From the NCBI GenBank assembly GCA_022113835.1, contig JAILWY010000029.1, positions 1,994,001-2,058,000 of the forward strand: a stretch of DNA of 64,000 nt. Direction: 5' to 3'. The position numbers and the translations under genes are program-made. The notes under the pieces are model-generated. The model searched no databases, was not told the origin of the DNA, and was given only the letters and a program-made list of their open reading frames with translations. This document shows, in pieces, positions 1 to 64,000 of this stretch. Position 1 is the first letter of the stretch. The number at the start of each line of letters is the position of its first letter. The stretch comes from Atopsyche davidsoni (Eukaryota; Arthropoda; Insecta; Trichoptera; Hydrobiosidae).

Positions 1-67
1 TTACATTTTTAATAAAAAATGCTTCTCACACTCTGCTTATTTATTTTGAGAAATTATTTTTTTGTAG

Positions 68-195
68 GATTTTCTTTTTCTCTGAACCTGGAATCAATTC
101 ATAATTTTAAGGACTCGGGGACCCACTACACCATTTACCTTAAAAAAGAACCACAAACAGACTTGCTGAGTGAGATGGTCTTTGAACTCCTCTGA
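68..195 (+). CDS. Probable last coding exon of an unidentified gene (5' part outside the window)
   Basis: A T-rich tract ending in TTTGTAG (to 67) looks like a splice acceptor. With two nucleotides completing an upstream codon, the frame is open for about 41 codons to the TGA at 193-195. It reads FSFSLNLESIHNF, then SGTHYTIYLKKEP and ends SEMVFELL. The composition is protein-like (mixed polar, charged and hydrophobic residues, no low complexity), unlike the surrounding AT-rich DNA. I do not recognise the family. The rest of the gene would lie to the left. It could be a chance open frame, since 41 codons is short; the acceptor and composition are the only support. Confidence 0.4.
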
Positions 196-2790
196 GGAGG
201 GGCAACCGAAGAAGAAGAGAAGAAAAGAACCGAAGAACTTATTGTTTTACTTTTAATCGAACTTGGGACTGCATAATCAAGCAAGCTTGCTTACCTTTAA
301 ACCACAGTTCATAGTTAATATATTATAAAAGTACTTGGTCAAATTTCATTATAATATTTTTATTAATAGGATATTTATTGTTGATTCCAGTTTTTTATTT
401 TTTGAAACATCGTTAAACCAACAAAATCTTTGTGTAAAATGATACTCAGAATTATAATTTTACGAGAAATAATTTCCGAAACCGGTGAACACATCTTAGG
501 TATCATATTTTTAACAGATGGGCAGTCGGTAAGGTAACATAGGTGAGCATTTAAAAAGAACAATAAGTATAAATACCCAAATGACTAAAATATTATCTTT
601 ATTTGTAAGCACTCTTGCCTTTCAAGGGCGTGATAGATGAAAACGAAAATAATAAAAATTATCATATTTCAGCCATTTGGCTATTCAATATGGAGTATTT
701 CAAATTAAACATTTTGGATTAAAAAAAACACAATGGAGGGTTTCTATAGCGTTGTATTATGTACATTGAGTAAGATATATTTTATATACAAAGGTTGAAA
801 GCTTTTCAAACTAATTCAACAGAATCATCGAGACTTGCTTCGTACCGTCTCACATCACAAACCAAAGGATGGGGTTCTTAGAAAACAGCGTCGCTGGTAC
901 AGTTTATGAATGAGAAACCTTGCAGATATAATAAATATGCTTTTTTAAGACAAACCAAACATCCCTAAATAATAAAAATATATTGTACAGGGGCTGGGTT
1001 AGATAATTCACACTTGATTATAAGACTTATCAATCCAAATTTTTACTCATAAATTAACAAAATTAATTAATAACGACAATGGTAAAAAAAAAAGTGTATG
1101 ATTACAATATCTGATTTTATTATAAGATAACTATTTACTATAATTATAAAAGTTTAAATAATAAATAAATATTTCACTAAAATTTAACGAATTGTAAGTA
1201 CGATTCTTAAAGAATTGTTCGATCATGAGAATCGGTATTGAAATCGAACGATCAATAATAAAATGCTTAATACTTTAAATAAAATAAAACATATCTTGAC
1301 AGATAACTGATTTAAAAAAAATATTAGTTAAATATCAGTGCTGAGTCTTTGAAACCTTTGGACGCAGTATCCGATGCAGGAAAGGCTGTTATAAGAAGAA
1401 AATTAAGTCTTCCGACCAACTAGACCCCCTCGAAATGAAAAGGTTTTTAGTGTCCATCACAGCTCTGCCCCGTCCTTTCGGGTTCTTCAATTAAAGAGAT
1501 GAATCTAAAAGTACGAAGAACTAACAGAACAATCGTAGGGAACATCAATGAGATCGGTGTGGCAACGTTTCGATAAATGAAGGATCATGCATACTGTGTA
1601 ACGGGGATAGGATCACAGAACACCGTTTCTGTCTTGTACGATGTTTGGAAGTTGATTGGTTTTGAATCAATTGTGTCTACCGAGTCCAAGAGATTTTTGA
1701 ATGGTCGATGACCAGAAAATAATTGACATAAATATAAAAATAAATAAGACTGCGAGCAGTGGCAAGTTAGTTTGTGACAAAATCTGTCACAGGTCATTGG
1801 TTTGTGATGTTGTCAGAGTTTGGTACAAGCCCTGTGATTGCATCATTCGTCATAAACATGCCCTGCTGGAAAGGGTGACCTTATTTCTATTGTTGCTTAG
1901 TTGGTAAAGGTGACGTTACACTGAGTGAAATAAACGATTTAATATTTCTAGCATAAAAGTTCTGCGTTATATACGTGTTAAATTATTAATATACTAACAA
2001 TCCAATGGCATGCAGTGTGCTTACTAAGCAATGTATTGAATGCCGTAAAACAGTGTTTCCCGATTAAATTGCTTCACGTTATCCTTCGGAACCCCAGGAT
2101 GATGGAACTCCTGAACAATATTTTTATGATGACAAATCTCTAAATACTTATAGGAATCAAACGCACATAAATTCCTCTATTATTAAAAGCCAAAAAGCTA
2201 ATTAAAAATCATTATCACCACATTGCGGTTGAATCCCTAGAAGCGGCGTGTTCACGTCTGTGTTTTTATAAAACTACGCAAGGGGAGTGCAACGTTACAT
2301 TTCAGTAGTAAAATGCTTAAAGACCCTCAAACTTTACGTCGCAGAGCTCCGGGGTTCCGCAGAACACAGTTGGGGAAGTATTCCTTTATAATACGCCCAT
2401 GACTTATGCTCGTTGTGTTGTTATTAAGCTTGAATGATACATGTGATGTATGAAACCGCTTGGCCACTGCATGCTCTTGTAGTAATGTATAAAATGAATA
2501 AAAAATAATAAGTTAAAAAAATATTGATTCTATGCGCAGTATAGATTGAGGCGACACGTAAAACTTCTTTTGATTGACACGATGAAAAATAACAGCCAAC
2601 TCCAAACTATATCCGTCTCGTCAACAGCCATCAGTTTTGCACAATTGAAATTACAGATTGATAAAATAAAAAAAATGAAGTGAAAAGTAATTCAAGAATA
2701 TTGGACTGCTTGATGTAATAAATAAATAACAAGACCATAAGTCCGAAACCGATGAACTATGTAAGACCTAAGCCAGTGTCTTATTTTGAC
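196..2790. other. Intergenic, no supported gene
   Basis: AT-rich sequence with only short chance frames (about 60-70 codons). It probably contains the 3'UTR of the minus-strand WNK gene towards its right end and polyadenylation-like AATAAA motifs. Apart from the degenerate hAT-like remnant near 2.05-2.39 kb and an AGCCATTTGGCT motif near 672, I see nothing definite. Confidence 0.5.
2052..2385. mobile_element. Degenerate hAT-like MITE remnant
   Basis: The left end reads CAGTGTTTCCC and is followed by TTCGGAACCCC. The right side contains GGGGTTCCGCAGAACACAG followed by TTGGGGAA. The two sides are imperfect inverted copies of each other (a CAGTGTT..GGAACCCC type end), which is typical of decayed hAT-class non-autonomous elements. 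No clean 8-bp target duplication could be found, so the boundaries are approximate. Confidence 0.4.
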
Positions 2791-3114
2791 TTAAAATCTA
2801 CATGAAGAGTGTAACATTTTTAATCCATTGCTAAGCTTCGTATGCGCATAGAAAACTAATCGATGTTGGGTTAACCGCTGGTAGAAATAAAGGTCACTCA
2901 TTCCCAGGAAGGTATCTATGGTCAGAGCCTGCGCACAGGTCGGCAGCGCAGCCTGCGGTGGCGCCTCACAGCGAGCGTGAGAAGCGGCATGGTGGAAGGA
3001 GTACACGCCAGCGCGAGAGCCGCTCATAACTCCACGGGCATTAATGAAAGCAGCACCACCTGCCGGCATATGTCTGCAAAGGATTAAACAATTTTAATTC
3101 CAAATCTGTTGAAT

Positions 3115-6100
3115 TTAGATAATGCCAGAGCTAATCAATACCGTTTTAAAATGTAATAATAAATATTTATAATAATTACTCTTATGAGTGAGCGCCTCTG
3201 TGACCAGAGTGCTGGCCGTGAGCCCGTCAGGGCTGAAGGCCTCTCCAGGCTTGTAGGGGGAGGATGGAGCGAGCGGAGCGTCAGGCGCTGGAGTCCAGCC
3301 GCGCAGGGCTGCGGGAGCCGTATGGTGCAGCTCCTGGAAAGGCCGGAAGGAGCCGTCGGGCCACGCCAGTAAGTCCAGTGTGCCGTCAATCACACAGCAT
3401 GTGGAGTCGCGCGACACGTCCAGCACTAGCGTAGCTGTGGCGGCGCCGACTGAAAACACGTAAAGTGTATCATTATACAGAAGAAATTTAAAAAAAAAAC
3501 TTCACAGGGCACAGGAGCTGCTGAAGTCTCCGGGGGTTGTACCTGGCAAGTGGTGAGCGGGGCGGTTGGCAGGCTGGCAGAGCAGGTCAGCGGGGTCGAT
3601 GACAGTGGCGGGCGCGTGATGGAAGGGCTCATGGATGAGGTAGTGGCGGGCGCGCTGCGGGTCTGTCACTACAAACGTGTCCGATGTCTCCTCCAGGGAC
3701 GAGTTGTTGTCAGCACACGACAACTCATCTAGGTCTATCTTGAGACTGGACTTTCCTGGAATTTAAAGCAATATTAATATCTTCAAATGATAAACCACCC
3801 CACTCCATTGGTAGCAACGATGAGTAAACTCATGATATAAAATAATTATTATCAGGAATAAGACAAAATCTTAAAACGATTTAGTTTTAACACAGTTTAA
3901 AGAAGTTACCTTGGAAGAGATGCGAGTCGGAGATGCAGAGGTCATGGTCGGGAACTCGAGCTACTGGCAGTAGCGTGAGGCGACCGTACGCCCACGGGGC
4001 AGCTCCTGCAACCACAAGAAGATAAACGTTTAGCTATCTAAACTTCAATGAGAACAGTAACTGCTTCCAACCTTTACATCGCACATCGCTTGTGATGTCT
4101 CCTGAAGAAGTTTTTTTCGTGGTCGTGGATTCGTGATTAATGCTTTGAGATAGAAATCAGAAGCAATTTATGGGTTTTGGCTGCAACATGTAAATGATAA
4201 CATATACAAGTGGTAACTTACCAGAAGTATGACGCAGTGAAGAGACGCTATCGCTGTGCATGGCCTCCTCCTGAAACAGCAGCAACAACGTTACAAACAT
4301 TTTTTAAAACAGTAGTTTTTTTGTCTGGTAGATAATTCTATATAAGAAAGATTCTTTTAATTTTATCTTTTCACCCACACTCAAATACCTTGAAAATGGA
4401 GACTATAAGAGTAGGAGATCGCAAAGAATGGGGCGAACAGGCGAGTAAAGTAATTAAGTGTAAGCACAAATGACGTGTATAAAAACTCACATGATGGTCT
4501 GTGGGCATGGGTGGCGGCGTCAGCAGCTCGCTTCCAGCCAGGCCCACGTGCACGCCGACTCCCCCTACCTACCGACACAAGCACAACCGACTTCAGCCAT
4601 CACTTACTTAGTTATTAGAGTTGTTACTAGGGATGATTCCTGAAGATGGTCCGGAAACGTCGAAAGACATGAACCACGACGTTGCACAGCACCCAAGAAT
4701 AATTTATTAAATGAACATGTAACGTGAAAAGTTTTACAACGCTTATCAAGCATCGAGCGTACCTTGTCTCTGAGACCCAGCCCGGGCTTGTGGTGGGAGC
4801 GGTAGTTGAGGTTGATCTTGGAGAGCTCGTGCTCCAGGTCGGAGAGGTGCGCCACCGTCCGTCGCCCCTTTTGCTGTTGCTGCTGCAGGTTGCTGGTGCT
4901 GTCGTGCAGCTGCAACATCACACAAATCGTTTCACTTGTTCGTAAGCGATGCATCCACCATGTTAAATGACATCACCAAAATTTCTTACGTATAATAAGA
5001 AAGGTTGGGTTACCTTGTCCACGCTAAGTGTCTGTGCGGTGCCACGGTTCGTCGGAGACATGAGAGGACTGCACGACACCTCCGAGGGGGACTGTGGCGA
5101 AAGAGGCCCCTGAATATTTAAAAAATGAACTCAAATTGCGGCCTCTCCCACTCCTTGAACGTGGACTCGCAAGTTGCACTGCACTGTAACACTGCATTGC
5201 AACCGATTTATTTCAGATAGTACACTTACAGAGATGGAAGCAAGCTTGGCTTGCAGTGCGAGCATGTAGGCGTCGTACGTCTGCCCCTTGTGCTGGCCTC
5301 TTGGTCGTTGGTCTGCTCCTGGAAAAAAGCTACGATTTAAACGGTTCCCTCGAACAAAATACAATATCTCAAGACGTGTTTATGCAGAGCTGAATTATCC
5401 ACCTGGAAGTCATCGACCTTGAAGATAAGAAACTTAAACCTTCTACATATATTGAAAATCTATAAATAATAATGTATTATTGTGACAAGTGTAAAATAAG
5501 TATTATGTGCTATTTTGCAGTGGAAGGATGAAGTGAGGTTAAGTTGAATATGAATTCAGCAGACGTACCAACGAGGGTGGGCGGGTGGAACGCCGGCAGC
5601 AGGTCGGGCGAGGCACCGCCCGCCAACTCATACAGGTCTGCAACATTAGTGTGTTAGTCAAGCCACGCCATGCAGTCAGTAATCAGTCACCAGTTCTATC
5701 AAGACGCTGTTTGTGATACACGTGTAACGTTCGAACTTTTGTAATTATTTTTCTCCCGCTATATTAATCTGAATTACCCGTTTTCAGAGTTTTATAATGA
5801 AACTAGACGGCTTAGGGCTTTGATTAATTGTTAATAACAAAACTCCGTAAGAGTACAAGGTCGTTAGTAGAAGAGGTAGATAGGCATGGTTTTGAAGGTC
5901 GCGGCCGTGTGAAACTTATTATATCTCTAGAATTTGTCTTGCTGTGTACAAAGATGTTAAAGAAGCCCTGCATCATAGAGAGTTTTCATTTCCATTGAAT
6001 TCGGAGACAATTTATAATTTGGACTAAGCTCATTGCTTTACTGAGATTCATATCCTATACTTCATGGCGGGAAAATAAGCATCGTAAAGTAAGAAAGTCA

Positions 6101-9100
6101 GAGATTAGAACAGGTTAGTTTAGATTTCCTCGCAATCAGGTTATCAGATCTGGTTCAGTACTCACTGGCGGATCTAAGCAGGTTCTGATGCTGGGTGTTC
6201 CTCAAGTAGACTCCTTGCAGCAGCTGTTGGTTGGTGGCTTGTCTGGAATTCAAAAATATACATTTACCACCATGGTCAGTTGGGAAACATTTGACCATCT
6301 TAACCTCAAATAAAAAGAGATTGAGCAAAAGAAATTTCTCATTTACAATCAATAATGGAAAACACTTACCCTCTCAAATTCTGCTGTAGTAGCATCCTCG
6401 ATAGATTCTCGTTGGACATGATAGGCGGTGGCGCCATGGCCAAGGCTGGTTCCGCCAGCCCCAGGGTCGGCATCAGAGGTCCCCCGTACCCCAGCTGCCC
6501 GGAGATGGACACTTGCAAGGGGGCCATGAAGTTAGTGGACTCCCTCTGGTAGTTCAGCATCGGCGCCACATTCCCAACAGTGCCCTGAGCATTGAAAAAG
6601 TTCTGGATCTGAGGATGGTTGGCCATATTTATCAGCTGGCTGGCCTGTGGAGTCAGCTGCGGCGTCCTCCTTTGTGGCGGCTCAAATACAGGCTGAACCG
6701 GGACACTCTCTGCGTCCTTTTTTTCGACAACTGCCTCCGTGATCTGCGTCACCGAATCAGGAATATTCTGATGTTCTTGCACACCGTTCATTTTTAAATG
6801 CGGCACCGGTTGCTGTTTGAGCGGATCCTCATTGACTTTGCTGACTCTAAACTTGGAGATTTTTTTTTCTGTGCTCTTGACGGCATCGGAATACGTTGTG
6901 ATGGAATTCATGACTGTGTCGGCCAAACCCGTTTTATCGAGATTGGGTATTTCTTTCTTGGGTGTTGGCGGGGCTGACGAGGATGCCAGCTCTGCGGCCA
7001 GCGCGGCCTTAACCGTGTCATTGGCCACGGGGCTGATCAAAAATCTTGATATTTTTCTGACCGGTTCAGGTCGCAGTTTCTTGTTGTCCACTGCTACAGG
7101 TTCTTCTTTCTTGACCTCCGTACTTTCCGCCGGTAGGTCTAGCTGAGGGACATCGACAGACGCGCCACTAACACCGTCACCAGGAGACTTTACCGAGGGC
7201 TGATTAGCTTGACTAGATTGGTTGCCTTCAGTTAAATGCTGTGTCGGTTCATCAACTCTCGTTTCCGTATTACCCATATTGGTGTCTGATTTTTCAACAC
7301 TTTCGTCAACATTAATAACCGTCGATCTGTCCACGGCAGTATTATCTTTAACTAGACTATTTACACCCTCAACGCGATTATAGTCGCAACCGTCTATTTC
7401 AACGACACTTTGCACATCCTGACTTGAAACATCCGACAGTTCTCCAACGCCGGACAGGTCCGAGATGGAAGTATCACCCAAGCTTTCAACATTTGACATA
7501 TCCAGGGTGGGCATGGATTCATCTAGGATATTTCCGGTGACATTTGCAGGGTTTTCTTTTTCTAAATTACTTCCGTTTTCCTCTAGCATATCATTGGTGG
7601 GCGTCTTGGATTCAGTGGGCAGTGGTAGAATTGTCTCCCCGACTGCTACTCCGAGTGGTACAGGATCATAGACAAGATCGGAGATGAGAAGATGATCATG
7701 ACTTGCTGTGGGAGTGGTGCATTCTGAGTTGTCCTGATTGGAATCTGTTAGATTTTCTTCTTTCTCTGTGTTTTCAGAGTCATAGTCCGTCTGAAAATAA
7801 CGTTGAACTCAGTTAATTTGTACAGATCATATTATGGTTGCTAGATTAACGCAGTGCAGCTAAGTGGAGTGTACCTTGTCGTTGAGGCTAAGGCGCAGGG
7901 AGGGCGGGGGAGGCAGCTGAGGGAGAGTGTCGGGCTTGGCTGCCAGCTGCGCTGCAATGTGGCGTACCAGTTCTATGAAGGCCGCACTCTGCGACTCTGG
8001 CAGCAGCGTGTTAGACACCTGATGAAACCCAATATAAAGTTAGTAACTAACGCATTCATTAACTTAGTTATTTTTATTCGGTATTATATTAAATAAAGTA
8101 TGAATAGATAATTTTTTATTCATGAGTACAGGCAAATATATAAAAATTAATTGACATTTTTCGTATTAAAAAAAGATTTGACTGACCAGGTTGGCGGCGA
8201 TCTCTTCAGGGTTGACGTCTCCGACGTCAAACTTGAAGGTTACGGTCTTGGATTTGGACTCCAGCTGGCACTCCACAGAGGGCCCGGCCAGCGCCAGCAC
8301 ACTGAGGCGTGGCCAGCCACCCGTGGAAGCACTGCGGTCAGCTCGTCGCCGCTTGCTGCGCTTTTTCTCTACTGCAATAAATAATGAGTTTATTTTCAAA
8401 TTATTTTTTTCTAATTACTTTTTTTATGAACATATAACTATTTTTTTATAAGTAAATAATAATGTAGTATTTGGGAACCTTCTTGTGGGGGAGTGGAGTC
8501 TTCAGCGGGCGCAGGGGCGCTGGATTCTGGATCTTGCAAGGGCGTACCCTCATGGCTGGAGGCGCGCGACAAGGTTGCCCCCGAGGAGCCGCGACTGGAG
8601 GCCAGATCGCTTGTTACAACGCGAGCTCCACCTTCCGTCGTGGTGCCACTTGGAGCCGCAAGCTGAGTCCCTGGAGGCTGGAATGACATGATACATTTAT
8701 TTTCAATCATAGTAATACTCCTCAGAGGGCCTCGTCTTTATGGTTTGTTATAATCAGACAAACATATATTACGATTCGTACTTCTGTCAAAAAAATGGAT
8801 TGATATTTACCTGCTGTTGCTGGTTGGCAACGATGGCGGCCATCTGTTGCTGCAGAGCCTGTTGGTTGATCTGGTCTACGCCGGACGAGATCTGCTGCTG
8901 CTGGAGTAACTGGATCTGCTGCTGCTGGTCCGGATAAGTCATACCGAGCAGTTGCTGTTGCTGATACGGATCCATGGGCAGGAAGTTCTGTATCTGCTCC
9001 TGCTGGGGCAGCATGGCCTGCTGCTGAAACTGCTGCTGCTGCAAGAGTTGCTGTTGCTGATGCAATATGTGTTGCTGCTGCGCCAACGTTTGCAGTTCGA

Positions 9101-12100
9101 TGGCATTGATGATTTGCTGCTGCTGTTCACTGGTAGGCTGCGCGTCACTCTGACTTTGTTCTGAAACTTGACGGTAGAAAGCTTGCTGCTGCGTGTTCAG
9201 CAGATCGTCAAGTTGCTGCTGCGGTGTGACAAAATTGTTTTGATTTGTCAACCACGTGTAGTTTTTTTGGTCAATCATCTGCTGCTGTGCCTGCAACTGT
9301 AGCTCTTGCGCCAGCAGTTGTTGTTGGTATTGATGCATGTCCAACGTCTGCCCTTGCTGCATAATTTGCTGTTGGGCCAGCATCTGCTGATGCATCATAG
9401 CTTGCTTCTGTTGATTTATCTGCAGCTGAGTCAACACAGGGAGTTGCTGTTGACCCAAACTCGGAGAATCAAGCGAACCGTAACCGATTGAATTGGCGAT
9501 TTGAGAATTCTGCTGTTGAAAAGAACCCTGGGGCTGCTGCGGCTGAAGAGTCATGTCTTGCTCAACAGTGTCTTCTGTAGCATTTTGGACAGTCTGCTCT
9601 TGATCTCCATCATTTTTTTGGATAACCACATTATCCTGTTTGTGAATAATCTGTGTCAGAACGTTCTGCAGTTGTTGTAATGACGGATCCAAGATTTGGT
9701 TCTGTCCGACTTGATTGACGTTAGAATTGTTTTCGACAGACAACTGCTGCTCATTTTGTTGGTGCTGCTGTTGCTGCTGAGCATTTGTGAGTTGCTGATT
9801 TTGAATTTGCTGATGCAAAATCTGTTCTCTCATAAAATTTTGCTGATTGATCAATTCTTGTTGGTTCGCAGCCATCATAAAATTTTGAGCAAATTGCTGC
9901 TGGACGCCATTCTGATCTAGCAGCATTTGCTGTTGCATATTTTGGTCGAGAAACATCTGCTGCTGCATGTTTTGATCTAGGAACATCTGCTGCTGCTGGT
10001 TCAGCATCGTCTGATCTTCGGTCATGAGAGACGGGGACATCCTGGCTTGCTGCAGCAGGTTCTGATGGAAGAGCTGCTGCAGTGTATTCTCATCGGTGTT
10101 TGCGAGCTGCTGGTGAAGTTGCTGCTGCAAGATCGCCGTTTGCTGCGCTTGTATCAGCTGCTGTTGATGGTCGATCCTGCAATATGAATAACATCCATGA
10201 GTTAAACGTGGTTTGGGGCATTTGATCGAGGTTCGTTAAGTTCCACTTCGTGAGTGAGACTCCGTGAGGTTCGACACTATATGGGCAGTTTTGGAGTAAT
10301 CTCACATTATTTGGCAAGATTTTAAAAGATAAGATACTAAGAAACACTATTTTGCCAAAGTCTCATGAATTTGAAAAATTCAAAAGTATAACAAATAAAT
10401 AATTACTTGCAATAGTATATTTATACAGAAGGGTTTAGCATTCCACTGTTTATGCGTGTAAACGTGAAATTCGGCACTCACCAATGCTGCTGGTGCGAGG
10501 AGGCCTGCAGGTATTGCTGCTGCCCTCCGGAGGAGTAGCCCTGCGACTGGCCTTGTGGCGTCCCCATCTAAAAGACAAACAATGCCACCGCCATCAGTCA
10601 ACCGCACAAAAAAACTACTTCTAAATAAATCAACAAACTGTATAGCACTTTTATTTCCATCGCTCAATAAAAGGCAATAACTTCAATTCATACTTTTTTG
10701 GTCTGATTATTGGCGGGTATTAGAAAAATAGATCAATTAGAGATGAATATGCATACTTGTCCTTGGTGGTAGTTAGTAGGCTGGTAGTCCTGCGGTAGCT
10801 GGTGGTGGTGGCGAAGGTCAGGCTGGGCGTTGAGCATTTTGGCCTGCCGCAGCTGCTGCTCCAGTAGGAGTTGCTGCTGCTGCTGCATACTCTCCTGCTC
10901 TTGGTTGAAAAGCAACTGGGCTTTTCTTTCCGACCGCTCCCTGTAGTATATAAAAAAAAAATTCCAATCCAATTGATAGCTGCAGATTTTTAATTGACTC
11001 ATAATTCGATAACTTCAGACGATGCACTTTTTTTGACTACCGACGTACCTGTTGAGGCTGATGAGTTGCGACTTGAGCAGCTTGTATACGATGCGGGTGT
11101 CCTCCTCCATGATGAAGCCGGACTTGCCCATCTCATTGGCCACGCCCTCGCAGTCGTCGTGGAGAATGTCGAACTCAAACTGGATGGCCTCGTTCTCCTT
11201 GTGCGTGTACGACCTGCGATCCGGCACGAGCCAATCAAACTCAACGACCAACACATTTGCAAATGAAACAAAACTTCATCGGAAGGCCAGAGCGATCAGA
11301 ACTAAACAGCCGTCAAGTCTTGCCCACATTCTTTAGTCACATTGCATACAATTGTCGTAACATACGCACACCTCTTGATTTCTGCATCCTGGTGCCGTAT
11401 CCAATTTGACTACTGTAGCTCTGTTCCAATTATACTTGGCTATAAAATATGAAAATCATTTCACAGTAGCAAAAATAAAGCTTCCAAAATACAAGGGAAA
11501 ATTAGTTCTCACCTCTTCTTGGGATCGATGATCTTGAGCCGGAACTGGACGTTGGTGATATCGGAGGAGATAACGAGGTCCCTAGACACTAGCTCCAGCC
11601 GCAGACCGATGTCCTCGCCAAAGAACTCATGATTTAACAGCTCCTTCATGGCAGGCCTGCAAACATTTTTTTAACAATATAGTAGCTTGGTATGTGGGTA
11701 GTTGATAAGTTTAGAGAAAAAGTCTTGCAAGCCGTTACCTGTCCGCCCTGTTGGGTTTGATGCAGGATTCTATAATGAACTTCACCTCCGGGTTTTGGAC
11801 CTTTTCAAAGCTCTGCGGTTTTACGCCCTGAAATAAAAAAAAAAAAATTCAAGTTATAATAATTTCATTTGACTGTTTGTTCTCAGACATTCAGGACCAA
11901 GTACTGATAATAACAAAAACGAACAAAATCGAAGGTTGGTGAAGCAAAGTATTTAATTATGACTTAGAAAATTAGTAAATAAACAAAACAATAACTCAAT
12001 GTTAAAACTACACCGTTTTAATTTTTTTTTTGGTAGGACGGCTATACTATAATATAAACTCTTAATTGTTTCGCGACAAGTGATATTTCTCTCGAGATCG

Positions 12101-15100
12101 AAATATAATAAATACCATGCCTTATTTATCGAAATAAAAGTTTGAGGAGTTCTGGTAAAAATAAAATACTATCATATCTATAAAGTTCCTTTGTTACAAA
12201 GAGTATTGTTAAAATCACGTACAAGCGATACCAAAGTCTAATAAATAAGCCCGCAGATGTGATTTACTTTAAGTGGAAGCGTGTAAGAGTTAACATTGTT
12301 TCTTAGAAGTTGATTCCGTGTGGCAAAAAAAAATCCAACCAAAAAGTTTATTGCTTGATCAGTATTTGCATTATTTTCTAATAATTAAAATAATGCGGAA
12401 AATTGGCATTTTCGTTGGAAGAATACTTTTGTTGACTTCGGCAGTGTGTTTGATAGACGGTACTTAAGCAAATGTGAATTTTTGAGCATAACAAGATGTA
12501 ACAAGTCAGACACGGCCACAGTTACATCTGAGCTTGCCTATCTACCTTTACCAGTGTATTTAAAAGCTTCCAATTCACATTTTCCAAATGTGGATTTTTC
12601 CTGGTTGTGGATTAAAGATACGCAAAAAAATTATAATAAAGAAGAAATCTCTCTTTGGGTTTTAAATTAATTTTTTTTTTCCGATTACAGCGCAAAAATG
12701 TGACCCTGTAGCACTGGAGAACGGAACGATCCGCCTTTCTATGAATTCTATGCGGGTGACCTTCACATGCAAAATCGGCTTCAAGTTGCTCGGCGCCATT
12801 GCAGCAGAATGCGTGGCCGGAGAGTGGAACCGAGATATTCCAACTTGTCAGAGTGAGTGTGCTGATCAATTGTTAGTTTCGAAGCGTTGCAAATTTGTGA
12901 CAGTTCTTTGTTGGTTTGTAAAGTCATTTTCCTTTCATATATTGATAGACAACCAATCCAAAAGTCATACTGCTTACAGGGATTGGATGTGAAACGATAG
13001 AGCTGGAGAATGGTGCCGTGGTGTACCTCAGGCAGAAAACTAACGCCAAGTTCCGTTGCAACACTGGATACAAGCTAATCGGAGCCAAGGACAGCTTTTG
13101 TATCGATAACGAATGGAATACCACTGTACCCACTTGTTCTGGTAAACATCCAGTTTTAACTACTATGAATAGGTTTACGATGACTAAACGATTGAGACCA
13201 CAGTATAAAAAATCGACTTTTCAAGGTCGTTTCAAATTCTTTACAAAGAGATGTATTGATATTAACTATTTTCTGAAATATTTTTCAATAGATGAATTTG
13301 ACGATTTCCATTCTAGTGATAGGTTGCCCGCCGCTGCCAGACTTGAAGAACGGGAAGATCAACTACCAGAAGATGACGGTTGCGAAGATTCGTTGCAACA
13401 TTGGGTACACCCTGCAGGGACCCGCAGAAGTCAACTGTGTTGATGACGCTTGGGAGAGTACGCTTTTTTCCTGTGTAGGTAGGTGAAATTATATAAACAC
13501 TGAGCGATGGTTATTGCTTCTAACGCATGCACGATAGTCTATTCCACACCAAAAATTATCGATGTACACATATCAGATATGAGAACGAGCAGTTGTATTT
13601 GTTATTTGTTTTCCAGAGAACGACAAATCCCCAGGAAGATCGTCCGGTAGATCTGCAGGGCGAGGTAGAGTGGGCGGGAGAAACGCTGGTGGTGCGGCTT
13701 CCCCCGACGCGGATCAGGAGGCCGCTCTCCGGGAGCAGATCCTCAAGAAGATAGACCGAGTCATGATTGTGTTTTTCAAGAACAAAAATGACGATAAAGA
13801 ATGAATCAAACATTATTACATAAAAAGTCTACATTTATTAAGAGGAAATTTACTTGCGTGTAATTTGGAACTCATCACAAAAAAAGAGCTATTTTTTACG
13901 AGGCTATGAATACTCATGCATCAAATATGAACAGCGAAATCGGCTGGGAGATTACAATAATTTTTGTTTGTGGGCGCTTTCACCTTTCAATCATTTTGCC
14001 TGAAGAAACCTTTGAAAGACGAAAGTGTTCACAAATAAAAATGATCTCAATCTCCGAGTCATTTGCTTATTCATATATGTTGTTTATGGATTATTAGAAA
14101 TTAAACCGGTACATTATTATCTGTAGCCGTAAATAAATCTACAAGTTTTATTATTGATTCCCACTTTCTCTCCGAACCATATTTATCTAAAAAATCTAAG
14201 ATGTAATCCACAACCATATATGGTCTTTATTCTTGGACACGTCTTGTACGTCAACATTGAGATACTAGAATTATTAAAGATGATAAAAAAAGGTAACAAT
14301 AATAATAAGTGTTTGGGACGAAGAAGAATCAAGTCCCCTGTTTAAATAATCTTGATGGTTGGCACACTCACCGAGACAACCTTCTTGTATATCTGGGCCG
14401 GGCCGCTGCATTCGCTGTAGGGGTATTCTCCGGTGGCCATCTCTAGCATGCACATGCCGAAAGCATACACATCTACCGACTCGTCGTAGTGCTCCTCGTA
14501 CATCTCCGGCGCCATGAACTCCGGGGTACCTGCAAATGGAAAGTCAAGGTCATTTTACACGAGCGACTTTCTAATTTATCACTAGTGTTTAATTCATCGA
14601 AGCCATTTTCTAGTGTTTTGATTTGTAGCGCATTTCTTACCGATGACTGATTTGGCAAAGCTTCTGTTCTTGAGTGTGGCCAGGCCGAGATCCCCGATTT
14701 TGACGCTGCCCGTGGTTCCAGTGATGAAGATGTTGTCACACTTCAAGTCTCGGTGGATGATGGGCGGTGCCCGAGAGTGCAGGAAGTTCAGCCCCTTGAG
14801 GATCTGCCGGCACCATGACTTCAGCACCTTTGGATTTATCTTTTTGAAGCGCCGAAGATACCTGCGATAAGAGTGAACGATGGTGAATCTGACATCAGCG
14901 AAATTGAAAAAAAAATGTACTTGACTAGTCGCATGAATAATGTAAAATAACTCACGCCTTGAGGGTGCCAGACAGCATGAGCTCTGTGATGAGTACGATG
15001 TTCTTCTTTTTAGCGACAGTGACCTCCCAGTAGTTATAGAAGCGTACGATGTTAGGGTGTTGCAGTTTCTTCAGCATCTCAGCTTCCTCCCGAAACCGAA

Positions 15101-18100
15101 GTCTTTCCGTCTTGTTGAGCTTTTTCTCCTGAAATTTATGGAATAAACTTATTAGCAGACTATTCTATCTTCTTTAATAACTCCTTGCAAAATATTTAAA
15201 TTTTATTGGCGGAGATTATGGTCCCCGTGCTGATAAGGTTGTGCAGCACAAAAGAACGGATGGAAATGAAAGCGTGGTAATTTTTTAAAAAGTTCCTTTA
15301 AGCACGATCCGACGGTTGTTCAAAAATATCATCGGAGCTCACCAGCAGCTCGCACCAGGCTACGGCCACTCCAGTCTGCGTGTCCAGGCCGTGGTACACT
15401 GTCTTGAAGGACCCCCGACCAACCTCCTTGTCATACTTGAAGAATCTGCAACAGCGTTAATTCTGCATTAAGACAGTCATGCATTTTTTCAACATAAAAA
15501 AAATTATGAAGAAGGTACAAAATCAAATTAATGTGTTATAATTAATTACTTAAAAAAATAAAATTAATTATAGAGGTATTATATTTGTACCGTCCCATTA
15601 TGTAGATGAAAATAAAACTAAGCGATTTACGAGACTACTGATGACATTTTAGATTCTCTTGACTATGTCATTCTACGATACCAGTTTTTTGGAGCAAATT
15701 CAAATTATTCGCCTGACCTGCCGCACGGAGACACTCCGATGGGTTCCTCCTCGTCCTCCTTGCCCTGGCCGGCCTCTCGGTCCAGTTTCTTCTGCAGCTC
15801 CAGCTTCTCAAGGTCGTAGATGGGCCCGTACACCAGCCCTGAACATATACACACTCCACAATTATTACATCTGACAAATCATTGATTTTATTCAACTTCT
15901 ATGTATGTGGAAATCCTTCGATAGCTCGGACGCCATCAAGACGAAAAGCTGTAGTTGAGATCTGCCGTAGTTTTACCATGTCCTGATTTTATCTTTTCGA
16001 AGAGTGAGTGATCGAGCTTTGGTGGTTAAAACAGGGTACGCGTGAAACTTGGCAGGGGATTCCAAACATATAGAGATATCTATCGTCTGCAACTTTCTAA
16101 AAATAAGATGGTTCATCGGCAATGGATTCATTATATCTTCAGGGAAGTTTATTCTGATTTTCGGTAGCTAGTGTAGCACCTGATGCAAAAGCCGATTGAA
16201 TTTGATGCAATAGACATTGGAAGCAATAATCTTTAATCAGGTGCAAATACCTTGAGGCCGTAAAGTAATTATATAGTCGTTTGACTGATCGGACATTGTG
16301 TGCACGAATTTAACCAATTGGAGCAGAGCAAATCGAGTATGGTTCTAGTGACGTTATTAATTAGATTTCGTAATTCCTTTTGAAATGTTAATTAGTCACT
16401 TTGGGTATGAGCACGACCGCATAGACGTCAAATAACGATGAGCGCATAAAAAGACTGCAAGAGTATTTTGCAATTTGTTAGTTTTTTTTATTTTATTGAA
16501 TGCACAACATATGTGTTTTATTTATTTAGAAATATGATCAAGTATAATTGTGTTCATACAAATAAAATACGTTTAGTGCAGATTTCTAAAAAGAAAAAAA
16601 TGAAACATAACGAATTCAACACATTGATACGCTCAATATTTTTTTACGATGACCACAGCATTATGTTTTATTTGTTAAGTCATTATTCTGAACGTGTCAA
16701 ATTTAATATATGTTGAGTAATTTAAGCTCGCAACTTGAGTAGCGCTATTAGGCTCGGTGTTGTGTGATAACATATGGCACACGGCAACGAAAGCATAAAG
16801 GGAAATAAGTTTTTTAAAAAAAGGAGGCACCTTTGAAGTCAGAGTCGGTGTGGGTGAGGGGGTGGGGCTGGGGTAGAGCGCCGGGGCTGGCGGCGGGCGC
16901 GGGAGGGCCGGGACTGCGCGCCCCCTGCAGCCCCTTCTCTTCTATCTCGATGTTCTCCTCCTGGAAATCGCAACACAATATGTCAAATTTATTTTGATCA
17001 AATGCAAAACATATCTAATATATCACGATAGTAATTTGCGATAGTAGCTGGAAGACGCGACGAGTACAGTCAAGCTAATAGGTTCGGTCCAGAAAAGAGA
17101 TATTTTCACCAACCTCCTCTGAGCAGAGACACCCGACGAAGACAAATAAAGAATCATATTTTTTTTATTAATCGCATCACAAATTGTCTTTTTCTGTTTA
17201 TTTTTAATGTCAGTTGAGTTTGACACTCGTGGACTTCTAGCAGAGTCCTTGAAGCGTCTTTTGAAGGATCTTTGTCTATCAGGGATCCCAGTGACCTCAT
17301 TACTTGAGAGGGTATCAGAGGTCGACTTGCACCTATTTATCAGATCTGCTGGTGTCTGCTGCTGCAGCATTTCTATTGCATTTCTACAGCATTCTATTAA
17401 TTACACGAGAGAGTTTCCCCCGGGTTTTCAAGCGACATGATGAGGGATACACAAAGAAGACAACTATTGAGCGCCCAAACATAACAACACCCAATGTAAA
17501 AAATTTTATAAGTGAAAAAAAATTGGGTATTATGCCAAATCACATTTTAGATAAACAAGGATCTAAAGAATTTGAAAAAATGTTGTAATTATTGTATTAA
17601 AATATAATTAGAAATCATTTATGATTTGTTTACTTTGGATAGAATCCATTAAACCCTGAAAAGTCTTACATTTTTTTTCTAAGATGGAACTTTATATCAC
17701 ACTACTGCGAAATTTATCGAATTGCATGATTTTCTTTCTCCTTGGTTTTTTAATTATCGAGTAAGAAATTTCACGCAGCGTGCATCTTTGAGATTCATCA
17801 ACACAAAGGTAGCTTTGTTGTCGTACATGGAAACTTATTTGTTCAGAACATCCGGATTGCCCACACCGTTTTCACCATCTTCGCGTTAAGCCGAATTAGC
17901 TCTAATCGCATCCTTAAAGCGCCAGAATTAGACTATCAAAACAAACGCCTCAATGTCACATCCGCGGTCGGAGCGGCCGACGATCGGAACGCAGGAAGTG
18001 GTCTGGATGGATCGCGGTCCCGCGACATACTGGTCCTTTAATCCTTGCGCAGGGCATACCCGGCCCGCTGATTGGATAATCGCCGTCAGAGCAATCTGGG

Positions 18101-20333
18101 CTCTAACCGCCGGCTATCCCAGAATCAATTGCCAGTGGCACACGTCACTTTTGACAGATTGTACGTGTTCTATTTTTGGTGATTCAATTTCATGCGACTT
18201 CATCCTGTTGCTAAGCGAAGAAAAAAACAATCGACAGACGGACACAGAATTAAATGAACTTTAAAATAAGGATGATGGGAATTTCGCACGGACTTTAACT
18301 ATAGTGTATTTTTTTAAATTTGGTTTGTTAATTATTTAAAAATAATAACAATTAAGTTCATTCACTAAGCCAGTAGTTCTTATTTGAATCAAATTCTGAA
18401 TCATTTTATTATGTTTTTAAAATGTCAAGATATTAGTTATTATTTTTAGTAAAGTTCATTGTGAAGTAATTTATTATTTTATATTGTTAACAGTACAAAC
18501 TAAAAGTACTTTAGATTTCATGTACGTAATACACTTTCATATTCCTTCATTTGATTACTAATATTGTTTGATACATTTATCATATATTGCAATATAAATA
18601 CATTAAGCAATACTATGATAAAACAATCTAAATCTAATAAAACAATTAAAGTGTGTATTTTCCCCTCGTTTTCCGCAATGGTATAGTCGGATAATCCGTT
18701 TCTGTACTAACCAAATCCTGCTCAGAGATGAAGGCGTCGTCCTCGAGGCGTGCGACCAGCTTGTTTCCGCTGGCGTCGAGGTCGGGCATAGGCGGCGGCG
18801 GAGGGGGTTGGCCAGAACCGCGCCGTCGATATCCAGTTCCCGCCTGAAATACACCACAGACATTACTAGCGAAACATTTTTGTAACTATAAAAATCTACA
18901 GTTACAATGAGTATCAGTCGGACACAAATGACGATTCACTTAAAGACGATTGGATCGATGGAGGCACTGCAGGCTTTAAAACTACTCGTCAAAACGAATA
19001 TCATTAAGCTATAAACATTACTGAATATTCCACGCGGTCATGGTATATCGGCGGAATTGGATTCGCTTAATTTATATTATCTTAAATACTTCGGCTCATT
19101 TATCAAGCTAAAAGTCATTTGATAAATTGGCTAACAAAAAAAAAATACAATAGACTGCTATAGCCAAGACGAGTGGGTTTTTGAATACCATCCGTGTTTC
19201 AGATTTCGTGCATCGTTTCATGCGTGAGCACTCACCACACTGGTGGAGAGGGAGTTGAGCACCTCGAAGTTTTGCTTGGTGCAGATGATAGAGAGGTAGG
19301 AGGGCGGCGGCACGGGAGCGCCCGCTCCCGCGCCCTTCTTGGCCAGCCCCGCGTGCATCATCAGTCCGCTCCCTTCCACCGCCGGCACCACCACCTGCAG
19401 AAAAACAATTTTGAATTAATCGGATGGTAACAAGGTGATACGACAACAAGATAGTTGCACCAATAATGATGGTAAAATCGATATAATCTATTTGATTATG
19501 TTTCGTAACAAAATATTTGAATTACAAATAATAAATATATTTGTAAGCGTTATAGACGAGCAAATGTGAAGACACCAAGAGTTCTTTTAGAAAAAAGACT
19601 GAATAATAAAATACTTTTGATTAGGTTATTTTCGAAGACAGCTGATATCGTGTGTCAGATTAAAATATTTATTATAATGATAGATTGACTACCTTGAACT
19701 TTTCTTTCCCATGCACGCCTTTCTCCTTGGTCGTGGGGTGATGATGGTCCATCAGGTGGTGCGTGCTGCCGTGCACCATGTGGTGGTTAACGGGAGAGAG
19801 CTGTAAAGTAACAACCGTGTTAAATATTAACACATGCATATTCCGAAAGAAATTTGACAAAGAAGTAAACAGCAAACTGTAGAGATTGAAATTTATTATT
19901 GTTGCATTGTGTTTGTGGGTTAGAGAGGCTGATGAAGGAGAATGTATTAAGCAAAGTCAGAGGCAGAGATGGTGTCAAAATATATTTAATTATGTATGGT
20001 TCTGACCTGATGAGCGTATCGACTCGAGGACAAAGTCAGGTTCCTAGTTTTGTAGTCCATTCGATCCATCCTATCCAGTCTGTCCATTCGCTTGCCTAGG
20101 CCATACTTGGACTGCCCCATGGTTAGCTTCTTGTGGCGGTCGAGGCGCTCGGTGGAGCCGATGGGCTGCTCGTCGTCCAGAGACTCTTGGAGCTTCCTCG
20201 TCGATGTCAGCTTGGTGACCTCTTTCTTGGCGGCCGGACGCAGCGACTTCTCCGGACTCTTGTCGTGCTTTCGGGTGATGAGGTTATCTTTCCTCATCTT
20301 GGTGGCTCTTATATTTGATGGGACGTTCTCCAT
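3115..20333 (-). CDS. Wnk: WNK (with-no-lysine) Ser/Thr protein kinase, about 30 coding exons
   Basis: Cytosolic kinase of the WNK-SPAK/OSR1 ion and osmotic homeostasis pathway. Coding exons in transcript order: 20333-20007, 19800-19693, 19394-19236, 18843-18712, 16960-16831, 15838-15718, 15445-15343, 15128-14956, 14861-14641, 14529-14372, 11827-11739, 11656-11513, 11213-11049, 10940-10757, 10567-10482, 10176-8811, 8677-8479, 8371-8187, 8018-7875, 7790-6370, 6242-6166, 5637-5569, 5318-5230, 5109-5014, 4909-4763, 4568-4491, 4270-4222, 4005-3910, 3755-3543, 3449-3115. All junctions are GT-AG and phases agree, giving about 2287 aa. Start ATG at 20333 ([12 protein letters not shown]). Order: basic N-terminus, kinase about residues 325-575, PF2-like domain, Gln-rich region, a second PF2-like stretch, long Ser/Thr/Val-rich linker, C-terminal exons. 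The last exon may instead use a donor at 3179 and a final exon 3073-3024, changing only the tail. A CCP gene lies antisense inside the 14372/11827 intron. Confidence 0.93.
6370..7790 (-). other. Wnk: WNK long linker exon with two RFxV-type motifs
   Basis: A 1421-bp exon encoding about 473 residues, rich in Ser, Thr, Val, Asp and Asn. Two motifs of the [R/K]-F-x-[V/I] type used to dock SPAK/OSR1 CCT domains are visible: [10 protein letters not shown] (about residue 1648) and [11 protein letters not shown] (about residue 1712). The assignment as docking motifs rests on the short consensus and on known WNK biology; one or both could be incidental. Confidence 0.75.
8811..10176 (-). other. Wnk: WNK glutamine-rich exon
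   Basis: A single 1366-bp exon encodes about 455 residues, dominated by Gln with interspersed Leu, Met, Asn and His. It contains short CAG/CAA runs and a local duplication of an MFLDQN..QQQ unit near 9945-10000. It forms no catalytic domain and is likely disordered or coiled. Its position, between the first and second PF2-like segments, is where insect WNKs carry long low-complexity insertions. The repeated CTG/TTG tracts on the + strand produce long spurious frames. Confidence 0.85.
11049..11656 (-). other. Wnk: WNK PF2-like/CCT domain exons
   Basis: Two exons after the kinase encode [30 protein letters not shown] sequence and then [24 protein letters not shown] and [10 protein letters not shown]. 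This matches the order and spacing of the PF2-like (OSR1-C-like) domain that follows WNK kinase domains (compare DNEAIEFSFDL in vertebrate WNK1). It begins about 10 residues after the end of the kinase fold. A second, diverged PF2-like stretch with [19 protein letters not shown] lies at 8187-8371. Confidence 0.8.
12393..13804 (+). CDS. Secreted three-CCP (sushi) domain protein nested in a WNK intron
   Basis: Exons 12393-12459, 12691-12852, 12980-13141, 13317-13478 and 13617-13804 join in phase to 246 aa. Exon 1 encodes a signal peptide ([18 protein letters not shown]). Each of the next three exons is exactly 162 bp, starts and ends in the same phase, and encodes one CCP module with the four-cysteine pattern and terminal [28 protein letters not shown] and [10 protein letters not shown]. 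This one-domain-per-exon, class 1-1 layout is typical of CCP proteins. The last exon encodes a Gly/Arg/Ser linker and a basic, amphipathic tail ([17 protein letters not shown]). It is transcribed opposite to WNK. CCP modules mediate extracellular protein binding (complement-like, synaptic or cuticular); the partner is unknown. No transmembrane segment is evident apart from the short VMIVFF stretch. Confidence 0.85.
14372..15445 (-). other. Wnk: WNK kinase core (four exons)
   Basis: The glycine loop reads GRGSFKTVY with the catalytic lysine inside the loop. The usual beta-3 lysine is replaced by cysteine (VAVAWCEL). This is the defining WNK arrangement. Downstream are [12 protein letters not shown], the catalytic loop [10 protein letters not shown], the DLG (not DFG) magnesium motif in [10 protein letters not shown], the activation segment [16 protein letters not shown] with the conserved activation serine, and [14 protein letters not shown]. 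All catalytic residues appear intact. The last part of the kinase lobe ([14 protein letters not shown]) lies in the next exon, 11739-11827. Confidence 0.95.
17024..17395 (-). CDS. Possible alternative WNK exon or chance frame
   Basis: Minus-strand frame open for about 120 codons inside the intron between WNK exons 4 and 5. It reads [19 protein letters not shown], then [25 protein letters not shown] acceptor-like site precedes it, but the pyrimidine tract is poor. Ser/Arg/Lys-rich composition would suit the WNK N-terminal linker, yet the downstream half ([18 protein letters not shown]) looks non-coding. Most likely it is an alternative exon or a fortuitous frame. Confidence 0.2.
17940..18180. 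promoter_or_regulatory. GC-rich island in a WNK intron, possible internal promoter
   Basis: About 230 bp with high GC and many CpGs (GGTCGGAGCGGCCGACGATC, TCGCGGTCCCGCG) in otherwise AT-rich intron sequence. It includes an ATTGG (inverted CCAAT) at about 18072. It lies between coding exons 4 and 5, upstream of the kinase exons, where an internal promoter would yield an N-terminally shortened kinase. Sequence composition is the only evidence. Confidence 0.25.
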
Positions 20334-22230
20334 TTTGATGTTTTTAAATTAAGACAATAACAAAAAAAAATGCAATCCAAATGAATTTCAATAAATTAAT
20401 TCAGTGAAATAGCTTCTTAAGAAAGGGAACGAGGGTTCTTCCGGATGAAGAGAAGCTTTTAGAAGATGGAAGATTTTCCGGCGCCTTCCACGCTGTCAAC
20501 GGTGCCAATATATCAAATTTATATTCCATGGAGGTTTTTTTTTTGTTAAATAAATAATATTTAAACTTTAAATAAGCACTTTGAGTGAATAAATGAAAAA
20601 TAAATTAACAACTAAATATAATTGATTATTTAATATAAAGTAAGGAATTATATAGAATTATTTCATATTAATAATACCTTTTTTTGCTTCAAGTGGTTAA
20701 GCTTTGTAATTAATGTAATATTTAATGTAAAAACATCATTGGAAAAGGGAATCAGTCTTTAAAAATAATAATTTGGCTTGAGAACTAGACGAGGGCTATG
20801 CGGGAGTATAAAATGGGTAATGAATAGAATCACATATTTGTTTGAAGAGTTTTCGGCTCTCTGCAGAATGAGCGGTCATAGGGTTTGAGATTCTTTGCCT
20901 TCCCTCGCAGCTGATGATTGGTGTTAGCCACAATTGGTCTTTCTGAAAAATAAAAGCAATTAAAGTGGCTAATTTTACTGCGCAACATCATTTAGAACCA
21001 GATCTAACCTAACAGGGCATGCTTCATGTGAACGCTGGCATGAAACATACAGATCATTATGCTGCAGAATCATTACAAACTATAATATTGTGCATATTTT
21101 TAAATGGATCTTACACCTGGCCACATCTACAATCTGATGAAATCCATTTCACATAGCAACTATACTCAAAAGAAACAAAACTTAAATAATTTATAACAAT
21201 AGCCTTTTGTTGTAAATTTTTAATATCCAGATAAATATAAGATATTGAACATGAACCACAAGCCCTGAAGAAGTGTGGTAGATATATGCATCTAAATATT
21301 GACACCAAGCACAGGTATAATCACAAAAATCATCTATGTGTCTTAAATGACTTATTGAATGCTAATACAAGTATTACAAACTTAATTTTTATATGGCCGT
21401 ACAATGATCTCTGAGTATTTTTTCAAACGAAATTAAAAAAAAATTGGGAATATTTGGATTCTACACTTATATATTTCACTGGTATATTAAAATAATTATT
21501 GATGTTACTATAATTGTTAATTACATTTGAAAAAATAGTACATATTAGCAGTGAAAACTCAAAATACAATTGACATTTTTCTCTATTTGACAGAATGAAA
21601 TAAAAAATTCGAGAGGTATATATATATAAGTTTCTAACCTGATAGTATTGGTAAATTTAGAAGTTAAAGTTGGATTTATTGCGACTAAACTTGCATTAAT
21701 TTCTGAAATTCCACTGAACCGGCATCGTGACAGTTGGAGGCGTATAGCAAACCTGCGGGTTATACAATACCGAGACCAAAATTGAAACGTAAATATAAAA
21801 ACGGACTGATAGACATGTCACTATAGAGGTTTGGTGGCACAGGAGAACTTTTACAGGATTTCAGACCTTAGATACTTTTGAAAACGTCTTCAAAATGTAA
21901 CCGTGACCTTTGTCGCAGTGTAACAACGTACGCATAGTTACACATACTCACGTGCGACGATAAAATATAAAATATACAATCGTAAGTCTGACATTTGGGT
22001 ATGGGGAGTCGATCTCCCTATCTGGCGTGAATAGAGAGGATATTTACGATATTACCCAGCCGAATTGTCGATTATGTGACTGGGTATTTTTTGCGCGTTT
22101 CGTTTACTGTTATTGCGATCTAAAAATACTTACAGAGGAGATGTTGGAAATTACACCATTGTTTTTTCTCACGCAGTCGGGGCAGCAGGGTAGACCATAG
22201 ACAAGACTTTTGACATTCGAGGAGCTGCGA
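20334..22230 (-). other. Upstream region of WNK with two candidate minus-strand exons
   Basis: A donor-like site (TCCTCT then GTAAGT, at about 22130) follows sequence reading VYGLPCCPDCVRKNNGVISN. A good acceptor (TTTTTCAG, next base 20942) precedes a 147-bp frame reading KDQLWLTPIISCEG and ending HYPFYTPA at a stop at 20796-20798. Joined in phase 0 these give a short open product without a clear start. They could be 5'UTR exons of WNK, a small unknown gene or chance. The rest of the region is AT-rich with no gene seen. Confidence 0.25.
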
Positions 22231-22739
22231 CTCAATCAGCTGACATAAAGCAAGTTGAATTATCAACTAATACTATTAATTAAAACGTTTAAATAAAATT
22301 AACTGTTTGCTTTAAACATATATAAAAATATTAACAATTAAAAATAATAATAATTTTTCATAAATGAAAAAAAAAATTTTGCTGCAGCTTTTACAGAAAT
22401 TAAAAAAATGCAATATATAAAAACATTTTAAATACTAAAACACTTGAAATTCACATAAAATATATTAAAACTTTTTTGCTCGCATTACATCACATTTTTT
22501 TTATATTAAGATTTAGAAATTAAAAAAATATATATATATAAATAAAACTCTCCTTTGACTATGGCTCATAGCTTCGGTACATGAGTTTATTCTCGATCCT
22601 AAAAAAATGCAAAAATAAATAAATGAACATCAGCAGCAATGCAATCAACAGATGAAAATATTTAGGGCAACTGATTTTTTTTACGCTAAATGATTTGTAA
22701 GTTATTTTTTTTCCGAATTGTTTTTCAACGCAGAAGTAT

Positions 22740-24003
22740 AGTCCGCGCCACCAAAGAAGTCCCGCAGACGCGGCGCTGCTATCGCTTAGAAAAATGTTGC
22801 CAACGTTATTTCATTTATTTACGCCAGAAGTTGGGAAATAGATTTGAAGAGAGTCGTCCTGCATCCTACTAACACTATAAATGCGTAAGTTTATGGATTA
22901 TGGATGTTTCTCACTCTTTCATGCAAAAACTGCTGAACGCATTTAGTTGAAATTTGGTTCAGAGGCAAGGATTATTAATTTGATTAATAATCCAGAATAA
23001 CATAAAGGCTACTTTTATTACATATAACAAAGGTGAAACGGCGTAGAAAAGCTAATATAAAATAATGTTACAACATACTATAGCGTCAAATAAGATATAA
23101 GTAATACATTTATAACGGTTAGCTAAAAATAAATAACGAATAATCAAACTATGTCCTTTATTTTGTCAGTTTTATAATTTACAACATTTTATTATAATTA
23201 TGGTCACATAATGGACCAATACCAGACATACTTATGTAAAATTGATGTATTTTTTATCGAATAGCACATATATCAAAATCATCAATATTTTTTTTTTCGA
23301 ATGTGGTCGACTCTTTCCAGGAGTAACAACGATACTCCAATTGCTTGTTTGCTTTCTATGGTAATCCTAGACACAGTTTTTTCAGAAACACCTGTAATAA
23401 AAAAAAACATTAACACAATCTGATCTACATATAAATGAATCGCTAATTGTGTTGTTAAGGATAAAACTCGAGAACGGCTGGACCGTTTCAGTTTTTTAGA
23501 TGTTAGTAACTCTGAGGAAGGTTTCTAAGGAGAGCAGATTTGTAAGAGTAGCCAGACAAATAGTAAAACATTTGTCGGCTTTCCACGAGCAAAGCCGGTG
23601 TGGGGCTGCTAGTTAAGTAATAATACATACATTGACATTTTATATGCATTTCTTTACTTAGTTTTTGCAAAATTAGTATTCTATTAAACTTATTTTATTT
23701 TTCTCAAAGTACGGGTAAATATTTATTCGATGACAACCCCAAATAATTACCTGTTATGACAGCAACTCTGGCACGAACATTATTTATTGGGATCAGAACA
23801 CAGTTATTATTCACAAAACTGCTTCACCTTGAGAATTACTTCTCGGCCCACACTTTTTATCACTTTAGGCATAGTAAACAGTACTTTTAACGTCTTTTTT
23901 CTATTAAAATACGACAACTCTCTTTCATTAACAATGTACAACCTGCCGACCTGTCAAATTTAGTTAAATTTTTCTCCTCGGGACTTCTTTGGTGGCGAGG
24001 ACT
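22740..24003 (-). mobile_element. TIR DNA transposon remnant with a transposase-like N-terminal fragment
   Basis: Sequences at 22740-22764 and 23979-24003 are inverted copies that differ at one position (core CGCCACCAAAGAAGTCCCG). Between them, on the minus strand, are MPKVIKSVGREVILKVKQFC (about 23810-23870) and, further along, GVSEKTVSRI (about 23370-23395). The latter is preceded by an acceptor-like site, and the former's stretch is broken by stop codons. The helix-turn-helix-like GVSEKTVSRI motif recurs in lepidopteran transposon-derived proteins. The element is decayed and is interleaved with Helitron-like ends. Confidence 0.45.
22864..23612 (+). mobile_element. Helitron-like termini (LEP1-type)
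   Basis: The left end TCCTACTAACACTATAAATG closely resembles the 5' end of LEP1-type Helitrons in Lepidoptera. It starts with TC after a host A. The right end is CTAG followed by T, preceded by a 7-bp hairpin (CGGCTTT / AAAGCCG) about 15 bp upstream: the CTRR-plus-hairpin signature, with A/T insertion context. Both ends are convincing, but the interval contains part of a transposase-like fragment. It is therefore either one Helitron carrying captured sequence or two separate end fragments. Confidence 0.5.
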
Positions 24004-24825
24004 CTAGACGTCAACACGAAGGAATGGAAGCCACTGAAAATATGTTGTAAAGACAGGGTTTCAAGTCAGTTATTCTGAGATGACAGAAGTGCTATGAAAA
24101 TAGCACTAATTTGTTAATTGAAAGTATTGTGACTTGCAGTCTTTGTGTCCAAGTTTCCTATTATCAGAAAAGATCATCGGATCCTTGCTGGAAAATTCTC
24201 AATAGGCCAGAGAGTCTAGTTTATAGACGCTTAAACAATATGCTCAAGATAAATGTTGTATGCATAAAATGCATCAGACCTTCCAATAATCTTAATTATA
24301 AACACTTTTAATCACTAAGTATATTTATTTCAATACGAAATATGTATCCGTCCATCACATATGTTCGTGAAAGATAAGGTATCTAACAATATTTCCTCAA
24401 CACCAAATATAATTATCTTTGCATTAGATTGAACATGACTCGTACTTCGATTGAGCATCATTTTACGTTAACCCGAATCATCACGTGTTTACAAATTGTT
24501 AAACTTCCTTTTTACACAGACACAAATAATTTTAAAACCATTTGGGTTTAAATAGTTTTTTTAATTTTATTTTACAACATAATACAGTTTATACATTAGT
24601 ATGTTACAGCTTGTTATATTTTTAAAATAGCTTTGATGATGTTGTGATTTAGGGAATTCGATGTACTCATATTTTTATTCCTCCATTCTTTTTAATTAGG
24701 TGCCACTCTTCAGAGAATTTTGGTGATGATCACACTGAACATATTTGTCAATTGATGGTTGAAAGTAAGCGTTTTCTCTATTATTATATTAAACTTTATG
24801 GAAAAATCGCAAATCATGCTGTTTT
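24004..24825. other. Intergenic, no supported gene
   Basis: AT-rich sequence without splice-bounded open frames or recognisable repeats. Nothing beyond short poly(T) runs was seen. Confidence 0.5.
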
Positions 24826-25243
24826 TCAAAATTTATGGGTAAATGTGAGTCCGCCTCCAAACTGGGGTCTATCTCGAGGAGGTGGAACTCCAAACGATTG
24901 GTCAATTGTTCCATAGCCTGATAAGCGGTTGTTTCCCTTCTCCCAGATAACACCTTCTCCTCTGATGTTGAACTAAAATAAATTAAAATAAAATCATCAA
25001 AAAGTGTGAAGTGACGGGGGTAATTTTTAAATCTAGCTGATAAAAAGCTCCTAAGCATGCCTAGTCTCCTCTTTTCGGGTCCACTGTGAGACTCATATAG
25101 CATATATTTAAAAGAAAGGACAACAAGATAAACGCCGGAGACTTAAAATTTCAAATCACTCGCTCACCAGTCTATATCATCATACATAATTAAATTCACT
25201 TACATCTGATTGGCCAGGGATGGAACCTCTTCCTTCTATGCGA
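24826..25243 (-). CDS. Partial gene for a Gly-rich peptide with attacin/diptericin-like C-terminus
   Basis: Two exons are supported: 25243-25204 (40 bp, T-rich acceptor, GTAAGT donor) reading RIEGRGSIPGQSD, and 24972-24826 (147 bp including TGA) after a strong TTTATTTTAG acceptor, starting FNIRGEGVIW and ending RPQFGGGLTFTHKF. The last exon is the same length and phase as the last exon of the gene at 36321-36801 and aligns along its length (QFGG..P.P..FG.G...T..F). The upstream GQ(I)..PG..S segment is also shared. Such Gly-rich, F-terminated ends are typical of attacin/diptericin-class antimicrobial peptides, so an extracellular defence role is inferred. No signal-peptide exon was found, so the gene is incomplete, decayed or uses a distant first exon. 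Confidence 0.5.
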
Positions 25244-25797
25244 CTGAAAAAAAACCAACAACTCCGATTATTTCTTGGTAATATTTAAAGGAAGTCTGGC
25301 TTAAATCAAACCGCCACAGTTCTACCTTTGCAGTTAATTAAACAGACAAATATATAAAAGTATGAAGGATCACGGGCGATCAGCTCATTGTATTATTATA
25401 CAATTTGCACCCAACAGAGTGCAGTGAGATTCCATTCATCATATCCAATCTAAAACTAACTGATGGAAAAAATATATATTTACCCTCACTGCTCTTGTAC
25501 CGAGTTGAACTCGACAGTATAAAATGCATTCAGATATCTCTTATATGCATTACGAGAAATGAAATTCATCATATTCCGACAATATTATTACTAGTGTAAT
25601 AGTAGTTGCGCTGTTGATAACAATAGACATATTAAATTCACTTGCTTTCGCATCGCTACGCCCAACAGATGACGTACGGCAGATATTTCGTAGTGCCCTA
25701 TCCATCGTAACACATGATGCCAAAAATATATAAATATAAGCATTTTAAGTTTTCAATCTATAATTTTTTTTCAGATCATTAAACAATTAAAGAGGTA

Positions 25798-26378
25798 TTA
25801 AAACTTTACGAACATGTTGGGCGGTGAGTTCGCTTGCGGTATGATGAAGGGCTGTGGGTTGAAGGGCTGTGGGTTGAAGGGCTGTGGGTTGAAGGGCTGT
25901 GGGTTGAAGGGGTGTGGGTTGAAGGGCTGTGGGTTGAAGGGCTGTGGGTTGAAGGGCTGCAGGTTGAAGGGCCTTTGTAAATACTGCCGCTTGCGTCGTG
26001 TGAGACCTGAAATAACAAATCAAATAAACTTATTTTACTGGGTGCCAAGCCGTAATTTTGATTGATATTGCTAAACCATTTTTGAACTCGAGTCCCCGTC
26101 TCTCTTTTGCGCTGCACGTCTCTTACCCTCTCATGGTGTGTCACCAGGTCAATATTTTTTCTGTTACCCTTACAAATCACTCGTTTTACTTTCAACATGC
26201 AAACGTCTGTCTTAAGATGTTTCTGATGTAACTCACCTTCAAGGGACTCGCGTTGATTAGCTGCGGTGGGATTAGAATGGCTCTCGTCGTTTCTTGCTGT
26301 TGGAATATGTTTTTCCTCTGAAATTGGTCCACCGGCAACCACCGCTAACACAGCAACCAGAACCAATAAACTCTTCAT
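25798..26378 (-). CDS. Secreted proline-rich repeat precursor (PFNPQ)n
   Basis: Exon 1 is 26378-26237 and exon 2 is 26006-25798; the GT-AG join keeps phase and gives 116 aa. Residues 1-16 are a signal peptide (MKSLLVLVAVLAVVAG). A polar propeptide follows, ending in the basic cleavage-type motif TRRKRQ. The rest is QRPFNLQPFNPQ repeats (about eight 5-residue units) and ends in NMFVKF. A longer reading frame through the intron gives a Ser/Thr/His repeat in another frame; the splice sites and the RRKR site argue for the Pro-rich frame. A TATATAAG box lies at 26481-26474, about 100 bp upstream. The architecture (signal, propeptide, RXXR, Pro-rich mature part) resembles lebocin-like or other Pro-rich antimicrobial precursors, but a structural or silk role is equally possible. 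Confidence 0.65.
25850..25972 (-). repeat. 15-bp tandem repeat encoding PFNPQ
   Basis: The + strand shows GGGTTGAAGGGCTGT-type 15-bp units repeated about eight times with single-base variants (one GGGGTG unit and one AGGTTG unit). The period equals five codons, so copy-number changes keep frame. Confidence 0.9.
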
Positions 26379-27077
26379 TTTATGCAAATAAAAAAAAACA
26401 CTTTATAATCCTTGGACTAACTCTTTGGATTGCTGTTTGTTTCAGACTGCAAATATTCAAGATGATTTTGAGGCTTATATAGTGCTTGAGGATACAATAT
26501 ATGTTATCTTAATGGATAATTTTTGTTTTCAATTTATAATAATAATGTTGGCAAGAGATTGTAAAAGGTTATATCGATTGACCTGCTAAGAAATAAACTC
26601 ATATTATATAGTAACGGCTGCCAAAACCTACCAACATATTGAAATGTCATAAGCTTTTCGCTGAATTTGTTACAAGATAAGACTCACTATCGTTTCCGGA
26701 CCACAGTGTAAAAATACTTCGACCATTTTACTGAACACATCTCTATTCGTCCGCCCTTTCGACGGCTTGACCGAATAGATCAAAACAATTAGCGGAGTAC
26801 TATTTGAATATTATAAGTGTTTTAGCAAAACGTACTTTCCATAATATATTTTTGAATTAGTTGCTTAAAAGGATAAATGCATTAAAATTTTTGTAGACTT
26901 ATAAAAACATATATTTTATTGTTAAATACATGTCGTACACTTTGCAGTAGGATTGTATATAATTAATGAATAATAAATAAAACTAATGAAATCAGATTTT
27001 CTACGGTGTATAGAGACCACATAAATACAATTTTTTTGTATTATGATATTTTCAGGTTGAAAGATATGCGTACACGT
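26379..27077. other. Intergenic between two family-1 genes
   Basis: Contains the upstream TATA region of the gene at 26378 and the 3' flank of the gene ending at 27078. AT-rich; no further gene seen. Confidence 0.5.
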
Positions 27078-28347
27078 CTAGTTATCATTTTCTTCTGATG
27101 ATGATTCATCGGGGTCAGAGGAATCTGAAATAATATGCATTTTAAATAAATTGATAAGTAATATCGATGCTAGAATATGAAAGCAACTTAAGTATAAAAA
27201 AATAGTGAAATATTTTAAATATATTATAAAAGGCTCGATAAAGAGAAAGTAATTTTTTTTAAATAATAAATAATAATATTAAATTTTATATATTTTTTTA
27301 ATTAAATATATTCTTACCGTCAGATACATCACGCTTGCCCCTTAAGAAATCTGGAAACTGGGGAAAGAAGGGGAAAATTCCTCCGTTTGATGAGGTGGAC
27401 ACGGCCACCGGGCCACCCGAAGGGTTCGTTGAGACGATAACTGGAGTTCCGTTTGAATGGGACGACACGCTGACGGCAGACGCCGATGGAGAGGATCCCG
27501 CTGGAGAGCCATTGGAGGAGACGCTGACAGCAGCTGCCGATCCATTTGGAGATCGCACAATAACTGGAACTCCGTTGGAAGGCGAGGAAACACTGACAGC
27601 AGACCCCGGTGGAAGAGAACCACCCGGGGAAGTCACCACGATTGGGGCACCGTTGGAAGGCACCGACACGCTGACCGCAGACCCTGAAGGACCGGCTCCG
27701 ATGATGGGGATGATTGGAATCGGTCTTGAGATAGTTTCAAGACCCGGTCTCGACAGCACAGATTGAATCCAATTGAAGAAATTCGGAGACGCAGAGGACG
27801 GAGATGGATTCGGGTTGAATACAGTCCTCAAGAAGTCATTCCAAGATAGGGAAGCACTGGTGCTGACGGCCTGTCTCTTGGCTCTGTGCGCCCAGATTTT
27901 CCTTCTTGGAAAGTCGGGGAAAGATGGCCGTTTCGGGACCCACGGGAGCGGGTCTGATGGAACCCTAGGGAAGAACGGGACCCTGCGTGGAAATACAGGG
28001 ACTCGCTGATCCTTTGCCGGAAACGGAAGCAGGTCAGAGGAGGCAGATGGAAGACTCGGGACGGCGTGGAGTGCTTGACGTCTTCCTCGGTGCATGCCGT
28101 GCCCCCCATGGTGCCCCCCATGGTGTCCCCCGTGGTGTCCCCCACGGTGTCCCCCATGGTGTCCCCCTCGGTGGCCCATCATCGGCCCCATGGGCATCAT
28201 CGGTCCCCCTGGCATCACCGGATGTACCATCGGCTGTATTATTGTTGGCATCATTATTTTTTCCTCTTTCTTCGGCCACGGCTTGAAGAAAAGCGGCTCA
28301 CAAACAGCAACTGCTACTAAAGCAGCTAGCACAAAGAGCGACTTCAT
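27078..28347 (-). CDS. Secreted His/Gly- and Ser/Asn-rich repeat precursor (family 1)
   Basis: Exon 1 28347-27318 and exon 2 27124-27078 join in phase to 358 aa. Layout: signal peptide MKSLFVLAALVAVAVC; PLFFKPWPKKEEK; Met/Pro/Gly segment; HHGGHRGGHHGG repeats (about residues 60-90); basic cleavage-type motifs HRGRRQ, HRAKRQ and, near the end, RGKRDVSD; diverged SAVSVSSxSNGxPVxV repeats; FPFFPQFPDFLRGKRD; an acidic tail DPDESSSEENDN from exon 2. The signal peptide, the SNGxPV repeats and the F-P-F-P..GKRD block recur in the gene at 32148, so they are paralogues. A TATAAAAAGG box starts 80 bp before the ATG, the same distance as in the gene at 29797. Likely an extracellular structural or metal-binding (His-rich) product processed by furin-type proteases; the exact role is unknown. 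Confidence 0.75.
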
Positions 28348-28417
28348 TATATAGAAAATACTTTGCTAAAATGCTATTTTCAATATAAGTAACATGAAAT
28401 GTACACTAACTGCTGTT

Positions 28418-28427
28418 CCTTTTTATA
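28418..28427 (-). promoter_or_regulatory. TATA box of the gene at 28347
   Basis: TATAAAAAGG on the minus strand, 80 bp upstream of the ATG. Confidence 0.6.
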
Positions 28428-28689
28428 CTAAAGATATTTCTAAAATACACTTTAGTTATTAAAGCAATGTGGCAATTAAACATGCAATAGATAAAATAAA
28501 TGTTTTTTTATACTTAATCTATTAAAATAAATATTTATTCAATATTAACGCAAAGGATTATTTTATTATGTTCATTTCACGATCGGAGACATCCTTACTC
28601 GAAAAATAGTAAGTCGCAATCAATGGGAAGTGCGCTTCGTGAGGCAGTTAAAGGCAATTGGAAACCGTGGACCGTTGTCGGCTATCAAC

Positions 28690-29090
28690 TGTGCTAACTA
28701 CTAAAATATCAAACAGCAGTCTGTGTGTGCTACTTTGCTGCAAAGCCTGCCTGCTACTTTGATAAATTAGAAACGAATGTAGCTGCTTCTGATAAGAACT
28801 GAAATTCTTTTTCGTAGCAGTTATGATAAATAAGAAACTAACGCAGCTATTTCCGACTTATATAAGAACCGAAGCTCGTCTTTGTAGCAGCTGAAAGAAG
28901 CTGCTACTTTGACAATTCATGAAACAAAACTGTTAAAATCAACTCGCTCGGACAGTCGAAAATTATATCTGTAATATTTAATATTTAAATCTGAAATATT
29001 TCGCATAAAGTAGCTGCAAATAAAATAATTTTTTGCGTCAAATTTTTGCATTTGTAGCAGTCAAAAGTAGCTGCTATTTTGACAATGCAA
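28690..29090. repeat. Dispersed GTAGCAG/CTGCTAC motif cluster with hairpin
   Basis: At least six copies of GTAGCAG or CTGCTAC/GCTGCTA, often followed by TTTGACAA or TTTGATAA, occur in about 400 bp between two divergent family-1 genes. One pair (28884-28891 and 28900-28907) forms a perfect 8-bp inverted repeat with an 8-nt loop. Related AGCAGCTAG and GTAGCAGTTAC words recur in the repeats at 36.8-37.1 kb. Confidence 0.6.
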
Positions 29091-29716
29091 CATGCATTTT
29101 GCAGTACTGGGAATTTCGAAACGGGTAAATTTATATGATAAGATAAGATTATATCTTATTTGATGATTGCATATATTAAATGTATTATTTGTAAATAAAT
29201 AACAATATTGCAAAACGTATTATTTTCCACCTGTTATTAATTGTGTGCACAATATTTAGATTTAGCTGAGGAAATTTTTCAATTTTTTTTCCGTCGTTTC
29301 GTGGGCATATTCAATTGGTGATCATTTTTATTTTCATTTTCGTACATAGAAATATATTGAATTTTCATGCTTGCATATAACGTTTAAAATTATCACTCAG
29401 CTGCACAATAGCCGTGGTGGTCAAAAAGTTTATGACGTTAGGAAGTTGAAAATACTCATTATATAAGTTACAGCCGCAGTTTCTGACAGCCATAAACCGC
29501 TTGCCCGCCTGCTCATAGTAATATGTGGAAAACGTATTGAAATAAATTTTAATTAAAATTTTGAAATAGTTAATATTAACATAAATGCTTAGAAATAAAA
29601 AAAAATATTTATTTAGATTATATAGAAAATATTGCTTATGTGTTATTTACTTATTTTATTGATTAAATTTTTTTTGCTCTTGATATAAGTGACAACAAGT
29701 ACTGTATTATAATTAG

Positions 29717-29724
29717 TATAAAAG
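29717..29724 (+). promoter_or_regulatory. TATA box of the gene at 29797
   Basis: TATAAAAG, starting 80 bp upstream of the ATG. Confidence 0.6.
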
Positions 29725-29796
29725 GAGTAGTGATTCTGAGAATAGTATATATTAAATTAATATAAATATTATTTTGTGTTTTAAATAATATCAATA

Positions 29797-30111
29797 ATGA
29801 AGTTTTTATTGGTTCTCGTCGCATTGCTGGCGGTCGTGGTCTGCGAGCCGTTCTTCTTCAAGAAGATGATGAAGCCGGTGGTGGTGATGAGGCCAGGGAT
29901 GGGGCACCACGGGGGGCACGGTGGGTGGGGGCACGGGGGGGGGCACCGCGGCAGGAGGGGGGTTCTCCCCCACCAGACCCGCCCATGGACCCAGCCTGGT
30001 CACCCCATGGTCCCGCTGCACCACCCCAGGATCCCCGTCGTCCCCTTCCCCAGGATGCCGAGCTTTCCACCCCACCGTCCAGTGAAGCATCACATCGAAA
30101 TGAAGGGCTGA
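29797..30111 (+). CDS. Short secreted Gly/His- and Pro-rich protein (family 1)
   Basis: Single 104-codon frame from ATG 29797. Signal peptide MKFLLVLVALLAVVVC; then EPFFFKKMMKPVVVM, closely matching EPLFFKPW in the neighbour at 28347; a Gly/His block (HHGGHGGWGHGGGHRGRRG) with a basic RGRR site; then a Pro/His/Arg-rich mature part (HPRIPVVPFPRMPSFPPHRP) ending HIEMKG. Short and without the SNGPV repeats, it looks like a truncated or minimal paralogue. It is transcribed divergently from 28347, and both have a TATA box 80 bp before the ATG. No intron is needed. A Pro-rich, Arg/His-rich mature peptide could be antimicrobial or structural. Confidence 0.7.
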   Translation: MKFLLVLVALLAVVVCEPFFFKKMMKPVVVMRPGMGHHGGHGGWGHGGGHRGRRGVLPHQTRPWTQPGHPMVPLHHPRIPVVPFPRMPSFPPHRPVKHHIEMKG

Positions 30112-30594
30112 CTCTCAAATATGCAATGCATTTTTTAAATTTTTTAACTACCATAAGCAGTTTATATCAATTTGTATAATTTAATATATATATATATTTG
30201 AGCTGTCGTAATAAATATTCAATAATAAAATATTTCATATTAAAAAAAAAAAAATACATTGTTTTAATTTGATTTATTTTCCTGTATAGAACGACAAACT
30301 TCAATAAATACTTAAATGCCAAAATAAAATCCTCCATTTGGCCACCAGTCGGCAGCAAAGTGCCAACTAGAAACACGTGTTGCATTTATTCATCGGAGCG
30401 ATATATTTATTTGTAAATTTTTATCCTACCCCAAACATTGTGTGAGTGTGTTTAAACTATAAAAAAAATAAAAACATTATGAATTGAATATTTATTATTT
30501 TTTTTTATGAAATAACATTTTGCATAATTAAAAAAAACTACCCTAAAAGATATTCTGTGGAAAGTGTAAATAAAAAACCAGACATGAAATTTGT
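30112..30594. other. Intergenic/3' flank
   Basis: AT-rich with a (TA)n run near 30186 and AATAAA near 30210 that may end the 29797 transcript. No other gene seen. Confidence 0.5.
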
Positions 30595-31143
30595 TTAGGT
30601 ATTTTTTATGGTCTTATAGACGGTCTTTCCCCAAATTGGATACTGTGGAATTATCGGAATATACTGATATGGTGGAATATTGGAATTCTTAGAATTAATA
30701 TGATGATCACAGAATTGTTTCCGATAGGTTTTTTGTAACTCTCCTTCGTTGCGATCCTGAATTTCACCAGGTCCTCCAGAATCGATTTTGTGGAATCGTT
30801 GGAACTTTTGGAATGTACGAACGCAAAGGACCCTTTGGGATTGTTGTCGTCTCTTGCTCATTGTTACTACGTCCACTTGCACCGGGTCTCTCCACAGTAA
30901 TGCCCATCCCCCGCGCTGCATCTTAGGTGTTGCCATACCTCTCCCAGACCATAGAGCACAGGGATTTTCGGAGATGGATTCATAACAGGTCCTGTGGTTG
31001 AGTTTGTAGTAGAACCTGTTGATTTTTTGTTGAAAACTTGAGTTCAAAGCACCCCTTAAAAGATTATTGGGCTTTCCAGGAAGTGTGGGTTTATACAGGG
31101 TTAGGCAGGGAGGTATGGACGATTTGAAATAACAGTCACGCAC
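30595..31143 (-). CDS. Uncharacterised open frame, 5' end inside a MITE
   Basis: 182 codons open on the minus strand. The first about 15 codons (SSIPPCLTLY) are read from the end of a TIR MITE, so the natural start, if any, has been replaced or lies downstream (MATPKMQRGGWALL or MSKRRQQSQRVLC). The rest is protein-like: HKIDSGGPGEIQDRNEGEL, then a Pro/Ile/Tyr-rich end IPPYQYIPIIPQYPIWGK. No signal peptide. It may be the decayed body of a gene interrupted by the MITE. I do not recognise it. Confidence 0.3.
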   Translation of the reverse strand: MRDCYFKSSIPPCLTLYKPTLPGKPNNLLRGALNSSFQQKINRFYYKLNHRTCYESISENPCALWSGRGMATPKMQRGGWALLWRDPVQVDVVTMSKRRQQSQRVLCVRTFQKFQRFHKIDSGGPGEIQDRNEGELQKTYRKQFCDHHINSKNSNIPPYQYIPIIPQYPIWGKTVYKTIKNT

Positions 31144-31295
31144 TCATTTTTCAACGAAACTTAAAATTATTTTTTTCAATGTGTAACTTGGATGTTGCCA
31201 TTACAAAAATCTTGTCAGAGTAGTTACCCCCACTATTTATCCACCAAGGTTATACTCTTTCATTTAAATCATCCATACCTCCCTGCTTAACCCTG
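31096..31295. mobile_element. TIR MITE, copy 1 (200 bp)
   Basis: The left end CAGGGTTAGGCAGGGAGGTA and the inverted right end match over about 28 of 30 positions. The interior has no coding potential. A diverged second copy lies at 38.04-38.23 kb with the same interior (AACTTGGATGTTGCCATTAC). Confidence 0.8.
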
Positions 31296-31707
31296 ATGAT
31301 CGGTACAACAGGTGCCTTTATCTTGAAACCGCAGATATATTCACTCCAGGTGCTGAAAGAACTTGGGGTTTGTTGGGGTGTTGGCTCACACCTTCAGGGG
31401 TTGATTTCTCTGAGTTAGCACTTGTGAACGGGTTTTGCTACTGTGCTCTGTTTAAAAGGGAATGCTAGGAATTTAAAGACTGCATTCCCCCCAGAACAAC
31501 CTGAAAAAAAAATGCCTCACATCAGACACGTCACAATGCAGATTGTTACGACGGCGCGAGTGATTGGCAATGGAATCGGTTTTCTTTATTATATTAATTG
31601 CTAATATTGGTTTTAACCGGTTATTAACTAAGTTTGTTTATTTTTTATTATAAGTCAAGGCAATAAATTATTTATAATTTTTTTTTTTTTTTTAATTACA
31701 TATATAT

Positions 31708-31930
31708 TAGGTGCGCAACGAAGTAATTAGGTTTCACACATAGATGGCGCTAACTACACATGTAGTCGACATACATGTCTAAACTTGTATTTTTTTTCTG
31801 GACTTAGACATCTATCAACAATAGTATCATTTATGAATGTAAGTTGAACATTTCAATGCTTAATGTAATCGGGTGTTCAGGCATCGCGCTAGAACCACCG
31901 ACAAGCGTATAAAATTAAACTCTGTTTAAA
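31708..31930 (+). mobile_element. Mariner-type terminal fragment
   Basis: Starts TTAGGTGCGCAACGAAGTAA after a TA-rich site and includes CACATAGATGGCGCTAAC, the subterminal sequence found in irritans-type mariners. The same CACATAGATGGCGCTAAC word appears, inverted, in the mariner remnants at 48.8 and 53.3 kb. No transposase frame remains; the right boundary is uncertain. Confidence 0.5.
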
Positions 31931-32099
31931 AAAAATATGCTTGGGTACGCCTGCATGAATGTTAAAATTAATATTGATAAAATGTATTATCTTTTATATT
32001 ATTTGCATAGTTTTAACGATTATTAAATATGTAATATATTGACATGAAATATTGCTTCATATTTGATATAATCTACAAGGTCTAAAGAAACGCATTTAG

Positions 32100-32108
32100 T
32101 ATAAAAAG
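32100..32108 (+). promoter_or_regulatory. TATA box of the gene at 32148
   Basis: TATAAAAAG, 48 bp upstream of the ATG. Confidence 0.55.
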
Positions 32109-32147
32109 GACACCTAAGCGTTAAAGTTTACCTTAAGTATATTCACC

Positions 32148-34328
32148 ATGAAGAGTTTACTTATACTGTGCGTTTTGGTAGCCGTGGCGACTTGCGACCC
32201 AAGCCTCTTCAAACCCAAGTGGAAGAAACCCATGAAGCATCACATGAGACCCACGTGGCTCTCCACAGTACACCACCACATGCCCAGAGGGAAGCGACAC
32301 GTGGTCCCACCGTCGTTTCTTCCTGAACTTCCATTTGCGCCAGAACACCTACTGTCAAGAGCACATCCTGTTTCACCCACGATCCTGACACCTCGCAGAG
32401 ACCCGTTCATTCCAGTAAATCCAATGGATTCAAGGTTGCCATGGTTTCCAACTTTTCCTGCGTTCACAAGAAAGGCGTATCCTGGAATTCGACTTAGAAG
32501 ACAAGCCGGAAGCATAAATAATGTTTTTCCTGTATTTGATGTGCCTTTTGGATCTTTGGGTATTCCTAATGCTGCTCCGCCAAACATCGCATCATGGATT
32601 CAAACTACTCTACCCAGATCTGGCGCAGGGGCAAATGTTCCGAAAATCACCCAAACCCCACCAAGAATACAGGCTGTTGAGTCAGGCTCATCAAAGTCTT
32701 CAGAAAGTGTTTCAGTAACTTCCAATGGAGTTCCAGTAGTAGTGAAAACTTCAACGGGATCTAATCCATCTGGGTCTGCTGTCAGTGCGTCGTCACATTC
32801 AAACGGTGCTCCAGTTATAATAAAATCTTCAACGGGATCTAATCCATCTGCATCTGCTGTCAGTGCTTCTTCAAATTCTAACGGCGTTCCAGTTGTAGTG
32901 AAATCTTCAACGGGATCTAATCCATCTGGGTCTGCTGCCAGTGCGTCATCACATTCAAATGGTACTCCAGTTGTGGTGAACTCCCCATCGGGATCTAATC
33001 CATCTGCATCTGCTGTCAGTACTTCTTCAAATTCTAACGGCGCTCCAGTTGGAGTGATATCTTCAACGGGATCTAATCCATCTGCATCTGCTGTCAGTAC
33101 TTCTTCAAATTCTAACGGCGCTCCAGTTAGAGTGATATCTTCAACGGGATCTGATCCATCTGGGTCTGCTGCCAGTGCGTCATCACATTCGAATGGTACT
33201 CCAGTTGTGGTGAACTCCCCAGCGGGATCTAATCCATCTGCATCTGCTGCCAGTGCTTCTTCAAATTCTAATGGCGCTCCAGTTGTAGTGATATCTTCAA
33301 CGGGATCTAATCCATCTGCATCTGCTGTCAGTACTTCTTCAAATTCTAACGGCGCTCCAGTTAGAGTGATATCTTCAACGGGATCTAATCCATCTGGGTC
33401 TGCTGCCAGTGCGTCATCACATTCTAATGGTGCTCCAGTTGCGGTGAACTCCCCAGCGGGATCTAATCCATCTGCATCTGCTGCCAGTGCTTCTTCAAAT
33501 TCTAATGGCGCTCCAGTTGTAGTGATATCTTCAACGGGATCTAATCCATCTGGGTCTGCTGCCAGTGCGTCATCACATTCTAATGGTACTCCAGTTGCGG
33601 TGAACTCCCCAGCGGGATCTAATCCATCTGCATCTGCTGCCAGTGCTTCTTCAAATTCTAATGGCGCTCCAGTTGTAGTGATATCTTCAACGGGATCTAA
33701 TCCATCTGGGTCTGCTGCCAGTGCGTCATCACATTCTAATGGTACTCCAGTTGCGGTGAACTCCCCAGCGGGATCTAATCCATCTGCATCTGCTGCCAGT
33801 GCTTCTTCAAATTCTAACGGCGCTCCAGTTGTAGTGATATCTTCAACGGGATCTAATCCATCTGGGTCTGCTGTCAGTGCATCATCATCCTCAAACGGCT
33901 TTCCACCTATCAAAATCCCATCATCAAACGGGTTCGACTTTCCAGTATTCCCGTCGTTCCCCGGTTTTTTTCGCGGTAAACGAGATATTTCAGACAGCGA
34001 GGCCGACATTTTGAACAATAAATATCAGGATGATCAGAAGGCCGACGACTTCTTAGAATTTATGGCATGGCTAAGATCCATCTTTAAAGGATCTACTATC
34101 CGAGCCGGCAGATATCCAAGCATCGCCGTGAGTTCTTCTTCCGCAGTCGGTCCAGCATCAGCCATCAGCGTCTCGACGTCTTCCGATGGACACTCAGTCG
34201 TGAGGATGGCCACGAATCCTCTGGGAGGGTCTGTCTCAGCATCCACGTCTTCAGACGACAGCATCCTGTTTACGGATCCAAATTTGGCAAACGGAAGCTC
34301 AGATGGTGAGAATAAAAAAATAAAATAA
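32148..34328 (+). CDS. Large secreted Ser/Asn/Gly repeat protein (family 1)
   Basis: 726-codon frame from CACCATGAAG. Signal peptide MKSLLILCVLVAVATC; DPSLFKPKWKKPMKHH (compare EPLFFKPWPKKEEK in the gene at 28347); basic sites MPRGKRHV, IRLRRQAG and FRGKRDIS; then fifteen 26-residue repeats of the type GSNPSGSAASASSHSNGTPV; FPVFPSFPGFFRGKRDIS; a helical segment DDFLEFMAWLRSIFKGS; and two decayed repeat-like stretches. The frame ends GENKKIK, but a GTGAGA donor overlaps GATG at about 34306 and a T-rich acceptor lies at about 34678, so splicing to a short tail, as in the paralogue, is possible. The composition is sericin-like in general character (Ser 30% or more by eye) but no known sericin repeat was recognised. 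Likely extracellular, proteolytically processed. Confidence 0.75.
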   Translation: MKSLLILCVLVAVATCDPSLFKPKWKKPMKHHMRPTWLSTVHHHMPRGKRHVVPPSFLPELPFAPEHLLSRAHPVSPTILTPRRDPFIPVNPMDSRLPWFPTFPAFTRKAYPGIRLRRQAGSINNVFPVFDVPFGSLGIPNAAPPNIASWIQTTLPRSGAGANVPKITQTPPRIQAVESGSSKSSESVSVTSNGVPVVVKTSTGSNPSGSAVSASSHSNGAPVIIKSSTGSNPSASAVSASSNSNGVPVVVKSSTGSNPSGSAASASSHSNGTPVVVNSPSGSNPSASAVSTSSNSNGAPVGVISSTGSNPSASAVSTSSNSNGAPVRVISSTGSDPSGSAASASSHSNGTPVVVNSPAGSNPSASAASASSNSNGAPVVVISSTGSNPSASAVSTSSNSNGAPVRVISSTGSNPSGSAASASSHSNGAPVAVNSPAGSNPSASAASASSNSNGAPVVVISSTGSNPSGSAASASSHSNGTPVAVNSPAGSNPSASAASASSNSNGAPVVVISSTGSNPSGSAASASSHSNGTPVAVNSPAGSNPSASAASASSNSNGAPVVVISSTGSNPSGSAVSASSSSNGFPPIKIPSSNGFDFPVFPSFPGFFRGKRDISDSEADILNNKYQDDQKADDFLEFMAWLRSIFKGSTIRAGRYPSIAVSSSSAVGPASAISVSTSSDGHSVVRMATNPLGGSVSASTSSDDSILFTDPNLANGSSDGENKKIK
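32757..33926 (+). repeat. 78-bp coding repeats arranged in 156-bp higher-order units
   Basis: Fifteen 78-bp units. From about unit 6 two variants alternate: GSNPSGS..SSHSNG..NSPA and GSNPSAS..SSNSNG..ISST, so the array homogenises as 156-bp pairs. The last three pairs are almost identical. Confidence 0.9.
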
Positions 34329-36320
34329 AATAAGGTGGCTGACATTTCTTTAAATACAAAAATTAAAATAAATAATTTGAATTCCAAAAGATCTAAAAGT
34401 GAGCTAAATAATTTAACCATTTTTTATGTTGCCCCACAATTAACCAATTGGCTGGGTGAACACAAACAAATTCGGTAATACGCCCTTGAAAGACTCTTAA
34501 AGAAAAATGTCCGTAGCCTCCTAGCCAAATGGCTATTCGTGTTTTTTTAAAATGTTTTAGATAGACGATTTAAGCACATAGTTTTTTTAAAAATGATCTT
34601 CAGTGGTGGGAAGCCATTTTTATTTCTCATTTTTATTTTTTTACTATTACATTAAATTTAAATGTTTTTTTTTTCAGACTAACACGAAGCCGATATTTGG
34701 CAGAATGAAAATAATTTATACGAATTGCATATTAAAACTGACAAGAGAGTGCTTTGAATTGTAATATTCCGCATATGAAAAAAAAAAAAAAACACGCTCA
34801 GCCAAATGGCTAGGAGATTACTTAATGTTTTTGCAGTGAGCGCATTTGCCTTTTACGGTGAAAGCGTACTCCTAAAAAATATTTCGTGATTTACTAGCTG
34901 TTTGTCTTAGTACATTTGCTGTATATAAAATGCAAAATAAAAAAATTTCAATAAAAAAAACGTACGTTTTAATAACAACAATTCAAAAGGAAAAAAAAAA
35001 TTCTCGCATCAGACATGTGGATGAACTGGGTGTAGTACATTTCTCTAGTGTGCTGCGACTCGACACTCGAGGCTTAAAATTCCTCCCAATGTGCCAAGAG
35101 CAAATTTTTAAATATTTAAAATGGTAAAATTGGTTCAAAAAAAAATTTTTTTTTTTTTACTTAATAAGTTTCATGTGAGTAGTTAGAAATAATTTCCCCG
35201 GTATTCCCCGCGATTCAGGATTTTTTTATCGGATATAATATAATTGTACCGTCGCAGACGATTTATATATATTTTTTACAAGATATGGCAATTTTAATTT
35301 CATACAGTATATGCATTGTTTTATTTAAAAGTTATAAACATAATTTGTTGCGCATTGCTTGATTTGATAACCCTTGGACCTCATATCGTTAAAATAACAC
35401 GAATGGGAAATCCCAGGGGAAAACCCGCTGATACCCCATTTTACTTGTAATTTATTACTTTCTCTAGATAATATATATATATATATATTTTTTAAATTTA
35501 TTTATTATTTTACAAGGCCACATTTAAAACAGCTTGCTTACAGGTTCTACTTATAGAATATATAATGCAGCCTCATTGATAGAAATATAGTTTGTTTACG
35601 TTAATATTATTGAAGAATGAATGTCTGCTGCTCACCATAAAATTACATATTATTGCTTTTAAAAATATCTGCCGTCCTATTCCACCAAGGATACCATTTT
35701 CAGGTTTACACTGATTGACATCAATTCACTGCAAACATTTTCAGAACACGTGCCTACATATTAAGAACCAGGACTTTGAATTAAATAAAAAAAATAATTA
35801 AATAATTGAAAGTTTTTTTTTTACATCTAAAAAATATACCACATTCTATAAATTTGCAAAAAAATATTTTATATATAAAACAAACGAGATATTTTGTTGA
35901 AAAAGTCATGTCGTCAAGTCCGGTTCTTAAAGGGTTTCACGCCATGAGGGTGGTCCCGGAAAGGGTTAATGGTTGGACATTTTTCATGGTAAGCAATTAA
36001 GTAATTAATTATTCATTTAATACAATGGCGAATTATATTATTTCCATATCCGTTTCCACACATATTTTATTTAAAATATTAAAATGGGATTCCGGAATCG
36101 CGGATTTATTTTTACGATATAAAAAAATATTATATATATTCATAAATATATATACTTAAATAAAATTTTAAAAAAATTGTATTATTATTTTAATTATATT
36201 TTATTATACATCAGGACTGAATGTGTCAGATGTGCGAATTCGTGAATCACAAATAAAAATAAAAACTCATCAAGCACTCTCATTCAAAAGCTGGTATCCC
36301 TTACAAAAACCAACACAGCA
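34329..36320. other. Intergenic, no supported gene
   Basis: AT-rich with several TA runs. Two inverted copies of TAGCCAAATGGCTA-type sequence (about 34523 and 34800) flank 280 bp and may be ends of a small MITE. A short frame at 35905-35990 (MSSSPVLKGFHAMRVV) ends at a GTAAGC donor-like site but has no partner. Nothing else seen. Confidence 0.45.
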
Positions 36321-36801
36321 ATGAGACCGCTTCTTCTGGTCTCCATCTTCCTGGCCTTGGCCTTGAAGGCAGTCGCCGAAGACCCCCCGAGGCCGGAAGG
36401 GGTGCAAAAAATGGCGGCGTCCCGGAAGCCGTCGACGTTCGCCATCCTCAAGGTCGCAGCCGCTCCAAGGTCACCAGGGTCGAAGGTCCCGAGGAGGCCC
36501 AAGAGGCAGCTGGTCTTCAGGAAGGGACCCTTCACCTTCGACACCGTCGGCCAAATCAACAGCCCCGGACCTTCACACGTGAGACACCCTTACACGAAAC
36601 GACGAGAATTTCGAGCTTGTGATTCTCGATTTAATTTCCGGTTTCGTTTTTCAGCTGCTGAGCAACGCACGCGTGAGCATCGTCGACACCAAGAAGACGA
36701 ACGTGCAGGCGCACGTGTCCATGGCGAACCAATTCGGCGGACCCGGACCGAAGCCGAAGCCTGAATTCGGGATCGGGATCAAGCTCACCCGGCGCTTCTG
36801 A
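36321..36801 (+). CDS. Secreted Gly-rich antimicrobial-like peptide precursor
   Basis: Exon 1 36321-36578 and exon 2 36655-36801 (147 bp) join in phase 0 to 134 aa. Signal peptide MRPLLLVSIFLALALKAVAE; propeptide; basic cleavage motif RRPKRQ at about residues 57-62; mature part of about 73 residues: LVFRKGPFTFDTVGQ, then in exon 2 ARVSIVDTKKTNVQ, MANQFGGPGPKPKPEF and the end GIGIKLTRRF. The final F-G-x-G-x-x-x-T-x-x-F and the precursor layout resemble attacin/diptericin-class Gly-rich antimicrobial peptides. Exon 2 matches the 147-bp exon at 24826-24972. High GC relative to flanks. Family placement is by layout and alignment by eye only. Confidence 0.65.
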
Positions 36802-36814
36802 GTGCTGCTGAAGG

Positions 36815-37130
36815 CCTCGGCTGCTCGCAGCTTCTCAAGAAGCAGCTAGATTAAAAAAAAAAAAAAAAACCTAAATGCACAGCCGCGATACCTTGTAACT
36901 AGAATTGTGTATAAAATGTTGTTTTCACTCAAAAAAAAAAAAACTCGAGTGCAGCTCAAGACCTCGGCTGCTTGCAGCTTCTGAAAAAGCAGCTAGATTA
37001 AAAAAAAAAAAAAAAAAACCTAAATGCACAGCCGCGATACCTTGTAACTAGAAATGTGTATAAAATTTTGTTTTTCCTCAAAAAAAAAACCTCGGCTGCT
37101 TCCAGCTTCTTAAGTAGCAGTTACAATGAA
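36815..37130 (+). repeat. Three tandem copies of a 130-150-bp unit in the 3' region
   Basis: Starts at 36815, 36962 and 37090, each with CCTCGGCTGCTxxCAGCTTCT, AGCAGCTAGATT, a long A run, CCTAAATGCACAGCCGCGAT and GTGTATAAAAT. The third copy is diverged. Copies lie just downstream of the stop codon at 36801, so they may form repeated 3'UTR/poly(A) regions. Confidence 0.85.
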
Positions 37131-38030
37131 AATAATTATACTTATTATACGACGATGATTCCTTGTGTGTAAAAAATTTTTTTTTTCTTAAGGCATGTGA
37201 GTTTTATTTTTGTACATGGGCCGATCGGAAATTTCCGCATCCATGTTAACTTTTATCTTCCAATGCCCGCTTATTCCCTAAATATTCACAAAAATGACCG
37301 ATGCTCGTGATAGTGGAAAGCCGTTACACTTAATATTTTATTATTTGAGACGCGTGCCGTGAGTTTAATATCAAGGCAAGCAGCTTTTATTAGAATGAGC
37401 CTAAAACAAATACATAATATGTAATTAAATATTTTTAATTTTAGCGTTAGTTTTGAGTAAAGAATTTGTACAAAAACGTTTTAGTTTGTATGTTTAAAAA
37501 TTATTGCTTGTATGCACCGCACGCCATTATGAAACATTTTTTTAATTAAATAATAATTTTTTAAATTTTAATTTCAAAATGGATTCTTTGTTAAAAACGG
37601 TTGTATTATGAATTTAAAAAAATTCCTTTTAATTTAGACTATGTGAGCATTGGTTGCACATTTGCATATGACGATTAAAATTCTCATTCGTATGCCGCGT
37701 CTGAAAGCAGAATCTATTTTATATTGTTAATTGTGTAATCACATAATTATTATATCGTAAAACTATGTTTTTATTTTAACGTAAAAAAATGCGTCATTGA
37801 TTATGTCAAATGACGTGATTTAAAAAAAAAATATTTTTCATAGAAATTCAATATTTTCAAGATGGGATAAATCTGACTTTTCATTACTAAGAGGATGCTA
37901 TTGATTCATTGTTATACTTTTTTGTTATTACTATTCAATATCAAAAGCACGTGTAAAGGGTCGGTAATGGAGTAGTGGAATGATCGTGGAGGGATGTATA
38001 TCAGATATAAACGCCAGAGCTTTGTAAGGA
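37131..38030. other. Intergenic, no supported gene
   Basis: AT-rich, no open frame of note. A fragment near 37965 (GGTAATGGAGTAGT then GGAATGAT) recurs near 49480. Confidence 0.5.
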
Positions 38031-38039
38031 AAGGGTAGT

Positions 38040-38226
38040 ATAGAATTAGGCAGGGAGGTATGGATGATTTGAAATAACAGCTACACACTCATTTTTCAAC
38101 GAAACTGATTATTTTTTTCAATGTGTAACTTGGATGTTGCCATTACAAAACTACACCAATAAATATCAGATACCCCCACTCCTTATCCACCAAGGTAATC
38201 CCCACCTATTCCTACCTAACCCTGTA
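38040..38226. mobile_element. TIR MITE, copy 2
   Basis: Diverged copy of the element at 31096-31295: begins near GAATTAGGCAGGGAGGTATG and ends CCTACCTAACCCTG followed by TA. The interior is shared (CTCATTTTTCAACGAAACT, AACTTGGATGTTGCCATTAC). Confidence 0.7.
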
Positions 38227-38230
38227 TGAA

Positions 38231-38630
38231 ACACGCAATATGCAGCCCCAAGAAAACTATGAGCACTGGCTCAAAAGGAGCGTCCAAAGAAGAAGAATTT
38301 GTTCAGAATGCATGTATATTCGACTCCATACTTATTCGTCTTTAAAAAAAATAAAAAAATATTGATATATCTTCTCTTCAATCGAACCGAAGGTCAGGCG
38401 CGGCGGTTTCCTCGTTTTGCGCAAATATTTTTGCCTTGACGCATACCGGGTGCTTGCGCAGGCGGGCAGCACCTGTGCAAGCACCCGGCTCACCCGATTC
38501 GCTATTTGTGTTTTTCACCCGAGGTTTCACCTGAAAACACACCCGAGACCGCTTCCGCAGTCGTCGGCGCCATGTTGACTCAGCGATCGCGACCAGCTCC
38601 AATAATGTTGTCAATTGAAAACCAAAACAG
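38231..38630 (-). other. CG-rich segment upstream of the truncated gene
   Basis: Unlike its surroundings this stretch is GC- and CpG-rich between 38395 and 38605. On the minus strand it reads like a first exon: an ATG in GGCGCCAT context followed by APTTAEAVSGVFS and a GTGAAA donor-like site near 38530. It contains a long imperfect palindrome (GGGTGCTTGCGCAGG..CCTGTGCAAGCACCC, about 38448-38485). It may be a transposed promoter or first-exon fragment. Confidence 0.25.
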
Positions 38631-39209
38631 CCTATCTTGATAGACAAGGACGCTAAGGCAGCTCAAGATAAGGCCACTAATGACGCTAAAGTTGCTGCAG
38701 ATCTAACCGTCAAGGCTGCTAAGAGTGGTGCAACTGATACCGATAAGAAGGCTGCTACTGCTGCTAATGAAAAGGCTAAGGCTTCAAAGGCTGCTGCAGA
38801 TAAGGCTGCTAAGGACGCTAAGGTTGTTGGAGCTAAGGCTGCTAAGGACACTAAAACTGCTGCAGATATGGCCGCTAAGGACGTTAAGGCTGCTAAAATT
38901 AAGGACGCTAAGGCTGTTCAAGATAAGACCGCTAAGAACGCTAAGGCTGCTCAAGATAAGGCCGATAAGGACGCTAAGGTTGCTGCAGATCTGAACGCCA
39001 AGGCTGTTAAGAGTAGTGCAACTGTTGCCGAGAAGAAGGATGCTGCTACTGCCAACGGAATCGCTAAGCAGTCTGCCATTGCAAATAAGGCCGCTCAAGA
39101 CGCTGATATTGCTGCCAAAAATAACGTTAAGGCTGCTCAATCAGCCAATGCAGGCACGTCAGTGACCGCAGGTGGTTCTGGTGCTGGTATTCAGGTCCAA
39201 TTAGGATGA
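38631..39209 (+). pseudogene. 5'-truncated family-2 gene with Ala/Lys helical repeats
   Basis: Open for about 190 codons ending VTAGGSGAGIQVQLG. The body is Lys/Ala/Asp-rich (ADKAAKDAKVVGAKAAKDTK type), predicted strongly helical and superficially like LEA or TolA repeats. The 3' side is clearly family 2: ACCACCCGAGGTTCACTCATTG, a donor with intron 39253-39486, and the exon beginning AAATCTTCGACTCCCTGAA, followed by AATAAA. The 5' side lacks everything the other members share: no TATA block, no MKTLLFALC signal, and an in-frame TGA at 38616-38618 with no ATG. CAG at 38628-38630 could be a splice acceptor, so an upstream exon cannot be excluded, but truncation with unrelated CG-rich DNA joined upstream is more likely. 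Confidence 0.55.
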
Positions 39210-39975
39210 AGGCCTAACCGGGGCAGAGAAACCACCCGAGGTTCACTCATTGGTAAGCTCTTGAAATATTGTTAATCTCAGGTCTAATGCGCGCGTTTGT
39301 ATCTTAATTCAATGTTTCTGAATACGACCGTATTGGTTAAAAAAGTGGCATTGCTTTGTTGGTCTATCTAACTTAAAAAGTTGCTTAGCATCATGATTTA
39401 ACTTTATTTGTGTTTTGTCTCATGATCAATCACTTATTTATAGGCACACTGAATTATTTAATTATAATATTGTTTTATTTTTACAGAAATCTTCGACTCC
39501 CTGAAACAACGCTAATTCCATGAAAAAAAAATATTTTTATTAAATATTAAAGTTACAAATATATATTTTACCTTTGCATATTTATAATTTCCCCTGATCA
39601 CTTATACACTGATATATGAATAAAAATACTAATAAATAATGTAATCAATATGTAAAAATAGTTTTTTTGTTTTTTTACTCACCTGCTTTTTTTTCCCCTT
39701 TGTAATTGTTCATAGATTTCTGTGAAAAAGATCGATGGTGTTTTCTTATGGTTTGTTTACCCGAATAGCCTTTACTTTCTTGGTGGTTCATTTGCTCTTC
39801 AGCGGGGTCAGGATAATTCCAATTCGTCAATGAATTCTTGAAGTCCATAAAAAAAAAACTATTGAGTCTGCCATACGAGTTGATGCAATCCACCCTAAAA
39901 AGGCTGCTTAAGGTTTGAATCTTTCTTATTTTCAGTACACGTGCTGAAAACCTGAAAAATCATGAATTTCGATTG

Positions 39976-40260
39976 AGTACTTTTCAGCTGCTCCTCTGTA
40001 TTTGAGCGCACCTCTCAGAGTACACTTCCATGTATATAACTAAATAACCGCAGGGTTTTACTTGTTCATGGAATCTCTTTTTCATAAGCGTTTTCCAAGA
40101 AACCATTTGAGTCTTTTACTACTACTATGTTATTTTCCATTACCGTAGTATATAAGGGGGCTCTCTCCATAATCGATGTTTTTAGAAAATATTTTGCGAA
40201 AAATCTACCGCACCAATAAAAAAAAAATAAATGCAAACAGTTAGATACATTCCTTCTTCT
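39976..40260. repeat. Family-2 upstream block, copy 1
   Basis: Direct copy of 44015-44290, about 80% or more identical by eye (TTGAGTACTTTTCAGCTGCT, GGGGGCTCTCTCCATAATCG). Together with the genes downstream it defines a duplication of roughly 4 kb carrying the genes at 40741 and 45313. Confidence 0.75.
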
Positions 40261-40611
40261 ACACAAAAAAAATATTTTATCCGCATAAATTTACTTTATA
40301 TATGAAATACGAGTATATGTGCATTTTGGAGATCATAAAAACTCACGGACCAAGAACCATAAGAATTTAAAAATATTTTTTTAATTGAAATTTAAAGATC
40401 GCATATAAAATTATTGCGGAAATAGAAATAGTACTTTTTTATGCTTTGGTTTTGAAAATTCGTCATTTTAACAAATTTTTCAACATCTTAAAATTAAGAT
40501 AACTCGTGAAGTTTAATTTTTTTTAGTACAATTCACTCTTTGAGAATGGGTTCAGTTTAGGAATCAAATAATCGGAAAAAATATTAATCAAAAATCAATG
40601 AATTGTTCTAA

Positions 40612-40616
<5 letters not shown>

Positions 40617-40671
<55 letters not shown>
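40617..40671. repeat. (TA)n microsatellite abutting a core promoter
   Basis: About 27 TA dinucleotides ending at 40671, three bases before the TATATAA box. In the paralogues this position holds a conserved 50-bp GC-rich proximal block, which is missing here. A shorter TA run lies about 60 bp further upstream of the paralogue at 45313. Confidence 0.9.
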
Positions 40672-40673
<2 letters not shown>

Positions 40674-40674
40674 G

Positions 40675-40681
40675 TATATAA
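40675..40681 (+). promoter_or_regulatory. TATA box of the gene at 40741
   Basis: TATATAA in GGGTATATAAGGTGGCC, exactly 66 bp before the ATG, as in all intact family-2 genes. Confidence 0.75.
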
Positions 40682-40740
40682 GGTGGCCCCAAGGCAGTTG
40701 GCAGGTACTCGTGAAGTTCTGCATACTCGCTCTGTCCAAG

Positions 40741-42036
40741 ATGAAGACCCCTCTGTTCGCGCTGTGCCTGGTGGGTGTAGCTGTTGCTCAGTTCATTGTG
40801 GAAGAAGACACTTCTCAGAACAGCAATGGCACTGTCAGCATCAATAGTTCTATGGAGAGTAGTATTTTGGAATCTATGAAAAGAACTGCAGATGTGGCTC
40901 CTCAGACTGCTAAGAGTAATGTAGCACCTGGCACAAAAATAGTTGCTAAGCCTGCAGCTAATACTAAGAGCAGTGCAGCGACTGGCTCTCAAAAACCCCA
41001 AATCGTGGCATCTAAAGCTTCTCCGACCGCTAAGAGTAATGTACCGTCTGCCACCAAAGCAGCTACTAAGCCTGCAGCTAATACTAAGAGCAGTTCAGCG
41101 ACTGGCCCTCAAAACCCACAAACCAACACACCTAAAGCATCTCCGACCGCTAAGAGTAATGTACCGTCTGCCACCAAAGCAGCTACTAAGCCTGCAGCTA
41201 ATACTAAGAGCAGTTCAGCGACTGGCCCTCAAAACTCACAAACCAACACACCTAAAGCATCTCCGACCGCTAAGAGTAATGTACCGTCTGGCACCAAAGT
41301 AGCTACTAAGCCTGCAGCTAATACTAAGAGCAGTTCAGCGACTGGCCCTCAAAACCCACAAACCAACACACCTAAAGCATCTCCGACCGCTAAGAGTAAT
41401 GTACCGTCTGGCACCAAAGCAGCTACTAAGCCTGCAGCTAATACTAAGAGCAGTTCAGCGACTGGCCCTCAAAACCCACAAACCAACATACCTAAAGCAT
41501 CTCCGACCGCTAAGAGTAATGTATCGTCTGGCACCAAAGCAGCTACTAAGCCTGCAGCTAATACTAAGAGCAGTTCAGCGACTGGCCCTCAAAACCCACA
41601 AACCAACATACCTAAAGCATCTCCGACCGCTAAGAGTAATGTATCGTCTGGCACCAAAGCAGCTACTAAGCCTGCAGCTAATACTAAGAGCAGTTCAGAG
41701 ACTGGCCCTCAAAACCCACAAACCAACACACCTAAAGCATCTCCGACCGCTAAGAGTAATGTACCGTCTGGCACCAAAGCAGCTACTAAGCCTGCAGCTA
41801 ATACTAAGAGCAGTTCAGCGACTGGCCCTCAAAACCCACAAACCAACACACCTAAAGCATCTCCGACCGCTAAGAGTAATGTAGCGTCTGGCACCAAAGC
41901 AACTGCTAAGCTTGCAGCTAATACTAAGAGCAGTGCAGCGACTTCCGCCAAAATAGCCAGTAGTAGCTCTAATGCTGTTGGTGGTTCTGGTTTTGTTGTT
42001 GGTTCTGGTGCTAGCTTAAATTCGAATCAAGGATGA
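40741..42036 (+). CDS. Secreted Thr/Lys/Ala/Asn-rich 40-residue repeat protein (family 2)
   Basis: 431 aa from AAGATGAAGACC. The start is chosen at the conserved MKT signal peptide (MKTPLFALCLVGVAVAQF); an upstream in-frame extension encodes only the TA repeat and 5'UTR. A short N-terminal region (NGTVSINSSMESSILESM, with N-glycosylation-type sites) precedes eight nearly identical 40-residue repeats of the form TAKSNVPSGTKAATKPAANT followed by KSSSATGPQNPQTNTPKASP, then a Gly/Ser tail (VGGSGFVVGSG). The protein is very basic and lacks Cys, so it should be extended and heavily O-glycosylatable. The 3'UTR carries the family intron (42062-42492) and AATAAA at 42665. Likely a secreted matrix, silk, glue or mucin component; not identifiable further. 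Confidence 0.75.
   Translation: MKTPLFALCLVGVAVAQFIVEEDTSQNSNGTVSINSSMESSILESMKRTADVAPQTAKSNVAPGTKIVAKPAANTKSSAATGSQKPQIVASKASPTAKSNVPSATKAATKPAANTKSSSATGPQNPQTNTPKASPTAKSNVPSATKAATKPAANTKSSSATGPQNSQTNTPKASPTAKSNVPSGTKVATKPAANTKSSSATGPQNPQTNTPKASPTAKSNVPSGTKAATKPAANTKSSSATGPQNPQTNIPKASPTAKSNVSSGTKAATKPAANTKSSSATGPQNPQTNIPKASPTAKSNVSSGTKAATKPAANTKSSSETGPQNPQTNTPKASPTAKSNVPSGTKAATKPAANTKSSSATGPQNPQTNTPKASPTAKSNVASGTKATAKLAANTKSSAATSAKIASSSSNAVGGSGFVVGSGASLNSNQG
40921..41946 (+). repeat. 120-bp coding tandem repeat, about 8.5 copies
   Basis: Period is exactly 120 bp (40 codons). Central copies differ by only one to three bases each, such as CCG/TCG and ACA/ATA changes, indicating recent homogenisation. 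The first and last copies are more diverged. Confidence 0.95.
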
Positions 42037-42713
42037 TGATAGCACGCAGTCCTATCCATCGGTATGTAGCATGAAATATTATGATTCAGGGTCTTTCCTA
42101 ATGAGTGCTGCGACGATTTAATGGAACCGAAACGTAATACTTAGAAACATTCATTTAACTTTAACTTTAATGAACTGCAAGTGTAGACCTTTTTTTTTAT
42201 TAACCCTCTTTGTATTATTTTTAATGAAGTATTATGCCATGAGAATGAATTTAATATACAATTATTGTGTATAATGGGCTTTTAACAGTATTTAGTTTAC
42301 GACCAATCGTTTCTTTAACTGAAATATCGGCGTGTTAACCCATCACGTGTCGACTGAAAGACACTTTATTAATTTTCCACTTGTATAAAAAAACCGTTGA
42401 CGAGAAGATATTACCAACAGGATGGACTTGTTAGTATGGCCGGAGAAATACTTCATGAGTAATAAATTTTAAATAACGTTTTATTTTTCCAGAAATCTTC
42501 GGTTTCCAGGCACGACGCTATTCCAGGAATGAAAATTATTACCAATATTTAAAAAAAAATGTGTAAACCTCATCACAATACATAATATAATATATATATA
42601 TAAATATAAATTTTCTTTTGGTCACTTCTACATTATTGTAAATATATATATTGATTAAAATCGCAATAAATGATGTATTTAATATCTGTGATTAATTATT
42701 TTCTTAATAATTT

Positions 42714-43987
42714 TGTAATGACAATAATACAAGGGGGCGTGTGGTTCAGGTCTTTATTACGATACGTGGTGGGATTACATTATAAAGTCACGACGCCGCC
42801 GCCGTGCGGCGTCCTCTCTCAGATGACAGAACTGTAATGCCCGCTCCCGGCCTCACCTCTCCTCGAGCGGGCCCTATGTTGCCAGTGCTCAGGACACCAT
42901 AGACTACATGCCCCTCTGATGTCACCATCATACGAAGGTCCTGAAGGCTGGAGATCCTCTCTCCCTTTGTTGCCGGCGTCGAGGCCATGCCACGTGGTTG
43001 TCGTCCTGCCCAGTGACTGCCGCACGAGGCCGCTCCCTCGCGTACTCCCGTCGCGGCCAGCTCCACTGCGCAGCCGGCACCATGAGACCGTGCGATATCG
43101 CCCCGCTCTGCACCCCTTGACTTCCTCGCGCCCCACGCCTCGCACGACCGCAACGAAACTCTCCGTCCGGCCGGTCCCTCCGTGGGTCCGCGCATCAAGC
43201 GCCATGCACGCGGCGGCATCCTCTTGATCACTCCGCTGCACGCGGCTGCATGCCTTGGCATCATCGCGTCCCACGCCTCGCACGACCGCGACGACACTCT
43301 GCGTCCGGCCTGTCCCTCCGTGGGTCCGCGCATCAAGCGCCATGCACGCGGCGGCATCCTCTTGATCACTCCGCTGCACGCGGCTGCATGCCTTGGCATC
43401 ATCGCGTCCCACGCCTCGCACGACCGCGACGACACTCTGCGTCCGGCCTGTCCCTCCGTGGGTCCGCGCATCAAGCGCCATGCACGCGGCGGCATCCTCT
43501 TGATCACTCCGCTGCACGCGGCTGCATGCCTTGGCATCATCGCGTCCCACGCCTCGCACGACCGCGACGACACTCTGCGTCCGGCCTGTCCCTCCGTGGG
43601 TCCGCGCATCAAGCGCCATGCACGCGGCGGCATCCTCTTGATCACTTCGCTGCACGCGGCTGCATAACCTCTCCTAGAGCGGGCTCTCTGTCCGATCGCA
43701 TCGCCCACGTGGTCTCCCAACCTCCAACGCCCTTCGCAGATCTTCCCAGCTCCACCAGTCTTCTCACCTCACACGCCCCCGCCGAAATAGCTTGTAATGA
43801 CAATAATACAAGGGGGCGTGTGGTTCAGGTCTTTATTACGATACGTGGTGGGATTACATTATAAAGTCACGACGCCGCCGCCGTGCGGCGTCCTCTCTCA
43901 GATGACAGAACTGTAATGCCCGCTCCCGGCCTCACCTCTCCTCGAGCGGGCCCTATGTTGCCAGTGCTCAGGACACCATAGACTACA
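42714..43987 (-). mobile_element. TRIM-like non-autonomous LTR retrotransposon, apparently recent
   Basis: 195-bp direct repeats at 42714-42908 and 43793-43987 look identical, begin TG and end CA, and are flanked by the 5-bp duplication AATTT. On the minus strand the LTR has TTTATAA followed by AATAAA near its 3' end, and a purine tract (AGAGGGGCA) directly precedes the 3' LTR, so the element is oriented minus. The 884-bp GC-rich interior has no gag/pol; its long frames on both strands come from a 138-bp repeat whose period is divisible by three. The homologous stretch at about 46885-46905 shows the empty site with a single AATTT. Confidence 0.85.
43150..43660. repeat. 138-bp GC-rich tandem repeat inside the TRIM
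   Basis: Units start at GGGTCCGCGCATCAAGCGCC: 43184, 43322, 43460 and 43598, exactly 138 bp apart and nearly identical. Open frames through it on both strands are an artefact of the period being a multiple of three. Confidence 0.9.
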
Positions 43988-44014
43988 AATTTCTACTCAC
44001 CTCAATCCTTGTCC

Positions 44015-44290
44015 TTGAGTACTTTTCAGCTGCTCCCCTGTATTTGAGCGCACCTCTCAGAGTATGCTTCCAAAGCCTTGTATATAAGTAAATAACCGCA
44101 GGATTTTACTTGTTCACGGGATTTCTTTTTCAAAAGCGTTTTCCATGAAACCATTTGAGTCTTTTACTATAAGCATACATGTTGTTTGCAATTACCGCAT
44201 AAGGGGGCTCTCTCCATAATCGATGTTTTTTAAAAATATTTTGCGAAAAATCTACTACACCAATAAAAAAAATTAAATTTAAAAAGTTGG
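44015..44290. repeat. Family-2 upstream block, copy 2
   Basis: Direct copy of 39976-40260, upstream of the gene at 45313. Its continuation to about 44800 also resembles the interior of the hAT elements at 47-53 kb (poly(T) runs, TTTTCCCGA, GTACGxAGCTxAC..GGAAATCGAAA). Confidence 0.7.
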
Positions 44291-45155
44291 ATACATTCTT
44301 TCGACTATATAAAAAAAATATTTTATCTCTTATAAATTAACTTTTAATATGAATAATATGTGTTTTCCCGAGTAGAGTTGAGGCACTTTGGAGATCATAA
44401 AATTTCCCAAGAACCCTGAGCATTTAGGACTTTTTTTTAAAATGGAATTTTAATAAAATTATTGCATATAAATAGTAAAAAAAAAAAAAAAAACTCTGGT
44501 TTTAAAAAGTCTTCATTTTATCAAATTTATCATCAGCTTTAAGGGGATTTTTTACCTTGATAAAAGACGTCATTAAAAAAAAATAAAAAAATATTTGAAT
44601 ATAAGTTTTTTAATATAAAAAAGTAATAAAGTGACAATTAAATAATTAAATGATACGATTTTGCAAAAAAGTGACAAAAGCTTACATCTTTTTTGTCAGT
44701 ACGCAGCTGACACCGGAAATCGAAAGCGAAGCGAAATCGTGTCATTAATTTTTATTTAATTGTCACTTTATTTTTCAATATTGAAAGTAACTATTATTAA
44801 TAAAATAATTAAAAATTTTAGTCATCTATTTTTTATTGCTTGATTAACGTCCCTTTTCAAGACAAGTCAAATACGCACACTACCCCGAATATAGGGTGTG
44901 AGCCCCAGAACTGGTGAGCAGGAGTACATTAGAAGACATTAATAATCGTAAAAATTAAGATAACTCTTGTGATATATTAACAATAATAACGAAAAGTCGC
45001 AGTTTAATTTTTTATGAAAATTCAGTCCTTGAGAATGGGTGCAGTTCAGGAATCGAAAAAAATATTAATCGAAAAAAAAAATATTTTTTAACACCTTTCT
45101 AAACTCGGCCTGTGGCACACACCCAATAAATATATATTATATGTATTTTTTTAAA

Positions 45156-45190
<35 letters not shown>

Positions 45191-45246
45191 GACGCATGCC
45201 ACTATGCCTAGTGCCGCGTTGGAGGTCACAGCTTGCCGGTCGCGGG

Positions 45247-45253
45247 TATATAA
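45247..45253 (+). promoter_or_regulatory. TATA box of the gene at 45313 with proximal GC block
   Basis: TATATAA, 66 bp before the ATG. The preceding block GTGCCGCGTTGGAGGTC..GCCGGTCGCGGG is shared with the genes at 49842, 55558 and 60284. Confidence 0.75.
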
Positions 45254-45312
45254 GGCGGCTCCACGGCAGTTGGCAGGTACTCGTGAAGTTCTGCAGACTC
45301 GCTCTATCCAAG

Positions 45313-45939
45313 ATGAAGACCCTTCTGTTCGCGCTGTGCCTGGTGGGTGTAGCTGTTGCTCAGTTCAAAGCGGAAGTAAAGTCTACTACGGCCCAAAATA
45401 AGACTATCAGCACCGGTAATACTTCAGTGAAAAGTACTACCGCTAAGAATGTTGAAACATCTGGCGTAAAAAAAACTAACATTGTTGCACCTAATGTTCT
45501 TCCAATGGCTGTTACTAAAAAACCCACTGTCACCGTAACTAAAAAACCTGCTGACACCGTAACTAAAAAACCTGCTGACACCGTAACTAAAAAAAACCCT
45601 GCCACCGTAACTAAAAAACCCGCCGACACCGTAACTAAAAAACCCACCGGCACCGTAACTAAAAAACCCACCGGCACCGTAACTAAAAAACCCACCGGCA
45701 CCACAACTAAAAAACCCACCGGCACCGTAACTAAAAAACCCGCTGGCACCGTAACTAAAAAACCCGCTGGCACCGTAACTAAAAAACCCGCTGGCACCGT
45801 AACTAAAAAACCCGCTGGCACCGTAACTAAAAAACCCGCTGGCACCGTAACTAAAAAACCCACTGGCACCGTAACTAAAAAACCCGCTGGCACCACTAAA
45901 CCTGTTTCTACATCTGCTGGTGGTTCTATTGTTGGCTGA
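45313..45939 (+). CDS. Secreted TKKPAGTV-repeat protein (family 2)
   Basis: 208 aa. Signal peptide MKTLLFALCLVGVAVAQF, identical to the neighbour at 40741 except for one residue. A short spacer (STTAKNVETSGVKKTNIV) is followed by about 17 repeats of the octapeptide TVTKKPAG (variants with D, T or N) and the tail STSAGGSIVG. Every repeat carries two Lys and two Thr, giving a highly basic, Pro-kinked, O-glycosylatable chain without Cys. The 3'UTR contains the family intron (46013-46388) and AATAAA at 46560. The stop codon is 73 nt before the junction, just beyond the usual limit for nonsense-mediated decay. Role inferred as secreted matrix or mucin-like material. Confidence 0.75.
   Translation: MKTLLFALCLVGVAVAQFKAEVKSTTAQNKTISTGNTSVKSTTAKNVETSGVKKTNIVAPNVLPMAVTKKPTVTVTKKPADTVTKKPADTVTKKNPATVTKKPADTVTKKPTGTVTKKPTGTVTKKPTGTTTKKPTGTVTKKPAGTVTKKPAGTVTKKPAGTVTKKPAGTVTKKPAGTVTKKPTGTVTKKPAGTTKPVSTSAGGSIVG
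45510..45900 (+). repeat. 24-bp coding repeat (ACCGTAACTAAAAAACCC)
   Basis: About 16 head-to-tail units of 24 bp (eight codons), with sparse substitutions and one extra-asparagine variant near 45595. Confidence 0.95.
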
Positions 45940-46489
45940 ATTTTAATCAAGGATGAAGATTAAACTGGACGCAACCCTTCAGCCATGAGGTCCTCCAGAG
46001 ATAACTTCATCGGTAAGTGTCCTTTTATAGACCCAAACTTTTTACGATTACGATTACGATTTTACGCTGAAAGAACTGCAAGCGTAGACCAGAATTTATT
46101 AAACGTCGTTGTGTTATTTTTAATGACATTTTATGCCGTGAGAATGAATTTAATGTACATTGATTTTAATAAGCTTTTAACAGCATTCAGTTTACGACCA
46201 ATCGATTCTTTAACTGAAATATCGGCGTGTTAACTCATCACGTATCGACTGAAAAACACTTTCTAAATGTTCCACGTGTATTAAAAATCCTCTGACGAGA
46301 ATATATTACCAACGAGATGGTTTTTTTTGTAAGGCCGGTATAATTACTCCATGATTAATATATTTAAAATAACGTTTTATTTTTCCAGGAATCTTCGGTT
46401 GCTAGACATGACGCTTTTACAGAAATGAAAATGACTACTAAATCAACAATATTTTAAATAAAAAATGTTTAAACCTCATCACAATACAT

Positions 46490-47060
46490 ATAATATATAT
46501 TTTTAAATTTTATTTTGGTCACTTCTACATTATTGTAAATATATATTGATTAAAATCGCAATAAATTATGTATTTAATATCTGTGATAAATTATTTTCTT
46601 GGTGATTTCTACCTTGTTTCTCCACTTCCCCATAGCCCTGAAAATTTGTCAGTCTATTTTGAAAGTTTTCAGTACACCCACAAAAGGTATAAAATCAAAT
46701 AAATATTTTTTTTGCTTCCCGCTCTGAAAAATCCCAATAAATATATAATATATTATACATAATATATAAATATATATATAAATACAAATTTTCTTTTGGT
46801 CTTTCTACATTATTGTAAATATATATATTGATTAAAATCGCAATAAATTATGTATTTAATATCTGTGATTAATTATTTTCTTGATAATTTCTACTCACCT
46901 CAATCCTTGTCTCTCCCCTTCCCCATAGCCCTGAGAGTTTTTCAGTCTATTTTGAAAGTTTTCAGTACACCCACAAAAAGTATAAAATCAAATAAATAAT
47001 TTTTTTGATTCCCGCTCTGAAAAATCCCAATAAATATATAATATATTATAAATTAATTTT
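46490..47060. repeat. 293-bp tandem duplication of the family-2 3' flank
   Basis: AGTCTATTTTGAAAGTTTTC occurs at 46651 and 46944, and the surrounding sequence (TATTGTAAATATATATTGAT, CAATAAATTATGTATTTAAT, CCCCATAGCCCTGA) is repeated with the same 293-bp offset. The second copy retains the intact TRIM target site. Confidence 0.85.
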
Positions 47061-47081
47061 TAATATATCAATCTCTTGATC

Positions 47082-48944
47082 CGGTGGTCCCCAACCCTGT
47101 GCCCGCGGGAGCCATGGCGCCCGCCGACCATTTTCCTGTCCGATCACAATAAAAAATTATTTAAGAAAAAAAAAAAAAAAAATTGTTTTAATTAAAATGA
47201 TAAATGTAAGCGAAAATAAAAAATAAAATTCTAAATAATAATTCTTTCCAGAAAATCATAAAAAAGTTTGTTGAAATAACATCTTTTGGTGGCTGATCCC
47301 TTTGATGGGTCAATTTTTGAGTTTTTTGATAATTTTTTGCGAATAATTTATAGAAATTTTTTTAATACTAAAAGTTAGATACGATCCTTCTTCGAAAGAC
47401 ATGATTTTTTATCTCATGTAAATTTACTTTTAATATGATAAATATGTATTTTCCCGATTAAAGTTTAGGAATTTGGAAATTATTATAACCGATGGATCTT
47501 GAACCCTAATATTTGAGGTATCTTTTTTTAAATTGGAAATCAAAGATTATAAATAAACCAACGGTAAAAGATCAGCTAAAAAATTAAAACAATTTTTTTT
47601 TAAACAAACTTTGGTTTTGAAAAGTCGTAGTTTTATCAAATTTTTCAACATCTAGTTCAAAGTTTTAACGATATACTTATTTTCGCTTACATTTTTCATT
47701 TTGATTAGTACAATTTTATTTTTCTTAAATAATTTTTTTATTGTGATCGGACAGGAAAATGGTCGACGGGCGCAATGGCGAAATAAAAAAAAAAACCTTT
47801 GAATAAGGAATGCATTTAACTTTTTTCTATTGGTGCTGTATATTTTTCGTATTCTAACCTGTTTTAAATTTTTAGCTATAAATGTACATTTTAAAATTGC
47901 TATTAAAAATAATTATTCGTTGCATATTTGCCCCAATTCGACCCAATTACCAGAATTTTCATACTATTATTTATTATTTATTTAAGTAGTAAATACTTAT
48001 TATTTATTTAACAGAAATATATTTTAAAAAAAAATTATATTTTATAATTATATTTTTGCAGTTGAGTATTTTTTCCAACTGGGCACGCCACTAGGTTTCC
48101 GGGTTTTTTTTACCAATGAAAAGTATATGATTTTAAAATAAATACAAAAACATGGTTTATTCAAAGTATCGTCACATTTTTGCCATCTCTCTGGCAGAAC
48201 ACGAATACTGTGACGATAAAACGACGCGTCGGACCGAAACCATTCATCCATCTAATTTTCCACTTTCTCGAAATTGGCCATGTGTAGCCCAGCCAATCCA
48301 TGCGCCATCGACCGGAACATATAAAAATCCCACCAAACGCATAGCATAGTCTTCTTTCCGAAACGATTTGTCCGTGCCATCGATGATGTTGATGATGCTT
48401 TGCCAGGTGAACGATTTTTGCCTTTAGGATTCTCGAAATAAATCTACTTCTAATTGCTAGTAACAATTCGACGCAGGAAACTCTTTCTTACGTACCGCAA
48501 AAAAAAAAAATTCGGAAGTGGTTCTTTGATTTTCCATCTGTCTCTCAGCTAACTCATGCCGAACCCATTTTCCTTCCGTTTGATTTTTTTACTATGGTAT
48601 GTGAACGTTTGAAAATACCTTGACGAGACGTCAAATCGCCACTTCTGAAGCGTTTAAACCAATTTTCACAGAAAGTTTTCGATGGTGCATGTTTTCCATA
48701 GCTTATTGATGACTGATGTCTAAACTATAAAACAACACAAGTTTAGAATTGCTTAGCGTCGTTAGCGCCATCTATGTGTGAAAGCCAAAAACTTACTAGC
48801 GCACCTAAACACACCTTTTTTTTTTTAGCCGGCTTTGGTACTACTTTCGGGAGTAGAAACATACCTTGAAAAAATATGTGGTGCCCGATGCCCGACCGGC
48901 ATCACGAAATGTGCTCTTGGGTACAAAAAGGTTGGGGATCCCTG
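47082..48944. mobile_element. hAT-type non-autonomous element, copy 1, carrying a mariner
   Basis: Ends CGGTGGTCCCCAACCCTG and, inverted, CAGGGATCCCCAACC. Flanks TCTTGATC/TCTTAAAC are a decayed 8-bp duplication (6 of 8). The GC-rich subterminal part (CCCGCGGGAGCCATGGCGCCC) and the right-hand part (GTACTACTTTCGGGAGTAG) are shared with copy 2. No hAT transposase is present; an internal mariner remnant is. Confidence 0.75.
48066..48807 (-). mobile_element. Mariner remnant nested in hAT copy 1
   Basis: On the minus strand, out-of-frame pieces of an irritans-type mariner transposase C-terminus are readable: IYFENPKGK, GKKTMLCVWWD and FYRHSIRVLPERWQKC. Frameshifts and stops separate them, so it is non-functional. 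The 5' end (at 48807) reads TTAGGTGCGCTAGTAAGTTT on the minus strand, and the other end near 48075 is degenerate. The N-terminal transposase half is deleted. Confidence 0.8.
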
Positions 48945-49094
48945 TCTTAAACTATACATTTATATAGTTATTCCTTATTCTGGAGCACTCATCTTATAAG
49001 TATAGTAGTTAAGTTGGCTTTCGAGAAACAATGATAAATAAGGTATGAATAAAACATAAATAAGGGTCATTTATAAATAATAAAAATTGTAGAG

Positions 49095-49314
49095 CAGGGG
49101 TGGCCAACAAGTCGATTGCCGTTAAATAATTATGTTGTTTTATAATGCATTTTACTTATCTACCCACATTTCGCGAGTGTGCACCTCATGCTGAAACACA
49201 CTGTATATACATAGTATGTATTTCCCAATTGGGAAATTAGACTGCGTATTTGACAACAAGTCATTTTTAAAAAGAAAAAGTAGATCATATGTGCACAAAA
49301 CTTGGCCACCCCTG
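49095..49314. mobile_element. Short hAT MITE with perfect TIRs and target duplication
   Basis: Ends CAGGGGTGGCCAA and TTGGCCACCCCTG are perfect 13-bp inverted repeats. The flanking TTGTAGAG (49087-49094 and 49315-49322) is a perfect 8-bp target duplication. 220 bp, no coding capacity. Confidence 0.9.
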
Positions 49315-49775
49315 TTGTAGAGGTTCGCCTGAGGAAATGGGAAGATACAAAGAAGAGAAGCCATGGACAGTGATTTTCCACATGATTAATTTTATTCGAC
49401 AACCTTTCACGTTGGCATTATCAAACTAATTCTCTGTCAATGATGGGTGCCATTCTGTGACCCGAGCATGTGAAAAGGATTGGTAATGGAGTAGTAGACT
49501 TGGAATGATTGTGGCAACATTAGACTACAAGCAAGGGGCATTGCGTAAATCAAAATCTACAGTCTGCAGCGGGTTTGTAACAATAAATCGATCCCATGTT
49601 TTAGATACCATAGCAAGCTTATTATTATTTTAGTCCAACTTACTTCAAATGAGTATAAATGCTTCAGTTTTAGTTCTTGTTAGTCAATATACGAAAACGT
49701 TGTGTATATATTTATTTATGTGGCACGCCAATGTGCGTAGTGCCGCGTTGGAGGTCGCAGCTTTCCGCTCGTGGG

Positions 49776-49782
49776 TATATAA
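49776..49782 (+). promoter_or_regulatory. TATA box of the gene at 49842
   Basis: TATATAA, 66 bp before the ATG, preceded by the conserved GTGCCGCGTTGGAGGTCGCA block. Confidence 0.75.
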
Positions 49783-49841
49783 GATGAGCCCACGGCAATT
49801 GGCAGGCATTCTTGAAGTTCCTCAAACACGTCCTGTCCAAG

Positions 49842-50207
49842 ATGAAGACCCTTCTGTTCGCGCTGTGCCTGGTGGGGGTGGTTATTGCTGTAGTCAGTAA
49901 GAGTGCACCCGCCGCCCCTGGAAGTGGAATGAAGGTTACAGGAACGACAGAAATCAATAAAAAAATAGTTCCTAAACCAGTTATGGTAAGCAATACTACA
50001 GCTGCAGCTCCAACAAGACCAGCGCAAGCGAAGAAACCGACTTCTCCAAAGAAACCGACTTCTCCAAAGAAACCGACTTCTCCAAAGAAACCCAAGAAAG
50101 CTCCGGCAAAAAAAGCCGTAAAAAAAACCAAAGCCGCCACTGTCAAGAAAACAAAAATTGTAAAAAAAACTCCACCAAAACCTGCCCCCAAGAAGACTAC
50201 TCCATAA
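49842..50207 (+). CDS. Small secreted Lys/Pro-rich, histone-H1-like basic protein (family 2)
   Basis: 121 aa. Signal peptide MKTLLFALCLVGVVIAVV, then a short spacer and three KKPTSP repeats followed by KAPAKKAVKKTKAATVKKTK and the end PPKPAPKKTTP. The C-terminal 60 residues resemble a histone H1 tail in composition, but the signal peptide and family flanks show it is a secretory product. Lys-rich, Cys-free. 3'UTR intron 50273-50612, AATAAA at 50766. The 3'UTR is closest to that of the truncated gene at 38631 (AACCACCCGAGGTT). A cationic secreted protein could bind acidic glycans, DNA or microbes, or act in adhesion; no evidence separates these. Confidence 0.75.
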   Translation: MKTLLFALCLVGVVIAVVSKSAPAAPGSGMKVTGTTEINKKIVPKPVMVSNTTAAAPTRPAQAKKPTSPKKPTSPKKPTSPKKPKKAPAKKAVKKTKAATVKKTKIVKKTPPKPAPKKTTP

Positions 50208-50639
50208 AGGCTTAACCAAAACAGAGAAGCAGCAGCCTTAAACCACGGGAACCACCCGAGGTTTCCTCATCGGTAAGCTGCTTGAAATATTTCGAGTTTC
50301 AGGATGTTGCGTCACAAATGCCTCGTATCTGTTTCTGAATAGTATTGGATAGAAGTAAAGTCATTGTTTTTTTTTGAGACATTTACTCACGTCTGCTATT
50401 CCGCATCCATGCTTACTTCATCCTTCCAATTCCTCTGTTTCCTTGGATCATTCCTTAGCTGCAAAAATATAGCATAATAGGCTTTTGCGTTATTTTAACC
50501 GTCACTGTATAATTTTAAACAGCGTCTTGTTTTTTAAAGCCCTCCGTCAAATTTCCATTACCGATTTCAACAATACACGATGAAAAAAAATTAAATTGTT
50601 TTTTTTTTTCAGAAATCTTCGGTTCCCTGAAGCAACGCT

Positions 50640-51991
50640 ATCCCAAGGAAAGAAAAATGATACTTAATTAACTAAATATAAAAAAAATGTTTTAACCTCG
50701 TCACAAATCAATATATGTATAAATTTTTCTCTGATCACTTTTGAATTCACATTGATAAAAATTATAATAAATAATATATTTCAAATCTATACATGGTTAT
50801 TTTCTTGGTGTTTGTAACTCACCTGGTGTTTTGTCTCTTCCTGTTCCTCCTCCCCCATAAACCTGAAAAATACGACTACCTCGATTTTCAGACATAAATG
50901 TGGTTGATTGATTGTTTATATACATATTTAATAGTAAAAGTAAAGGTAAAAAGTAAAGTAAAATAGAAAATATATTATTTTTTTAGTTAATAAATAATTT
51001 TACAATATGAAGCATTTTTCTGTTGTTTGAACAAGTCACAAGACAAGTATGAAGACATACATGCAACGCATAGTCAAGCTCATTACATATTTTTTATTGT
51101 GTCATTTATTGACACGTTACCAATTTTTTTTTCTGGTTTGAATTATTACATAAAAAAACTCTTTAACTCTGCAGAATAGATAATCAATGGTTTGTGTTTG
51201 GAGCCTTAAGGGTTGATGTTCACAGGAAGGTATTATGTGTAGACACTATAGAAAGGGGTGAAGAGTTCAGCTGCTACAGGCATTTCTGACTGGTGTCGTA
51301 TGATCCATAGGTTGGTGCTTTGAGGCGAGTGGAGTTTAGAGCCTTACAACCCTGCCTGTGGTACTTCTTCCGGGTGAGGTTAGGTTAATTAAAATTGCAA
51401 CCCTTCCGGAACTGACGGCTTCTCAGCTCCAGTAGAATAATACAAAAAAAGTTCCAACCCTTATGACGCTCAAAAGGTCCTTTTACGCAATTTTAATGCT
51501 CACACCACCTGTTTTTTTCAACACAAGAAATTTAATGCAATTTATTTTAATTTTATATATTTTCTATTTTTAATATCGCATCGGCACGGATTCCTGGAAA
51601 TAATTCAATCAAAACGCATTTATTACAACTTTCAAATGCAAGCTCTCACTCAACCGGAAGTCATGGGGGTTATACAGGATTAAAATATTTCAGCACTCTT
51701 ATACGTTCATTTGCAAAGTCACCAGCAACCCTTATTTTGCATAAAATTGAAAAGTGTCGTTACCTGAAATTTTAAATATTTAAATAAGTACACATACAAA
51801 ATTAAACAGCTTGTACTCGTTAAGCCAATACGGAAATACAGTATTTGAAAAAAATATGGACTCGAAAAAAATTTATAAAATAAACAGTGTGTTTTTCAAC
51901 AACAGATGAATGTAAGGCCTTCAGACCATATGTTTTACCAAGCAGCGATGGTGAACCAAAGATACGCGAATCACAGCAAGCACGCGTAATG
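50640..51991. other. Intergenic, no supported gene
   Basis: AT-rich 3' flank of the 49842 gene, then a somewhat GC-richer stretch at 51180-51440 without an open frame, possibly an old retroelement fragment. Nothing definite. Confidence 0.4.
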
Positions 51992-51999
51992 AGTTAGAC

Positions 52000-53483
52000 C
52001 GGTGGTCCCCAGCCCTGTGCCCGCGGGCGCCATGGCGCCCGCCGACCATTTTTCCGTGCGCCCGCCGATCATTTTCCGAGCGTCCGCCGATTTCCAACCA
52101 CAATAAAAAACTATCTAAGCAAAAAAAAAAAAATTTGTAATTTAACAGAAATGTTATTAATCGAAATAATTATTTCGTTATAATTTAAAAAATAATCATT
52201 CTTTCCAGAAAATCATATAAAAGCCTGTTGAAATAGCATCTCATGGTGGCTGATCCCTTTAATGGGTAAATTTTTTATTTTTTTGATAATTTTTTGTGAA
52301 ACATCTACTGCATCAATAGAAAAAAAATATGGTTAAAGCTAGATACGTTCTTTCTTTTAAAAGTAATTTTTTTTTATCTCTTGTAAATTTACTTTTAATA
52401 TGATGAATATATGTTTTCCCGATTCATGTTTATGAATTTGGAGATTATTATAACCGATGGTTCTAGAACCCTAAGCATTTAGGTGTCCTTATTAAAATTG
52501 CAAATAAAAGATTACAAATAAATCTATGGTAAAAGATTAGTTGAAAAATTACAACAATTATTTTTAAAAAACTTTGGTTGTGAAAAGTCGTAATTTTATC
52601 AATTTTTTTAACATCTTTAAGACTTTATTTGACCTTAAAAAAGAACGGTAATTTAATAACAAAAAATAAATAAATATAATTTATAGCTTTTTAATATTCT
52701 TTAAAAAAAACCACTTTCAATAATGAAAAATTGATTAACAATTAAATAAATGAGATAATACGTTTTGCAAAAAAGTGACTAAAGCTTTCAGGGAAAAAAT
52801 ACACCTTTTTTGTCAGTACGGAGCTCACTCGGAAATCGAAATCGTTTCATTTCATTTATTTAATTATCACTTTACTTTTCTATATTGAAAGCTGGTTTAT
52901 TTACAGAATTAAGTATTTTTTGTGCATTATATGTATTATTGACTATATCCAACTAGGCGTGCCACTAGGTTTCCGGGTAGGTTTTTTTTTAATAAATGAT
53001 GCTTTGCCAGGTGAACGTTTTATTTTTAATCGCTAGTAACAACTCGATGAAAAGAAACTCTTTCTTTCGTGCCACAAAAACAAAGTGGTTCTTTGATTTT
53101 CCATCTGCCTTTAGTCAACTCATGCCAAATCCATTTTTCTTCCGTTTGATTTTTTTACCATGGTATGTGAACGTTTGAAAATACCTTGGCGAGACACGTT
53201 TTAAGCCTCCGCAAGTTGATGTTGTGTTTTTATTGATGACTGATATCTAAACTATAAAACAACACATGTTTAGAATTGTCTATCGATTAAATATGTCGTT
53301 AGCGCCATCTATGTGTGAAGGCCAAAAATTTAGTAACGCACCTAGAAAAATACTTTTTTTTTTTAGCGGGGCTTTGGTACTACTTTCGGGAGCAGAAACA
53401 TACCTTGAAAAAATAAATGGTGCCCGCCGCCCGAGCGGCATTCTGAAATGTGCTCTTGGGTACAAAAAGGTTGGGGACCCCTG
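52000..53483. mobile_element. hAT-type non-autonomous element, copy 2, perfect 8-bp target duplication
   Basis: Begins CGGTGGTCCCCAGCCCTG and ends GGTTGGGGACCCCTG. AGTTAGAC flanks it on both sides (51992-51999, 53484-53491). 1,484 bp. It shares ends and interior with copy 1, including a shorter mariner remnant at about 52955-53345 in the same position, and has no hAT transposase. Confidence 0.88.
52955..53345 (-). mobile_element. Mariner remnant nested in hAT copy 2
   Basis: Shares the degenerate left end (GTGCCACTAGGTTTCCGGGT) and the right end (GCGCCATCTATGTGTGAAGG..AACGCACCTA) with the mariner in copy 1. Most of the transposase region is further deleted. Confidence 0.7.
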
Positions 53484-53491
53484 AGTTAGAC

Positions 53492-54396
53492 AGAACCAAG
53501 AGCTGCGCAAGAGACACGTGTGACGCAGCAGACACGCGTGTCACACATTCAAGCACGTGTCTGCCACGAGACGCGTATGTGCTGTCGCGATCACTGGTTC
53601 ACGATCGCTGCTGAAGACGTGCTTTGGTAAAACATGTGGTTTGAAGGCCTCACTTTCACTGTTGCTGAGTGGTGCCGTGTGTAAGACTGTTTATTTTGAC
53701 TTATTTTTCTTCTTCACATTTTTTAAAAATAGATTATTTCCGTATTGTTTTAACAAGTACAAGTTGTTTTATTTTTTTATATAAATTTCTTGAATTTATT
53801 TCAATAACTGGGAGAGTGAAACCCAGGAGGGATGGAACGGGACTGAAGTCTTCTACGATTGTCTGAATATTCACCGTTCCTGGAAGAAGGGGAGAGAGGT
53901 GAAAAGATTACTTGCGTCATGGCTTGGACTTATTGGACGGGTTCAAGACAGCGTATGGGTTTTCACACCCTTTTCTGAACTCTTCGTGGCGTTAGAAGAG
54001 GAGATGCTGGGGTTGATTGGCCGGTCGGTCATCTAACATGTCAAATTCATGGTTGTCTGTCAAACCTGGTTTTCTACTCCCTCTTATCCTTGCATCAGTA
54101 CAGTGTAAGGATTAGCCTGCTAAGGCTCGTCTTTCACTAAAAAAATAGGGGATGAAAAGGATATCAACAGGTAGCACTTGCTATTTAGGTAAGACGATCA
54201 AGTGTCAAAGAAAGGGTGCTGTACTTCAAATGTGACTACCTTGGATTGGACGAGGCAGCGTTAGACAGGGACAGGAAGAGGCTCTTCTTATTTACGATAA
54301 TCCATAGGGCTAGGTGACCTGAAAAAAAAGATTTACCTTGACAAGACCTGAAACACCCCCTATAATGCTTAAATCTTGTTCGTACCACAACATATT
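53492..54396. other. Intergenic with a CACGTG/ACGCGT-rich patch
   Basis: 53505-53580 contains repeated ACACGTGT, ACACGCGTGT and ACGCGT words, including the perfect palindrome GACACGCGTGTC. Further right, 53810-54350 is GC-richer and may be a decayed non-LTR element, but no protein motif could be read. Confidence 0.35.
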
Positions 54397-55491
54397 CATT
54401 ATGTATTTAAGATGATAGCACAGGTGCTCTTCGCCTGGGTTCGATAATTTTGGACTTGAATTTACGTAAACAGAATTTGCGCAGACAATAAGAATCTTAT
54501 AGGAGGTACAAAAAATTACTTACGAAAAAACTTATTCATTAATTACGTATTACTGCTACTTCGTTTGCAGTGCCAATGACCTTGAGAATTTCGTATATTT
54601 TTTAAACATTAAAAAAAAATACAATATCCTAGACTATAAACAACAATCCACTGACTGTTGTTAATGGCTTTGCGTTGCTGTAAAAAAATATTTGTAATAA
54701 TGATTAGGTTTTTCGCAAAAAGAGGTTTTAGTCTTTGGGCCTGAAATATTTTTCACAGGTTGATCTCACTGCCAATCTGCACTTTCTCACCATGTGCGCT
54801 CCACTCGCGTGCTAAATCACCCTGTATACTTAAAAAAAATATGTTGTGGCATTGATAAGAAATGACGATTGCGCTCAGGAATTCAGGACGCTGTTAGCGA
54901 TCCTCTTCCAGGTGTTTTGTTCAGCGCGAAAAACATCTTCGGCCAGCTGCTCGACGAGCCCCGCGGCCAAATATTTGAACACGACCAGGTCGTGGAAACC
55001 AAATATATTCATTGGAAAAAGTAGATTTAGAAAAATAAAATAATACGTTCACACACATATATATGTAAAGAAAATATATTTTCTTAATTTGATTTATCGG
55101 TAAAACAGTAGGCAGTCGATAAAATAGTCGTAACGTTCCATAGGGGGCGTCATTAGTGCTGGCATTTGACTGAACTGTCAGAGATTGCCGAATAAAATGT
55201 TAATTACAGTTTTAATTTTAGTAGGACTATAGACTTTAATTGTCATTTCTTTGTTTACAGTTAAGATATTAAACTTGTATTAAACTAAGAAACTATTATT
55301 ATTATGTGTGTAAATGTTAAAATAAAAAACTTTGTTTACAGAGCAACGCCGTTGTTTATTTTGTCTTATATATATAAAATATATAAATATTTAAAGAAGA
55401 TGTATTTATAGAATATATTATATAATATTTAAAAAAGACGCACGCCCCTGTGCGTAGAGCCGGGTCGGAGGCGCAGCTTGCCGGTCGCGGG

Positions 55492-55499
55492 TATATAAA
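55492..55499 (+). promoter_or_regulatory. TATA box of the gene at 55558
   Basis: TATATAAA, 66 bp before the ATG, preceded by GCGCAGCTTGCCGGTCGCGG. Confidence 0.75.
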
Positions 55500-55557
55500 G
55501 TGGCCACGCGGCAGTCGGCAAGTACTCCCGGAGTTCCGCAGACTCGCCCTGTTCAAG

Positions 55558-56706
55558 ATGAAGATCCTTCTAATCGCAATGTGTCTGGTGGCTGCCCAGG
55601 CCCAAACCGCCCCCCCGACCCGGGCCCCAACTGCTGCCCCGACCCAGGCCCCAACCGCTGCCCCGACCAAGGCCCCAACCGCTGCCCCGACCCAGGCCCC
55701 AACCGCTGCCCCGACCAAGGCCCAAAGCGGTCCCCCGACCCAGGCCCAAAGCGGTCCCCCGACCCAGGCCCAAACCGCTGCCCCGACCCAGGCCACAACC
55801 GGTGTCCCTACCGCCACCTCCACTTTTGCCCCTGGTAAACCTCATCGCCTTTGCAGGAAGAAAGGACGTAAAGCATACCCGAAAAAACATTTTCAATACA
55901 AAAGACGCCCTGTTCATAAAATGCAAAAAAAAAACATAAGACTTGGAAACAGAAGAAAAATTGCAAAAACACCTAAAAATTTTAACATCCCCGGAAAATG
56001 TCACAATGGTACCTCTGGCAATCCCACTGGACATAGTTTCTCCAAAATTAGTGCTGAGAAAAATACCGAAAAAAATTTCGGGTTGAAAAAGAATTGCTTA
56101 AATTCCTCCATGTCCACCAACAGACCGCCAACCATCTTACCCAATGCCATAAAATTAACCATGTTCAGACCATTGCCAATGAGCCCATTTGACAATAGAA
56201 AAGAGATTGTTGCAGAGCAGAAAAAACCCGCTGTTACACTAGCCGCAGCTAGCAAAACTGATGATAAAGGCAAGAATACTCCTAAACACGCTGAAGCCAA
56301 TCATGACGATAAGAGCAAGACCGCTCCCAAGCCTCCTGTAAAAACTCAAGATCAGACCAATACCACTCCCAAGACCGTTTCCAGGCCTGTCGAAAAGAAA
56401 GATGAGGATAAGAGCAAGACCACTCCCAAGACCGTTTCCAGGCCTGTCGATAACAAAAACGAGGATAAGAGCAAGACCACTCCCAAGCCTCCTGTAACAA
56501 AAACTCAAGATCAGACCAAGATCACTCCCAAACCTCCTGTAACAAAAACTCAAGATCAGACCAAGATCACTCCCAAACCTCCTGTAACAAAAACTCAAGA
56601 TCCGGCCACGGCCACTACCAAAACCATTTTCAAGATCCTCAAAGACGAAGCTAAAATTGTATTAAGTTCAACCGTTAGACCCATTTCTGTAAAAATAGCG
56701 ATATAG
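55558..56706 (+). CDS. Secreted mucin-like protein with APTxAPT and TPKPPVTKTQ repeats (family 2)
   Basis: 382 aa. Signal peptide MKILLIAMCLVAAQAQ. Next, about 15 short repeats of the APTQAPTAAPTKAPTA type (mucin-like, dense in Thr and Pro), then a Lys/Arg-rich segment (RKKGRKAYPKKHFQYKRRP) with a few Cys, a variable region with NGT/NSS sequons, and a C-terminal repeat domain built from KSKTTPKTVSRPVDNKNEDK and TPKPPVTKTQDQTKI units, ending ILSSTV-type sequence and VKIAI. 3'UTR intron 56741-57114, AATAAA about 57352. Its closest relative is the duplicate gene at 60284; the 3' half and UTR are nearly identical between them while the mucin block differs. Likely an extracellular mucin or adhesive component. 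Confidence 0.78.
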   Translation: MKILLIAMCLVAAQAQTAPPTRAPTAAPTQAPTAAPTKAPTAAPTQAPTAAPTKAQSGPPTQAQSGPPTQAQTAAPTQATTGVPTATSTFAPGKPHRLCRKKGRKAYPKKHFQYKRRPVHKMQKKNIRLGNRRKIAKTPKNFNIPGKCHNGTSGNPTGHSFSKISAEKNTEKNFGLKKNCLNSSMSTNRPPTILPNAIKLTMFRPLPMSPFDNRKEIVAEQKKPAVTLAAASKTDDKGKNTPKHAEANHDDKSKTAPKPPVKTQDQTNTTPKTVSRPVEKKDEDKSKTTPKTVSRPVDNKNEDKSKTTPKPPVTKTQDQTKITPKPPVTKTQDQTKITPKPPVTKTQDPATATTKTIFKILKDEAKIVLSSTVRPISVKIAI

Positions 56707-57549
56707 CTGAATTAGTGCTTGGCCCGAGATTTCTTCATCAGTAAGTAACTTTGAATATTACATATCTCAGGTAGATGATGGCTCACGTGACTCATAGAAC
56801 TTTTTTTTGTTGCAGTATTTCACGCACTAAGTATTGTAAACACAGACGATAACTATAATGGGATAATCAGAATTGAATATCAAAGATAATCAAAACTTAA
56901 TCATGATATTTTTGAGTGCCACATTGAGTTACAACCGTCGTTGAAAATCTATCGTTATCATCTTTACAATCAATAAAATAGTGCGTGGCTTCATTAGATA
57001 CATTTTTCATAAATTAGCATTAAAGAAAAAACCTTTTTTAATTTTCCAAAAATTTGCTATAGATTGCAATATTGAACTGTATGGTAAATTAATAAAAATG
57101 TTTTATTTTTACAGAAATTTGAAGATTTTTGATACAACGTGATCCTAGAGAAGAAATTTTTTTTTAAAATAAATTTAACAGTAATATAAATAATTTTAAA
57201 AAAGCTGCTGACGTCGTTATGTGAACATATAAACTGTATGTATTCATAATGACCGAAATCTAACCGGAAGGAAGTTCATTCGAGGACCTGCATTTGCAAG
57301 TTAGACTTCTCATCTCTTCAATATCCCTTATATATATATTTAAAAAATTATAATAAATAATGTATTGCATAAATAATGTGTTTTTTTTATGTTACCTGCT
57401 TGTCTGCTTTCCGTCCCAGCGCCTCTCTCCTATCCATATTTTTTTATTTTATTAAATTAATTGGATCATTCCAACATCCCACATCGCTCCCTTCATTCAT
57501 ATGAGTGATGAGGGAAGCTTGCGGGGAAGAAAAAAAAACTGGTTTTTCT

Positions 57550-58125
57550 CTCTGATCCAGTGGCCACTTTTCCTGCTCAAAGCCTTTCACTCCTTCTCTG
57601 AAGCGTGGACGGGACCAGCTGTCTGTGGAGCCGTTCCAGGTGGCTCAAAAGACTCTCGAGGAAGCTACCAAAGCTCGGTGAGTCCCCTATCATTGGATTG
57701 GGACAATGCGTCCACTGCTCATGAGTCGACGCGCTCCGACGGTGCTGGCAGCTCTGTACTGTTCCTGCCCTTGAGTTAGAGAGATCTTCATTCGTTCAGC
57801 TGCTCATGCTGTCTTGTAGTGGGCCAGCTCCATGGTCGAGGTCTACACCTCTGCTTCGTAGAGGTCCTATGACAGGCTCACACTGGCGAGAATGTCCTTC
57901 TTACACTGCTCAGGTCCTCCTAGGTAGAGGAGCAGTTGTGACAAGGTCGTAATAGTGGACCAGCTGCCAGATATAGTCAGCGCACTTCCTGGAGACATCA
58001 AAGTACACCCCCAAGTACCAGACTGACTTCTGGGGAACGATTGGTTGGTCTTGTATAACGAACCGCGGAATCTCGAGCCTTCGTCTCACGTAAATAGGAC
58101 GGCCTCGGTCTTCTACTATATACAA
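57550..58125 (-). mobile_element. Non-LTR retrotransposon fragment (reverse-transcriptase C-terminal side)
   Basis: The minus strand reads IVPQKSVWYLGVYFDVSRKC, the YLGVxxD motif found at the thumb side of Jockey/CR1-type reverse transcriptases, followed by WQLVHYYDLV. Downstream, coding-like pieces (PSFGSFLESLLSHLERL) occur in other frames, so the copy is frameshifted and 5'-truncated. The family cannot be assigned further. Confidence 0.45.
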
Positions 58126-58204
58126 ATATTAATGCCATCCCATAAAGTAGGAAGAGGCAACGTATCGTACAAAAATATAACAAACAAATATGTTTTCATG
58201 GCTC

Positions 58205-58525
58205 CTGCAAAGGGGGAATTTCCGGGATCAATGTAGGAAATGTGGGAATAAATGCCGGTAGTAACAAATAAGGGAGTAAATGCCTGCAGTAAGGCAGGAA
58301 ATAAAGGAGTAAATTCCCGGATGAATGTAGGAAATTAAGGTGTAAATTCTGGAATAAATGTAGTAAATATGGGAATAAATGCTTGTAGTAACAAATAAGG
58401 ACGTAATTGCCTGCATTAAGGTAGGAAATAAAGGAGTAAATTCCCGGATGAATGAAGGAAAAAAAGGATTAAATGCCGGTTGTAACAAATAAGGTAATAA
58501 ATGCCAACAATAACTTGAAAATTGC
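58205..58525. repeat. Degenerate 25-30-bp minisatellite
   Basis: About 11 imperfect units of GGAATAAATGCCGGTAGTAA / GGAGTAAATTCCCGGATGAA type, with a longer-range repeat of roughly 130-140 bp. It lies next to the non-LTR fragment and is absent from unit B. Confidence 0.8.
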
Positions 58526-59040
58526 CATCTACATTTCAACGCGGAGAGCGATTATCAGACGTGGTACATACATTTTTGTTTTGTCATAGATTAAAAAAGT
58601 TTTTTTTTAATTTATTACTATTTTTATTGCTAAATATTATACATTAAATACGTCATTGTCAGTGTATGTATATTTGTCGCCAATCTCATGCCAGTTTTTG
58701 TATGACGGATAATTCGTCATAGCTTAGCGTGGTTGAGCTGAAAAATTATTTAATTATTTTTGAAGAACTTTACACATATTTTTCCCAACACGAACTCATT
58801 AAAAATATACATATATACCCAACCTAGCCTAAGCCACATGTTGTAAGCCTCTCAACTTGCGTACTCCAAGAACAATATAATATTTTTTATTTATATGCAA
58901 CAATAAAATAATTCCGTAATTTATTTTCACTGATTGTGAATTCCAGATAATCCTAGCAGAGCACAGAATATGCGCTTAAATAATATTGACTGGAATATCT
59001 AGAAACAAAAATTTAAATAACGTCATGGCTGTAAAGTAGA
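58526..59040. other. AT-rich spacer in unit A
   Basis: No gene or repeat recognised. Confidence 0.4.
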
Positions 59041-59789
59041 CATTTTCACTTCATTTATATTATATTCTCTAACACAGTATATTAATATTATATAATTTGC
59101 CACGATAATTAAAAATAATTATTTATTAATAATGATTTAAAGTCTTGGTATATTTTGGTTCTGCTTTCTCTTCACTCTGGTGTGAGTTTCGCGATTGTCT
59201 GTGTTCCTTGTTATTTATTATTTATATAATATCGTTTATTTTTGCGGGTTGTTTGTAAATTTGTTATGTAGTATAACTTTGAAAATATTATGTCAATACG
59301 TTTATATATTTGGGAGAAAAAATCTCAGTGATACTGGTAAATTTTGGGACTTTAATGGCTGACAGTTCGTCAGGGTTTTTGTGCATATTTGCCCTCAACG
59401 GACCACACGAGAATGGCGGAAGATAAATAAATACCATATTATTTTTATAATAGATATTATTTTAGATAGATGTGTTTAAGATGATAGCACAGGTGCTCTT
59501 CGCCAGGGTTCAATAATTTTGGACTGCGATACATTTCCGTAAACAGAATTCGCGCAGGCAATAAGAATCTTATAGGGGTTACAAAAAAATACTTGCTTAA
59601 AAATTTATTCATTAATTACGTATCGTTGCTACTTATTTTGCTGTGCCGATGACCTTGAGAATTTTGTATATTTTTTAATCATTAAAAAAAAGCAATAATC
59701 CTCTGACTGTTGTTAATGGCTTTGCGTTGCTGTAAATAGTTATTTGTGATAATTATCAGGTTTTTCGTAGTAAGAGGTATTTTATATTA

Positions 59790-60160
59790 TATTTACGCGA
59801 GGGATGCGTTCCGGAAAAAATCGGGTTGAGTGATGAAGTGATTGAGTGATGTTCATTATGCAGTAACATGTAATACTGCATAATGAACACATTATGCAGT
59901 ATTACATGTTATTTTTACTGAAAAATAGATCCATTGTCTTTTGGGTGACGTTTCTTTTGCGTTCATGTAAAATACGTTCATAACACCCAACGCTGTTTTA
60001 AATTGTTAAGAGATGTCAATAACTACATTATGTTCATACACATTCTTAAAATTATAAATTCGCGTAGTGCGAGGCATTTTAAAGCGATATTTTAAATTCG
60101 CGTTAAAGTGAAACCGCGCATAACGGGGTCGCGTAAAGCGGGGTATTACTGGTATATATA
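59790..60160. mobile_element. Possible MITE with overlapping perfect hairpins
   Basis: This segment replaces the corresponding part of unit A. Its edges carry related inverted sequence (TTTACGCGAGGG..ATGCG on the left, CGCATAACGGGGTCGCGTAAA on the right). Inside are two mutually exclusive perfect inverted repeats: 59851-59865 with 59874-59888 (15 bp) and 59865-59884 with 59891-59910 (20 bp). No coding frame. Confidence 0.5.
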
Positions 60161-60217
60161 TTTAAAGAAGACGCACGCCCCTGCGCGCAGTGCCGGGTCG
60201 GAGGAGCAGCTTTCCGG

Positions 60218-60225
60218 TATATAAA
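60218..60225 (+). promoter_or_regulatory. TATA box of the gene at 60284
   Basis: TATATAAA, 66 bp before the ATG. The seven-base TCGCGGG piece of the proximal block found in the paralogues is missing here. Confidence 0.75.
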
Positions 60226-60283
60226 GCGGCCTCGCGCCAGTCAGCAAGTACTCCCGGAGCTCTGCAGACTCGCCCTGTCCAAG

Positions 60284-61498
60284 ATGAAGACTCTTCTGGT
60301 CGCACTGTGCCTGGTGGGAGCTGCCCAGAGTTATTTTGCCACACTAACCAGTCCCCCGACCCAGGCCCCAACCGGTGCCCCGACCCAGGTCACATCCGTT
60401 TCCCCGAGCCAGGCCACATCCGTTTCCCCGACCCAGACTACATCTGGTTCCTCTATCGCTGCCTCCGCTTCTACTCCTGCTAAACGCGGCCTTTGCAAAA
60501 ATAACAAAAAGAAAGGAATTTCGAAAAAACGCCGTTATCTCCTCCAAAGACGAAATTTTCTTAAAATGCAAAAAAAAAACAAAGCACTTGGAAACAGAAG
60601 AAATATTAAAATGATTCAAAATTTGAACGACTCCAAAAAAAATCGCAATTGTACTTCTGGCAATCACACTGCACATGGTTCCGATGGTGCTGGGAACGGT
60701 ACCGGAAAATATGAAAGTTATTCTGGGGGGAAAAATAATTGCTCGAATTCCTCAGCCCCTAAAACAAACATGTTCATTAACAGTCCGCCAACCATGCCAC
60801 ACAATGACATAAAATTATCCATAGTCACACCACTGCAACCGATCCCAGTTGAAAATAAAAAATGGAACGACATTGCTGCTCATAAAAATGAAGGTTCAGA
60901 GAAAAAAAAACCCGCTGTTTCATCAGTCGCAGGTGCTAAAACTGACGATAAAGGCAAGAATACTCCTAAACACGCTGAAGCCAATCATGACGATAAGAGC
61001 AAGACCGCTCCCAAGCCTCCTGTAAAAACTCAAGATCAGACCATGTCCGCTTCCAGGCCTGTCGAAAAGAAAGATGAGGATAAGAGCAAGACCGCTCCCA
61101 AGACCGTTCCCAGGCCTGTCGATAACAAAAACGAGGATAATAGCAAGACCACTCCCAAGACCGTTCCCAGGCCTGTCGATAGCAAAAACGAGGATAAGAG
61201 CAAGACCACTCCCAAGCCTCCTGTAACAAAAACTCAAGATCAGACCAAGATCACTCCCAAACCTCCTGTAACAAAAACTCAAGATCAGACCAAGATCACT
61301 CCCAAACCTCCTGTAACAAAAACTGAAGATCAGACCAAGATCACTCCCAAACCTCCTGTAACAAAAACTCAAGATCCGGCCACGGCCACTACCAAAACCA
61401 TTTTCAAGATCCTCAAAGACGAAGCTAAAATTGTATTAAGTTCAACCGTTAGACCCATTACTTCGCAGGTTAAACTTTCTGTAAAAATAGCGATATAG
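60284..61498 (+). CDS. Secreted mucin-like protein, tandem duplicate of the gene at 55558 (family 2)
   Basis: 404 aa. Signal peptide MKTLLVALCLVGAAQSYF; a shorter mucin block (SPPTQAPTGAPTQVTSVS); Lys/Arg-rich segment (NNKKKGISKKRRYLLQRRNF) with Cys; sequon-rich middle (NCTSGN, NSSAP); then the same C-terminal repeats as 55558 (KTAPKTVPRPVDNKNEDN, ITPKPPVTKTEDQT) with one more repeat, and an extra TSQVKL before VKIAI. 3'UTR intron 61533-61901 and the 3' flank match the duplicate closely. The C-terminal 3' half is much more alike between the duplicates than the N-terminal half, which suggests gene conversion or faster change in the mucin block. Confidence 0.78.
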   Translation: MKTLLVALCLVGAAQSYFATLTSPPTQAPTGAPTQVTSVSPSQATSVSPTQTTSGSSIAASASTPAKRGLCKNNKKKGISKKRRYLLQRRNFLKMQKKNKALGNRRNIKMIQNLNDSKKNRNCTSGNHTAHGSDGAGNGTGKYESYSGGKNNCSNSSAPKTNMFINSPPTMPHNDIKLSIVTPLQPIPVENKKWNDIAAHKNEGSEKKKPAVSSVAGAKTDDKGKNTPKHAEANHDDKSKTAPKPPVKTQDQTMSASRPVEKKDEDKSKTAPKTVPRPVDNKNEDNSKTTPKTVPRPVDSKNEDKSKTTPKPPVTKTQDQTKITPKPPVTKTQDQTKITPKPPVTKTEDQTKITPKPPVTKTQDPATATTKTIFKILKDEAKIVLSSTVRPITSQVKLSVKIAI

Positions 61499-62790
61499 CT
61501 GAATTAGTGCTTGGCCCGAGATTTCTTCATCAGTAAGTAACTTTGAATATTACATATCTCAGGTAGATGATGGCTCACGTGACTCTTAGAACTTTTGCCA
61601 TTTTTATAGACCTTTTTTTTGTTGTAAACACAGACGATAACTACAATGGGATAATCAGAATTGAATATCAATGATAATCAAATCTTAATCATGATATTTT
61701 TGAGTGCCACATTGAGTTACAACCGTCGTTGAAAATCTATCGTTATCATCTTTACAACCAATAAAATAGTGCGTGGCTTCATTAGATCCATTTTTCATAA
61801 ATTAGCATTAAGGAAAAAACCTTTTTTAATTTTCCAAAAATTTGCTATAGATTACAATATTGAACTGGATGATAAATTAATAAAAATGTTTTTTTTTACA
61901 GAAATTTGAGAATTTTTGATACAACGCGATCCCAGAGAAGAAACTTAAAAAAAATAAATTAACCAGTAATATAAATAATTTAAAAAGAGCTGTTGACGTC
62001 GTTATGTGAACATATAAACTGTATGTATTCATAATGACTGAAATCTAACCGGAAGGAAGTTCATTCGAGGACCTGCATTTGCATGTTAGACTTCTGATCT
62101 CTTCAATATCCCTTATATATATATATTTTAAAAATTATAATAAATAATGTATTGCATAAATAATGTGTTTTTTTTATGTTACCTGCTTGTCTGCTTTCCG
62201 TCCCTGCGCCTCTCTCCTATCCATAATTTTTTTATTTTATTAAATTGGAATGAACGAAGGGAGTGATGAGGGAAGCCTGCGGGGAAGAAATGAAAAAAAA
62301 CTGGTTTTCTCTCTGATCCAGTGACCACTGTTCCTGCTCAAAGCCTTCCACTTTATATATAGTAGTATTATAATATTATATAATATTGTATTGTAGTATT
62401 ATAATATTATATAAAAAATATATAATTTGCCAGGATAATTAAAAATGTATAAAAAATTATTATTATTAAAAGTCTTGGTATATTTTGCTTCTGCTTTCTC
62501 TTCACTCTGGTGAGAGTTATTTATTATTTATATAATATCGTTTATGTTGACAGGTTTTTTGTTAATTTATTATGTAGTATTACTTTGAAAATATTATGTC
62601 AATACGTTTATATATTTGGGAGAAAAAAAATTCAGTGTTACTGCCTAATTTTGGGACTTTAATGGCTGACAGTTCGTAAAGGTTTTTGTGCATATTTGCC
62701 CTCAACGGACCACACGAGAAAGGCGAAAGGTAAATAAATTCCATATTATTTTTATAATAGATATTATTATAATAAAAATTTATAAATATA

Positions 62791-64000
62791 TTTTAATTCG
62801 TCTATAATATTTTGAGGCTTGCAGTGTTTTATTGACTTTTAGTGACACTGCTTTGAAGAGTCGTCTCTTCACTTATTTTTTTTTAAATATGTACTCAAGC
62901 AGTATATACCCTTTTTTATATCAGTTCTATTGAATTATAATGATAATGAATAACCTTTAAAAAAATAACGATTTATTACCACGTTATTTAGAATTCACAC
63001 ACGAAATAAAATCATCATCTTCTATCCACCAAGTAATGAGATCATTACAATCGAAGAGGTAAAAGTTGAGGTGCAGTTAAATATTTAATCCAATAGATTT
63101 TCATAGATCAAATAAGTAAAGTCTTTTCCAGTTGGTAACGTATCCGGCATTTCCGATGTCATAAATCATATATTAATTTTATTATCATATACGATTGATG
63201 ATCTATAATATATACACGTATTCAATATTTTTGACACAAAGTACTTGTTGTAATATCATTTCGATGATTTGTGAATTTTTCACGCTTTAATTAAAGTGTG
63301 ACTGGTTTCACCAACTTACACTGCATACAACAGAAAATGCCCAAAAATTAGAAAAACTGGTCACACTAAAAATATAACGTAGAAAAATAAAAAAAATAGC
63401 TAGAAAGCTTTGGCGATCGTTTTAATTATAATTAATATTGGGTGTCAGGCCGCATTTCCGTTTTCACCACGTTTCTTATTCAAACCATATAAGATAATGT
63501 CACTTACGACGAAGCGGTTTAATTTGTAATATTCCACGTAGACAACATATTTGAACAGCCGATTTGGCTAGGAGACCTCGATCACGTGTCTCGGAATAAT
63601 CGAGTTATACATTTTTAAGTATTGAGCAAACAGGAGCACTCTTGAATTTTTTTTTATTACATCAGAAGACGGCGGCAAACGAAATACTTTTAATATTTAC
63701 CTCCTGCTTGTCATAGCTTGATATAGTACTTTAAGTTCGATGTTAGATAAATTACAAACAATTTCCGGTCGACGAAACTTGCAAATGAAATCCGCAATTA
63801 ACAATTGTGTTTAGTTTTTGGTCAAATATTTATAGACTAATATAGTTTATTGGTATGTCAAGGCCTCGTTCAACATTAAGGTCATTTTAAAAAAAAAAAT
63901 GACCACCCAGTGAACGCAACTGCTTCAGACATCCCTTCGTCAGGATTCAGTTTCATTGGCCACGTCTTCGCAATCTTGAACTACATACACGCCAATAATT
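62791..64000. other. Intergenic, no supported gene
   Basis: AT-rich. An AGCCGATTTGGCTAGGAGA motif at about 63557 resembles the motifs near 34.5 and 34.8 kb. No open frame or RNA gene seen. Confidence 0.45.

What the first reader, a model, noticed from the sequence alone, without database searches (positions are those of the whole stretch)
38631..61901. A secreted gene family that keeps its flanks and signal peptide but not its protein
Five intact genes (40741, 45313, 49842, 55558, 60284) share core promoter, 5'UTR, signal peptide and 3'UTR with intron. Their mature parts are different low-complexity repeats: 40-aa TAKSN units, TVTKKPAG octads, KKPTSP/H1-like sequence, and mucin plus KPPVTKTQ. 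This suggests a cassette in which regulation and secretion are selected while repeat bodies are replaced or re-expanded. It is a candidate undescribed lineage-specific silk, glue or mucin system.
Basis: partly seen in the sequence, partly recalled or inferred. Interest (0 to 1): 0.78.

Follow-up and report, generated by a model that had tools for sequence, protein, structure and literature searches.

The report
Silk-type gene array, shared secretion cassette
An insect genome, probably a caddisfly or a primitive moth, holds a row of secreted-protein genes that keep one promoter and secretion signal but carry unrelated repeat proteins, from 121 amino acids up to an apparently unbroken 50,239.

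Summary
Five genes (ATGs 40741, 45313, 49842, 55558, 60284) share TATA box, 5'UTR and signal peptide, and a 3'UTR intron that a sixth, headless copy (38637-39209) also keeps. Past the signal peptide similarity falls sharply; of 15 body pairs only g4/g5 are clearly homologous.

The cassette is larger than reported. A 5'-module pattern searched over the 370.7 Mb genome gives 13 hits, 12 on one contig, one strand, within 236 kb. They add Thr/Ser/Pro mucin genes beyond the window (9,105, about 2,508 and about 786 aa), one 50,239-aa single-exon ORF, one start whose body was not read, and two frameshifted relics.

The genome has an L-fibroin gene, so it is most likely a caddisfly or early-branching moth. 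Best reading: a silk adhesive cluster that works like caddisfly cadhesins or moth sericins. It fails a cadhesin feature: signal peptide and body share one exon.

"Flanks selected, bodies replaced" is only partly supported: the 5' block beats the intron for g1/g2, the reverse holds for g4/g5. No expression data exist.

The parts
40675..40788 (+). g1 5' module: TATA box (40675-40681), 5'UTR, signal peptide; element upstream of TATA replaced by (TA)26
40741..42036 (+). g1 CDS, 431 aa, 40-aa TAKSN repeat body
42062..42492 (+). g1 3'UTR intron, followed by terminal exon with AATAAA at 42665
45247..45360 (+). g2 5' module
45313..45939 (+). g2 CDS, 208 aa, TVTKKPAG octads
46013..46388 (+). g2 3'UTR intron; the region behind it is itself tandemly duplicated (46505-47053)
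49776..49889 (+). g3 5' module
49842..50207 (+). g3 CDS, 121 aa, KKPTSP/H1-like basic body
50273..50612 (+). g3 3'UTR intron
55492..55605 (+). g4 5' module (signal peptide one codon shorter)
55558..56706 (+). g4 CDS, 382 aa, PTQA mucin-like stretch, basic middle part, KPPVTKTQ repeats
56741..57114 (+). g4 3'UTR intron
60218..60331 (+). g5 5' module
60284..61498 (+). g5 CDS, 404 aa, same body type as g4
61533..61901 (+). g5 3'UTR intron
38637..39209 (+). g0: headless copy, Ala/Lys-rich body without 5' module
39253..39486 (+). g0 3'UTR intron, shared with g1-g5

Best explanation
The five genes are the small end of a head-to-tail array of secreted, low-complexity, single-coding-exon genes that arose by tandem duplication and share one 5' module (TATA box, short 5'UTR, ATG, signal peptide of about 16 residues). 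The module lets each copy be expressed in one secretory tissue, most likely the larval silk (labial) gland of a caddisfly or early-branching moth. Behind it the repeat body is free to turn over by slippage and unequal exchange. This has produced basic Lys/Pro/Thr proteins, mixed mucin/basic proteins and giant Thr/Ser/Pro mucins up to 50,239 aa. The products probably form the hydrated adhesive coat of the silk. Shown here: the array, the shared module, the body differences, the open frames. Inferred: tissue, co-expression, adhesive function, the turnover mechanism, and the order (Trichoptera or Lepidoptera).
For: Shared 5' module and 3'UTR intron. Sharp fall of similarity after the signal peptide in g1-g3, and 14 of 15 body pairs within shuffled controls. 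An HMM of the five small modules finds the giants G3, G2, G1 at E 2.6e-6, 1.3e-5, 0.0077 in 224 kb, and the reciprocal HMM finds all five small genes at E 7.4e-5 to 0.0019. Genome-wide pattern: 12 of 13 hits in this cluster, all on +. In the first 66.7 kb of G3, 0 stop-creating differences between repeat units against 53-62 expected, and in G1, 0 against 17. L-fibroin gene present, E 9.9e-22. Composition resembles a published silk adhesive: G2 T 33.7, A 25.3, P 14.5% against Caz4 T 40.1, A 22.3, P 17.4%.
Against: No RNA or protein evidence. The array is on contig C29 and L-fibroin on C15, so no linkage to a known silk gene was shown. P25 and a silkworm heavy-fibroin N-terminus were not found (neither had a positive control). 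Protein searches with g5 and the G2 C-terminus found no relatives. The selection signal on the flanks is contradictory between gene pairs. Single pairwise alignments of small and giant 5' blocks give z 1.1 to 7.2 in 15 pairs, many not above the best shuffle; the link rests on the HMMs, the pattern and collinearity. Synonymous excess between repeat units is clear in G2 only.
Confidence: 0.68

Rival explanations
1. The array encodes secreted mucins of another tissue: peritrophic matrix, salivary lubricant, egg glue or accessory gland. Gene structure and evolution as in the best explanation, but not silk.
For: Thr/Ser/Pro composition and giant size fit any mucin; no tissue data; L-fibroin lies on a different contig.
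Against: The closest published match in architecture that I found (clusters of heterogeneous repeat genes, three with an extra 3'UTR exon) is silk proteins of caddisflies.
Confidence: 0.22
2. The flanks look conserved only because the tandem duplications are fairly recent. Bodies differ because repeat arrays change by slippage far faster than point substitution, so no selection on regulation or secretion is needed.
For: Spacer matches over 280 bp, not known to be functional, are 77-84% alike, about as similar as promoter and 5'UTR (63-91% for pairs without the replaced g1 element); the g4/g5 intron is more conserved than the 5' block (345/364 against 137/158); g1/g2 keep similarity at both edges of the body.
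Against: The g1/g2 5' block exceeds the intron (p=0.0005). The module is still recognisable between small and giant genes whose bodies look unrelated. Spacer matches are picked for being alignable, so they overstate spacer similarity.
Confidence: 0.35
3. The 5' modules are kept alike by gene conversion between neighbouring copies, not by selection.
For: Tandem arrangement in one orientation; g1 and g2 are near identical from the TATA box through the signal peptide (110/116) but 0.82 in the intron.
Against: No converted tract with defined edges was looked for; the neighbours g4 and g5 show the opposite order, 5' block 0.87 and intron 0.95.
Confidence: 0.2

Closest known systems
Cadhesins (Caz) of the caddisfly Limnephilus lunatus (PMC11092239: outline, section 6 part 1, sections 8 and 9, section 10 part 1 read)
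   Same: Clusters of heterogeneous, repetitive, mostly Ser/Thr-rich secreted genes with different repeats per copy; caz1, caz8 and caz9 have an extra 3'UTR exon; compositions similar to G2 and g2.
   Different: Most caz genes have two exons, the first holding part of the signal peptide; here signal peptide and body share one exon. Largest Caz listed is 222 kDa. The main text has no occurrence of 'promoter' or 'upstream'.
Pseudofibroins of Plectrocnemia conspersa (PMC9432349: outline, section 14 part 1, section 17, section 19 part 1 read)
   Same: Partly clustered silk genes with repetitive bodies and signal peptides.
   Different: Two exons, Ala-rich (32-44% Ala); the genes here are Thr/Lys/Pro-, Ser/Ala- or Thr/Ser/Pro-rich with one coding exon.
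Sericin-like genes of Neomicropteryx cornuta (PMC11906653: outline, results part 1, discussion read) and sericin clusters of pyralid moths (PMC9745057: passages)
   Same: Giant hydrophilic repeat proteins (10,692 and 13,021 aa) beside a small one on one contig; duplicated sericin clusters.
   Different: Two or four exons, 21-57% Ser; the largest is about a quarter of G3.
Signal-conserved, mature-divergent secreted families such as conotoxin superfamilies or insect glue genes (recalled, not tested)
   Same: Signal region outlasts the mature part.
   Different: There, as I recall, mature parts remain comparable in size; here bodies differ about 400-fold in length.

Membership tests
Cadhesins / pseudofibroins | Signal peptide | tested here: met
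   MKxxLxAxCLV with hydrophobic core in 5 of 5 window genes, by inspection of translations; no SignalP run
Cadhesins / pseudofibroins | Two exons, the first short and encoding part of the signal peptide | tested here: not met
   TATA box, 5'UTR, signal peptide and body are contiguous in one ORF in 5 of 5 genes; no RNA evidence
Cadhesins / pseudofibroins | Clustered paralogues with heterogeneous repetitive bodies | tested here: met
Cadhesins / pseudofibroins | Ser/Thr-rich (Caz) or Ala-rich (Pfib) composition | tested here: inconclusive
   G1-G3 and g2 are Thr-dominated, g1 Ser/Ala, g3-g5 Lys-dominated
Cadhesins / pseudofibroins | Expressed in silk gland and found in silk | not testable with these tools
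   No expression data
Amphiesmenopteran silk system | Genome encodes L-fibroin | tested here: met
   PF05849 E 2.5e-9 in one exon, E 9.9e-22 for four joined exons, over the cut-off
Lepidopteran silk system | Fibrohexamerin/P25 present | tested here: inconclusive
   PF07294 not found, but no control genome rang
Heavy fibroin | Conserved FibH N-terminus | tested here: inconclusive
Sericins | Ser-dominated composition | tested here: not met
   Ser 17.4% in g1 (level with Ala) and under 10% in g2-g5; G1-G3 Thr-dominated

The most novel reading that the evidence does not exclude
A single duplicated promoter-signal cassette acts as a launch pad for new proteins. Copies acquire unrelated repeat bodies, some possibly born from local non-coding tandem repeats. 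One body has grown into a 150.7-kb single-exon ORF of 50,239 aa, which would be the largest predicted animal protein that I know of and would exceed PKZILLA-1 (45,212 aa, recalled), while its array sister is 121 aa.
Probability: 0.35. Interest if true: 0.9.

Novelty: new variant of a known kind. Interest (0 to 1): 0.72.

Why it matters
How silk adhesives diversify so fast that homology is lost is an open question in silk biology. Here the constant part (module) and the variable part (body) lie side by side, at known coordinates, in one array, so body turnover can be measured against fixed flanks. If the 50,239-aa ORF is translated, it would also be, to my knowledge, a record for an animal protein and for a single coding exon, and it raises the question of how a secretory pathway handles a roughly 4.7 MDa mucin (mass estimated by hand from the composition of the first 22,231 residues).

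Tried and rejected
Rejected: that the five genes are ordinary whole-gene duplicates (14 of 15 body pairs within shuffled controls). Not found: copies elsewhere. DNA searches with two 5' modules and one 3' module gave only this locus, apart from two short C18 matches to the 3' module (these score best candidates only). Rejected: openness of frame alone as proof of coding, because one antisense frame of G3 has only 4 stops and one of G1 has none; the stop-creating-difference test was used instead. The same test in a wrong frame of the 32148 gene gave 5 against 6.3 expected (wrong register by mistake, so it serves only as a control), and in an antisense frame of G3 838-953 against 929-1131. For G2 the expectation was only 0.8, so its 0 says nothing. 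Synonymous fraction between units: G2 0.668 against 0.331 expected, G1 0.371 against 0.308, G3 0.266 against 0.310 (that call's 32148 row was out of frame and is dropped). In one search the u0/u1 comparison overlapped itself and is dropped; u0/u1 is taken. Ungapped g4 signal-peptide figures (30/48 with g5) understate similarity because of a 3-base gap; gapped it is 36/45. Order identification by COX1 rests on recall: I first thought of bugs and wasps, then the L-fibroin test pointed to Lepidoptera/Trichoptera. Single nuclear genome judged from one family: RNA polymerase second subunits, 8 exon matches at 3 loci. Pfam gave nothing for the five proteins; Rfam gave no match, and a tRNA-Trp call at 27599-27693 lies inside an ORF and was not followed. 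Alignment A3 used a wrong G3 reference and was replaced by A4. Paper searches for this pattern; none of the listings showed an array with shared module and giant bodies, but most subscription journals and bioRxiv are not held. For giant-protein records.
Full report
What is there. The window is G000:C29:1994001-2058000 of a 370.7 Mb, 80-contig genome. Five genes on the + strand begin at the stated ATGs and encode 431, 208, 121, 382 and 404 aa. Each has a TATA box (TATATAA) starting 66 nt before the ATG, a similar 5'UTR, CAAGATGAAG, and a signal peptide of the form MKxxLxAxCLV. All five, and a headless sixth copy g0 at 38637-39209, carry a predicted 3'UTR intron of 234-431 bp whose donor lies 25-73 nt after the stop and whose acceptor reads TTTTNCAG|RAATYT, followed by a terminal exon with polyadenylation-type signals. 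g0 has an Ala/Lys-rich body preceded by in-frame stops and no 5' module.

How sharp is the boundary. In ungapped 24-nt windows, g1/g2 identity is 20-24 of 24 from the TATA region through the signal peptide, then 10-15; g2/g3 goes from 16-24 to 4-11. g4/g5 drops inside the signal peptide only because of a 3-base gap; with the gap their signal peptides are 36/45 alike, and 10-16 of 24 afterwards. Among 15 body pairs (g0-g5), only g4/g5 exceed composition-shuffled controls (z 67.9); the rest lie between z -1.3 and 2.8. So there are five body types in six copies. The highest of the rest is g1/g2 (2.8), and these two keep alignable DNA at both edges of the body: 61/102 aligned bases after the signal peptide, a match running to 40864/45439, and a 59-bp match at the CDS end. 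In that pair the central repeat array was exchanged or re-expanded inside a homologous frame, which speaks for turnover in place rather than capture of a wholly new body.

Is it selection on the flanks? Mixed. g1/g2: 5' block 110/116 against intron 307/373 (p=0.0005). g4/g5: 137/158 against 345/364, the other way (p=0.002). The other two tested pairs have only 30 aligned intron bases and mean little; shuffled introns aligned this way average 0.71. Spacer segments, not known to be functional, also align between units, those over 280 bp at 77-84%, so whole units of 4.5-5.7 kb (ATG spacing) were duplicated and the flanks partly reflect recency. g1 has lost the element upstream of the TATA box to a (TA)26 run. 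Repeat units of g1 and g2 show few synonymous differences (3 of 29 and 1 of 10). Bodies therefore appear free to drift or be renewed. The shared 5' module is better described as inherited and probably functional than as proven to be under strong constraint.

The array beyond the window. DNA searches with the g2 and g5 5' modules find only the five loci. Reading 40 kb to the left and 120 kb to the right of the window shows giant ORFs on the same strand: G1 at window-equivalent 65896-93213 (9,105 aa), G2 at 104449-111975 (about 2,508 aa), and G3 from 117306 onward. They share their own promoter block. This block with its signal peptide resembles that of the small genes: the HMM of the five small modules hits G3, G2 and G1 at E 2.6e-6, 1.3e-5 and 0.0077, and the HMM of the giants hits all five small genes at E 7.4e-5 to 0.0019, g5 over its second half only (alignment). 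Single pairwise alignments are weaker: z 1.1 to 7.2 over 15 pairs. The giant HMM also hits two relics upstream of G1 and G2 (E about 1e-4; the small HMM only 0.06), whose short ORFs are frameshifted and whose surroundings are 90% alike over 600 bp. A 35-place pattern built from these modules, with up to 3 mismatches over the whole genome, gives 13 hits: 12 on C29, all +, between 2034737 and 2270352 (9 of them with 0-1 mismatch), and 1 elsewhere with 3 mismatches; the reversed-pattern control gives 2. The two hits not known before are modules with TATA box and signal peptide (G4, MKSLLIVFCLAGAVVGQ; G5, MKSLLIVLCLIGAAVGQ, body not read). G4's module is in frame with a C-terminal match at 2266139-2266708, giving about 786 aa (arithmetic mine).

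G3. Its ATG is at G000:C29:2111306. I read the first 66,695 bases: 22,231 codons, no stop. The search tool reports a 50,263-codon open frame around a C-terminal match; its figure for G2 equals mine (2,541) and for G1 differs (9,156 against 9,136), which I put down to one stop inside that match. Seven further samples downstream are in the same frame with the same repeat (six, one of four; the other three lie beyond the gene), and the stop is at 2262023. From ATG to stop this is 50,239 aa in one exon. The last 84 kb or so rest on the tool's open-frame figure plus the samples. Between repeat units of the first 66.7 kb no single-base difference makes a stop, against 53-62 expected at six lags, which argues that the frame is maintained; synonymous changes are not in excess in G3. 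Exact repeats reach 1.5 kb but not 3 kb in that stretch, so long accurate reads could have assembled it; the read type is unknown to me. Length could still be wrong. G1-G4 share a C-terminal region distinct from the Thr/Ser/Pro repeats. PKZILLA-1 as the largest known protein (45,212 aa) is recalled; the library lists two papers that mention it, and I saw passages of one.

Which animal. One nuclear genome, as far as one family tells: the RNA polymerase second-subunit family gives three loci. An L-fibroin gene is present (E 2.5e-9 in one exon, 9.9e-22 for four joined exons). Published text describes L-fibroin in Lepidoptera and Trichoptera, and P25 as not found in Trichoptera (PMC9504780, passages; PMC9432349). 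P25 was not found here, without a positive control. The commoner COX1 type in the assembly looks lepidopteran/trichopteran to me by recall. I conclude a caddisfly or early-branching moth, caddisfly favoured.

What it probably does. Silk of these insects carries adhesive coat proteins, many from clustered, fast-evolving repeat genes. The nearest published that I found are the cadhesins of Limnephilus lunatus: 15 heterogeneous genes in two clusters on one chromosome, mostly Ser/Thr-rich, three with an extra 3'UTR exon (PMC11092239). The present array works like that, but fails one stated feature: most caz genes have a short first exon with part of the signal peptide, and here there is no such intron. 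I therefore describe it as a silk-adhesive-type array, not as cadhesins. Basic Lys/Pro/Thr proteins next to giant mucins in which Lys is not among the twelve commonest residues (G3) would suit a mixed polyelectrolyte or glycoprotein glue; this is inference.

Verdict. Observation confirmed. Interpretation partly supported and extended: the cassette is shared by ten intact-looking starts and two relics in a 236-kb single-orientation array, with bodies read so far from 121 to 50,239 aa.

Noticed in passing
G000:C29:2111306-2262025 (window-equivalent 117306-268025, outside the window): Single-exon ORF of 50,239 aa, Thr/Ala/Val/Ser/Pro repeats, with TATA promoter, signal peptide and a C-terminal region shared with G1, G2 and G4.
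   Followed up: partly
window 25806-26378 (-), 27298-28347 (-), 29797-30111 (+), 32148-34328 (+): A second group of secreted genes starting MKxLxxL, two of them with SNGAPVVV-type repeats, beside the array and with a different signal peptide.
   Followed up: no
window 36321-36800 (+): Small secreted gene, apparently two exons, ending PKPKPEFGIGIKLTRRF, perhaps an antimicrobial-type peptide; no Pfam match.
   Followed up: partly
window 43126-43665: 138-bp tandem repeat, 3.9 copies, 98% alike, in the g1-g2 spacer, open in frames on both strands.
   Followed up: no
window-equivalent 64901-64953 and 102694-102746: Two frameshifted relic genes with a similar signal-peptide module, upstream of G1 and G2.
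   Followed up: partly
G000:C33 against C46, C54, C61, C67, C75, C77: Two different insect mitochondrial COX1 types in the assembly; the 16.2-kb C33 looks dipteran by recall, perhaps prey or contamination.
   Followed up: partly
window 13018-13440 (+): Sushi-repeat exon (PF00084) left of the array.
   Followed up: no
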